A stretch of DNA of 64,000 nucleotides from Drechmeria coniospora. Taxonomy: Eukaryota; Ascomycota; Sordariomycetes; Hypocreales; Ophiocordycipitaceae. Below the pieces are notes generated by a model. The model saw only the letters and a list, made by a program, of their open reading frames with translations. It did not search any database and was not told the origin of the DNA. Below, in pieces: positions 1-64,000 of this stretch (position 1 is the stretch's first letter; each line of letters starts with the position of its first letter). The translations under genes were made by a program, and so were the position numbers. The stretch is from the NCBI RefSeq assembly GCF_001625195.1, contig NC_054389.1, forward strand, positions 3,158,520-3,222,519, given 5' to 3'.

Positions 1-564
1 GAAAATCCGCTGCGCACTATGCGCAAAAGGGCACTATACAAAGACCCACCAGTGCACTAGCTGCAACGCTACAGAGCCCTGCAACCACCTCGAACTAGTA
101 TGTGCTAACTGTAACGGTAAGCACAAGGCTAATAGTACCGAGTGCGAAATCTATTAGGCTATTAGACTATAAGTCGAAATAGCCCAGAAAAGTGCTATCT
201 TAGGCTTATCCAGCATAACGCACGGAGGCATAATTTAGCACACCAATCGGTACTCCAACAGGCCTACGCGTAAGCAACGTACCGATATTATCCTTCTACA
301 AGAGCCCTACTGCCCTAAAATTCAAGGAGCATTTATAGGGCTCCAACACCCGTCTTACTATATTATTACACCACAACAGTCAACTAGCCCTTTAAGTATT
401 ACAGTTAGACCTAGGGTCTTAACGTATATTAGGAAGGCTAGTAGGCTAGCTTATAATCCCCGATACGACCTATTTTCCGATCCAGATATCCAAGCTATAG
501 AGATATTAGGTACTGAACCATTTATCCTAATTAACCTCTACAACGAAAAGGAACAGGCCTACGA

Positions 565-745
565 GGGCCCTAGCGGACCTAGTAGGCCTAGCGGGCCTAA
601 CGGGCCTAGAGCGCCTAACAGGCCTAGCGGGCCTAACGGGCCGAGCGGGCCTAACGGGCCTAGCGGGCCTAACGGGCCTAGCGGGCCTAGCGGGCCTAAC
701 GGGCCTAGCGGGCCTAACGGGCCTAGCGGGCCTAACGGGCCTAGC
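565..745 (+). repeat. 9-bp minisatellite inside the LINE endonuclease domain
   Basis: Tandem units of gggcctagc / gggcctaac read in frame as Gly-Pro-Ser / Gly-Pro-Asn. They sit between the first conserved endonuclease block (LLQEPY) and the GDFN block. The intact copy has the same insertion at 39,187-39,312 with a different unit number. Confidence 0.92.
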
Positions 746-1673
746 CTAGCGGGCAACCAAGCCAGAACCCCTATACAGTTGAGAGGCTCCTCCTACCCTA
801 TAGGTGCAATAAGCCTACACTTATTATAGGGGACTTCAACCTACACCACCCATTATGGAATCCAACGGTAGACCCTATTAGGGCTACTAAGGCACAAAGG
901 CTAGTAAACTGGCTAACAAGCCAGAAGGCTAGCCTAATCCAGGACCCAGAAGAGGTTAAAGGGGGTACCTATTTTAGGCCCGGCTTAAAGTCTAGGTCTA
1001 TTATTGACCTAGCCTTTAGTACTCCTTTTAACCTACTAAACTGGTCTAACTGGAGGTACTTAGAGGCATCCGGGTCCGATCACCAGGTAATCGCCTTTTG
1101 AAGCTAGGGCGCCTATCCTACCTACAGCAAGCCTACTATTCCAGTCTAGGCCCCCCTTATTCAATTACAAAAAGGCCAACTGGAATAAGTATAATTATTT
1201 ATTACAGGAAAAGCAGGCATCCCTAAATCAGCAACTAGATACCCTAATTTCAGTAAGGGATCTAGATGGAATAGCTATACTAATTACAGAGGCTATACAG
1301 GCAGTAGCTATCGAGGCAATCCCTAGGCTACGGCCTAGTGAACGGTCTAAGCCTTGGTGGACCCCCGAGCTACTAGACTTACGGAAGACCCTTAGCCGTA
1401 CACAAAGACTATTTCGGAAAAACCGGAAATGCAAAGAAGACTGGAAAACGGCCCGTAATGCCTATTTTTATGCTATTCGGAAGGCTAAAGTAGGCTACTG
1501 GGAGACCTTTCTGGCTAATGCAGTTAACAGGGAGGTTTTCCAAGCCTATAACTATACAAAAGCTAGCCAGAATACTAACCTTCCGGGTATATTGTATACT
1601 AAGGAAGGAAGAGATATAATAGCAAATACCTTCCAGGAAAAATGCGATGCCTTTCTTACAACCCTATTTCCAA

Positions 1674-1868
1674 CAGGGCCTAACGGGCCTAACGGACCTA
1701 ACGGACCTAGTGGGCCTAGCGGGCCTAGCGGGCCTAGCGGACCTAGCGGACCTAGCGGGCCTAGCGGGCCTAGCGGGCCTAGCGGGCCTAGCGGGCCTAG
1801 CGGGCCTAGCGGGCCTAGCGGACCTAGCGGGCCTAACGGGCCTAACGGGCCTAGTGGGCCTAGTAGGA
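1674..1868 (+). repeat. 9-bp minisatellite between endonuclease and RT
   Basis: About 21 in-frame Gly-Pro-Ser/Asn units separate the endonuclease from the RT domain. The unit number and order differ in the copies at 40,254-40,568, 27,148-27,462 and 35,312-35,414. Confidence 0.92.
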
Positions 1869-2704
1869 GGCCTACTATAAAACAGGCTAGTAGAGAAAGG
1901 TGGGAGTGGCCTAACCTAGCTTGGAAAGAGGTTAAAGAGGCTATTAATTCGTCTTCGAATAAAAAAGCCCCAGGGCCCGATACTATCGGTTTCCCCCTTA
2001 TCCAGCAGACTTATAAGGTTATTCCTAAATTCCTCTACAAGGCCTATAACGCTTTATTTACAGAAGGCTACCACCCTAAGCTATGGCGACAAAGTATAGG
2101 CATTATCCTCCCTAAGCAAGGCAACCGAGACTATAGGAAGCCTAAGTCTTACAGGGTAATAGCCTTACTAAATTGCCTAGGCAAAGTCCTAGAAAAACTA
2201 TTCGCTACGCGATTAAGCTACCTAGCCAATACTACAGACCTATTAGGCCCTACACAACTAGGCGGGCGGAAACAAAGGTCTGCAATAGATACAGCCCTAT
2301 TACTGACCCACTATATCGAATTACAGCGCCTATCAAGGAAAAAGGCTAGTAGTACTATTACTACTACATTATTTCTTGATATTAAAGGCGCCTTCGATCA
2401 CGTATCAAAGGCTAAGCTTATAGGGGTTTTACGAAGGCTAGACCTCCCAAAGGCCCTAATTAGCTGGGTTATATCGTTCCTATCAGGCCGATCGATCCAA
2501 CTAGCCTTCGACGGCCAAATCCACCAACTAGTCGAAATAGCTATAGGAATACCGCAAGGATCGCCTATAAGCCCTATCTTATTCCTAATTTATATTAGGG
2601 ATATTATAGCGGATAAGGCCTTTCAGTTATCCTATATTGATGACTTTAGCCTAACGGTATCGTCTAGATCTGCCTATAAGAACTGCCGGGCGCTAGAAGG
2701 TATT

Positions 2705-4678
2705 TTTTTTTTTTTTCATTCATTACGCGCATGTAGCCCTAGGGGCTATGGCGCGGCGGCCTATAGGTCCTATAGGGCCTAGAAGACCTAATAGGCCTAC
2801 TAGACCCTTAGGGTCCTAAGGGCACGCAGGAGCTAACTAGCTAACTAAACTAGCAGTAACGACTGGCTATTTATATTAAATCAGTAGAGCTTTCCCTCGC
2901 ATTTCACGAATCTTAGTCCCTAGGCCTAGGCCTAGTACTATTCCTCTAGGTACCACTTTGCCGTACCGATATTAGTAGTAGTTAGGAACTCAAATAGAGC
3001 CTCCCTTCCTTGCCTAGTACTAAATAAAATCGGTAGGGTAAGCGGCTTACCCTGTAGGGCTTCCTTTAGGTCTTTCCGTTCCATCCTATAACGTACGCAA
3101 TATAGTAATAGGTGGGTTACAGTCTGTTTTTGCCCGCACTTACAGGCGTCCGAGTCGATTTTTCCAATCTTTTTTTGGTAGGGCTTAAGGTATCCGATCC
3201 CTGTTTTTAGTTGTATATAGGCCGATTGGATAGGCCTAGGCAAATCGGGTAGGCTAGGCTTATACGCAAACCTAGGTTTCCCAGTCCTTCGATAGTGGGC
3301 CCCTAGGCCCCTAGCCTTAGGGCCTCGGGCCTCCTCCCTAGCCCATAGCTCCTTCCACCCCCCTAGGGCTGCCTCTTTAACTCTCCTCCGTAGATAACTT
3401 AGGGAGGTATAGGGGGCACCTATAGGCCTAGTTAGGCCACCCTTTGCAAGCTGGTCTGCAATTTCGTTCCCTATAATTCCAACGTGGCTAGGGCACCACG
3501 TTAGGGTTATAGCTACCTTCCGGTCCGCTAGGCTATTTACTAGCTGCCTTGCCTTATAGGCTAGGTCGCTATAGCCTACGGTTACCTTCTGAATAGCTGC
3601 TTGGCTGTCTATAAAAAGATAGGCTTCTTGCGGTAGGGGGTTTCGTTGGGATAAGGCCTTTAGGGCCCGAGTTATACCAATTAGCTCGGCATCAACTACT
3701 TCGATCCTAGGGCCTAGGTTATAGGCCTTTGCCCCTAGGGCCCGGCCTGTAGGGTTCGTTTCGTAATAGGCGCACGAGTTCGTTGTTTGACCCCTAATAG
3801 TCCCTTGTGACCCGTCTGTATAATAAATAATACAGTTATTAAATTCTAGGTCCCTTAGAAGGGTTTCGTGTTCTAATTTAGCGGTCTCCTTAGGGCTTTG
3901 CGAAATACTTATAGAGGCCCTAGGCCCTAGGGCCCAGGGGGCTTGCCAGGCCGCTCTTTGTCTCTCTAGGCCCCAGTTAGGACCTATTATTTCCTTAATT
4001 TTCGATAGTAGCCGGAATAGCTGTGTTATAGGCCTGATATAGGTAAAAGTACCTAAATCAGACCCCGATTCGGCTAGTTCGTCCCGTACGGCTATGTCAT
4101 AGGCCCTACGGATCGGGTGGTTGTACTGAAACATTAGGGTCCTTAGGGCGTAGCCTAGGCAGGCCTTCTGGAACCGTATCTCCGGCGGGGGGATTGCGGC
4201 CTCAATTTCTAGGGCTTTTGTAGGGGACCCCCTAAAAGCCCCTAGGACCTTCGGTAGGGCCTCGTTTTGTAGACGTTGATAGTACTGTATTAGGCCTTTT
4301 TGGCCCTGGCCCTGGCCTTTGTACCAAACAGGGACCCCGAAGTCCGCTATAGTAGTAATACAAGCAATATATAGTTGCCGTAGTGCCCTATAGGGTAGGC
4401 CCTTTTGGGTACTTGCTAGCCTAGATAGGCCTAGGAAGGCGGCCCTAGCTAGGGCTATCCGGTTTTCGATGTGTGATTTAAACGATAGCTTTGAATCGAA
4501 CCAAATACCTAGCCACCTAATAACGGGCTTTGGTGTAATTGCTATATTAGCTATTGTTACGCCTTCCGTTATAGGGGCTCTTTGTGTAGTAAAGTGGATT
4601 AGTTCCGTTTTCCCGTGGTCAAATTGGACCCCTTGGTCCGTTGCTTGGGCTGTAAGCCTAGTTACAATACCTTCTAGC
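2705..4678 (-). mobile_element. LINE copy B: 5'-truncated, minus strand
   Basis: It opens with a poly(T) tract (the complement of the LINE poly(A) tail), followed by the 3' UTR and the C-terminal half of ORF2. An uninterrupted reading frame covers 2,938-4,134 and contains the RNase H signature ([34 protein letters not shown]) and the CCHC motif. The left junction lies in the host LINE at GGTATT, just after the YIDD block. The right end stops at the same position of its own ORF2, where a plus-strand LINE piece starts, so this junction is palindromic rather than a simple insertion. It carries the GCGTGCCC 3' UTR variant shared with the intact copy. Confidence 0.88.
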
Positions 4679-5940
4679 GTGGTGCCCTAGCCACGTTGGA
4701 ATTATAGGGAATGAAATTGCAGACCAGGTAGCAAAAGGAGGCCTAACTAGGCCTAGTATAGGTACCCCTATACCTCCCTAAGCTATCTACGGAGGAGGGT
4801 AAAAGAAGTAGCCCTAGGGGGGTGGAAGGAGCTATGGGCTAGGGAGGAGGCCCGAGGCCCTAAGGCTAGGGGCCTAGGGGCCCACTATCAAAGGACTGGG
4901 AAACCTAGGTTTTCGTATAAGCCTAGCCTATCCGATTTGCCTAGGCCTATCCAATCGGCCTATATACAACTAAAAACAGGGATCGGATACCTTAAGCCCT
5001 ACCAAAAAAAGATTGGAAAAATCGACTCGGATGCCTGTAAGTGCGGGCAAAAACAGACTGTAACCCACCTATTACTGCAATGCGTACGTTATAGGAAGGA
5101 ACGGAAAGACCTAAAGGAAGCCCTACAGGGTAAGCCGCTTACCCTACCGATTTTATTTAGTACTAGGCAAGGAAGGGAGGCTCTATTTGAGTTCCTAACT
5201 ACTACTAATATCGGTACGGCAAAGTGGTACCTAAAGGAATAGTACTAGGCCTAGGCCTAGGGACTAAGATTCGTGAAATGCGAGGGAAAGCTCTACTGAT
5301 TTAATATAAATAGCCAGTCGTTACTGCTAGTTTTTTTTTTTTTTTTCATCCATTACGCGCATGCAGCCCTAGGGGCTATGGCGCGGCGGCCTATAGATCC
5401 CTCAGGGCCTAGAAGACCTAATAGGCCTACTAGACCCTTAGGGCCCTAACGGCCCGCAGGAGCTAACTAGCTAACTAAACTAGCAGTAACGACTGGCTAT
5501 TTATATTAAATCAGTAGAGCTTTCCCTCGCATTTCACAAATCTTAGTCCCTAGGCCTAGGCCTAGTACTATTCCTCTAGGTACCACTTTGCCGTACCGAT
5601 ATTAGTAGTAGTTAGGAACTCAAATAGAGCCTCCCTTCCTTGCCTAGTACTAAATAAAATCGGTAGGGTAAGCGGCTTACCCTGTAGGGCTTCCTTTAGG
5701 TCTTTCCGTTCCTTCCTATAACGTACACATTGTAGCAATAAGTGGGTTACAGTCTGTTTTTGCCCGCACTTACAGGCGTCCGAGTCGATACTGCTAGTTT
5801 AGTTAGCTAGTTAGCTCCTGCGGGCCCTTAGGACCCTAAGGGTCTAGTAGGCCTATTAGGTCTTCTAGGCCCTAAGGGACCTATAGGCCGCCGCGCCATA
5901 GCCCCTAGGGCTGCATGCGCGTAATGAATGAAAAAAAAAA
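4679..5940 (+). mobile_element. LINE copy C: RNase H end plus 3' UTR, split by a minus-strand insertion
   Basis: It begins inside the RNase H domain ([10 protein letters not shown]) and runs through the CCHC motif, the ORF2 stop and the 3' UTR to a poly(A) tail at about 5,931-5,940. It is interrupted at 5,331-5,788 by a minus-strand LINE 3' end flanked by TACTGCTAG on both sides. The open stretch 4,937-5,242 is the C-terminal tail of ORF2 ([16 protein letters not shown]); it is not an independent gene. Confidence 0.87.
5331..5788 (-). mobile_element. LINE copy D: short 3'-end insertion at TACTGCTAG
   Basis: A poly(T) tract is followed by the 3' UTR and the last part of ORF2 in minus orientation, truncated within the CCHC region. 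Direct repeats TACTGCTAG at 5,322-5,330 and 5,789-5,797 are a clean 9-bp target-site duplication. The target is the 3' UTR of plus-strand copy C. Confidence 0.92.
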
Positions 5941-7525
5941 GCATTGGGTCTTTGGCGTATAGGCCTTATAGGCTACAACCTTGGCCCGAATTCCAGCTAT
6001 AAATAGCCTATTTTTAAGGCTATAGCTAGCCTCTTGTTCTATAGGGACGGCAAAAACAATAGACCCAGCGGCCTTACCTAAGCTAGGCCTTTTAAGCCAG
6101 CAGGGCTAGCCCCTAACCGTAACTGGGTTAAAGGTCTCGATTTCCGACTTAGTAATTTCAAGGATATTGGTCTCCGTAAGAATAGGTACCCCGTGTGCTA
6201 CTAGCTTTATCCAGCTAATAGGGGTCTCTATTGCCTCAACCGGATAAGTTTTAAATAGTCCTATCCAGGCTTGTTTTTTTTCTAGTAGTTGGGCTGCTGT
6301 ATAGGGCTCTATTGTTGTAATAACTAGGTTGCCCCTAGCCGATAGCTCGATGCTAGCTACGGCTATAGCCCCTAAGGTCTTATTTAGTGCATTCCGTAGC
6401 GTTAGTGCGCGTACTTGGGGTCTATTTTCTGTAGGTCCCTTAGGCTCCTTTCGGAGTTTTAGGATTACTTATAAGCCTTCCTTTGTAGGGCGTTTGGGCC
6501 CGTTGGTTCTGCTAGGCCTGTCAGGCCCACCAGGCCCGTTGGGCCCTCTAGGCCCGTTGGGCCCGTTAGGCCCGCTAGGCCCGCTAGGCCCGCTAGGCCC
6601 GCTAGGCCCGCTAGGCCCGTTAGGGCCCTTGGGTCCTCGGCCCCTTGGTGGGACGACCGCCCAGGCGCTGTTCTGGAGACCTGTAGGTATAGGTGTTTGG
6701 GCTGCCTCGCCATAGCTCTTCGGGCCCCTTGGAAATGCATTTTGTAGTGCATTTATAAGGGGTTCGAAGAGGCTATATAGCATCTTCAATACTGTACTTT
6801 GTATAAGTATAGTAGCCTGTTGGATCTGTAGGGCTAGGTCTTGGCCCTCGTTTTGGTCGGTAGTTATAGGCCTAGATATCCCCTTTTTAGCTAGTTTAGG
6901 TAGCCTTTCAGGAGACTCTAGGTCTGCGTGGGTTCGTTTCCGTTGTTGTAGTATAAGGGGGGTTTCGGGAGTTTCTGGTTGGGTAGGGGCTTCTAGGGTT
7001 TCCGTATCCTCTAGGTCTTCCATATCGGTATCTGTAGGTTGACCTAGGGATATAAGTTCGATTTCGTCTTCGTTTATTGTATTTTCTTCGTTTTCTACAA
7101 TTGTATTGGTATTTTTAGTATTTTCCTGATTTTCCTGATTTTTTCCTGATTTTCCCTGTATAGGGTAGGCTGAGCCTGATTTTCCTGATTTTTTTCCTGA
7201 TTTTTCTGGTATAGGGTAGGCTGGGCTAGGGCCGGGCCTGTAGCCGGGCCTATAGTCGGGTGGGTTGGGTAGGTTGGGTGGGTCTCGCTGGGTGCAATCG
7301 GGTGGGTCTCGTTGGGTGGGGTCGGTACGCGCGGGGTTGCGTTTCTGGCGGCCCTCTTCCTCCCAGTTGAAGGTATCTTTGACCCCCGACTGCACGCGCG
7401 TAATCGGCTGCGCGCGGCTGTAACTTGAGGATCGTAATGTCCCAATTGAGGGGAATTGAAAGAACTGCAATTTGGCTATTTTATTGTGGTTTCAATCGAT
7501 CGGGTGGGCGCGTGGTGTTGATGTT
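5941..7525 (-). mobile_element. LINE copy E: 5' UTR and ORF1, minus strand, broken
   Basis: The 5' end of the element (AACATCAACACC on the minus strand) is at about 7,525, next to an unrelated T-run. ORF1 is inactivated. The ATG used in the intact copy is ATA here (about 7,375), a frame change occurs in the NQEKNQEN repeat zone near 7,110, and a CAA-to-TAA change near 6,468 ends the frame right after the collagen-like tract. ATG to ATA and CAA to TAA are both the RIP type of change. The segment ends inside the ORF1 zinc-knuckle region, where it abuts the poly(A) tail of copy C. Confidence 0.88.
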
Positions 7526-8460
7526 TTTTTTTTGTAACTAACGGCTGCGTTATAACTATCTTATAGGATATTGCGCTTAATACTACTATCCTATATAGTT
7601 TTATGAAGTGCGTAATATAGCTTAATAAGTTTAATTTTATTGGGTTAATTTATTCCCCTAGCTAATACTAGTTTTTATTTAAAGCGTACGTAGAATAAGG
7701 TAAATGCCTTATTATTTACTTACTCTGGTTATTCGAGCTCGATCTGTACTATCTCCATCCAATAAGGGCCGGTAAAGACGGATTTAAAATAAGCTAAGAA
7801 TTGTAATGGGTTGTACTAGTATAACGGCCCTGCTTTAAAGAAGGCTATAATACGGAACTAAATCTTAGGCGCTAAGTACTGCTAGATGAATATCTACTGG
7901 TCCTTATTGGTATCGATAAACTTACAGTCGGTAACTAGCTTATAGGCCGTAAGTATCTTTTAGGCTGTAAATATAGTCTTATCTCTACTGTATAGTACCC
8001 CTATTGGTATCGGTTTGCGTTAGTCCTAGAGAAGTATTGCTAGGCTATTAATAGTTAAGGGGGTCCGTACCAATCCCAGTATAGTACCGGACTATATCTC
8101 TCGGGATGCTTAATACTATACTACCGTAGCAATTTACTAGTTTAACTACTGGATTTCTGTAAACTAATCGGGTAGTAGTTAACTAGCGGTAGTATTTTAT
8201 TCGCTAAGTAGTATATTATTATCCTATTAATCTATTGTTTAATAGTCTACGGCCTACTGCTTGCCGTAATAAAGGGAGATTTCTTAAATATTATAGAGTT
8301 ACTAGTACTACTAGTATCTAGTGGTCGGAAATAGTTATTAAGAAATCTACGGAATACTAACTTAAGGTACTAGGCATTAAAGTACTTATACTCCAATACC
8401 TGCTTAGTTATAGGATATAAGTTACGTACGGTAGTACGTAACTCTATCCTAGGACATAGC
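7526..8460. other. Decayed AT-rich DNA, not assigned
   Basis: No intact frame is visible. On the minus strand short stretches look protein-like between stops (for example a piece reading roughly FKSVFTGPYWMEIVQ near 7,740-7,800). This suggests a decayed transposon gene of a family I cannot name. Confidence 0.4.
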
Positions 8461-10364
8461 TCTATTAGGCAAAGCCTAATATTATAACATTTAATACTAT
8501 ATTAAGTATATAGCTTAGTATATTTACTTAATGTATAGCCTAAGCCTTAATAGGTATTTAAAGTAATATATATAGCCTTACCTACTATTAGTAAGTATAA
8601 GTAGGTATTTGTACTAAGTTAATAGTTACTTTAGTTAAAATATACTATAATATTTATAAGTTATATAAGTCTTATATAAGTAATTCTCCCTTATTATATT
8701 ATCCTACCCCCTTTACTCTTTATATTACCTATAATAATAATAAGTTATATTTATTTTATATAAATAATATATTCCTATTGTACTATTCTATTACTTTTAC
8801 TTCTGATATTACTTAATACTTTAGTTTTATACCCCTTTCCTTCTTAACTATATCCTACCCTTACTTAATATTATTATAAATAGTTTTAAAACCCCCCCTA
8901 ATGAGAATACTGAAAAAAATAAAAGTAAAAATAAATATTTGTCTAAAAAAAGTTTAATAAGTTTAAATAATATAATTAATATATATTTATATTTTAAGGT
9001 AGTTATAATAATAGTTTACTTATAGTAGTATTAAGTTAAGTCCTTATTAAAGCTACTTTAGTGTTAGATTTTTCCTTTAGGGTATTTAGAATTTTATATT
9101 TTATTTTTTAGCTTACCTATACTTTACTATTTATACAGGGATTTTCCTATTACTATATAAATTCCTTTAGGGCTTTTATTTATATAAATGCTTTTATAAA
9201 TTCCTAAGTTAATTATTTATAGCCTTATTACTTTATAAAGGTATTATATTATCCTCTTTAGCCTTAGGCCCCCCTTATTACTAAAATATATTTAACTTAG
9301 TATTCTTTTTATTAAGTACTATTCTTATTTTAGATTAATAATAGGCCTAGCTTTAAATCCTATACTATTTAACTAAGTAGGAGGTTATTTACTACCCTTT
9401 TAATATAGTTAATATAAAAGGTAGGGTATAGGCCCTAAGGAATATTTAGTATCACTATAGGTAGTATTAGTACTATTAGTACTATAAACTTAAAGGCTAC
9501 TTAATTTAGCTTCCTATATTGCTTATTAGTTTTAATATATTTAAGGCTTAGCTAGAATATATTACCTACCTAAAACTTTTTTACTAAGTAATTTAAAGCT
9601 ATAGCTAACTTATATAAGTATTATGATATAAAGGTAATAGCTATTTATATAATTTGTATTCCTTCCCTTAGGTATAATAAAAATATAACTATTCTTTCTT
9701 TTAGTATTATTATACTTACTTAGTTATCCTTTACTATAGGTATAATATTAATTTTATAGCTTAGTAATAGCCTATTTAAACTAATATTTATAATTAAAGA
9801 CTCATATTATTTAAGGTAAGTTAGTAGGTATTTAGGTAGGCTAGTTAGTTAAAATACTTAAAAAATAAGATTAAGATCTATAGGGTAGTTTAAATTTCTT
9901 AATTTACCCTTTTAGTACTCCTATCTATTTAGGGGTAGTATAAAGTTAATAGGAGTTATTTTATTCCTATAAGGGAATATAAGGATATTTAGAACTTACT
10001 AAGTTAGTTTAATTCTTAGTTTATTATAATTTAAGTAGAAAAACCCTTAAATTACTACTAATAGGTCTTAACCCGTTTTATATAAGTCTTTATACTTATT
10101 ATAGTTATTGCCTTTAGTTAAATAAACTTAAAGAAGTAGTTTATAATAACTATTAGGAATTAGAGGTCCCTTTTATTTTATATTAATAAATTAGTTATAA
10201 AGTTAATTAATATTTACTTTTAGTATTAGTTTAATAGGGAAATTAATTATAAGAATTCCTATTTCTATAGATAGCTCTTATAGCTTTAGTAATAGTAGTA
10301 ATTCTAAATATACTATACTATATCCTATAATATATTATGTTAGTAAAAGTTCTACTAAAGTGTT
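8461..10364 (-). mobile_element. Gypsy family 1 remnant, RIP-degraded
   Basis: The stretch is colinear by eye with about 14,950-16,810 of the complete family 1 element, including shared runs around 8,527-8,720 and 9,730-9,900. Its left edge resembles the family 1 LTR end (aagcctaat...ataaca). It is very TA-rich with stops in all frames. It is cut at the right by a LINE 3' end. Confidence 0.65.
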
Positions 10365-10752
10365 ACGTTATAGGAAGGAACGGAAAGACCTAAAGGAAGC
10401 CCTATAGGGTAAACCGCTTACCCTACTGATTTTATTTAGTACTAGGCAAGGAAGGGGGGCTCTATTTGAGTTCCTAACTACTACTAATATCGGTACGGCA
10501 AAGTGGTACCTACAGGAATAGTACTAGGCCTAGGCCTAGGGACTAAGATTCGTGAAATGCAAGGGAAAGCCCTACTGATTTAATATAAATAGCCAGTCGT
10601 TACTGCTAGTTTAGTTAGCTAGTTAGCTCCTGCGGGCCGTTAGGACCCTAAGGGTCTAGTAGGCCTATTAGGTCTTCTAGGCCTTAAGGGACCTATAGGC
10701 CGCTGCGCTATAGCCCCTAGGGCTGTATGTGCGTAATGAATGAAAAAGAAAA
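10365..10752 (+). mobile_element. LINE copy F: short 3' end with A-rich tail
   Basis: It starts in the last codons of ORF2 (cgttataggaaggaacgg), passes the ORF2 stop and 3' UTR, and ends in tgaaaaagaaaa. It is inserted in the family 1 Gypsy remnant. I could not read a convincing target-site duplication. Confidence 0.88.
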
Positions 10753-11230
10753 CGATTTAAATTATTATTAAAGAAAATCAGTTCTAAATAAACCTATACT
10801 ATATTAATATATAGCATATATAGCTTAAGTAGGGGTATAGTAAAGGAAGGATCCTTATTGAATATATACTAATAAATATAATCCTGGCTAATAGTCTTAC
10901 AAAAGTATTACTAAGAGGTAAATTCCTATACTTCTAAGTACTATTCGGCCTTAAGGATATAATAGGAAGGATTATGCACCCAATCTAATAAAAGGGGTAA
11001 CAATACTACCCTATCCGACCCTATAACCCGTTAGGTATATTGCAATAGCTTTATACAGCTTTAGTATAATTATCTAAAGCTAGGGAGTATTTTGTACCGA
11101 TACGCCAACGGGCCTATAATAGGGTTAAAATCCAAGTGGTTAGTTATATAACGGTATCTATATTTGCGCCTATTTAAGTAGGTACAGAGGACACCTAGTA
11201 GTTAGCAATAACAGTATTAAGAACACTAAT
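10753..11230 (+). mobile_element. Copia RNase H C-terminus and probable 3' LTR remnant
   Basis: At about 10,830-10,970 the plus strand reads EYILTNIILADSLTKVLL and continues to FGLKD. This is the conserved end of Copia polyproteins (IPTxxMLADxLTKxLPRGKF). A purine-rich stretch (aaaaggggtaaca) near 11,000 could be the polypurine tract before an LTR. Stops interrupt the frame further upstream. The copy is incomplete. Confidence 0.65.
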
Positions 11231-11581
11231 AAATTGATTCTGACCTATCTTACGATCCTTGATTTATTGTAGCCCTAGTCCGGGCGGACCCCCTTTTCCT
11301 CTGTTGTATTATAAATGTATTACCTATCCATACAACCTTCTGCAAGCCGACCAGTAACCCCTTATTCTTACACAAATAATCAGTTCTAATTGCAAAGTCC
11401 AATATGCACAAGTCCAGTCTGAGCTGTCCTTCCGTTTACACTACCGACTTACGTCCCCGTATGTCGGTGCAAACTATGGTAGAGTTGCTATGCATCCTGG
11501 CTTGTCCCTTGAGCAGTAAACTAGTAGCGAGTTTCACCGTCCTGTATTGGTAGTGCTATGTATTACGACCCCTGTATATTA
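11231..11581. other. Transition to host DNA, 3' flank of the isolated gene
   Basis: Base composition returns to balanced here. I see no gene; it is probably the 3' untranslated and intergenic sequence of the minus-strand gene ending at 11,582. Confidence 0.5.
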
Positions 11582-12831
11582 TCAGGCCTGCGACTCGGCT
11601 TGCGCGAGTAATCGCATGCGCCAGTCGTTGCATACATCTTCGAAGCCGCCCATAACTTCGCCACATACACCAGCGCACTCCCGTTTTTGTAATCGATCCC
11701 CCCAATTTCCCCGCGTTAGCCACCGCTCGCCCTGTTCGCGCAATTCCTCATCCCTTCGTATTTCCGTCACAATCTCCCTCACACTCCTCAGCCGCCGGGT
11801 TGCCGTTGCTGTCGTTTGACGGGACATGTGAAGGCTGTCCGAGACATAGTTCAGAGTTTGTATCAAGTCCGAGGTAATACAGTGAAGTGCTGTGAGTGAG
11901 TTAAATGCAGAAGTCCATGGCCGCGGCATACACTCGGACAAGGACAACAGGAGTGGTACGAGCTTATCGATAGTGTCGATATCGGGGGCAGAAGCCAATG
12001 GTGACAGGATAGGGAAACTCAGCCTCTGGAGCTGTCGTGTTTGGTGTGTAAGGTGCGTAGTAAGTGCTGAGTGTGCTGTTATTAACCTGTTGCTGCGCTG
12101 TGAGCTTGAAATATCGTCCCAAAAGCGTTGGGGCAGGTATTGACTGCGCACCTCGAGGCACTTCCCTCCACGGTAGACTGTGACCCGAGACCTCGTAGGC
12201 CATCTGTTACTCTTTTAAAAACATCATCTACTTTCCAACCGTAACCCTCCGTCCCACGTCGGGCGAGTGACTCGATATCGTCAATCTTGGCTTGAAGGGT
12301 CGATGGTATCCCAGTCGCATCCAGATCTGATCCCGATTCAATATCGCTCCCATTATAGTCGCCCGTCGAAATGTAATGGTCTCCCTTCTGTGATGAACAC
12401 CTTTTGACGTGACTGCCTCGGTACTGAGTAGTGAAATTGTCTCCATTTGCTTCTGCATCGCCGTGTATTCGCTCGGGATTGATGTTTTGGACAACCGATG
12501 TTGGTAAGTCGCATTTATTGTGATTCTGCAGGAATTCATTTGCCGTCATCCTTCTCTGCTCATCCAGGACACATTCGTCCTCATCTCCTGACTCGGAAAA
12601 TGCATCGGCAAGTTCGTCGGCAAGATTTCCCATCCTATTTCGCGACAAATCGCCTCCATTCACGGGTAGATTTAGGTGCGTCGGGTCCGGGTGGCTCCCA
12701 TTGTTGAAACTTGATGTCGCGCCGTCATTCATCGAATATATCAACTGCTGGCGTGACTGGTGAGAGTTTTGGGAGCTTCCAGATCCTGACGAGCGCCGAG
12801 AGTGACGCGGGGTGCCAGGTAATGAAGCCAT
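11582..12831 (-). CDS. Conserved fungal protein of unknown function, two exons
   Basis: I do not recognise a function. Exon 1 is 12,152-12,831 and exon 2 is 11,582-12,086, joined by a 65-bp intron (12,087-12,151). The donor is GTGCGC, the acceptor AACAG, and the split Arg codon AG|G gives the junction SASR-LITAHSAL. The product is 394 residues. The N-terminus is Ser-rich and basic (MASLPGTPRHSRRSSGSG), followed by an acidic patch near residue 85 (SESGDEDE). The C-terminal half looks helical, rich in heptad-like Leu and charged residues. I believe related uncharacterised proteins occur across Eurotiomycetes, but this is from memory. Normal GC and no RIP marks contrast with both flanks. Either exon read alone gives a misleading shorter ORF. 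Confidence 0.75.
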
Positions 12832-13410
12832 CTAGAATATGTTGTTGTTGAGCAATACCTAGCTTAGCGTCACGGTGTCTCTGAATTCATGCAGGCAATG
12901 ACGTCGGTCGACATTGCTCCAAGGCATTTGAAAATGTCATTACTAATAAGTGTCTTGAGTGTATCGCAATACAGAGCGGAACCTACAGAGTATAATTAGT
13001 AGATATAAAAAACCTATTGCATTATTAACTTATTTATAGTAAACCTCCCCAGTAGCTATAATCTACTTATTTGATTTCTGTAGAATGTTAGTAGTAATAA
13101 GCTATTTGTATTTAGCAGAGTACTATAACGTAAAGTTTAGTAATATAACTACTAAATATTTTAGTATTAGTTATATAAGGAATAATACTACATATACTAC
13201 TGTATTAAAAATATTAATATAAATAGATAGACTTCAATAAGTATAATATATTATTCTAAATAATAAATAGCTCCTACAATAGAAATATAAGCTATACCTA
13301 GATTGTATATATCGAATTGTAAGAGTAAACCTACTTAGGAGCTTTACTTATAAGGGGGGAAGTCCTAAACTATTTTAATATTTTTATATAGTATTTTTTT
13401 AATAAATACT
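12832..13410. other. 5' flank of the isolated gene grading into AT-rich DNA
   Basis: The stretch 12,832-12,980 is balanced in composition and probably holds the promoter and 5' UTR. From about 12,990 the DNA becomes TA-rich and no gene is visible. Confidence 0.5.
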
Positions 13411-13514
13411 TATTATAATATAGACTAGTAATAAGGTAGTATATATAAAGACTATAGAATTTTCGAACTAAAGAGGAAGAAAAGAAAAAAAAAACAGTAA
13501 GTATAGGAAGGAAG
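13411..13514 (-). mobile_element. Left part of a Gypsy family 2 solo LTR
   Basis: It is the reverse complement of the end of the LTR at 50,725-50,910 and 57,185-57,375. With 20,931-21,017 it makes a 191-bp LTR split by the family 1 Gypsy. The 5-bp duplications ATACT at 13,406-13,410 and 21,018-21,022 flank the reconstructed solo LTR. Confidence 0.9.
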
Positions 13515-13686
13515 TATTATAGAGTTACTAGGTAACTGCTCTAGGACTCTTAATAATATTTATTAAAAGACTTAAAGGATAGGAAAACTACTTAGTAACT
13601 AGGGCTTTTAGTTATATATATTCCTTTTAGTAGGTCCCTTAGTTCCTTTCGTTCTCCTATATTAGGCTAAGCCTAATACTATAATA
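13515..13686 (-). repeat. 3' LTR of Gypsy family 1
   Basis: 172 bp, matching 20,754-20,925 apart from transition-type differences. Confidence 0.9.
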
Positions 13687-16600
13687 TACTATTTTACTCT
13701 ACCCGTTTAAAGTAAAGTCTAGCTATAGCTATAGCTAACCTACTCTTCCTTAAGCTAGCTTTCCAATCTATAGCTCCCCCCTAAATTTTTTTTTTTTTAG
13801 TATTTATTAGATACTAAGTATATACGGCCTCCTTCCTATATTATCCCCTATTAGGAGCTTACTAGTTACCTAAAGTAACTAACTCTACCCTACCTTAGCC
13901 CCTTCCTAAATATTTACTAGGTACCTAAGGTAATTAACTTTACCTTACTTTATCCCTTCCTTAGGTATTCCTTAGGTACCTAGGGCGCTTAGTATTACCT
14001 TACTTTTCCCCCTTACTACTTTTTTTATATTACTCTTTTTATTTCCTTCTTATTATACTTTATTATTTTTCTTTTCTTTAACTATTATACCTATTTATTT
14101 TTTAGCTTTTTACTATATAATTATTATTAACTCTTTTACTACCTCTTATTGTACTTACTTTTTTATTACTATTATTCCTTCCCTATAAGGTAGGTTACTA
14201 TTTCCTTATTAAAGCTATTCTATATATCCTTTGGGCTATTAGTTAATAAGCTAGTAATAATAGGAACTATTAATTTTACTCTTACTATTATTACTTTTTT
14301 CTTATAGAGGACTTATTTACCTTTTTATTATTACTATTACTACTATTATATCTATTACTATAAGTACTTCCCCCCCCCCCCCTAGATATAGTTTAGGCTT
14401 ATATTATAGTTATTATACTAATAAGTTAGACTATTATTATACCTTAGGTAAATACTTAGTAAAGGGTAATTCCTTTAATAAGGAGTTTATACCTTTAGAG
14501 GAAGTATATAAAATATACCTCCCTTATATTAACTACCTTATTACTAATAGCTATAATAACTATATATTAAGCTATAGTACTAGTTACTATATATATATAT
14601 ATGTATATACTAAATATATTTAGGTACTATATTTATTTACTGTATACCCTTAGCTATATTGCGCCTTATATAACCTTTATACTTACGCTTAGTGCAATAT
14701 TTATATCTTAGTTAAGGCCCGCCCTAAGGTTAGAACTATACTAAGCGCTTATACTATCCTCTTGCTTAAATTTCTAGCCCTAGGCCGGATTTAGGCCTAT
14801 ACCCTAGCTTTAGCTAAAATAAAACCTACCCTTATACGCTTTACCTATACCCTTACCCCTATACTAAGTATTATCTCTCTCCCTACTACTACTAATAATA
14901 ATAATAACCCGAACTATACCCTTATCCTTACTGCTAATACCTTAACTCTAACTTAAGCGGATAGCTATTTTAGTACTATACTAAGTATATAGTTTAGTAT
15001 ATTTACCTAAGGTATAGCTTAGGCCCTAATAGGTATTTAGAGTAATATATATAGCCTTACCTACTATTAATAGGTATAGAAGGGTATTAGTACTAAGTTA
15101 GTAGCTACCTTAGCCGAAATATACTATAATATCTATAAGTTATATAAGTTTTATATAAATAGTTCCCCTTTAGTATACTATTCTACCCCCTTTACTCTTT
15201 ATATTACTTATAATAGTAGTAGGTTATACCTATTTTATATAAATAGTATATTTTTATTATACTATCCTATTACCTCTACCCCTTATATTACTTATATTAT
15301 TTAGTACTTTTATTTTATACCTTTACCCCTACCTCCCTTAGTTATATTTTACTCCTACCTAAGTACTATAATAAATAGTTTTAAGACCTTTCCTAAAAAG
15401 AATACTAAGAAAAATAAAAGTAAGAAGGATATAAAGACTAATAAGTCTAAGTAGTATAGTTAGTATATATTTATAGTAGTATTAGGTTAGGTCCTTATTA
15501 GGGCCGCTCTAAGGTTAGTTTTTTCCTTTAGTATATTTAAAATTTTATATTTTATTTTATAGCTTACCTATATTTTACTATTAATATAGGGATCTTCCTA
15601 TTACTATACAAATTCCTTTAGGGCTTTCGTTTACTTTAGGGCCTCTATTAGTTCTTAGGTTAGTTATTTATAATCTAGCTATTTTATAAGGGTATTATAT
15701 TATCCCCTTTAGCCTTAGGCCCCCCTTATTATAAGAATATATTTAACTTAGTATTCCTTTTATAAGGTACTATTTTTATTTTAGACTAATAGTAGGCCTA
15801 GCTCTAAATACTATATATACTATTTAGTTAGGTAAAAGGTTATTTACTACCCTTTTAATAAGGTCTATATAAAAGGTAGGGTATAAGCCCTAAGGAATAT
15901 TTAGTATTACTATAAGTAGTATTAGTACTGCTAGTACTATAAACTTAAAAGCTACTTAGTTTAGCTTTCTATATAGCCTATTAGTTTTAATATATTTAAG
16001 GCTAAGCTAGATCTTATTACCTACCTAGAACTTTTTTATTAGGTAACCTAAAGCTATTACTAACTTATATAAGTATTATTATATAAAGGTAATAGCTACT
16101 TATATAATTTCTATTCCTTCCCTTAGGTATTATAGGAAAGTAATAGTCCTCCCTTTTAGTATTATTATACTTATTTAGTTATTCTTTACCTTAGGTATTA
16201 TACTAATTTTATAACCTAATAATAGCTTATTTAGGTTAACTCCTATAACTAAAGACTTTCTATTATTTAGGGTAAGCTAATAGGTAGCTAGGTAGGGCGG
16301 TTAGTTAAATTACTTAAATAAGATTAGGATCCGTAAGGTAGCTTAAACTTTTTAATTTACCCTTTTAGTACTCCTATTTATCTAAGGGTAGTATAAAGTT
16401 AATAAGAGTTACTTTATACTAATAAGGAAGTATAGGAATATCTAAAACTTACTAAGCTAGTTTAATTCCTAATTCGTTATAATTTAGGTAGGAAAACTCC
16501 TAAATTACTACTAATAAGTCTTAAACTATTTTATATAAACCTTTATACTTATTATAGTTATTACTTTTAGTTAAATAAATTTAAAGAGGTAGTTTATAAT

Positions 16601-19600
16601 AACTATTAAGAATTAAAAGTCCTTATTGTTTTATATTAATAGGTTAGTTATAAAATTAATTAATATTTACTTTTAATAATAATTTAGTAAGGAAATTAAT
16701 TATAGGAGTCCCTATCTTTATACATAGCTCTTATAGCTTTAGTAGTAATAGTAATTCTAAATATACTATACTATATCCTATAATATACTATTTTAGTAAA
16801 AGTCCTACTAAAGTACCTAAAATATTTTATTTTAACTAAAGTAGCCTAATATAAGTAATTTATATACCTATTATATTATTTATATTATTAGTAGTTCTTA
16901 GGCTAGTAACTATAGGTATTCCTTATAGTATATTATACTATAGGTATTAATAGTATAATTAGCTATTTATTCTTTTATCTTTACTTTTACTAGGAATTTC
17001 TATATACCTATTATAACTACTTATTATTAAGCTTTATATATTATATTACTTTATAATACTTAATCCTATAATTCCTATAAGTAGGGTTCTCGAAAGAGCA
17101 ATTAGTTAGTTAGTATATCCTATAGGAATAGTATTTCCCTTTCTATTTATCCCTATACTACTAAAAGTAGTTAGGATATATTAATAGCTCCTTATCCCCC
17201 TTTTATCTTTAAATAGACTTAATCTACCCCTATATCTATAGCTATTATATCTTAAGTACTTAGTACTTTATACTTAGTCTAGGCCTAGTCTATTTCTATA
17301 TTTATAATTACTATATTCTAGGTATTAGGACCTTTTTATATAGGTTAGCCTTTAGGTACCTCCTATAGTATAGAGATTAATACTAACTAAAGTATTTATT
17401 CTAGGTATAATATATCCTCCTTATTTTATTCCTAATATAAAAGTATATCCGGCCGTTATACCTATAAGCCTAATCTATACTATAGTAAGTAATTAAAGTT
17501 AATAAGGACTTCTACCTACTATACTTATTATTTTAATATCTTCTATAGTTTAGTAAAGTATTTAAGGTTCTTATAGTTTATTAAAATAGTAAATAGTTTT
17601 ATAATACCTTATAGGTTTACTAACTATACCTTAAGATAGCTAATAACTACTAAAAGTTCCTTATTATAAATTATATAATTCCTTTCTATTAGTATAAGTT
17701 TAGCTAAGTAATAGGCTACTAGTTATAGGACCCCCTTACTATTAATTTGCAAAAGGTATTTATTTAGTACTTTACTTAAGTAATTAGTCTTAATAAGAGT
17801 CTTCCTATTTAGGTCCTATTATACTAGAATTAAGTATAATAAAAAGATATACTTAAGGGATTAAAAGACTATATTTTCTTTAGGTTCTTAGTAAAATAGT
17901 ATACCCTTTCCTATAAGGCTATAAGTAGTTCTATAAGGCTTATAAAATTAAGAATAAATTTATAGTAAAAGTTTATAAAGCCTAAGAAGCTCTAAATCCC
18001 CCTTACCTTAGTAAGTAGTTACTATTCTTAAATTATAGTAATTTTCGCTAGGTTAGGCCTAACCTTAATGCTTACTTAAATAATAAACCTAAGGTATTTA
18101 ACTTTTATTATTATAAATATATACTTATTAAGGTTTAGGTATAGACTAACTACCTAAAGCTACTTAAGGATTTCCCTAACCTTAGTAAGGTAGTTAGCCT
18201 TTAATCTAAAGGTATAGATTAGGATATTATTTAAATAGGCTATAACCTACTTCCTTAATTTATCCTATAATACCCTATTAATATATCTTTAGAATAAAGC
18301 TAATACTTTAGCCTATCTAAAGGAATAAACTAACTATTTAAATAGGCTAAATTATATATAGAATACTATAAGTAGTTTATCTCCTAGCGCTATATATAAC
18401 TTATAGAATACTACTTATATATTTAGTTTAGTAAATTAATATACTCCTAAAAGTAAGTAAAGTATTTCTTTAACTAATAGGAGTAAGTAGTAATCCTATT
18501 ATATAATTTTATTTAGGGCCTAGTAGTTTATATATAGCCTTTATTCTTTATTTTCTTTCTTAGTAAGTAGTATTAGTACTACTATTATTAATAAGCTTAC
18601 CTATATTTATCCCTTATTTAGTAGGTCTATAATTTATTTATAGACTTTAAGTAATTAGTCTTATAGTATATTATATAGTAGGCCCTAGGGTAGCTATAGT
18701 ATTTCTCCCTTATTATTTTATTATAGTTAGATATAGTAGTTCTAAAAGCCTTAGTATAATAGTAAGCCTAAGGCTTATTCCTTATTAAAGAGATCAATAT
18801 AGTTCTAAAGGGCTACTAAAAGAATAAGTAGGGCTATTACTATTATATTTATACTTTTAGGTACTTATAGTACTATTTCTTATAGTTTTATTACTATTTC
18901 TTATAAGCTTATTACTATTAGTACTCCCTATTATTTCTATAAAAAGGTTTATATTAATATAAGGTATACTTCTTAGGACCTATTAGTAGGATAAATATTA
19001 TTTACTTATATAATTTAGTTACTTATTGCTTTAATTATAAGGGTTTAATTTATTATATTTAAGGTAACCTATTAGTATTCTATCTATAGTAAACTTAGTA
19101 TAGTATTTTAACTTAGGCTTAAAATAATATATAAAAGTATTAGGCTCTTTTAGCTATTTATATTAATTATTATATAGATTATATTAGTTATTATAGGATA
19201 GGTAAGGGTATTACCTATATTTTACTAAAATATTATAATAGCTATTTAGAGTAATTATTTTATTAGAAGAGGGATAAGCTTAAATTATAGGTATTAGGTT
19301 ATCCTTTTACTAATAGCCCTATAATAGTTATAGTTACTATTAATTTAAATATTAAGGAATCTTATAAAATTTATAAGTATAATAATAAGAAAGAGTAATT
19401 TATTTATTCTTAGTATAATTTTTTTAAACTTAATTTCTTAATTCCTTTAGTTCCTTATAGTCTACTTACCTATAAACCCTTTATACCTTTATATAAAACT
19501 TAGCTTAAAAGTACTTTATTTTTTTTTCTTTTTTAGTTTTTAGTTCTTTATAAATATATTCTTTTCCCTAAGTAGTTTAAATACTTATCCCTAAGGTATA

Positions 19601-20753
19601 TAGGATTATAGCTTATTATAAGTATTATTAAATATAGTAGCCTTCCTTCCTATAGTAAATATATATACTAACTACCCTATACTTATTTCTCTCTTCCTAT
19701 ATAATTTATTTTACGTACTATTAGGGCCTACCTTAGCTTTAGTTTATTTTTATTATTGGCCTAATTATAGCTACTTTAGGCCTAGCTATAACCCTAGAGC
19801 CTATTGTATTAACCCTTAATATTAAGGTATTATTATTCTTATTAGGTTAGGGGGTTGCTTTAGCTATCTCTTAGTTAGGCCTACCCTAATTCTTAATTTT
19901 ATTCTCTATATATTATAATTCTATTTTGGATATAATTTATTTATATATATTAACTACCTTATTATAGTTATTTATTATAGTCCCTTGCTAAAGGATATAG
20001 TTCCTTATTCTTTTAGTTAACTTAATATAGAGCTTTATAAGTTTTACCTTATTAGGCTAATATATTCCTCTTATTAGTATAAGCTTTTCTTTAAAGTATA
20101 TAAGGAATACTAGGAATAACTCTAATATCCCTTACCTAATATCCTTTAGTTTAATAACTACTAATTACTAGTAGTAAGGGTTACTATAAGCTAATTTAAG
20201 GTATATTAGAAATTAAAATAGGTTATAACTAATATAGGTACCTTCCTTAAAGTATATTATAACTTATTACTTAACTTTAGCTAAGAGGTTTTACTAAATA
20301 AAGATCTATTAGTCCTAGGTAAACCTAATAAAGTTCCTATTTACCTAGAGCTTATAGTCTATATAGAACTTTTAGACTGTAAAGGTACCTTTATTACTAT
20401 TATATAGGTCCCTAACTGGAATCGGTTTATATTTAATATAGGCCTATAGTATACTTAACTTATTCCTAGTCCGTTCCTGCTAGGGGTCGATTGTTAAGGT
20501 ATTTATTAGCTAGGCTAATAAGTACCTTAGGTCCTACTATACCTATTGCTACCTATTCTTCTATAAAGCTAAGATTTAAATAAAGTATATTTTTATTTAG
20601 GTATATATTTAGCTAAACTCTATATAGACTTTTACTATAAAGTCCTCTATAACTTACTAAAGGTTAATTTCTTTAGGCTTCCCCTTATTTATTTTAACTT
20701 ATAATAGTTAGGCTTTTTCTTCCTCCTAACTAGTATAAATAAAGTTTTTTAAA

Positions 20754-20925
20754 TATTATAAAGTTACTAGGTAATTACTTTAGGACTCTTAATAATATTT
20801 ATTAAAAGACTTAAAGGATAGGAAAACTACTTAGTAACTAGGGCTTTTAGTTATATGTATTCCTTCTAGTAGGTCCCTTAGTTCCCTCCGTTTTCCTATA
20901 TCGGGCTAAGCCCAATACTATAATA
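20754..20925 (-). repeat. 5' LTR of Gypsy family 1
   Basis: 172 bp; followed directly by the GGAAG duplication at 20,926-20,930. Confidence 0.9.
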
Positions 20926-20930
20926 GGAAG

Positions 20931-21017
20931 GGGCTATATATATAGGTAGTCCGAGTATTACGTAATACAAAGTATAGGGTATATTAGAAAAATAGTACGA
21001 TATATAATATTGTTATA
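20931..21017 (-). mobile_element. Right part of the Gypsy family 2 solo LTR
   Basis: It completes the LTR begun at 13,411-13,514. The right duplication ATACT is at 21,018-21,022. Solo LTRs arise by LTR-LTR recombination, so this locus lost a full family 2 element before the family 1 element arrived. Confidence 0.88.
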
Positions 21018-21117
21018 ATACTTACCTTATTTTTAGAGTAGTTAGTACCGCTTATTAAGTATTTAGTATATACAATTTAGCCTTTGTTATATCTCAAACT
21101 ATACCTAAAGAGAAGTA

Positions 21118-21267
21118 TTTTTTTTTATTCATTACGCATATGCAGCCCTAGGGGCTATAGCGCGGCGGCCTATAGGTCCCTTAGGGCCTAGAAGACCTAA
21201 TAGGCCTACTAGACCCTTAGGGTCCTAAGGGCCCGCAGGAGCTAACTAGCTAACTAAACTAGCAGTA
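21118..21267 (-). mobile_element. LINE copy G, left part (3' UTR)
   Basis: Poly(T) followed by the minus-strand 3' UTR up to CTAGCAGTA (21,259-21,267). The rest of this copy resumes at 28,604 with the same CTAGCAGTA, so a 7.3-kb plus-strand LINE complex lies inside it. Confidence 0.87.
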
Positions 21268-21620
21268 AAAACCCCAGGGCCCGATACTATTGGCTTCCTC
21301 CTTATCCAGCAGACTTACAAGGTTATTCCTAAATTCCTCTACAAGGCCTATAACGCGTTATTTACGGAAGGCTACCACCCTAAGCTTTGGCGACAAAGTA
21401 TAGGCATTATCCTTCCTAAGCAAGGCAACCGAGACTATAGGAAGCCTAAGTCTTATAGGGTAATAGCCTTACTAAATTGCCTAGGTAAAGTCCTAGAAAG
21501 ACTATTCGCTACGCGACTAAGCTACCTAGCCAATACCACAGACCTATTAGGCCCTACACAGCTAGGCGGGCGGAAACAAAGGTCTGCAATAGATACAGCC
21601 CTACTACTAACTCACTATAT

Positions 21621-21986
21621 AAAGGAAGCCCTACAGGGTAAGCCGCTTACCCTACCGATTTTATTTAGTACTAGGCAAGGAAGGGAGGCTCTATTTGAGT
21701 TCCTAACTACTACTAATATCGGTACGGCAAAGTGGTACCTAGAGGAATAGTACTAGGCCTAGGCCTAGGGACTAAGATTCGTGAAATGCGAGGGAAAGCT
21801 CTACTGATATAATATAAATAGCCAGTCGTTACTGCTAGTTTAGTTAGCTAGTTAGCTCCTGCGGGCCGTTAGGACCCTAAGGGTCTAGTAGGCCTATTAG
21901 GTCTTCTAGGCCTTAAGGGATCTATAGGCCGCCGCGCCATAGCCCCTAGGGCTGCATGCGCGTAATGAATAAAAATAAAAAAAAAA
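21621..21986 (+). mobile_element. LINE copy I: 366-bp 3'-end insertion
   Basis: The last part of ORF2, 3' UTR and an A-rich tail (aaaaataaaaa...) are inserted in the RT domain of copy H. The direct repeat CTCACTATAT is at 21,611-21,620 and 21,987-21,996. Confidence 0.92.
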
Positions 21987-22384
21987 CTCACTATATTGAA
22001 TTACAGCGCCTATCGAGGAAAAAAACTAGTAGTACTATTACTACTACATTATTCCTTGACATTAAAGGCGCCTTCGATCACGTATCAAAAGTTAAGCTTA
22101 TAGGGGTTTTATAGAGGCTAGACCTCCCAAAGGCCCTAATTAGCTGGGTTACATCGTTCCTATCAGGTCGATCGATCCAACTAGCCTTTGACGGCCAAAT
22201 CCACCAACTAGTCGAAATAGCCATAGGAATACCGCAAGGATCGCCTATAAGCCCTATCTTATTCCTAATTTATATTAGGGATATTATAGCGGATAAGGCC
22301 TTCCAGTTATCCTATGTTGATGACTTTAGCCTAACGGTATCGTCTAGATCTGCCTATAAGAACTGCCGGGCGCTAGAAGGTATT

Positions 22385-22487
22385 TTTTTTTTTTTATTCA
22401 TTACGCGCATGCAGCCCTAGGGGCTATGGCGCGGCGGCCTATAGGTCCCATAGGGCCTAGAAGACCTAATAGGCCTACTAGAAGGTA
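22385..22487 (-). mobile_element. LINE copy J: 103-bp 3' UTR insertion
   Basis: Poly(T) and about 85 bp of 3' UTR in minus orientation. The direct repeat CTAGAAGGTATT appears at 22,373-22,384 and 22,488-22,499; part of it may come from the element end. The target is the same nucleotide, just after the YIDD block, as for copy B at 2,704. Confidence 0.88.
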
Positions 22488-22840
22488 TTGTAACTAGGCT
22501 TACAGCCCAAGCAACGGCCCAAGGGGTCCAATTTGACCACGGGAAAACGGAACTAATCCACTTTACTACACAAAGAGCCCCTATAACGGAAGGTGTAACA
22601 ATAGCTAATATAGCAATTTCACCAAAGCCCGTTATTAGGTGGCTAGGTATTTGGTTCGACTCAAAGCTATCGTTTAAATCACACATCGAAAACCGGATAG
22701 CCCTAGCTAGGGCCGCCTTCCTAGGCCTATCTAGGCTAGCAAGTACCCAAAAGGGCCTACCCTATAGGGCACTACGGCAACTATATATTGCTTGTATTAC
22801 TACTATAGCGGACTTCGGGGTCCCTGTTTGGTACAAAGGC

Positions 22841-22885
22841 CAGGGCCAGGGCCAGGGCCAGGGCCAGGGCCAGGGCCAGGGCCAA
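22841..22885 (+). repeat. Hexanucleotide (GGGCCA)n coding Gly-Gln
   Basis: About seven to eight in-frame units in the ORF2 stretch following YKGQG. The intact copy has GQGPGQ here (41,754-41,772) and the minus-strand copy near 4,305-4,320 has about three units. The expansion keeps the reading frame. Confidence 0.9.
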
Positions 22886-24579
22886 AAAGGCCTAATACAG
22901 TACTATCAACGCCTACAAAACGAGGCCCTACCGAAGGTCCTAGGGGCTTTTAGGGGGTCCCCTACAAAAGCCCTAGAAATTGAGGCCGCAATCCCCCCGC
23001 CGGAGATACGGTTCCAGAAGGCCTGCCTAGGCTACGCCCTAAGGACCCTAATGTTTCAGTACAACCACCCGATCCGTAGGGCCTATAACATAGCCGTACG
23101 GGACGAACTAGCCGAATCGGGGTCTGATTTAGGTACTTTTACCTATATCAGGCCTATAACACAGCTATTCCGGCTACTATCGAAAATCAAGGAAATAATA
23201 GGTCCTAACTGGGGCCTAGAGAGACAAAGAGCGGCCTGGCAAGCCCCCTGGGCCCTAGGGCCTAGGGCCTCTATAAGTATTTCGCAAAGCCCTAAGGAGA
23301 CCGCTAAATTAGAACACGAAACCCTTCTAAGAGACCTAGAATTTAATAACTGTATTATTTATTATACAGACGGGTCACAAGGGACTATTAGGGGTCAAAC
23401 AACGAACTCGTGCGCCTATTACGAAACGGACCCTACAGGCCGGGCCCTAGGGGCAAAGGCCTATAACCTAGGCCCTAGGATCGAGGTAGTTGATGCCGAG
23501 CTAATTGGTATAACGAGGGCCCTAAAGGCCTTATCCCAACGAAACCCCCTACCGCAAGAAGCCTATCTTTTTATAGATAGCCAAGCAGCTATTCAGAAGG
23601 TAACCGTAGGCTATAGCGACCTAGCCTATAAGGCAAGGCAGTTAGTAAATAGCCTAGCGGACCGGAAAGTAGCTATAACCCTAACGTGGTGCCCTAGCCA
23701 CGTTGGAATTATAGGGAATGAAATTGCAGACCAGGTAGCAAAAGGAGGCCTAACTAGGCCTAGTATAGGTACCCCCCATACCTCACTAAGCTTTCTACGG
23801 AGGAGGGTAAAGGAAGTAGCCCTAGGGGGGTGGAAGGAGCTATGGGCTAGGGAGGAGGCCCAAGGCCCTAAGGCTAGGGGCCTAGGGGCCCACTATCGAA
23901 GGACTGGGAAACCTAGGTTTGCGTATAAGCCTAGCCTACCCGATCTGCCTAGGCCTATCCAATCGGCCTATATACAACTAAAAACAGGGATCGGATACCT
24001 TAAGCCCTACCAAAAAAAGATTGGAAAAATCGACTCGGACGCCTGTAAGTGCGGGCAAAAACAGACTGTAACCCACCTATTACTACAATGCGTACGTTAT
24101 AGGAAGGAACGGAAAGACCTAAAGGAAGCCCTACAGGGTAAGCCGCTTACCCTACCGATTTTATTTAGTACTAGGTAAGGAAGGGAGGCTCTATTTGAGT
24201 TCCTAACTACTACTAATATCGGTACGGCAAAGTGGTACCTAGAGGAATAGTACTAGGCCTAAGCCTACGGACTAAGATTCGTGAAATGCGAGGGAAAGCT
24301 CTACTGATTTAATATAAATAGCCAGTCGTTACTGCTAGTTTTTTTTTTTTTTTTTTTTTATTCATTACGCGCATGCAGCCCTAGGGGCTATGGCGCGGCG
24401 GCCTATAGGTCCCATATGGCCTAGAAGACCTAATAGGCCTACTAGACCCTTAGGGTCCTAAGGGCACGCAGGAGCTAACTAGCTAACTAAACTAGCAGTA
24501 ACGACTGGCTATTTATATTAAATCAGTAGAGCTTTCCCTCGCATTTCACGAATCTTAGTCCCTAGGCCTAGGCCTAGTA

Positions 24580-27500
24580 CTATTCCTCTAGGTACCACTT
24601 TGCCGTACCGATATTAGTAGTAGTTAGGAACTCAAATAGAGCCTCCCTTCCTTGCCTAGTACTAAATAAAATCGGTAGGGTAAGCGGCTTACCCTGTAGG
24701 GCTTCCTTTAGGTCTTTCCGTTCCTTCCTATAACGTACGCATTGTAGCAATAGGTGGGTTACAGTCTGTTTTTGCCCGCACTTACAGGCGTCCGAGTCGA
24801 TTTTTCCAATCTTTTTTTGGTAGGGCTTAAGGTATCCGATCCCTGTTTTTAGTTGTATATAGGCCGATTGGATAGGCCTAGGCAAATCGGGTAGACTAGG
24901 CTTATACGCAAACCTAGGTTTCCCAGTCCTTCGATAGTGGGCCCCTAGGCCCCTAGCCTTAGGGCCTCGGGCCTCCTCCCTAGCCCATAGCTCCTTCCAC
25001 CCCCCTAGGGCTACTTCCTTTACCCTCCTCCGTAGATAGCTTAGGGAGGTATAGGGGGTACCTATACTAGGCCTAGTTAGGCCTCCTTTTGCTACCTGGT
25101 CTGCAATTTCATTCCCTATAATTCCAACGTGGCTAGGGCACCACGTTAGGGTTATAGCTACCTTCCGGTCCGCTAGGCTATTTACTAGCTGCCTTGCCTT
25201 ATAGGCTAGGTCGCTATAGCCTACGGTTACCTTCTGAATAGCTGCTTGGCTATCTATAAAAAGATAGGCTTCTTGCGGTAGAGGGTTTCGTTGGGATAAG
25301 GCCTTTAGGGCCCTCGTTATACCAATTAGCTCGGCATCAACTACTTCGATCCTAGGGCCTAGGTTATAGGCCTTTGCCCCTAGGGCCCGGCCTGTAGGGT
25401 CCGTTTCGTAGTAGGCGCACGAGTTCGTTGTTTGACCCCTAATAGTCCCTTGTGACCCGTCTGTATAATACATAATACAGTTATTAAATTCTAGGTCCCT
25501 TAGAAGGGTTTCGTGTTCTACTTTAGCGGTCTCCTTAGGGCTTTGCGAAATACTTATAGAGGCCCTAGGCCCTAGGGCCCAGGGGGCTTGCCAGGTCGCT
25601 CTTTGTCTCTCTAGGCCCCAGTTAGGGCCTATTATTTCCTTGATTTTCGATAGTAGCCGGAATAGCTGTGTTATAGGCCTAATATAGGTAAAAGTACCTA
25701 AATCAGACCCTGATTCGGCTAGTTCGTCCCGTATGGCTATGTTGTAGGCCCTACGGATCGGGTGGTTGTACTGAAACATTAGGGTCCTTAGGGCGTAGCC
25801 TAGGCAGGCCTTCTGGAACCGTATCTCTGGCGGGGGGATCGCGGCCTCAATTTCTAGGGCTTTTGTAGGGGACCCCCTAAAGGCCCCTAGGACCTTCGGT
25901 AGGGCCTCGTTTTGTAGGCGTTGATAGTACTGTATTAGACCTTTTTGGCCGGGGCCCTGGCCTTTGTACCAAACAGGGACCCCGTAGTCCGCTATAGTAG
26001 TAATACAAGCAATATATAGTTGCCGTAGTGCCCTATAGGGTAGGCCCTTTTGGGTACTTGCTAGCCTAGATAGGCCTAGGAAGGCGGCCCTAGCTAGGGC
26101 TATTCGATTTTCGATATGTAATTTAAACGATAGCTTTGAATCGAACCAAATACCTAGCCACCTAATAACGGGCTTTGGTGTAATTGCTGTATTAGCTATT
26201 GTTACGCCTTCCGTTATAGGGGCTCTTTGTGTAGTAAAGTGGATTAGTTCCGTTTTCCCGTGGTCAAATTGGACCCCTTGGTCCGTTGCTTGGGCTGTGA
26301 GCCTAGTTACAATACCTTCTAGCGCCCGGCAGTTCTTATAGGCAGATCTAGACGATACCGTTAGGCTAAAGTCATCAATATAGGATAACTGAAAGGCCTT
26401 ATCCGCTATAATATCCCTAATATAAATTAGGAATAAGATAGGGCTTATAGGCGATCCTTGCGGTATTCCTATAGCTATTTCGACTAGTTGGTGGATTTGG
26501 CCGTCGAAGGCTAGTTGGATCGATCGGCCTGATAGGAACGATATAACCCAGCTAATTAGGGCCTTTGGGAGGTCTAGCCTTCGTAAAACCCCTATAAGCT
26601 TAGCCTTTGATACGTGATCGAAGGCGCCTTTAATATCAAGAAATAATGTAGTAGTAATAGTACTACTAGCCTTTTTCCTTGATAGGCGCTGTAATTCGAT
26701 ATAGTGGGTCAGTAATAGGGCTGTATCTATTGCAGACCTTTGTTTCCGCCCGCCTAGTTGTGTAGGGCCTAATAGGTCTGTAGTATTGGCTAGGTAGCTT
26801 AATCGCGTAGCGAATAGTTTTTCTAGGACTTTGCCTAGGCAATTTAGTAAGGCTATTACCCTGTAAGACTTAGGCTTCCTATAGTCTCGGTTGCCTTGCT
26901 TAGGGAGGATAATGCCTATACTTTGTCGCCATAGCTTAGGGTGGTAGCCTTCTGTAAATAAAGCGTTATAGGCCTTGTAGAGGAATTTAGGAATAACCTT
27001 ATAAGTCTGCTGGATAAGGGGGAAACCGATAGTATCGGGCCCTGGGGCTTTTTTATTCGAAGACGAATTAATAGCCTCTTTAACCTCTTTCCAAGCTAGG
27101 TTAGGCCACTCCCACCTTTCGCTACTAGCCTGTTTTATAGTAGGCCTCCTACTAGGCCCACTAGGTCCGTTAGGCCCGTTAGGCCCGCTAGGTCCGCTAG
27201 GCCCGCTAGGCCCGCTAGGCCCACCAGGCCCACTAGGTCCGTTAGGTCCGTTAGGCCCGCTAGGCCCGCTAGGCCCGCTAGGCCCGTTAGGCCCGTTAGG
27301 TCCGTTAGGCCCGCTAGGCCCGCCAGGCCCGCTAGGCCCACCAGGCCCATTAGGTCCGTTAGGTCCACCAGGCCCGCTAGGCCCGCTAGGCCCGCTAGTC
27401 CTGCTAAGCAGCCTACTAGGCCCTATAGGTTCTGTTGGCTCCGTTAGTTCTGTAGGCCCTGTCGGAAATAGGGTTGTAATAAAGGCATCGCATTTTTCCT

Positions 27501-28450
27501 GGAAGGTATTTGCTATTATATTTCTTCCTTCATTAGTATACAATATACCCGGAAGGTTAGTATTCTGGCTAGCTTTTGTATAGTTATAGGCTTGGAAAAC
27601 CTCCTTATTAACTGCATTAGCTAGAAAGGTCTCCCAGTAGCCTACTTTAGCCTTCCGAATAGCATAAAAATAGGCATTACGGGCCGTTTTCCAGTCTTCT
27701 TTGCATTTCCGGTTTTTCCGAAATAGTCTTTGTGTACGGCTAAGGGTCTTCCGTAAGTCTAGTAGCTCGGGGGTCCACCAAGGCTTAGACCGTTCACTAG
27801 GCCGTAGCCTAGGGATTGCCTCTATAGCTACTGCCTGTATAGCCTCTGTAATTAGTATAGCTATTCCATCTAGATCCCTTACTGAAATTAGGGTATCTAG
27901 TTGCTGATTTAGGGATGCCTGCTTTTCCTGTAATAAACAGTTATACTTATTCCAGTTGGCCTTCTTATAATTGAATAAGGGGGGCCTAGACTGGAATAGT
28001 AGGCTTGCTGTAGGTAGGACAGGCGCCCTAGCTTCAAAGGCGATTACCTGGTGATCGGACCCGGATGCCTCTAAGTACCTCCAGTTAGACCAGTTTAGTA
28101 GGTTAAAAGGGGTACTAAAGGCTAGGTCAATAATAGACCTAGACTTTAAGCCGGGCCTAAAATAGGTGCCCCCTTTAACCTCTTCTGGGTCCTGGATTAG
28201 GCTAGCCTTCTGGCTTGTTAGCCAGTTTACTAGCCTTTGTGCCTTAGTAGCCCTAATAGGGTCTACCGCTGGATTCCATAATGGGTGATGTAAGTTGAAA
28301 TCCCCTATAATAAGTGTAGGCTTATTGCATCTATAGGGTAGAAGGAGCCTCTCGACTGTATAGGGGTTCTGGCTTGGTTGCCCGCTAGGCCTAGCGCTAG
28401 GCCTAGGCCCGTTAGGCCCGTTAGGCCCGTTAGGCCCGTTAGGCCCGTTA
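24580..28450 (-). CDS. LINE ORF2, 5'-partial: endonuclease C-terminal part, RT, RNase H, CCHC
   Basis: The frame is open from the truncation point in the endonuclease (28,450) to the TAG at 24,580. Codons from 27,543 down give a protein identical to that of the full-length copy. Motifs: GDFNLHHP and SDHQVI (endonuclease), the Gly-Pro tract (27,148-27,462), SYIDDFSL (RT active site), YYTDGSQ / VDAELIGI / FIDSQAA / NEIAD (RNase H) and [16 protein letters not shown] (zinc motif). It lacks the first endonuclease block, the 5' UTR and ORF1, so it cannot be autonomous. The TTG at 27,543 is not a credible start. Confidence 0.85.
27148..27462 (-). repeat. 9-bp minisatellite in LINE copy K (endonuclease-RT linker)
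   Basis: In-frame Gly-Pro-Ser/Asn/Gly units, reverse complement of the array at 40,254-40,568 and apparently identical in unit order. Confidence 0.92.
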
Positions 28451-28603
28451 TACTGCTAGTTTAGTTAGCTAGTTAGCTCCTGCGGGCCGTTAGGACCCTA
28501 AGGGTCTAGTAGGCCTATTAGGTCTTCTAGGCCCTAAGGGACCTATAGGCCGCCGCGTTATAGCCCCTAGGGCTGCATGCGCGTAATGAATGAAAAAAAA
28601 AAA

Positions 28604-30127
28604 CTAGCAGTAACTACTGGCTATTTATATTAAATTAGTAGAGCTTTCCCTTGCATTTTACGAATCTTAGTCCCTAGGCCTAGGCCTAGTACTATTCCTC
28701 TAGGTACTACTTTACCGTACCGATATTAGTAGTAGTTAGGAACTTAAATAGAGCCTCCCTTCCTTACCTAGTACTAAATAAAATCGGTAGGGTAAGCGGC
28801 TTACCCTGTAGGGCTTCCTTTAGGTCTTTCCGTTCCTTCCTATAACGTATACATTATAGTATTAGGTGGGTTACAGTCTGTTTTTGCCCGCAATTCCAGG
28901 CGTCCGAGTCGATTTTTCCAATCTTTTTTTGGTAGGGCTCAAGGTATCCGATCCCTGTTTTTAGTTATATATAGGCCGATTGGATAGGCCTAGGCAAATC
29001 GGGTAGGCTAGGCTTATACGCAAACCTAGGTTTCCTAGTCCGTTGATAGTAGGCCCCTAGGCCCCTAGCCTTAGGGCCTTGGGCCTCCTCCCTAGCCCAT
29101 AGCTCCTTCCACCCCCCTAGGGCTACTTTCTTTACCCTCCTCCGTAGATAGCTTAAGGAGGTATAGGGGGTACCTATACTAGGCCTAGTTAGGCCTCCTT
29201 TTGCTACCTGGTCTGCAATTTTATTCCCTATAATTCCAACGTAGCTAGGGCACTACGTTAGGGTTATACCTACTTTCCGCTCCGCTAGGCTATTTACTAG
29301 CTGCCTTACCTTATAGGCTAGGTCGCTATAGCCTACGGTTACCTTCTGAATAGCTGCTTGGCTACTATTTATAAAAAGATAGGCTTCTTGCAGTAGGGGG
29401 TTTCGTTAGGATAAGGCCTTTAGGGCCCTTGTTATACCAATTAGCTTGGCATCAACTACTTCGATCCTAGGGCCTAGGTTATAGGCCTTTGCCCCTAGGG
29501 CCCAGCCTATAGGGTCCGTTTTGTAGTAGGCGCATGAGTTTATTGTTTGACCCCTAATAATCCCTTGTAACCCGTCTGTATAATAAATAATACAGTTATT
29601 AAATTCTAGGTCCCTTAGAAGGGTTTCGTATTCTACTTTAGCGGTCTCCTTAGGGCTTTGCAAAATACTTATAGAGGCCCTAGGCCCTAGGGCCCAAGGG
29701 GCTTGCTAGGCCGCTCTTTGTCTCTCTAGGCCCTAGTTAGGACCTATTATTTCCTTAATTTTCGATAGTAGCTAGAATAGCTGTGTTATAGGCCTAATAT
29801 AGGCAAAAGTACCTAAATCAGACCCCGATTCGGCTAGTTCGTCCCGTATAGCTATATTGTAGGCCGTACGGATCGGGTGGTTGTACTGAAACATTAGGGT
29901 CCTTAGGGCGTAGCCTAGGCAGGCCTTCTGGAACCGTATCTCCGGCGGGGGGATTGCGGCCTCAATTTCAAGGGCTTTTGTAGGGGACCCCCTAAAAGCC
30001 CCTAGGACCTTCGGTAGGGCCTCGTTTTGTAAGCGTTAATAGTACTGTATTAGGCCTTATTGGCCCTAGCCTTTGTACTAAACAGGGACCCTGTAATCCG
30101 CTATAGTAGTAATACAAGCAATATATC
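28604..30127 (-). mobile_element. LINE copy G, right part (older, RIP-marked)
   Basis: It continues copy G after the CTAGCAGTA duplication: 3' UTR, ORF2 C-terminus, RNase H and the start of the RT C-terminal region. Many Gln/Trp/His codons have become stops or TA-type variants (for example the fragment open only at 29,406-29,663), so it is the oldest LINE layer here. It is cut at 30,127 by a Copia LTR. Confidence 0.88.
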
Positions 30128-30128
30128 T

Positions 30129-30711
30129 TGCAATTTGGGTGCGCAAGAGGAGGGGTAGTGGAAGTATATCGCATGGACCAGGGAATTAATCAAGCTGTTA
30201 GTAACAGCATAAGGGGAACCAGTTAGTAACTGGATAAGAGTATAAACTTAATAGTACTAAATTATATAAACGAATGCAATTATATTTCAAAAAAGAGAAA
30301 CTATTCTAAGGGAATAGCTACTGCCTTATATAGGTGTAGAAGTATAGTAAAGACTGTTCTAGCTTATTCTATAAGGTTCTAGCTTATTCTATAAGTAGGG
30401 TAAGTAATATTCCGGCTTATTCTAAGGAGTTCTAGTACATTCTATAAGTAGGGTATAGAATATTCTAGAATATTCTAGAATGTTCTAGAGCATTCTGTAC
30501 TATACCTAATTAGGTAAGTATCTCTAACAATAGTTTAGAGAAATAGTATATTTTATACTATTAGTTAGCTCTGTATACTTACTTATACTTTTAATATAGT
30601 ATAGTATATCTGTTAGTAGTAGTACTTCTGATAGTTGCTACTGGTAGTAGTAATAATAGGATAGTATCCTATTTAGGTAGTCTTACTAGTATAAATTCTA
30701 GTATTTTAATA
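30129..30711 (-). repeat. Copia 3' LTR, 583 bp
   Basis: On the minus strand it starts TATTAAAATAC (probably TGTTAAAATAC before mutation) and ends AAATTGCA. The same 583-bp unit recurs at 44,265-44,847, and in split or inverted form at 50,483-50,724 + 57,381-57,664 and at 57,665-58,246. Confidence 0.9.
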
Positions 30712-32528
30712 CCCCCTTTATTTAGCTAGTATGATTACTGCTAAATAGGGATCCCTTGGAGACCTAGTAGGCTAAGGTAGCGTTAGAAGAGATTAGCGGT
30801 AAGGGCCTTAGTAAGACTATCGGTAGGTATAGACTTAGTGTTTAGGTAACTAATTTTGGCTAGCCTATTGGTTGCTTTTTGCCGAATATACCGGAACTTT
30901 AGTAGTATATGCTTTGTTCGGTTATGCTAATTAGGATTGTTAGCGTTAGAGATAGATCTGTTGTTATTGTATAGAAGTAGGATGGGTTTTTTAAGGCCTT
31001 TATTGATTTCTATAAATAGACCGTCTAGCTATTTAAGTTCCTAAATCGCTTCCAGTAGGGTATCCGATTCTGCCTCTATAGTAGAAAGAGTAATAGTACT
31101 AGCCCTTTTTGATTTCTAGTAGATTGGTCTGCCTACTAGGGTAAAGAGGTACCTATAGGTAGACTTAGAAGAATCTAAGTTACCTGTAAAGTTACTGTTA
31201 GAATATCCTAATAGATTGGGTATTATTAACTTAGACTAATAGTATATAGCTAGGTCTATAGTTCCTTTTAGATATTGAAGAAGGTTCTTACCGGCTAATA
31301 GCTATAGACTAGTAGCCTAATGCATATACTGAGATAGCTATTGGATTGCAAAGGCTATATTTAGTCGGGTTAGTAGTATAAGGTATATTAGAGTCCCTAC
31401 TATTTGTTAGTATACTAGTTGGTCGGTTGCGGATAAGGGAGTAAGAGGCATTACAGTAGCCTGCTTAAGTACTCCTGGCTGTAGTAGTATTGCTACTGCC
31501 TTGGCCTTCTTTAACCTAAATCGGGATAGGGCTTCCTTAATATACCCTTTTTGGCTAAGGGTAATACCCTTAGTTGTTTGATTAATTTGTACGCCTAGGA
31601 AGAAGGCGGCCTATCCGCGGTCTTCGATTAGGTAAACCTTATGTAGTTGTTGCTTTAACTTATTAATATATATAAGGTTTGGTCCAATAAGTAGGTAGTT
31701 ATTGATATAGCTAACTATATAAGTACTAGTAGTACTATTATAGTAGATAGCCGGATCGGATATAAGGGGGCTATATCCGTATTATTGTAGTAGTTTAGTA
31801 AGTACCTCCTACTATTCTCTAGGTCCTTGTTTTAGGCCGTAGAGTGCCTTTTTTAAAAGGATACCTTGTTTAACTACTAGGTTGTAGTTTAGCTTAGCTA
31901 GTAGCTTAACTAAATTATTAGTCTTATTAAGACTAATAAATGCTTTTAGTCCCTTGGGAATTTTAAGATAATTAACTTCGGGTAGCTTACTGTTTAGGAA
32001 AGCACTAATAAAGTCAATCTGTTCGACGTACTAGTTGTTCTAGGCAGCTAGGGCTAGTAGTATCCTTTAGGTAGGTGGAATACTAGTAGTTGCAAAAGTC
32101 TTTAGGTAATTAAGGCCTTTAATTTGTATAAATCCCTTAGCTACTAGTTATGCCTTAAATTTGATAGGGTTATTCTGCTAATCCTTTTTAACTTATAGTA
32201 TAAGTTGGCTTTTTAGAAGTTGTCTGCTAGTTGGTATTTCTTAAAGGGGGATAAAATAAAATACCTTTGCCTGGATAAGCTACTGGAATTCCGAGAATAT
32301 AGTACTTATCTATTGGTCTTTGTTGTCTGACTTAAGTACCTGTTTCTAGCTAGTAGGCTTGCTACTATTTGGTAGTTGCTTGGCCTTAGCTTAGTAGTAT
32401 AGGTCCTGGATCCAATACGCTAGGTTAAGATCCATTGGGTTAGGGTTATCTTTTGGTTCTAGTGTATCTGGAAGAGAGGTATCTGGTAGATCCTCTATTG
32501 GCTGAGCCAGGACCCCCTCTGTTGTACT

Positions 32529-32772
32529 AGTCCTAGTAGGACTAGTTGGTCCGTTGGCTCCTTACAACCTACTGGTCCTAGTAGGACTAGTAGGTCTACT
32601 AGTCCTAGTAGGACTAGTAGGTCCGTTGGCTCCTTGCAACCTACTGGTCTTAGTAGGACTAGTAGGTCTACTAGCCCTAGTAGGGCTAGTAGGTCCGTTG
32701 GTTCCTTGTAACCTACTGGTCCTAGTAGGACTGGTAGGTCTATTAGTCCTAGTAGGACTAGTAGGTCCGTTG
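32529..32772 (-). repeat. Minisatellite in the Copia integrase-RT linker
   Basis: Units built on ctagtcctagtaggactagt encode, on the minus strand, repeats like PTSPTRTSR with LQGxNG spacers. The homologous array at 46,660-46,932 has a different unit arrangement. Open frames on the plus strand here are shadows. Confidence 0.88.
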
Positions 32773-33984
32773 GCCCCCTCTGTCTCCCTAGGTGTTAGGG
32801 GACTAGAGGTATTTTGCGAGATATAGTCTTCTATCTTAATTTCCCCCTTTAACTCTAGTTCTTAAAGACTAGGACTTAGTAGTTATTAAAGTCCTTGGGA
32901 GATAGGGCCTATACCTTCTAGGATTTTTAGGAAAGTGGTTTTTGTAACTGCCCTCCTAGAGGGTATATATATAAGGTATGTTTTTGAACCTAGCGTTGCT
33001 AGTAGCCTTACTGGTTCTGTGCGTTGTGCTAATTTAGTACTTTAAATCCGTTTCTGGTATAGGATTAGGACTTTGCAGTAGGTACCAATAGCCTTATAGG
33101 CTGTAAGGTTTGGTGGTGTTTTTAGCCCTTATAACTCCTGCTTAAGCAATTGGTAGGGGCTTAGATCCCTATTAGTAATTGTAGTATAGTTGACCAGGTT
33201 AACTATAGCAGGAAGTATAGCAGACTAGAGGAATAGTAGGAGGCCGGCCTAGATTATAGTTACTTATAGCCGGTCCAGAATAACTCGTATAGACCGTTCG
33301 GTAAGTCTATTTTGTTCGGGGGTATATGGGTAAGACGTATTAAATAGTATTCCTTTGGTACCTAACTAGTCCTAAAGCAGTATGTTGATTTTAGGTCCTC
33401 TATTATAAAATAGCCTTTTTGGGTAACGGCTATAGTGTATTTTTAGGCTTTAAAAGAAGTTCTTTATAGCCTGGAGAATTGTTGGTCCTTCCTTATTAGG
33501 TAGGATATATATCCAATAGAATTAGGATTTGCAATCGATAAGGATTAGTCTAATGGACTTTCGATTGTAGGATATAGGTTTAATCCTAAATATATCCCCT
33601 TCGATTAAGTTAAGTATATAGTCTAGATCCTTAATTGGATCCCTTAACTAGTATTTAGTAAATTTTGCCCGTATACAAGCGAGGTATTAAAAATCGGTAG
33701 CCTTAATAGATAAGAAGTTAGGTAGCCCGCTAGTAATTTTACTAGTCTTTTTCAAAAGTAGTAGACTAATATATCCTAGTCGGATGTACTAGATACCTAC
33801 TTATTGCAATAGTCTTTGGTAAGACTAGTTACTGAATTCCGAACTAGTAGTCGGAATAGCCTGTTCCTCGGTACTAATAGTAGGGACTGCTAGTAGGTCT
33901 GTTGCCTCTATAGGGATTGGGTCCTCTATAGGGTCTTTGTATAGGGTAGCCTTAGTAAGGTCCCTTGATCTAACCGAACTAGTA

Positions 33985-34132
33985 GTTGGGCTAGGATTTA
34001 GTCCTGGTATAGGTACTTAACTAAGTACCGACCTAGGTATAGATCTAGGTACCGGACTAGGTACCGATTTAGGTACCGGACTAGGTACCGATTTAGGTGC
34101 TAAACTAGGTACCGATCTAGGTACCGTTTAGT
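33985..34132 (-). repeat. Tandem repeat built on ccggactaggtaccgat
   Basis: Roughly 24-bp units alternating ggtaccggacta and ggtaccgattta inside the Copia polyprotein gene. The second Copia element has the corresponding array at 48,165-48,292 with small differences. Confidence 0.82.
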
Positions 34133-34477
34133 CTTCTGCTTCGTTAGCCTAGGAAGGTAGTTGTAAAGGAATTTCTACTGTTATTCCGTAGCTACTATAG
34201 TAGCTAAAGTAGGCTAAGTCTAATTTGCTTAGATAGGGCGTATCTTAGCCTTCTTATTGTAAGAAGAAGCCGTACCTCTAGAAGTTAAGTAGACTATATA
34301 CTTATCGGTTCGAGTTATATAGGGATTCCTTAATAAGTATTCCCCCTAATCCGTAGTAGCGGATTCCACTAATAATATTAACTTCTATTTTCGGAATATA
34401 TAGTGCATCTTGTAGTACAAGAGTACTATAGGTTGGTGGATCGGTATTAATTAATACCGTAAATTTTGTATTTCCAA

Positions 34478-35766
34478 TTTTTTTTTTTCATTCATTACGC
34501 GCATGCAGCCCTAGGGGCTATGGCGCGGCGGCCTATAGATCCCTCAGGGCCTAGAAGACCTAATAGGCCTACTAGACCCTTAGGGTCCTAACGGCCCGCA
34601 AGAGCTAACTAGCTAACTAAACTAGCAGTAACGACTGGCTATTTATATTAAATCAGTAGAGCTTTCCCTCGCATTTCACGAATCTTAGTCCCTAGGCCTA
34701 GGCCTAGTACTATAATTAGGGCCTTTGGGAGGTCTAGCCTTCGTAAAACCCCTATAAGCTTAGTCTTTGATACGTAATCGAAGGCGCCTTTAATATTAAG
34801 GAATAATGTAGTAATAATAGTACTACTAGCCTTTTTCCTTGATAGGCGCTATAATTCGATATAGTGGGTTAGTAACAGGGCTGTATCTATTGCAGACCTT
34901 TGTTTCCGCCCGCCTAGTTGTATAGGGCCTAATAGGTCTGTAGTATTGGCTAGGTAGCTTAATCGCGTGGCGAATAGTTTTTCTAGGACTTTGCCTAGGC
35001 AATTTAGTAAGGCTATTACCCTATAAGACTTAGGCTTCCTATAGTCTCGGTTGCCTTGCTTAGGGAGGATAATGCCTATACTTTGTCGCTATAGCTTAGG
35101 GTGGTAGCCTTCTGTAAATAAAGCGTTATAGGCCTTGTAGAGGAATTTAGGAATAACCTTATAAGTCTGCTGGATAAGGGGGAAACCGATAGTATCGGGC
35201 CCTGGGGCTTTTTTATTCGAAGACGAATTAATAGCCTCTTTAACCTCTTTCCAAGCTAGGTTAGGCCACTCCCACCTTTCTCTACTAGCCTGTTTTATAG
35301 TAGGCCTCCTACTAGGCCCGCTAGGTCCGCTAGGCCCGCTAGGCCCGCTAGGCCCGCTAGGCCCACTAGGCCTACTAGGTCCGTTAGGTCCGTTAGGCCC
35401 GTTAGGCCCTGTTGGAAATAGGGTTGTGAGAAAGGCATCGCATTTTTCCTGGAAGGTATTTGCTATTATATCTCTTCCTTCCTTAGTATACAATATACCC
35501 GGAAGGTTAGTATTCTGGCTAGCTTTTGTATAGTTATAGGCTTGGAAAACCTTCCTGTTAACTGCATTAGCCAGAAAGGTCTCCCAGTAGCCTACTTTAG
35601 CCTTCCGAATAGCATAAAAATAGGCATTACGGGCCGTTTTCCAGTCTTCTTTGCATTTCCGGTTTTTCCGAAATAGTCTTTGTGTACGGCTAAGGGTCTT
35701 CCGTAAGTCTAGTAGCTCGGGGGTCCACTAAGGCTTAGACCGTTTACTAGGCCGTAGCCTAGGGAT
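34478..35766 (-). mobile_element. LINE copy L: minus strand, internal deletion
   Basis: Poly(T), 3' UTR to the ORF2 stop region (34,712), then a jump straight to the RT domain. About 1.8 kb (RT C-terminus to RNase H and CCHC) is missing. It continues through the endonuclease-RT linker (35,312-35,414, few Gly-Pro units) into the endonuclease, open at 35,089-35,493. It is inserted in the Copia element and cut at 35,766 by another LINE poly(T). Confidence 0.88.
35312..35414 (-). repeat. Short 9-bp Gly-Pro array in LINE copy L
   Basis: About ten in-frame units, against some 33 in the full-length copy, showing the length variation of this linker. Confidence 0.9.
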
Positions 35767-36795
35767 TTTTTTTTTTTTATTCATTACGCGCATGCAGCCC
35801 TAGGGGCTATGGCGCGGCGGCCTATAGGTCCTATAGGGCCTAGAAGACCTAATAGGCCTACTAGACCCTTAGGGTCCTAAGGGCACGCAGGAGCTAACTA
35901 GCTAACTAAACTAGCAGTAACGACTGGCTATTTATATTAAATCAGTAGAGCTTTCCCTCGCATTTCACGAATCTTAGTCCCTAGGCCTAGGCCTAGTACT
36001 ATTCCTCTAGGTACCACTCTGCCGTACCGATATTAGTAGTAGTTAGGAACTCAAATAGAGCCTCCCTTCCTTGCCTAGTACTAAATAAAATCGGTAGGGT
36101 AAGCGGCTTACCCTGTGGGGCTTCCTTTAGGTCTTTCCGTTCCTTCCTATAACGTACGCATTAGCCTAGCCTAGGTAAGGCCGCTGGGTCTATTGTTTTT
36201 GCCGTCCCTACAGAACAAGAGGCTAGCTATAGCCTTAAAAATGGGCTATTTATAGCTGGAATTCGGGCTAAGGTTGTAGCCTATAAGGCCTATACGCCAA
36301 AGACCCAATGCTTTAGGTGTCAGGGCTACGGGCACGACCCAAGCCTATGCAATAAGAAAATCCGCTGCGCACTATGCGCCAAAGGGCACTATACAAAGAC
36401 CCACCGGTGCACTAGCTGCAACGCTACAGAACCCTGCAACCACCTCGAACTAGTATGTGCTAACTGTAACGGTAAGCATAAGGCTAATAGTACCGAGTGC
36501 GAAATCTATCAGGCTATTAGACTATAAGTCGAAATAGCCCAGAAAAGTGCTATCTTAGGCTTATCCAGCATAACGTACGGAGGTATAATTTAGCACACCA
36601 GTCGGTACTCCAACAGGCCTACGAGCAACATACCGATATTATCCTTCTACAAGAGCCCTACTGCCCTAAAATTCAAGGAGCATATATAGGGCTCCAACAC
36701 CCGTCTTACTATATTATTACACTACAACAGTCAACTAGCCCTTTAAGTATTACAGTTAGACCTAGGGTCTTAACGTATATTAGGAAGGCTAGTAG
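35767..36795 (-). mobile_element. LINE copy M: 3' end joined to inverted ORF1-endonuclease segment
   Basis: Poly(T), 3' UTR and ORF2 C-terminus on the minus strand to about 36,162, then directly a plus-strand piece of ORF1 (zinc knuckles) and the start of the endonuclease (to about 36,795). The reversed 5' part is the hallmark of twin priming. Two unrelated fragments joined by recombination is the alternative. The right end abuts the 5' end of the full-length LINE. Confidence 0.75.
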
Positions 36796-36954
36796 GCGAG
36801 TAGGCAACATCAACACCACGCGCCCACCCGATCGATTGAAACCACAATAAAATAGCCAAATTGCAGTTCTTTCAATTCCCCTCAATTGGGACATTACGAT
36901 CCTCGAGTTACAGCCGCGCGCAGCCGATTGCGCGCGTGCAGTCGGGGGTCAAAG

Positions 36955-38799
36955 ATGCCTTCAACTGGGAGGAAGAGGGCCGCCAGAAACGCAACCCCGC
37001 GCGTACCGACCCCACCCAACGAGACCCACCCGATCCTACCCAATAAGACCCATCCGACCCCGCCCGACGGGACCTGCCCAATCGCACCCAACGAGACCCA
37101 CCCAATTGCACCCAACGAGACTCACCCAATTGCACCCAACGAGACCCATCCGATTGCACCTATCGAGACCCACCCAACCTACCCAACCCACCCGACTATA
37201 GGCCCGGCTACAGGCCCGGTCCTAGCCCAGCCTACCCTATACCAGAAAAATCAGGAAAAAAATCAGGAAAATCAGGCTCAGCCTACCCTATACAGGGAAA
37301 TTCAGGAAAAAAATCAGGAAAATCAGGAAAATCAGGAAAATCAGGAAACCACTAAAAATACCAATATAACTGTAGAAAACGAAGAAAATACAACAAACGA
37401 AGACGAAATCGAACTTATATCCCTAGGTCAACCTACAGATACCGATATGGAAGACCTAGAGGACACGGAAGCCCCTATCCAACCAGAAACCCCCGAAACC
37501 CCCCTTATTCTACAACAACGAAAACGAACCCACGCAGACCTAGAGTCTCCTGAAAGGCTACCTAAATTAGCTAAAAAGGGGATATCTAGGCCTATAACAA
37601 CCGACCAAAACGAGGGCCAAGACCTAGCCCTACAAATCCAACAGGCTACTATACTTATACAAAGTGCAGTATCGAAGATGCCATATAGCCTCTTCGAACC
37701 CCTTATAAATGCACTACAAAATGCGTTTCCAAGGGGCCCGAAGAGCTATAGCGAGGCAGCCCAAACACATATACCTACAGGTCTCCAGGACAGCGCCTGG
37801 GCGGTTGTCCCACCAAGGGGCCGAGGACCCAAAGGCTCTAACGGGCCTAGCAGGCCTAGCGGGCCTAACGGGCCTAACGGGCCTAGCGGGCCTAACGGGC
37901 CTAGCGGGCCTAACGGGCCTAGCGGGCCTAACGGGCCTAGCGGGCCTAACGGGCCTACTAGGCCTAGTGGGCCTAACGGGCCTAGCGGGCCTAACGGGCC
38001 TAACAGGCCTAGCAGAACCAACGGGCCCAAACGCCCTACAAAGGAAGGCTTACAAGTTATCCTAAAACTCCGAAAGGAGCCTAAGGGACCTACAGAAAAC
38101 AGACCCCAAGTACCCGCATTAACGCTACGGAATGCACTAAATAAGACCCTAGGGGCTATAGCCGTAGCTAGCATCGAGCTATCGGCTAGGGGCAACCTAG
38201 TTATTACAACAAAAGAGCCCTATACAGCAGCCCAACTGCTAGAAAAAAAACAGGCCTGGATAGGGCTATTTAATACTTATCCAGTTGAGGCAATAGAGAC
38301 CCCTATTAGCTGGATAAAGCTAGTAGCACACGGGGTACCTATTCTTACGGAGACCAATATCCTTGAAATTACTAAGTCGGAAATCGAGACCTTTAACCCA
38401 GTTACGGTTAGGGGCCAGCCCCGCTGGCTTAAAAAGCCTAGCCTAGGTAAGGCCGCTGGGTCTATTGTTTTTGCCGTCCCTACAGAACAAGAGGCTAGCT
38501 ATAGCCTTAAAAATGGGCTATTTATAGCTGGAATTCGGGCCAAGGTTGTAGCCTATAAGGCCTATACGCCCAAGACTCAATGCTTTAGGTGTCAGGGCTA
38601 CGGGCACGACCCAAGCCTTTGCAATAAGAAAATCCGCTGCGCACTATGCGCCAAAGGGCACTATACAAAGACCCACCGGTGCACTAGCTGCAACGCTACA
38701 GAGCCCTGCAACCACCTCGAACTAGTATGTGCTAACTGTAACGGTAAGCACAAGGCTAATAGTACCGAGTGCGAAATCTATCAGGCTATTAGACTATAA
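36955..38799 (+). CDS. LINE ORF1: nucleic-acid-binding protein with collagen-like tract and zinc knuckles
   Basis: ORF1 proteins bind element RNA to form the transposition particle. I chose the ATG at 36,955 (MPSTGRKRAARNATPR, 614 residues). The frame is open 23 codons further up, but only from a TTG. In order: a basic start; Asn-Glu-Thr-His-Pro repeats (about residues 20-80, 24-bp DNA units); Asn-Gln-Glu-Lys repeats (about 95-135); an acidic region; a basic KRTHAD segment; a Gly-Pro-Ser/Asn collagen-like tract (about 292-356, DNA 37,829-38,022); an RRM-like stretch before the zinc knuckles; then CFRCQGYGHDPSLC, CALCAKGH and CANCNGKHKANSTEC. The stop overlaps the opening of the ORF2 frame by 7 nt. 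All regions appear open with no stops. Confidence 0.87.
   Translation: MPSTGRKRAARNATPRVPTPPNETHPILPNKTHPTPPDGTCPIAPNETHPIAPNETHPIAPNETHPIAPIETHPTYPTHPTIGPATGPVLAQPTLYQKNQEKNQENQAQPTLYREIQEKNQENQENQENQETTKNTNITVENEENTTNEDEIELISLGQPTDTDMEDLEDTEAPIQPETPETPLILQQRKRTHADLESPERLPKLAKKGISRPITTDQNEGQDLALQIQQATILIQSAVSKMPYSLFEPLINALQNAFPRGPKSYSEAAQTHIPTGLQDSAWAVVPPRGRGPKGSNGPSRPSGPNGPNGPSGPNGPSGPNGPSGPNGPSGPNGPTRPSGPNGPSGPNGPNRPSRTNGPKRPTKEGLQVILKLRKEPKGPTENRPQVPALTLRNALNKTLGAIAVASIELSARGNLVITTKEPYTAAQLLEKKQAWIGLFNTYPVEAIETPISWIKLVAHGVPILTETNILEITKSEIETFNPVTVRGQPRWLKKPSLGKAAGSIVFAVPTEQEASYSLKNGLFIAGIRAKVVAYKAYTPKTQCFRCQGYGHDPSLCNKKIRCALCAKGHYTKTHRCTSCNATEPCNHLELVCANCNGKHKANSTECEIYQAIRL
37012..37190 (+). 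repeat. 24-bp repeat in ORF1 coding PNETHPIA
   Basis: Units of about 24 bp (acccaacgagacccacccgat-like) code variants of Pro-Asn-Glu-Thr-His-Pro-Ile-Ala. Copy E has only two or three units near 7,270-7,320, so the number varies. Confidence 0.85.
37829..38022 (+). repeat. 9-bp collagen-like array in ORF1
   Basis: About 20 units of gggcctaac / gggcctagc coding Gly-Pro-Asn / Gly-Pro-Ser, with occasional Arg-Pro. Copy E has a shorter array at about 6,500-6,640. Confidence 0.92.
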
Positions 38800-41700
38800 G
38801 TCGAAATAGCCCAGAAAAGTGCTATCTTAGGCTTATCCAGCATAACGCACGGAGGCATAATTTAGCACACCAATCGGTACTCCAACAGGCCTACGAGCAA
38901 CGTACCGATATTATCCTTCTACAAGAGCCCTACTGCCCTAAAATTCAAGGAGCATTTATAGGGCTCCAACACCCGTCTTACTATATTATTACACCACAAC
39001 AGTCAACTAGCCTTTTAAGTATTACAGTTAGACCTAGGGTCTTAACGTATATTAGGAAGGCTAGTAGGCTAGCTTATAATCCCCGATACGACCTATTTTC
39101 CGATCCGGATATCCAAGCTATAGAGATATTAGGTACTGAACCATTTATCCTAATTAACCTTTACAACGAAAAGGAACAGGCCTACGAGGACCCTAGCGGG
39201 CCTAACGGGCCTAGCGGGCCTAACGGGCCTATCGGGCCTAGCGGGCCTAACGGGCCTAGCGGGCCTAACGGGCCTAACGGGCCTAACGGGCCTAACGGGC
39301 CTAACGGGCCTAGGCCTAGCGCTAGGCCTAGCGGGCAACCAAGCCAGAACCCCTATACAGTCGAGAGGCTCCTTCTACCCTATAGATGCAATAAGCCTAC
39401 ACTTATTATAGGGGATTTCAACTTACATCACCCATTATGGAATCCAGCGGTAGACCCTATTAGGGCTACTAAGGCACAAAGGCTAGTAAACTGGCTAACA
39501 AGCCAGAAGGCTAGCCTAATCCAGGACCCAGAAGAGGTTAAAGGGGGCACCTATTTTAGGCCCGGCTTAAAGTCTAGGTCTATTATTGACCTAGCCTTTA
39601 GTACCCCTTTTAACCTACTAAACTGGTCTAACTGGAGGTACTTAGAGGCATCCGGGTCCGATCACCAGGTAATCGCCTTTGAAGCTAGGGCGCCTGTCCT
39701 ACCTACAGCAAGCCTACTATTCCAGTCTAGGCCCCCCTTATTCAATTATAAGAAGGCCAACTGGAATAAGTATAACTGTTTATTACAGGAAAAGCAGGCA
39801 TCCCTAAATCAGCAACTAGATACCCTAATTTCAGTAAGGGATCTAGATGGAATAGCTATACTAATTACAGAGGCTATACAGGCAGTAGCTATAGAGGCAA
39901 TCCCTAGGCTACGGCCTAGTGAACGGTCTAAGCCTTGGTGGACCCCCGAGCTACTAGACTTACGGAAGACCCTTAGCCGTACACAAAGACTATTTCGGAA
40001 AAACCGGAAATGCAAAGAAGACTGGAAAACGGCCCGTAATGCCTATTTTTATGCTATTCGGAAGGCTAAAGTAGGCTACTGGGAGACCTTTCTAGCTAAT
40101 GCAGTTAATAAGGAGGTTTTCCAAGCCTATAACTATACAAAAGCTAGCCAGAATACTAACCTTCCGGGTATATTGTATACTAATGAAGGAAGAAATATAA
40201 TAGCAAATACCTTCCAGGAAAAATGCGATGCCTTTATTACAACCCTATTTCCGACAGGGCCTACAGAACTAACGGAGCCAACAGAACCTATAGGGCCTAG
40301 TAGGCTGCTTAGCAGGACTAGCGGGCCTAGCGGGCCTAGCGGGCCTGGTGGACCTAACGGACCTAATGGGCCTGGTGGGCCTAGCGGGCCTGGCGGGCCT
40401 AGCGGGCCTAACGGACCTAACGGGCCTAACGGGCCTAGCGGGCCTAGCGGGCCTAGCGGGCCTAACGGACCTAACGGACCTAGTGGGCCTGGTGGGCCTA
40501 GCGGGCCTAGCGGGCCTAGCGGACCTAGCGGGCCTAACGGGCCTAACGGACCTAGTGGGCCTAGTAGGAGGCCTACTATAAAACAGGCTAGTAGCGAAAG
40601 GTGGGAGTGGCCTAACCTAGCTTGGAAAGAGGTTAAAGAGGCTATTAATTCGTCTTCGAATAAAAAAGCCCCAGGGCCCGATACTATCGGTTTCCCCCTT
40701 ATCCAGCAGACTTATAAGGTTATTCCTAAATTCCTCTACAAGGCCTATAACGCTTTATTTACAGAAGGCTACCACCCTAAGCTATGGCGACAAAGTATAG
40801 GCATTATCCTCCCTAAGCAAGGCAACCGAGACTATAGGAAGCCTAAGTCTTACAGGGTAATAGCCTTACTAAATTGCCTAGGCAAAGTCCTAGAAAAACT
40901 ATTCGCTACGCGATTAAGCTACCTAGCCAATACTACAGACCTATTAGGCCCTACACAACTAGGCGGGCGGAAACAAAGGTCTGCAATAGATACAGCCCTA
41001 TTACTGACCCACTATATCGAATTACAGCGCCTATCAAGGAAAAAGGCTAGTAGTACTATTACTACTACATTATTTCTTGATATTAAAGGCGCCTTCGATC
41101 ACGTATCAAAGGCTAAGCTTATAGGGGTTTTACGAAGGCTAGACCTCCCAAAGGCCCTAATTAGCTGGGTTATATCGTTCCTATCAGGCCGATCGATCCA
41201 ACTAGCCTTCGACGGCCAAATCCACCAACTAGTCGAAATAGCTATAGGAATACCGCAAGGATCGCCTATAAGCCCTATCTTATTCCTAATTTATATTAGG
41301 GATATTATAGCGGATAAGGCCTTTCAGTTATCCTATATTGATGACTTTAGCCTAACGGTATCGTCTAGATCTGCCTATAAGAACTGCCGGGCGCTAGAAG
41401 GTATTGTAACTAGGCTCACAGCCCAAGCAACGGACCAAGGGGTCCAATTTGACCACGGGAAAACGGAACTAATCCACTTTACTACACAAAGAGCCCCTAT
41501 AACGGAAGGCGTAACAATAGCTAATACAGCAATTACACCAAAGCCCGTTATTAGGTGGCTAGGTATTTGGTTCGATTCAAAGCTATCGTTTAAATTACAT
41601 ATCGAAAATCGAATAGCCCTAGCTAGGGCCGCCTTCCTAGGCCTATCTAGGCTAGCAAGTACCCAAAAGGGCCTACCCTATAGGGCACTACGGCAACTAT

Positions 41701-43136
41701 ATATTGCTTGTATTACTACTATAGCGGACTACGGGGTCCCTGTTTGGTACAAAGGCCAGGGCCCCGGCCAAAAAGGTCTAATACAGTACTATCAACGCCT
41801 ACAAAACGAGGCCCTACCGAAGGTCCTAGGGGCCTTTAGGGGGTCCCCTACAAAAGCCCTAGAAATTGAGGCCGCGATCCCCCCGCCAGAGATACGGTTC
41901 CAGAAGGCCTGCCTAGGCTACGCCCTAAGGACCCTAATGTTTCAGTACAACCACCCGATCCGTAGGGCCTACAACATAGCCATACGGGACGAACTAGCCG
42001 AATCAGGGTCTGATTTAGGTACTTTTACCTATATTAGGCCTATAACACAGCTATTCCGGCTACTATCGAAAATCAAGGAAATAATAGGCCCTAACTGGGG
42101 CCTAGAGAGACAAAGAGCGACCTGGCAAGCCCCCTGGGCCCTAGGGCCTAGGGCCTCTATAAGTATTTCGCAAAGCCCTAAGGAGACCGCTAAAGTAGAA
42201 CACGAAACCCTTCTAAGGGACCTAGAATTTAATAACTGTATTATGTATTATACAGACGGGTCACAAGGGACTATTAGGGGTCAAACAACGAACTCGTGCG
42301 CCTACTACGAAACGGACCCTACAGGCCGGGCCCTAGGGGCAAAGGCCTATAACCTAGGCCCTAGGATCGAAGTAGTTGATGCCGAGCTAATTGGTATAAC
42401 GAGGGCCCTAAAGGCCTTATCCCAACGAAACCCTCTACCGCAAGAAGCCTATCTTTTTATAGATAGCCAAGCAGCTATTCAGAAGGTAACCGTAGGCTAT
42501 AGCGACCTAGCCTATAAGGCAAGGCAGCTAGTAAATAGCCTAGCGGACCGGAAGGTAGCTATAACCCTAACGTGGTGCCCTAGCCACGTTGGAATTATAG
42601 GGAATGAAATTGCAGACCAGGTAGCAAAAGGAGGCCTAACTAGGCCTAGTATAGGTACCCCCTATACCTCCCTAAGCTATCTACGGAGGAGGGTAAAGGA
42701 AGTAGCCCTAGGGGGGTGGAAGGAGCTATGGGCTAGGGAGGAGGCCCGAGGCCCTAAGGCTAGGGGCCTAGGGGCCCACTATCGAAGGACTGGGAAACCT
42801 AGGTTTGCGTATAAGCCTAGTCTACCCGATTTGCCTAGGCCTATCCAATCGGCCTATATACAACTAAAAACAGGGATCGGATACCTTAAGCCCTACCAAA
42901 AAAAGATTGGAAAAATCGACTCGGACGCCTGTAAGTGCGGGCAAAAACAGACTGTAACCCACCTATTGCTACAATGCGTACGTTATAGGAAGGAACGGAA
43001 AGACCTAAAGGAAGCCCTACAGGGTAAGCCGCTTACCCTACCGATTTTATTTAGTACTAGGCAAGGAAGGGAGGCTCTATTTGAGTTCCTAACTACTACT
43101 AATATCGGTACGGCAAAGTGGTACCTAGAGGAATAG
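38793..43136 (+). CDS. LINE ORF2: APE endonuclease, RT, RNase H, CCHC; no AUG start
   Basis: ORF2 nicks the target and copies element RNA into it. The frame is open for about 1,447 codons from the TAG at 38,790 to the TAG at 43,134. Approximate residues: endonuclease LLQEPY (42), first Gly-Pro array (132-173), GDFNLHHP (206), SDHQVI (289), second Gly-Pro array (488-592), RT with [17 protein letters not shown] (690) and YIDD (848-851), RNase H D in YYTDGSQ (1,155), E in VDAELIGI (1,196), D in FIDSQAA (1,222), [12 protein letters not shown] (1,263), zinc motif [16 protein letters not shown] (1,380). The RT box is YIDD where many LINEs have FADD. The first in-frame ATG is at about residue 1,049 (MFQYNHP), after the RT. 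The real start is therefore unknown; it lies in the -1 frame relative to ORF1 with a 7-nt overlap. Confidence 0.85.
39187..39312 (+). repeat. 9-bp array inside the ORF2 endonuclease domain
   Basis: About 14 Gly-Pro-Asn/Ser units between LLQEPY and GDFN. Copy K is truncated inside the matching array (28,395-28,450). Confidence 0.92.
40254..40568 (+). repeat. 9-bp array in the ORF2 endonuclease-RT linker
   Basis: Over 30 units, mainly Gly-Pro-Ser and Gly-Pro-Asn with some Gly-Pro-Gly, preceded by an irregular Pro-Thr-Glu stretch. Confidence 0.92.
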
Positions 43137-43139
43137 TAC

Positions 43140-43374
43140 TAGGCCTAGGCCTAGGGACTAAGATTCGTGAAATGCGAGGGAAAGCTCTACTGATTTAATA
43201 TAAATAGCCAGTCGTTACTGCTAGTTTAGTTAGCTAGTTAGCTCCTGCGTGCCCTTAGGACCCTAAGGGTCTAGTAGGCCTATTAGGTCTTCTAGGCCCT
43301 ATGGGACCTATAGGCCGCCGCGCCATAGCCCCTAGGGCTGCATGCGCGTAATGAATAAAAAAAAAAAAAAAAAA
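43140..43374 (+). promoter_or_regulatory. LINE 3' UTR with predicted hairpins and poly(A)
   Basis: The 3' UTR is conserved in every copy. It contains short self-complementary elements: GACCCTAAGGGTC (about 43,258-43,270) and AGCCCCTAGGGCT (about 43,327-43,339), the latter just upstream of the tail sequence gcgtaatgaat. Conserved 3' hairpins often serve as RT recognition sites in LINEs; that role is inferred here. It also contains the TACTGCTAG self-target (43,217-43,225). Confidence 0.6.
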
Positions 43375-44260
43375 GGAAGCCCTATCCTAATTTAGGTTAA
43401 AGGAGGCTAAGGTAGTAGTAATACCACTACAGCCAGGAGTACTTAAGCAGGCTACTGTAATACCTCTTACTCCCTTATCCGCAACCGACTAACTGGTCTA
43501 CCAATAGATAGTAAGGACTTTAATATACCTTATGCTACTAACCTAACTAAATATAGCCTTTGCAATCCAATAGCTATCTTAGTATATACATTAGGCTACT
43601 AGTCTATAGCTATTAGCCGGTAAGAACCTTCTTTAATATCTAAAAGGAACTATAGACCTAGCTATATACTATTAGTCTAAGTTAATAATACCCAATCTAT
43701 TAGGATATTCTAATAGCAACTTTATAGGTAATTTGGATTCTTTTAAGTCTACCTATAGGTACCTCTTTACCTTGGTAGGCGGACTAATCTACTGGAAATC
43801 AAAAAGGGCTAGTACTATTGCTCTTTTTACTATAGAGGTAGAATCGGATACCTTACTAAAAGCAATTTGGGAACTTAAATAGCTAGACGGTCTATTTATA
43901 GAAATCGACAAAGGCCTTAAAAAACCTATCCTACTTCTATATAATAATAACGGATTTATCTCTAACGCTAATAATCCTAATTAGTATAACCGAATAAAGC
44001 ATATACTACTAAAGTTCCAGTATATTTAGTAAGAAGTAACTAATAGGCTAGCTAAAATTAGTTACTTAAACACTAAGTCTATACCTACCAATAGTCTTAC
44101 TAAGGCCCTTACTGCTAATCTCTTCCAACGCTACCTTAGCCTACTAAGTCTCTAAGAGATCCCTATTTAGTAGTAGTTATACTAGCTAAATAGAGGGAGT
44201 ATTAAAATACTAGGATTTATACTAGTAAGACTACCCAAATAAGATACTATCCTATTATTA
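43375..44260 (+). mobile_element. Copia fragment, plus strand: RNase H and start of LTR
   Basis: The plus strand reads the Copia RNase H region: LVGGLIYWKSKRASTIALFT, then SLTKALTANLFQRYLSLLSL. It is interrupted by a few TAG/TAA codons. A purine tract (agagggag) precedes the first 61 bp of the LTR (44,200-44,260). There it meets the 3' LTR of the opposite-strand Copia element 2. The left edge is the insertion point of the full-length LINE. Confidence 0.87.
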
Positions 44261-46659
44261 CTCTTGCAATTTAGGTACGCAAGAGGAGGGGTAGTAAAAG
44301 TATATTGCATAGACTAAGGAATTAATTAAGCTATTAATAACAGTATAAGGGGAACCAGTTAGTAACTAAATAAGAGTATAAACTTAGTAGTATTAAATTA
44401 TATAAATAAATATAATTATTTTTAAAATAAGAGAAACTATTCTAAGGGAATAGCTACTACCTTATATAGGTATAGAAGTATAGTAAAGACTATTCTAGCT
44501 TATTCTATAAGGTTCTAGCTTATTCTATAAGTAGGGTAAGTAATATTCCGGCTTATTCTAAGGAGTTCTAGTACATTCTATAAGTAGGGTATAGAATATT
44601 CTAGAATATTCTAAAATATTCTAGAGTATTCTGTACTATACCTAATTAGGTAAGTATCTTTAATAATAGTTTAGAGAAATAGTATATTATATACTATTAG
44701 TTAGCTCTATATACTTACTTATACTCTTAGTATAGTATAGTATATCTACTAGCAGTAGTACTTCTAATAGTTACTACTAGTAGTAGTAATAATAGGATAG
44801 TATCTTATTTAGGTAGTCTTACTAGTATAAATCCTAGTATTTTAATACCCTCTCTATTTAGTTAGTATAACTACTGCTAAATAGGGATCCCTTAGAGACT
44901 TAGTAGGCTAAGGTAGCGTTAGAAGAGATTAGCAATAAGGGCCTTAGTAAGACTATTAGTAGGTATAGACTTAGTATTTAGGTAACTAATTTTAGCTAGC
45001 CTATTGGTTACTTCTTACTAAATATACTGGAACTTTAGTAGTATATGCTTTATTCGGTTATGCTAATTAGGATTATTAGCGTTAGAGATAGATCTATTAT
45101 TATTATATAAAAGTAGGATAGGTTTTTTAAGGCCTTTATCGATTTCTATAAATAGACCGTCTAGCTATTTAAGTTCCCGAATTACTTCCAGTAGGGTATT
45201 TAATTCTATCTTTATAGTAGAAAGAGCAATAGTACTAGCCCTTTTTAATTTCTAGTAAATTAATCCGCCTACTAAGGTAAAGAGGCCTATAGGTAGACTT
45301 AGAAGAATCCAAGTTACCTATAAAGTTACTATTGGAATATCCTAATAGATTAGGTGTTATTGACTTAGACTAATAGTATATAGCTAGGTTTATAGTTCCT
45401 TTTAGATATCGAAGAAGGTTCTTACCGGCTAATAGCTATAGACTAATAGCCTAATATATATACCGAGATAGCTATTAGATTGCAAAGGCTATATTTAGTC
45501 GGGTTAGTAGTATAAGGTATATTAGAGTCCCTACTATCTATTGGTATACTAATTGGTTAGTTACGGATAAGGGAGTAAGAGGTATTACAGTAGCCTGCTT
45601 AAGTACTTCTAGCTGTAGTAGTATTGCTACTACCTTAGCCTCCTTTAACCTAAATCGGGATAGGGCTTCCTTAATATACCCTTTTTGGCTAAGGGTAATA
45701 CCTTTAGTTATTTAATTAATTTATACGCCTAGGAAGAAGGCAGCCTATTTACGGTCTTCGATTAGGTAAACCTTATATAGTTATTGCTTTAACTTATTAA
45801 TATATATAAGGTTTGGTCCAATAAGTAGGTAGTTATTAATATAGCTAACTATATAAGTACTAGTAGTACTATTATAGTAGATAGCCGGATCGGATATAAG
45901 GGGGCTATATCCGTATTATTATAGCAGTTTAGTAAGTACCTCCTACTATTCTTTAGGTCCTTATTTTAGGCCGTAGAGTGCCTTTTTTAAAAGGATACCT
46001 TATTTAACTACTAGGTTATAGCCTAGCTTAGCTAGTAGCTTAGCTAAATTATTAGTCTTATTAAGACTAATAAATACTTCTAGTCCCTTGGGAATTTTAA
46101 GATAATTAACTTTAGGTAGCTTACTGTTTAGGAAAGTACTAATAAAGTTAATCTATTTAATATACTAGTTATTTTAGGTAGCTAGGGCTAGTAGTATCCT
46201 TTAGGTAGGTAGAATACTAGTAGTTATAAAAGTCTTTAGGTAATTAAGGCCTTTAATTTATATAAATCCCTTAGCTACTAGTTATACCTTAAATTTAATA
46301 GGGTTATTTTGCTAATCCTTTTTGACTTATAGTATAAGTTGGCTTTTTAGAAGTCGTCTGCTAGTTAGTATTTCTTAAAGGGGGATAAAATAAAATACCC
46401 CTGCTTAGATAAGCTACTGGAATTCCGAGAATATAGTACTTATCTATTGGTCTTTGTTATTTAACTTAAGTACCTGTTTCCAGCTAGTAGGCTTACTACT
46501 ATTTAGTAGTTGCTTAGCCTTAGCTTAATAGTATAGGTCCTGGATCCAATATGCTAGGTTAAGATCTATTAGGTTAGGGTTATCTTCTAGTTCTAGTATA
46601 TCTGGAAGAGAGGTATTTGGTAGATCCTTTATTGGCTAAGCTAGGACCCTCTTTATTGT

Positions 46660-46932
46660 ACTAGTCCTAGTAGGACTAGTTGGTCCGTTGGCTCCTTGCA
46701 ACCTATTAGTCCTAGTAGGACTAGTAGGTCTACTAGTCCTAGTAGGACTAGTAGGTCCGTTGGCTCCTTGCAACCTACTGGTCTTAGTAGGACTAGTAGG
46801 TCTACTAGCCCTAGTAGGGCTAGTAGGTCCGTTAGTTCCTTGCAACCTACTGGTCCTAGTAGGACTGGTAGGTCTACTAGTCCTAGTAGGACTGGTAGGT
46901 CTACTAGTCCTAGTAGGACTAGTAGGTCCGTT
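46660..46932 (-). repeat. Integrase-RT linker minisatellite, Copia element 2
   Basis: Homologous to 32,529-32,772, with one more PTSPTRTSR unit at the 5' side. The minus strand stays open for 114 codons here (46,636-46,980). Confidence 0.85.
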
Positions 46933-48164
46933 GGCCCCCTTTATCTCCCTAGGTATTAGGGGACTAGAGGTATTCTGCAAGATATAGTTTTCTATTTTAA
47001 TTTCCCCCTCTAACTCTAGTTCTTAAAGACTAGGACTTAGTAGTCGTTGAAGTCCTTAGGAGATAGGGCCTATACCTTTTAGGATTTTTAGGAAAGTAGT
47101 TTTTGTAACTACCCTCCTAGAGGGTATATATATAAGGTATACTTTTGAACTTAGCGTTACTAGTAGCCTTACTAGTTCTATGCATTATGCTAATTTAGTA
47201 CTTTAAATCCGTTTCTAGTGTAGGATTAGGACTTTGCAATAGGTACCAATAGCCTTATAGGCTATAAGGTTTAGTAGTGTTTTTAGCCCTTGTAACTCCT
47301 GCTTAAGCAATTGGTAGGGGCTTAGATCCCTATTGGTAATTGTAGTATAGTTGACTAGGTTAACTATAGTAGGAAGTATAGCAGACCAGAGGAATAGTAG
47401 GAGGCCGGCCTAGATTATAGTTACTTATAGCCGGTCTAGAATAACTTATATAGACCGTTCGGTAAGTCTATTTTGTTTAGGGGTATACGGGTAAAACGTA
47501 TTGAATAGTATTCCTTTAGTACCTAACTAGTCCTAAAGTAGTATGTTAATTTTAGGTCCTCTATTATAAAATAGCCTTTTTGGGTAATAGCTATAGTATG
47601 TTTTTAGGCTTTAAAAGAAGTTCTTTATAGCCTGGAGAATTATTAGTCCTTCCTTATTAGGTAGGATATATACCTAATAGAATTAGGATTTACAATTAAT
47701 AAGGATTAGTCCAATAGACTTTCGATTGTAGGATATAGGTTTAATCCTAAATGTATCCCCTTTAATTAAGTTAAGTGTATAGTTTAGATCCTCAATTGGA
47801 TCCCTTAACTAGTATTTGGTAGATTTTACCCGTATATAAGTAAGGTATTAAAAATCGGTAGCCTTAATAGATAAGAAGTTAGGTAGCCCGTTAGTAATTT
47901 TACTAGTCTTTTTCAAAAGTAGTAGACTAATATATCCTAGTCGGATATACTACATACCTGCTTATTGCAATAGTCTTTGGTAAGACTGGTTACTAAATTC
48001 CAAACTAGTAGTTGGAATAGCTTGTTCCTTAGTACTAATAGTAGGGACTGCTAGTAGGTCTGTTGCCTCTATAGGGATTGGGTCCTCTATAGGGTCTTTA
48101 TATAGAGTAGCCTTAGTAAGGTCCCTTAATCCAACCGAACTAGTAGTTAGGCTAGGATCTAGTC

Positions 48165-48292
48165 CTAGTATAGGTACTTAACTAGGTACCGACCTAGGTA
48201 TAGATCTAGGCACCGGACTAGGCACCGATCTAGGTACCGGACTAGGTACCGATTTAGGTACCGGACTAGGTACCGATCTAGGTACCGTTTAG
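48165..48292 (-). repeat. Tandem repeat built on ccggactaggtaccgat, Copia element 2
   Basis: Counterpart of the array at 33,985-34,132, with single-base differences between units. Confidence 0.8.
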
Positions 48293-49984
48293 TCTTCTGC
48301 CTCGTTAGCCTAGGAAGGTAGTTGCAAAGGAATTTCTACTATTATTCTATAGCTACTATAGTAGCTAAAGTAGGCTAAGTTTAATTTACTTAGATAGGGT
48401 ATATCTTAGCCTTCTTATTGTAAGAAGAAGCTGTACCTCTGGAAGTTAAGTAGACTATATACTTATCGGTTCGAGTTATATAGGGATTCCTTAATAAGTA
48501 TTCCCCCTAATCCGTAGTAGTGGATTCTACTAATAATATTAACTTCTATTTTCGGAATATATAGTATATCTTATAGTATAAGAGTACTATAGGTTAGTAG
48601 ATCGGTATTAATTAATACTATAAATTCTATATTTCTAATTCTACTAGGGTAGATTGGACTACCTCTAGTTATAATTAGTTATACCTAGAATTTTGTAATT
48701 AGTTAGAAGGTTATAAACTTAGACCGATTATTTACTAAATAGTAAGTTAAGCTAGTATCGTAAAGTAGGCCTATATAGTATATATTAGCATTAGTAACGT
48801 TATATAGTATACTAATATTACCTAAGTTAGGTAATATTTCTAATTCTTCTGTATAGTTAGAATTAGTATCTAATTCCTAGTAGGAATAAGATAAATCTAT
48901 ATAGCTAGCGGCTAGACTATAGTTACTAACTAGGAAACTAGTAGTATCCTTTGGTTAGTTAGTCGATTAGTTGGATTTCTTTTTATTAGTTTAGCTTAAT
49001 TAGTTAGATTTCTTTTTATTAAATTTTCCTTTCTTCTTTTTCTTAGGTACTTAGGATACCTTATAGCTGAATATATTCGATCCAGTAGTACTAAAGTTTC
49101 GATTTTCTTCTAGAAGGTTAACTATAAGGTATTATAGACCTAGGGTATTTATTTTAAGTCCTAAGGCTTAGGAAGACTAAATAGTATTGCGTTATATAGT
49201 AACCTATTGTAGAAAAATAGGCTTAACTATTATAAGGTATTAGTTAGCTTAATTTAGTAGATCGATTATTACTCTAGCTAGTTATAGCCTAGTAAGTTAA
49301 CTATTAAATTTAGTATTAAATACCTTAAGTATTCCTTTATACCTCTTAAATGTAAGGGTATAGTAAGTATTGTATAGGTTAGAGCATTTAGCTTTATAAC
49401 CTTTAGAGTATTATTTTTTTAATAATAGGAAAACCTTAGTTAGGTTTTTAATCTATGCAATAGATACTAAGGTTTCTTCCGTATAGCTATCCTATAATAG
49501 TATAAGTAAATAGGCCTAATTTCTGCTTAAGAAGTTAAATATAATTAAAGGTTTATCTAGAAAACTTTCTAAGTCTAGGGCTTAAAGTTAAATTAATAGG
49601 GATTACTCCTATAGCTTATAATTCTTAGTACCTTTAAGTTTTACGTATTTTGGGAATTAATAGACTTTTTTGTTTAACTTATAGCTAGAGTTAGAATCCT
49701 TTATCTTTATAATAGTAGTACTATTACTAAGATTACTAAGAGTTAACTTAATTGTATTTAGTTAATCTTATATCTATAAAACAATAGTATTAAGTTATTA
49801 TATAAATTAAGTATATTATTATAAAAGTTTATCGATTTATATTTACTATACTAATAGATATTTTTCGATTTTTAATAGGTTAGTTCTCTAACCTTAATTA
49901 GTAGGATCTATTTTCTAGTTAGTAACTAGATTCCAATTTTACCTTACCTACCTAGCTAATAGTACTAGTAATAGGTCTTCTATT

Positions 49985-50440
49985 AGTAGTACTAGTAGGA
50001 GTTAAAGCTGTAGTTAAATAACTAATAGTTACTAGTAGTACTAGTAGATAACGTACTAATAGTACTAGCCGTTAGGAGAGCCGTTTAGTAACTAGGGATT
50101 ACCAGTAGTACTAGTAAATAACGTACTAGTAGTACTAGTAGTTAGGGGAGCCGTTTAGTAACTAAGGATTACCAGTAGTACTAATAGATAACGTACTAGT
50201 AGTACTAGTAGTTAGGGGAGCCGTTTAGTAACTAGGGATTACTAGTAGTACTAGTAGGTAACTTAGTAAGTTATAGAATTTAACTATAAGTTACTAATAG
50301 TACTAGTATATAACTTAGTAAGTTGCAGAGGTTAATTCGAAGGTTACTAGTAGTACTAGTATATAACTTAGTAAGTTATAAAGGTCAATCTAAGATTACT
50401 AGTAGTACTAATAGATAGCTTAGTAAGCTATAGAAATCGA
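49985..50440 (-). repeat. About 64-bp tandem repeats in the Copia leader
   Basis: Several units contain the shared core cagtagtactagtagataacg, then gttaggggagccgtttagtaactagg. The right end decays into shorter related units. They lie between the 5' LTR and the start of gag. Copia element 1 is truncated before this region, so copy-number variation cannot be judged. Confidence 0.8.
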
Positions 50441-50724
50441 TTTAGGAGGATTAATTATAGTCCTTTCGGGCTTATAACCTCTTGCAATTTAGGTACGCAA
50501 GGGGAGGGGTAATAAAAGTATATTATACGGACTAAGGAATTAATTAAGCTATTAGTAATAGTATAAGGGGAACTAGTTAGTAACTAAATAAGAGTATAAA
50601 CTTAGTAGTACTAAATTATATAAATAAATATAATTATTTTTTAAAAAAGAGAAACTATTCTAAGGGAATAGCTACTACCTTATATAGGTATAAAAGTATA
50701 GTAAAGACTATTTTAGCTTATTCC

Positions 50725-50910
50725 TATAACGATATTATATATTGTACTTTCCTTTTAGCCTACCCTATACTTTTTATTATGTAATATATAGATTACCTAT
50801 ATATATAGCTTCCTTCTCTTTATACTTACTATTTTTTTTTTCTTTCTCCTTAGTTCGAAAATTCTATAGTCTTTATATATACTATCTTTCTGCTAGTTAG
50901 TATTATAATA
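50725..50910 (+). repeat. 5' LTR of Gypsy family 2
   Basis: 186 bp, starts tataacgatatt (probably TGTAACGATATT) and ends agtattataata. Related solo LTR at 13,411-13,514 + 20,931-21,017. Confidence 0.88.
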
Positions 50911-53900
50911 TTATTTTCGAACTCTATTAGCCTACCCCTAAGATAATTATTTAGCTAAACCTTAAGTCTAATAGAATATTAAGCCCTACTAATTATACTA
51001 CTTACTCGGCTATTACCTAAAGCCTTAACTTAATACTACTATTAGAATAACTAAGTAGTTCTACCTTAAGCTTTAACCTAGCTCTACTTAAAATTATTAC
51101 CTTACTTTAAGTATACTTATAATAGCTTAAAGGAATAAGTAAAGCTTCCCTTACCTTTACCCTTAAACTAATACCTCCTACTACTATAGCCCCTACTACC
51201 TACCTTATACTATACCTAACCTTATTTAATAGTAACTTAGTCCTTTTCTCTTTTTAGTTACTAAAAATTAAGGCTAAAGTTAAATATAAAAGTACCTCTA
51301 TTAGTAATAATAAAGCCTAATTCTATTATATTTTCGGCCGACTAAGACTAAAACCTAAAAAGATCCTAACTACTTAATTAAAGTATAAGTAGAAAATAAG
51401 TAAATTTAACTACTAAAAGATTATTTAGTAATTAAATATAATTTATAGTAACCTAAACTAAGCCGAAAAAGCCCTTAAGAAACTATTATAGCTCTACTAG
51501 ACTATTATATTTATAAAGTTCCTTTCTATTTTTAAAAGTATATTACTTAAAGCTAATAGCCCTAACTAGCCCGAAGCCGTTAAGATTAATTACCTTAAAA
51601 CTACTCTTTCCGATAACCTTTACTAAGTACTATTCCTTAATTTTAATCTTTTATATAATAACTTTTATTCCTTTATCCGTTAAGTTAGTATTATTACTAA
51701 CTATTTTAAGTCCCTAATATATTACTTACTCTATTACCCTACTAGCTATTATACTAAAGGGGTAAAAATAACTACTACTACTTAGTAAGCTAACCTTACT
51801 AAGCCTACTTATATTTAATAGGCTAACCTTACCGAGAGAAATAAATACCTTTATAAGCAATAAGCTAATCTTACTAAAGGTAATAAACTCTTTTATAATA
51901 AATAAGTTTAGTATATTTTAGCTATAGAACTTAACCGCTAAAGGTAAAAGGGGGTTTACTTTTATTATATATGGAAGGGCTACTATATATAAATTTACTT
52001 ACTCTTACTACCTATCCTACTGTAAAGATAAAATATAACCCTTAAGATTTAAGTACTATAGGATATCCCTATAGATAGTATTAAAGGATATAGTAAAAAG
52101 GATATTATCTTAAATTAAAAAAATAAGTAAGCTTTAAGGAAAGTTATTTTTTAAGCTTACTAAATAAAATAAGCTTAATTTCCCTCCCTTTTTTAATTCC
52201 TATAATAATTAATTTAATTTATTATACTAAAAAGACCCTTATAGATATAGGCTTAACTATTTATATATTTATTAGTAATACTTTTACAAAAAAGGCCTAA
52301 TTAATATATATTCCTATTTCCTACTAAGACCTATAGGGCTTTTAGAACTATTCTATTACCTAAATATTTAAAATAGCCTATACTAAGATTAATATAAAGG
52401 GCTACTCTTAAGATATCTTTCTCTATATTATTTTATACTAATACTATAATCTTATCCTTAGCCTTAAATAAATATAATACTAAAACGTTATTATTTTACC
52501 TATTAAATAATAGCTTTATATTAAGTCTTTTAATACTTAGGTTTAAAACCTTACCTATTACTATTACTAAAAACCCTTATACCCTATATAGTAAATTTAA
52601 TAAATTTATAGTAATTCTTTTTTGGCCTATACTTAATACTAAAGAAAAAACTCTTTAATTTAAATCTTTACTACCTTTTTAGCTAATATTAAAAAGGCCC
52701 TTTAGCCTAAAATTACTAATAACCCTTATACTATACTCCTAATATATTACTATAACTTTCTTTCCCTTTTTAGCTATTAGTAAGCTAATAAGCTTTTACC
52801 CCCTAAAGGCTACTTAAACTATAATATTCCTTTAGAGAAAGATAAGGCTAGCCTTAAGAAATAACTACCTTAGGGCCCTCTTTATATTATATTATAAAAA
52901 GAACTACTTATCCTTTAAAAAATACTATATAAATTACTAAATAAAGAATTTATTTATATTAATAGTTCCTTAATTATTATTTTAGTTTTTTTTACTAAAA
53001 AACCTAAAGGTAGCCTTTACTTTTATATTAACTATAGAGGACTTAATATTATTATAATTAAGGATTACTTTTCCTTCCCTCTTATATAAAAGACCTTTTA
53101 CTAAGTCTCTTAAGCCTAATAGCTTATAAAACTTAATATTATTTTAGTATTTTACTACCTATAGGTTAAAGAAAGTAATAAGTAAAAGACTACCTTTTAT
53201 ACTTAATTTAGCTTTTTTAAGTAGCTTATTATACTATTTAGCTTAATTTTTACCCTTACTACCTTTTAGTAGTATATTAATTATATATTCTATAAATACC
53301 TTAATATTTTTTGCTCTATATATATAAATAATATACTTATTTACTCCTTAGGGTCCCTTTAGGATTATTATTATAAGGTTTAGTAAATCTTTAGTAAACT
53401 TTAAAAAGTTAGCCTTTAAGTTAATATTAATAAATATACTTTTAAAGCTATAGAAGTTAAATACCTTAGTATAATTCTTATAGCTAGCTAAAGTATTAAG
53501 ATAAATCCTAATAAGGTTAAGGTAATTTATAACTAAGCGCTACTTACTATAGTTAAGGGGGTTTATAGCTTTTTAGGCTTTATAAACTTTTACTAATAAT
53601 TTATTAATAGCTATAGCCGCTTAGTAAAACCTTTTACTACCTTTATTAAGAAATTAATACTTATTCCTTTTTCTTTTTCCCCCCTAGCTAAAAAAGTATT
53701 TAATATACTTAAGAACCTTTTTACCTCCTACTTTATTCTTACTACCTTTAATTATACTTATAAAATAATACTTAAAGTTAATACCTTTAGATATTATATT
53801 AATAAGGTACTTTTATAATATAATAATAATAAGATACTATAATTAGTAATATACTTTTCTACCTATATATTCCTAGCTAAAGCTAACTATACTATTTATA

Positions 53901-56119
53901 ATAAGGAGCTCCTTACTATTATTAAATACCTTTCCGAATAAAGTACTAAACTTTATAGCCTAAATAGTTAATTTAAGATTCTTACTAACTACTTAAGCCT
54001 TAAGGCCTTTTGCTAAACCTACTACCTTAACGAATACTAATTCTATTAGGTTAATAAACTCTCTTAATATAACTTTACTATTTACTTTTACCCTAAGAGG
54101 CTAAATAGTAAATTTAATATACTTTCCTAATATAAGTAGGATATACCTTACTTCCCTAAAGACCTATAGTACTAAGGTTATAATATTATATTCCTTTTAG
54201 ATTATTTCTTTACTATAACCTATATTCTTAAACCTACCTTAATCCCCTTACCGTTTACTAATATAATACTAACTAACCTTTAAAATTTAGCCCTTACTAT
54301 TAATACTAATTACTAAAAGGCCTAAAAGGCTATAGCCTAAAGCTAATTAAAATAGCCCTTAACCTTATACTTTAAAATCTAACTCTTTAAATATAATTTT
54401 AATCTAAAAGGCTACCTTTACTATTATAAATATATATAGATTTCCTATTTTAAGCTACTTTATATCCGCCTTATATAAAATATATATAATACTTTCTTTT
54501 CGGACTATTTAAGTAAGGGTACTACTATTACCTTAGTTTTAAAATAGTTCTTTTAGCTAAATTATAATACCTTTACCTATTACTTTATTTAAAACTACTA
54601 ATTATATAGTAGTAAGCTTATTTAAAGGGAATAATACTAAGGCCTTTTTAAGCTACTTTTTATCCCTAACTATATTTAGTCCGAAATTTCTATAGATTTT
54701 ATTATAAATCTTCCCTTATTTTATAGGTTTAGTACTCTCCTTATTATTACTAACTAACTTTCTAAAGGTATTCTTTTTATTTTAATAAATTATTACTATA
54801 TTAAGAATATTATATAAGTCTTTCTTATTTACTATATCCCCTACTATATACTATTAGTAGTTATTATTTTTAACTATAGCCCTTAATTTATTAATATCCT
54901 TTAGAAATACTTTTATAACCTTTTTTAAATAACTTATAGGCTCTTTATAGTATATTACTTAAAAATAAATAAAGTAATTAAATAAGTTAATTAATAAGTT
55001 AAGGACTATCTTTATACCTTTTATTTTATTACTTAAAATAACTAGGCTACTTTACTCCCTAAGGCTGCTTTAGCTATTAATAATTATTTAACCTTAGCTT
55101 TTAAAATAAGCTTATTCTTTCTCTCCTATAAGTATAACCTTAACCTTACTTAATTTATTAACTAACTTCCTACCCCTTCTACTTACTAATCCCCTATAGC
55201 TTAAGCTAAAACTATTACCTATAAGCTTTACTAGGGTATTAAATAGGCCTAAGTAGCTATAGCTATTATATAGGATACCTAATAATACTATACTAACCGA
55301 TTCTACCTATTAGTAAATAACTTTTAAGTTAGTAACTATATATAGCTTTCCCTTTATAATATTAAAATAACTTAGCTATATAAGAAACTTAATTAAAAGA
55401 ACGGCCTTTATTAAGTTATTACCTTAGTAGGTTCTTATATATACTAACTTAATACCCTTTTTAGTATATACCTTATATTCTATACCTACTTACTTTATTA
55501 AGTAATATTAAACCCCTTCTTATTTTAATAGTTAGTTAACTTTTAACTACCTTCTATTACTAATAAGAATAATACTAATAAATATACTATTAACTATATT
55601 AGTAATATTAAATACTACTAAGGAGCCCTATACTATACCTTAGTTTACTAAACGAGCTATACTATTTTAATATAAGAGCTAATATTAACTATTAAAGATA
55701 TAATTACTTAAGATAATTTCTTATATAATAACCTAGTACTACTTAAGTTATAGCCTATTTCTCTATAGTAGTAAAACTTAACTTTAGGTATAAATATAGC
55801 CTAAGCCCTTATTTTTACTACTACCCTAGCTAGGGTTTTAGTTCCCTAAAGTAAATAAATCTACCTTAGGAGGAGGGCTCTTTATACTACTTTAACTATT
55901 ATAGTATTTATAACGCTTAATCTCCCCTTAATACCCTATAGTATAACCTATAGGACCTATAAGTAGGTAATAAGGAACCCCTACTACCTACCTACTTTTC
56001 CTATTATATTATAACGCTAAAGCGTTTAATTTTATAAAGACTAGCGCTTAAAGTAATCCCCTTATAAGTAAGACTAAAGCCTATAAGCCTATTTAAAAAG
56101 CTATATTATAAGTACCTTA

Positions 56120-56925
56120 AGATATAGTATATTTACCCTTAGGTACCCTTTATTACCCTTAGTAGTCTTTATTACCCCTAGTACCCTTTATTATTTTAAT
56201 AGTCCCTATTACCCTTAGTACTTTTTAATACTCTTTAGTACCTTTAGGTACCCCTAGTACCCTTTATTACCCTTAGTACCTTCTATTACCCCTAATAGTC
56301 TCTATAGCCCTTAGTACCCTCTATTACTTTAGTAATCTCTATTACCCTTAGTACCTTTTAATATATACCCTTAGTACCTTTTATTACCCTTAGTAGTCTT
56401 TATTACCCTTAGTACCCTTTATTATCCTAATAGTCTTTATTACCCCTAGTACTTTCTAATACCCTTTAGTACCTTTAGGTACCCTTAATACCCTCTATTA
56501 CCTTAGTAATTTCTATTACCCCTAGTACCTTCTAACGCTTACTAATACCTTTAGGTACCCTTAGTATACTTTTTACCTTTTAATACCCTTAGTACCTTCT
56601 ATTACCCTTAGTAGTCTCTATTACCCTTAGTACCCTTTATTACCTTAGTAGTCTTTATACCCCTAGTACCTTCTAATACCTATTAATACCTTTAGGTACT
56701 CTTAGTATACCTTTTACCTTTTAGTACCCCTAGTACCTTTTATTACCCCTAGTAGTTTCTATTACTCCTAGTACCCTTTATTACCCTAGTAGTTTTTATT
56801 ACCCTTAGTACCTTTTAGTAATTAAATACTAATACCCTTAATATACCTTTTGCCTTTTAGTACTCCTAGTACTTTCTATTACCCCTAATAGTCTTTAGCG
56901 CCCTTTAGTACCCTTTAGTACTACT
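56120..56925 (+). repeat. Degenerate minisatellite built on taccctttattacccttag
   Basis: About 800 bp of imperfect units such as ttagtaccctttattaccc and ttagtagtctttattaccc, with nested higher-order order. It lies between the integrase remnant and the 3' LTR of the family 2 Gypsy. No coding potential. Confidence 0.85.
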
Positions 56926-57184
56926 AATTAATCGAACCGACCCCCTTATATACCTACTAACTCTATTAGTAGCCTAGCTATACTAAATACAGCTCGTTAG
57001 TTACTTTTAATTTTCTATAAAATTTATTTATATAGTAAAATAAAAAAATTAACTTATAGCTACTAAACGCCCCCCCTTAAACTACCCTATACCTACCTTA
57101 TACTCTAACTATTAACTAACCTATCCTATACCTACCCTATACTCTTATTTCTCTAACCTACCTATACCTAAAGGAGGGGGGTAT

Positions 57185-57375
57185 TATAATAATATTATAT
57201 ATTATACTTTCTTTTTAGCCTACCTTATACTCTTTATTATATAATATATAGATTACCTATATATATAGCTTCCTCCTCTCTATACTTATTGTTTTCTTTC
57301 TTTTTTCTTCCTCCTTAGTTCGAAAATTCTATAGTCTTTATATATACTACCTTCCTACTAGTTAGTATTATAATA
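57185..57375 (+). repeat. 3' LTR of Gypsy family 2
   Basis: 191 bp, followed by the ATTCT duplication. Confidence 0.88.
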
Positions 57376-57664
57376 ATTCTATAAGGTTCTAGCTTATTCT
57401 ATAAGTAGGGTAAGTAATATTCCGGCTTATTCTAAGGAGTTTTAGTATATTCTATAAGTAGGGTATAGGATATTCTAGAATATTCTAAAATATTCTAGAG
57501 CATTCTATACTATACCTAATTAGGTAAGTATCTTTAATAATAGTTTAGAGAAATAGTATATTATATACTATTAGTTAGCTTTATATACTTACTTATACTC
57601 TTAGTATAGTATAGTATATCTACTAGTAGTAGTACTTCTAATAGTTACTACTAGTAGTAGTAAT

Positions 57665-58246
57665 TATTAAAATACTAGGATTTATACTAGTAAACTACCT
57701 AAATAGAATACTATCCTATTATTACTACTACTAGTAGTAACTATTAGAAGTACTACTACTAGTAAATATACTATACTATACTAAGAGTATAAGTAAGTAT
57801 ATAAAGCTAACTAATAGTATATAATATACTATTTCTCTAAACTATTATTAAAGATACTTACTTAATTAGGTATAGTATAGAATACTCTAGAATATTTTAG
57901 AATATTCTAAAATATCCTATACCCTACTTATAGAATATACTAGAACTCCTTAGAATAAGCCGGAATATTACTTACCCTACTTATAGAATAAGCTAAAACC
58001 TTATAGAATAAGCTAAAATAGTCTTTACTATACTTCTATACCTATATAAGGTAGTAGCTATTCCCTTAAAATAGTTTCTCTTTTTTAGAATATAATTGTA
58101 TTTATTTATATAATTTAGTACTACTAAGTTTATACTCTTACCTAGTTACTAACTGGTTCCCCTTATACTATTACTAACAGCTTAATTAATTCCCTAGTCC
58201 ATACGATATACTTCTACTACCCCTCCTCTTGTGCACCTAAATTGCA
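57665..58246 (+). mobile_element. Inverted Copia LTR (582 bp)
   Basis: A complete LTR in the plus sense (tattaaaatac ... aaattgca). It directly follows the truncated minus-sense 5' LTR of element 2, making a large foldback. No matching duplication flanks it. Confidence 0.87.
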
Positions 58247-59399
58247 AGACTACCTACCTCTTAGGTATAAAATAGGCCTACGTTTCCTATACTCTTAGAT
58301 AGTTAGGTATACATAAGCTATATATATATAAGTATAAGAAATATATTAGTCTTTCTTTCTAAATTGCATCTTAGTATTATTATTTAACTTATTTAAATTT
58401 GCATTCCCTGCCTAATTACTAACTAGTATGCTTTCTACTATTAATAATAGCTATAATTAATATTTATTTTGAATAGTTTGTATAACTATACTTCTACTAT
58501 ATACCCTTCCTATTTTACCCCTTTATTCTAAGAAGTATTTCCCTTTTTATTTTAAAGATATAGTATTACTAAGAACTCTAAGCTATTTATATTAAGTATA
58601 ACTTATACTACATATAAAATATATAGGTATACCTTAGTTAAATAACTCCTATAATATATTACTATTATAGCTATCTTTAACTAATACTATATTAGTAGTA
58701 GAATAAGCTTAAAGTATAAACTTTAGGCTATATACTTACTAATTATACTATAATATATATATTTATAGTTAATTTAAATATCTAAAAATAAATAGAATTT
58801 ATTAGTATTAGGATAAGGAATAATAGCCTATTTAGCTATACCTTAAGTTTATAAATTTACTTTTTTTAATACTTATTATACCTTTTGCTTTTGTCCTTAT
58901 TTATACTATTATATAAGACCTAGTTTAAGGGTATATTATTTTCTGTATTAATTAGTTATATTTTAGTTATACTATAGGCTATATTTTATAATCCTTAATA
59001 AATTACTACTTAAATTTATAGTATAAATAAGAGCCTTCTTTTTTATATATATTGATTATACTATAAGGAACCTAAGTTATATACTAGCTTAATTTACTTA
59101 AGGTCGGTCTTTATTCCTTAGGTTAATAAGGAAGAAAGGAAGACTACTTATTAGTAAGGGCTTCCCTTCTATATATACCTCTTAGTACGTCTATAGTCTC
59201 CCTTCGTCTTTCGCTATACAGTTGGGCTTAACCTAATACTATAATACTTACTATTACTTTTAGCTTATTAATATTAGGTTATAAATATAGTAGTATTTTT
59301 AAAATAATATAATTTTTAAGATAAATATGAAATTTTAATAATAGATAAATATGAAACGATATTTCATTTTTATAAGTTTTAATAGTATGGTGTATTAGT
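58247..59399. other. AT-rich remnant, no intact gene; Gypsy family 1 LTR-like piece at its right end
   Basis: TA-rich with stops in all frames. About 59,110-59,250 resembles the family 1 LTR: a stretch like aagactacttattagtaaggg, and an end cttaacctaatactataata-like run. No other homology recognised. Confidence 0.5.
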
Positions 59400-59687
59400 T
59401 TCAAGATATATTTACGTTGCAATATTCATTTCCTGTAGCCCAGTTCCCAACCCCCCTAGCAAGACTGCCAAGATAAGGAATTCCGGGGAGAGGGTTGGGC
59501 TAGGTCCTCAGTACGGATAGAATATTCTAACCTGCTTAGTGCCTGCTCACCAAGGGCTAGTACATTGCCTCCACTATCTGACATTGGAGTTATAGGGAGC
59601 GGCCGCCTTCCTTCACTTTGGTCCTCGATAATTTTAACAATTGGAACCGCTAACCATCCCAGTATACCTATTATTACCTCCTTGATC
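59400..59687. promoter_or_regulatory. Boundary to host DNA and presumed UPRT promoter/5' UTR
   Basis: Composition becomes balanced at about 59,410. The open minus-strand frame at 59,456-59,713 overlaps the UPRT start and shows no family features; I treat it as a shadow. No specific promoter element recognised. Confidence 0.45.
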
Positions 59688-60776
<1,089 letters not shown>

Positions 60777-60880
60777 GTAGGGCTCGGTTGGTAGTTCATT
60801 CCGCGAGTATTTAAGGATGCCGGCAATATTTCAAACTAGGCTGCGCAGACGAGATTGCCATGACCTCTCCGTGACCTTTC

Positions 60881-61501
60881 TCAGTGCTCATCGTCGACTG
60901 CAATGGTGCCTTCATCCTCAGAATGTCTTTCGTCATCGCCGCCACCAAGGGCATCGCTGCCTGGGCGATGTTTTGATTGTGCGACGCCTTCGTGGTTGGC
61001 ATCACCTTCTGTATTTTCTTTGGCGACAGCATCTGGCAAATGTTAGCGCTTCAACCACGTTATTTTGGGGATGTGCTTCTTATTCCAGGCGAACGTACCA
61101 GCCGCGTCTACCCATTCTCCGTACACGTCGACAGCTGCAGACAGGTCTATGCGGACGCCACCAGTTCAAAATGTCAGCATGATGTACACATCATGGAAGG
61201 GGACAGCAATACTAGTCGAGAGAATTGGGTTTAGATGCCACGAACAGTTAACTGCACACTGAAACTTTTGGCCGCAGATGCGACACTCCAGTTGACCGAC
61301 GCCAGCCTTTCTATCCAGTTTAATTGTGACAGACCTCTCATGGTTGCAAAAGAGGCATGTGAAAATGGTGGGTAATGGGTCGGCCTAGTAAAGGATGAAT
61401 AACAGCACAACAATGGACAGAGCTTCGGTGCGAAATAATGAATTTTATGTACATACCTTTTTCGGTCCTACTGGTTTTCTCGACGACTTACGCTTACCCA
61501 T
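60881..61501 (-). CDS. elf1: Transcription elongation factor Elf1 homolog, four exons
   Basis: Elf1 is a small zinc-binding protein that travels with RNA polymerase II on active chromatin. Exons on the minus strand: 61,457-61,501, 61,246-61,384, 61,099-61,146 and 60,881-61,032; 127 residues. The joined protein starts [15 protein letters not shown], has the four zinc cysteines in CLFCNHE and [10 protein letters not shown], then [22 protein letters not shown], and ends in an acidic Asp/Glu/Gly-rich tail. Introns of 72, 99 and 66 bp have GT-AG ends and split codons that restore the family sequence. The short exons hide it from simple ORF calling. It converges with the UPRT gene, stop to stop 104 bp apart. 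Confidence 0.93.
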
Positions 61502-62704
<1,203 letters not shown>

Positions 62705-64000
62705 ATGACCTCGTCAATTGAGGCTACTTCGTCTACCCCTGGGGGAAAGGCGGACAATCCGCATACAACCCCCATGAAGAGAGTCGATGTTGACGGACAT
62801 AATCTTCCTCCATCTCCTGCACCCTCCAGTCCTCGCAACGGCCGGTGGCGGTATGCCTTGGCAACCGAGTTAGTCTTTACCGAGAGCAAGGATCAATATG
62901 GTGCCTCGAGCATCCCCATCTACCAATCCGCCACGTTCAAGCAGACATCGGCCAGTGGAGGTCAGCAAGATTACGACTACACGCGATCCGGCAACCCGAC
63001 CCGAAGTCACCTCGAGCGCCATCTGGCCAAGATCATGAACACAAACCGAGCGCTTGCCGTCAGCTCTGGTATGGGTGCATTGGATATCATTTCTCGTCTA
63101 CTCCGCCCAGGCGACGAAGTCATCACCGGCAACGACCTCTATGGTGGCACGCATCGTCTCCTCACATACATGGCCACTAATCAGGGAATCGTTGTTCACC
63201 ATGTCAACACTACCGATGCCAGCTCCATTAAACAATGCATTTCGGATAAGACTGCGATGGTTCTCTTAGAGTCCCCAACAAACCCTCTCATTAAGATAGT
63301 GGATATATCCTCAATTTCTCGTATGACACATGAGGCAAACCCCAAAGCGCTTGTAATCGTCGACAATACTATGCTATCCCCTATCCTCTGCAACCCAATC
63401 GACCTCGGCGCGGATATCGTGTACGAGTCAGGCACAAAGTATCTGTCCGGCCACCACGACATCATGGCGGGTGTTATCGCGTTCAATGATACTTCCATTG
63501 GGGACAAGCTCTTCTTCACCATAAACTCGACCGGCTGCGGGCTGTCCCCTAATGACTCCTTCTTGCTCATGAGGGGCGTCAAAACACTGGCGATTCGAAT
63601 GGAGAAGCAGCAGGCCAATGCACAGGCTATTGCAGAGTTTCTCGAGTCGCACGGTTTTCGCGTGCGATACCCTGGCCTAAAGTCTCACCCGCAGTATGAC
63701 TTACACTGGTCCCTAGCTCGTGGTGCTGGCGCTGTTCTCTCATTTGAGACTGGCGATCCCTTGGTCTCAAAGCGTATTGTGGAGGCAGCACGACTCTGGA
63801 CAATTAGTGTTAGCTTTGGGTGCGTCAACAGTCTCATTAGCATGCCCTGCCAGATGAGCCATGCAAGCATCGATGCCAAGACTAGGCGAGAACGTCAGAT
63901 GCCTGAGGACATTATCCGACTCTGCGTCGGCATTGAAGACGTGGACGATCTAATTGAGGACTTATATCGTGCGGTATGTAAAACAACTCGCATCAGCAGC
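62705..64000 (+). CDS. Cystathionine beta-lyase, 3'-partial at the window edge
   Basis: A PLP enzyme that cleaves cystathionine to homocysteine, pyruvate and ammonia in methionine synthesis. The frame is open from ATG 62,705 to the window edge, with a probable intron donor GTATGT at 63,974. Motifs: IPIYQSATF, YTRSGNPTRSHLE (about residue 92), AVSSGMGALD, PGDEVITGNDLYGGTHR, LESPTNPL, VDNTMLSP, the PLP lysine in SGTKYLSGHHD (Lys245), CGLSPNDS and GCVNSLISMPCQMSHAS. It ends near IRLCVGIEDVDDLIEDLYRA, close to the usual C-terminus, so only a short last exon should be missing. The first 45 residues are variable and Pro/Ser-rich. Equivalent genes are metG (Aspergillus) and STR3 (yeast). Cystathionine gamma-lyase is less likely because the SGTKYLSGHHDIMAG form is typical of fungal beta-lyases. 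Confidence 0.92.
   Translation, partial: MTSSIEATSSTPGGKADNPHTTPMKRVDVDGHNLPPSPAPSSPRNGRWRYALATELVFTESKDQYGASSIPIYQSATFKQTSASGGQQDYDYTRSGNPTRSHLERHLAKIMNTNRALAVSSGMGALDIISRLLRPGDEVITGNDLYGGTHRLLTYMATNQGIVVHHVNTTDASSIKQCISDKTAMVLLESPTNPLIKIVDISSISRMTHEANPKALVIVDNTMLSPILCNPIDLGADIVYESGTKYLSGHHDIMAGVIAFNDTSIGDKLFFTINSTGCGLSPNDSFLLMRGVKTLAIRMEKQQANAQAIAEFLESHGFRVRYPGLKSHPQYDLHWSLARGAGAVLSFETGDPLVSKRIVEAARLWTISVSFGCVNSLISMPCQMSHASIDAKTRRERQMPEDIIRLCVGIEDVDDLIEDLYRAVCKTTRISS

Follow-up and report, generated by a model that had tools for sequence, protein, structure and literature searches.

Repeated insertion of a LINE at one site of its own 3' UTR within centromere-like clusters of Drechmeria coniospora

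The 64,000-nucleotide stretch of Drechmeria coniospora contig NC_054389.1 analysed here (positions 3,158,520 to 3,222,519, referred to as the window) raises the question whether a LINE can use its own 3' end as a fixed landing place. A sequence-only reading had claimed three LINE insertions, at 5331–5788 (A1), 24339–28450 (A2) and 21268–28603 (A3), and all of them were found at these coordinates. All three share a single base position in the LINE 3' UTR (site A), each antisense to the target 3' UTR and flanked by TACTGCTAG/CTAGCAGTA.

The longest LINE copy in the window (36806–43374, + strand, poly(A) to 43374) serves as coordinate reference only. Its ORF1 (36886–38799, +) revealed a Gly-Pro-x array and, by eye in the translation, zinc-knuckle-like cysteines, while a Pfam zinc-knuckle match was absent. 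ORF2 (38793–43136, +; 1447 codons stop to stop) encodes an APE-type endonuclease (Exo_endo_phos_2, E 1.3e-14; Exo_endo_phos, 2.9e-7) upstream of a reverse transcriptase (RVT_1, 8.2e-26), followed by an RNase H domain, whose match (E 1.6e-7, 32 bits vs a cut-off of 25.8) was obtained in a 987-aa frame and is unlisted for the 1447-aa frame; the 3' UTR and poly(A) extend from 43137 to 43374 (+). Both an RNase H domain after the reverse transcriptase and an ORF1 with a CCHC zinc knuckle are typical of the Tad1 clade. A-rich tails in 60 genuine 3'-end rows, varied 5' ends and duplications in 11 of 21 insertions complete the hallmarks, and based on domain order as well as on truncation, poly(A) and duplication, the element is an APE-type (EN-RT) non-LTR retrotransposon. 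Many of the 56 matches to its 3' region are 97–100% identical to the query and several copies have long open frames, by which the family appears young and intact.

In the reference copy, the intact site A lies at 43216–43227 (− strand, TACTGCTAGTTT; AAACTAGCAGTA in insert sense). A1 (−) is truncated at reference 42915; its left duplication (5322–5333, +) consists of TACTGCTAG plus TTT in common with the poly(T), the right copy lies at 5789–5800, and the target LINE copy (4674–5940, +) is present in the pieces 4674–5333 and 5783–5940. A2 (−, truncated at reference 39266) is bounded by duplications at 24330–24341 (+) and 28451–28462 and nested within A3. The latter (+, truncated at reference 40664) was broken by later insertions at 21620–21984, 22383–22482 and 24339–28450 and carries AAACTAGCAGTA at 21256–21267 (+) with the right copy at 28601–28612, in a target copy (21118–30126, −) consisting of pieces 21118–21268 and 28601–30126. 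The sequence-only reading had named as a possible refutation that the three insertions are duplicates of one event. Segmental duplication could have spread such copies, as could gene conversion. The region is indeed full of duplicated and rearranged blocks, two junctions at a further site (C) have an identical flank in common, and poly(T)-filled site-A junctions, which occur five times genome-wide (≤1 mismatch), include those on contigs C14 and C15 that are copies of A1, leaving three independent events. However, the truncation points differ, the target copies of A1, A2 and A3 are distinguishable by substitutions (about 100 bp of each compared), each event has its own duplication, and A2 is nested in A3; the truncation points and target differences led us to reject a single duplicated event as highly improbable. 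Empty site A was matched at 50 places (≤2 mismatches). Five of these are the downstream half of a filled site; the other 45 are intact, 28 of them on the three chromosomes, while the genome-wide junction search (≤1 mismatch) found no filled site A on C2 or C3.

Genome-wide, 23 of the 60 genuine 3'-end rows were located on unplaced contigs, and 20 of these were judged redundant, leading to 40 non-redundant insertions. Apart from three on small unplaced contigs, all (37/40) fall into one repeat cluster on each of the three chromosomes, a count that leaves out five two-mismatch pattern matches elsewhere. Matches to the reverse transcriptase (63, with 58 of 105 candidates scored) and to the 5' region (26, with 25 of 25 scored) were likewise confined to these clusters or small contigs. 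The clusters span about 0.68 Mb out of 32.5 Mb, and an N gap lies to the left of the window. Of the 40 insertions, 25 sit in non-LINE DNA, most of it repeated. Other RVT_1 elements, most with stop codons, occur in chromosome arms and near chromosome ends too, whereas for this LINE no copy turned up in the arms, at the arm and near-end positions of those elements or in the repeat-rich region of C3 at 2.22–2.55 Mb. Thus, the pattern is Zepp-like, with one nested cluster per chromosome and none detected elsewhere on placed chromosomes. As the published description of D. coniospora centromeres is acrocentric, low in GC and repeat-rich, the clusters presumably represent centromeres.

This confinement also explains better than landing in the own tail, as had been proposed, why insertions are kept out of genes. 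It could in principle be due to survivorship without any targeting, if the LINE inserted genome-wide and centromeric copies alone survived selection or RIP. In a haploid genome that is compact, insertions into genes carry a high cost, which would favour such an origin of the clustering; the copies, however, appear young by identity and open frames, and despite their youth none was found in the arms, at near-end places of other reverse-transcriptase elements or in the C3 region, so that survivorship seems quite unlikely.

Regarding the target sequence, the proposed 9-bp duplication is real, but its length is 12 bp (AAACTAGCAGTA), and 13 bp at event 3; nine were seen because three A's of the duplication merge into the poly(A), and therefore the implied first nick is CTAGTTT^AG instead of CTAG^TTTAG. 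All 11 duplications found in the 21 insertions examined (of the 40) begin with AA, and nine measure 12–13 bp. Among 18 non-self pre-insertion sites, the nick lies at AA in 14, preceded by T in 10 of these; the other four, in whose best relatives at most one A is present at the nick, were left out of the motif model. Insertion targets have a loose nick motif in common, namely T|AA(G/C) in insert sense. Hence, the suggested endonuclease preference was supported as a degenerate T|AA followed by G or C that is common to insertions outside the LINE, but not as a fixed site, and fixed recognition of TACTGCTAG was rejected, since only the AA nick context is common to other targets. CTAG as a common motif, though enriched (0.27 vs 0.085, n=37), was also discarded, as sites A, B and C themselves supply 7 of the 10 cases.

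Self-insertions account for 15 of the 40 non-redundant insertions and occupy 11 sites, with 8 in antisense and 7 in sense orientation. An antisense orientation had been described as invariable, which is true of the site-A hits, because the nick context of one site lies on one strand, but not of self-insertions as a whole. The insertion listed at 22,385 as lying elsewhere is real (B2, 22383–22482, −, 100 nt, with a clean 12-bp duplication), but its site B (reference 41394–41405) is itself reused, with a second hit at 2704: B1 (2704–4679, −) has its 3' junction there, while its 5' side is rearranged and a duplication was looked for but not found. A sense insertion at reference ~41007 (21620–21984, +) revealed the duplication AACTCACTATAT. 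At site C (reference 39899), the copy at 35766–36162 (−) is rearranged on its 5' side, where a duplication was likewise sought and not found; its flank on C1 is identical over 254 bp to that on contig C14 (92.8% with gaps across the longer 1.1-kb flank). Judging from these flanks, the two junctions are perhaps not independent; on this ground and for want of the duplication, site C was not accepted as a clean second reuse. The junction at 34,478, which had been listed among the insertions elsewhere, is not of the LINE-in-LINE type: a LINE copy with an internal deletion (34478–35767, −) has its 3' end there, facing a non-LINE repeat.

If landing was uniform along LINE copies, no triple appeared in 20,000 and 40,000 simulations. 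Weighting by motif and copies placed site A first of 13,114 positions with a motif model built without it and 8th–13th with an independent model from non-self sites only; the loose motif and the 3' copy excess therefore make it top-ranked and raise the triple from no occurrence in the simulations to about 0.7–4.5% (P for any site hit three or more times, 0.0065–0.045). Under the same weights, P was 0.0009–0.023 for four or more coincident pairs and 0.0002–0.0009 for three or more hits at site A itself, with 3 observed vs 0.11–0.19 expected, and site B was hit twice though by motif score it reaches no more than the top 8%. Motif and copy number thus do not fully account for site reuse, and some excess stays. 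Two stricter nulls, CTAA only (triple unremarkable, P 0.10) and [ACG]TAA (0.023), were unjustified, as many insertions lie at other sequences. Self-insertion is also more frequent than expected from the LINE share of the C1 stretch, which is 10.7% (P 8e-6; 0.0004–0.008 for an assumed share of 15–20%), while within the window (8/12 vs a 40% LINE share, P 0.057) an excess is not clear.

Three independent hits on one base, the excess of these hits over the weighted expectation and self-insertions above the LINE share would fit true self-targeting, in which some sequence or structure of the LINE's 3' UTR is recognised by its own machinery as a preferred landing place. Yet only 3 of the 40 insertions use site A, 28 intact chromosomal copies of it are unfilled with no filled one found on C2 or C3, 25 insertions lie outside the LINE with the same AA nick in 14 of 18 readable ones, and site B, possibly also C, is reused as well; we consider self-targeting unlikely. 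R1, R2 and Tx1L are target-specific LINE types, in which nearly all insertions occur at one sequence, whereas here 37 of 40 lie elsewhere, with site B hit twice and site C possibly so. The genome-wide check of 3' junctions proposed earlier hence confirmed reuse of site A but placed most insertions elsewhere: the 3' UTR received four (three at site A, one at 43162), the rest of the LINE 11 and other DNA 25, which leaves a special mode of landing in the own tail unsupported. That three hits exceed chance holds for site A; a special mode for them is mostly unneeded.

Altogether, site-A reuse is probably explained by an apparently young APE-endonuclease LINE confined to one presumed centromere cluster per chromosome and integrating by ordinary target-primed reverse transcription (TPRT) at a degenerate nick. 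The endonuclease would nick such a site, producing a primer whose TT(T) end would pair with the poly(A) tail, and second-strand cutting would yield the 12-bp duplication beginning with AA(A). Within the cluster, the LINE would land in whichever repeat is there, about two fifths of the time another LINE copy. Since 5' truncation affects most copies, no LINE stretch is more abundant than the 3' UTR, and site A would be hit repeatedly because a near-optimal nick context (T|AAAC) and the highest copy number combine there. Confinement of the detected copies, junctions, duplications, motif and copy excess were observed directly; the clusters are presumably functional centromeres, and centromeric chromatin presumably causes the confinement. 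A more far-reaching version, doubtful though conceivable, is a Tad-like LINE strictly targeting functional centromere chromatin, absent from a centromere-like region of chromosome III that is old and probably inactivated, with a 3' UTR landing pad preferred beyond motif and copy number; if true, it would form a nest that renews itself at the centromere, an independent counterpart of algal Zepp. In general, a loose nick motif together with 5' truncation can produce what looks like a fixed self-target site. More important than the site itself is that a fungal LINE, young and intact, is confined to centromere-like clusters, and three chromosomes, an intact young element and published assemblies of several strains (among them Dan1, Swe1 and Swe3; PMC7500977) would make LINE centromere targeting directly testable in a fungus.

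Compared with known LINEs, the element resembles human L1, which combines an endonuclease of the APE type with poly(A)-primed TPRT at nicks rich in T, in its endonuclease type and presumably in this priming. Searched against structures, its reverse-transcriptase region matched L1 ORF2p at E ~2e-6; a different reverse-transcriptase-like protein, 8ibw, scored best (1e-6). In contrast to human L1, which is dispersed with longer, variable duplications, it carries an RNase H domain, is clustered and makes duplications of mostly 12 bp. Centromere-confined or -enriched LINEs are already known in algae, plants and flies (PMC3446292, PMC8226300, PMC11288735, PMC6516634, PMC11620609); at title and abstract level, no report of a fungal one was found, and a prior fungal example may exist. 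Zepp and ZeppL of Coccomyxa and Chlamydomonas are described as forming one cluster per chromosome, thought to be centromeric, by nested insertion into existing copies, with clusters rich in 3' ends via 5' truncation (PMC3446292, PMC8226300). Our LINE shares the single cluster per chromosome, the self-nesting and the 3'-end excess from truncation, whereas those elements are described as L1-type, algal and arranged in tandem arrays mostly of 3' ends; the D. coniospora LINE is nested in both orientations, with 25 of 40 insertions outside the LINE. For poplar Celine, centromere enrichment is reported with a short degenerate motif (AAGA or AATA), which was not considered enough to determine location, and with duplications, counted from 10 bp upwards, that are unique to each element; there is some self-nesting, and in P. 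simonii about 7% of the copies lie in Celine itself, compared with about 65% in LTR elements (PMC11288735). Centromere association (presumed for our LINE), a short degenerate target motif and some self-nesting are thus common to both as far as described, but 15 of 40 insertions of our LINE lie in itself and one duplication occurs three times. Finally, G2/Jockey-3 of Drosophila is reported to show signs of recent activity and centromere enrichment, with targeting of centromeric chromatin suggested and about 63% of the D. melanogaster copies centromeric (PMC6516634, PMC11620609), whereas every D. coniospora copy detected on placed chromosomes lies in the clusters.

A single LINE family makes up about 25.8 of the 64 kb (40%) of the window and 28.3 kb (10.7%) of the 264 kb read on C1, 11.7 kb of N included. 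The longest copy in the window (36806..43374, plus strand), used here as reference, carries ORF1 (36886-38799) and ORF2 (38793-43136), the latter encoding an APE-type endonuclease, a reverse transcriptase and an RNase H (RNase_H above cut-off in a 987-aa frame, absent from the matches listed for the longer frame). Arrays of 9-bp tandem repeats coding for collagen-like Gly-Pro-Asn/Ser triplets lie in ORF1 (37838-38011), within the endonuclease region (39192-39312) and in the endonuclease-RT linker (40310-40564). Copies end in GCGCGTAATGAATGA-like sequence followed by a poly(A) tail. Two mutually inverted copies (24342-28450 and 39266-43374) are 99.98% identical across 4.1 kb, so activity was very recent or gene conversion took place. 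Junctions without target-site duplication, some with inverted pieces, were seen at 2704-4679, 34713, 36162-36163 and 36800, which suggests later recombination between inverted copies. The window spans C1:3158520-3222519. A run of N (C1:3146861-3158519) immediately precedes its start, and unplaced contig C14 overlaps positions 1-2349 at 99.7%, extending leftwards with further nested LINE copies.

The sequence-only reading had reported three exact hits on one base of the LINE 3' UTR (site A), and the junctions confirmed this: A1 (5331-5788, minus strand), A2 (24339-28450, minus strand, located within A3) and A3 (21268-28603, plus strand) are each antisense to the interrupted 3' UTR at one identical base. 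Distinct 5' truncation points (reference 42915, 39266 and 40664, respectively) and target copies distinguishable by substitutions (about 100 bp of each compared) mark them as three separate events, and duplication of one event was excluded. All three lie within a single 23-kb stretch of C1. A genome-wide junction search revealed five poly(T)-filled sites, those on unplaced contigs C14 and C15 being copies of A1, and none on C2 or C3. Allowing up to two mismatches, the empty site was found at 50 places (44 exact, five single-mismatch, one double-mismatch). All but one of the six inexact matches belong to filled sites, of which they form the downstream half; three of these lie in the window and two on C14 and C15. 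Intact sites numbered 45, with 28 on the three chromosomes, a count limited to two mismatches that more decayed sites would escape.

A genome-wide search for the LINE 3' end (up to two mismatches) gave 65 places. Five two-mismatch places outside the presumed centromeric repeat clusters were taken as chance without reading, and 60 were read (one extra row, C1 3165923, was spurious). After removal of 20 representing the same insertion on redundant contigs, as judged by matching flanks, 40 non-redundant insertions remained (C1 15, C2 11, C3 11, unplaced contigs 3). LINE-aligning flanks were present in 15 of them (8 antisense, 7 sense), spread over 11 LINE sites: site A three times, sites B (reference 41403; B1 at 2704, B2 at 22383) and C (39901; the copy at 35766 and one on C14) twice each, and 41415, 41008, 38583, 42565, 41321, 43162, 39060 and 36995 once. 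Site C was discounted as a reused site, its two flanks being identical for 254 bp, despite four differences in 397 aligned positions between the inserts. C2 1880780 and C3 7988140, with partial LINE similarity in the flank, were scored as non-self. Relatives elsewhere in cluster sequence were found for 23 of the 25 non-self flanks (weakly for C3 7903130, 72.6%); against the cluster sequence read, C1 3169256 matched itself only and C3 7970982 had no match.

Duplications were sought in the 21 of 40 insertions with both ends in the sequence read. Eleven had at least 8 bp, all starting with AA and nine being 12-13 bp long; scoring could borrow A's from the tail, provided the 5' copy also had them. 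None was detected in B1, the site-C copy at 35766, the reference copy, those at 34478, 10752 and 21118, C1 3005973, C2 1867435, C2 1873808 and C2 1878939, some lying at visible rearrangements and some with possibly misplaced 5' ends. Site A events carry AAACTAGCAGTA, a 12-bp duplication (13 bp at A3) rather than the 9 bp first proposed, as A's merge with the poly(A); counting them also shifts the implied first nick from CTAG^TTTAG to CTAGTTT^AG. Pre-insertion sites were taken from uninterrupted relatives for 18 of the 25 non-self flanks. Fourteen formed the motif set (the insertion's own upstream sequence being used for five), while C2 1659415, C3 7903130, C3 7968799 and C27 8184 were dropped for low identity or ambiguity, their best relatives showing one A or zero at the nick. 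AA was found at the nick in 14/14 motif sites, i.e., 14/18 non-self sites, with a preceding T in 10/14. The first-strand nick would thus be TT(T)^A-like.

Chance reuse of sites was simulated with copy weights from 43 of the 44 LINE pieces identified (the C14 piece overlapping the window excluded), not from every genomic copy. Uniform landing weighted by copy number yielded no triple in 20,000 or in 40,000 simulations, and limiting landing to AA-type sites raised the P for any site hit at least three times to 0.004. A motif model from which site A was withheld placed this site at the top of 13,114 positions for the product of motif and copies (P 0.007). With a model from non-self sites alone, its motif score fell within the top 0.5%, and weighting by copies gave it rank 8th-13th; across nine parameter settings, P was 0.0065-0.045 for any triple, 0.0002-0.0009 for at least three hits at A itself and 0.0009-0.023 for at least four coincident pairs. 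Since the triple becomes more probable under motif and copy models, nick preference together with the excess of 3' copies explains most of the coincidence. The suggested endonuclease preference is supported, for a degenerate nick context rather than one fixed sequence, and a mode of landing in the element's own tail, and with it the self-targeting reading, is largely unnecessary. A modest excess of reuse beyond motif and copies remains, site B with its poor motif included.

Self-insertion (15/40) exceeded the 10.7% LINE share of the C1 stretch (P 8e-6), also on C1 alone (8/15, P 5.5e-5); the share was taken from C1, the C2 stretches read having been picked around LINE copies. With a true share of 15-20%, P would be 0.0004-0.008, and inside the LINE-dense window self-insertion was near expectation (8/12 vs. 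40%, P 0.057). A LINE-dense centromere core as landing zone would thus produce much self-insertion without self-recognition.

Apart from those on small contigs, all 60 LINE 3' ends read map to C1 3.00-3.20, C2 1.66-1.91 and C3 7.86-8.10 Mb. The same three clusters or small contigs held all matches to the 3' region (56; 40/53 candidates scored), the RT (63; 58/105 scored) and the 5' region (26; 25/25 scored). Genome-wide, RVT_1 gave 98 matches; those outside this family, mostly with stop codons, were located on arms, near chromosome ends and around clusters, nine of them at C3 2.22-2.55 Mb (C3:2215629-2553625). Two 3-kb samples of this RT-dense stretch showed 35-39% GC and a TA/AT of about 2, compared to a GC of 51% and a TA/AT of 1.2 for 2 kb sampled from an arm; low GC by itself is not diagnostic, because six 3-kb loci near one C1 end span 39 to 63%. 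The 3'-end, 3'-region, RT and 5'-region searches detected no LINE copy there.

The assembly comprises 32.8 Mb in 28 contigs, C1-C3 being 12.54, 10.20 and 9.75 Mb. For this nematode-parasitic fungus, the genome report gives chromosomes of 12.5, 10.2 and 9.8 Mb, regional centromeres that are acrocentric, rich in repeats and poor in GC, together with active RIP and an additional shorter, supposedly vestigial centromere-like region on chromosome III (PMC4792172), for which C3 2.22-2.55 Mb is a candidate. For D. coniospora, centromeres or duplicated regions of centromeric type are reported to be enriched in retrotransposons (PMC4792172, PMC7500977), with no mention of this LINE in the available parts of either paper, and titles and abstracts of the literature searched revealed no fungal centromere-confined LINE. 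Of more interest than self-targeting is that this young fungal LINE appears to be strictly confined to centromeres. In its way of working, the element resembles Zepp of Coccomyxa, strictly in one nested, probably centromeric cluster per chromosome (PMC3446292), ZeppL, the main repeat at the putative centromeres of Chlamydomonas (PMC8226300), Celine of poplar, which is enriched at centromeres, has a weak motif and in P. simonii is nested in itself in about 7% of cases (PMC11288735), and G2/Jockey-3 of flies, for which centromeric chromatin has been suggested as the target (PMC11620609, PMC6516634).
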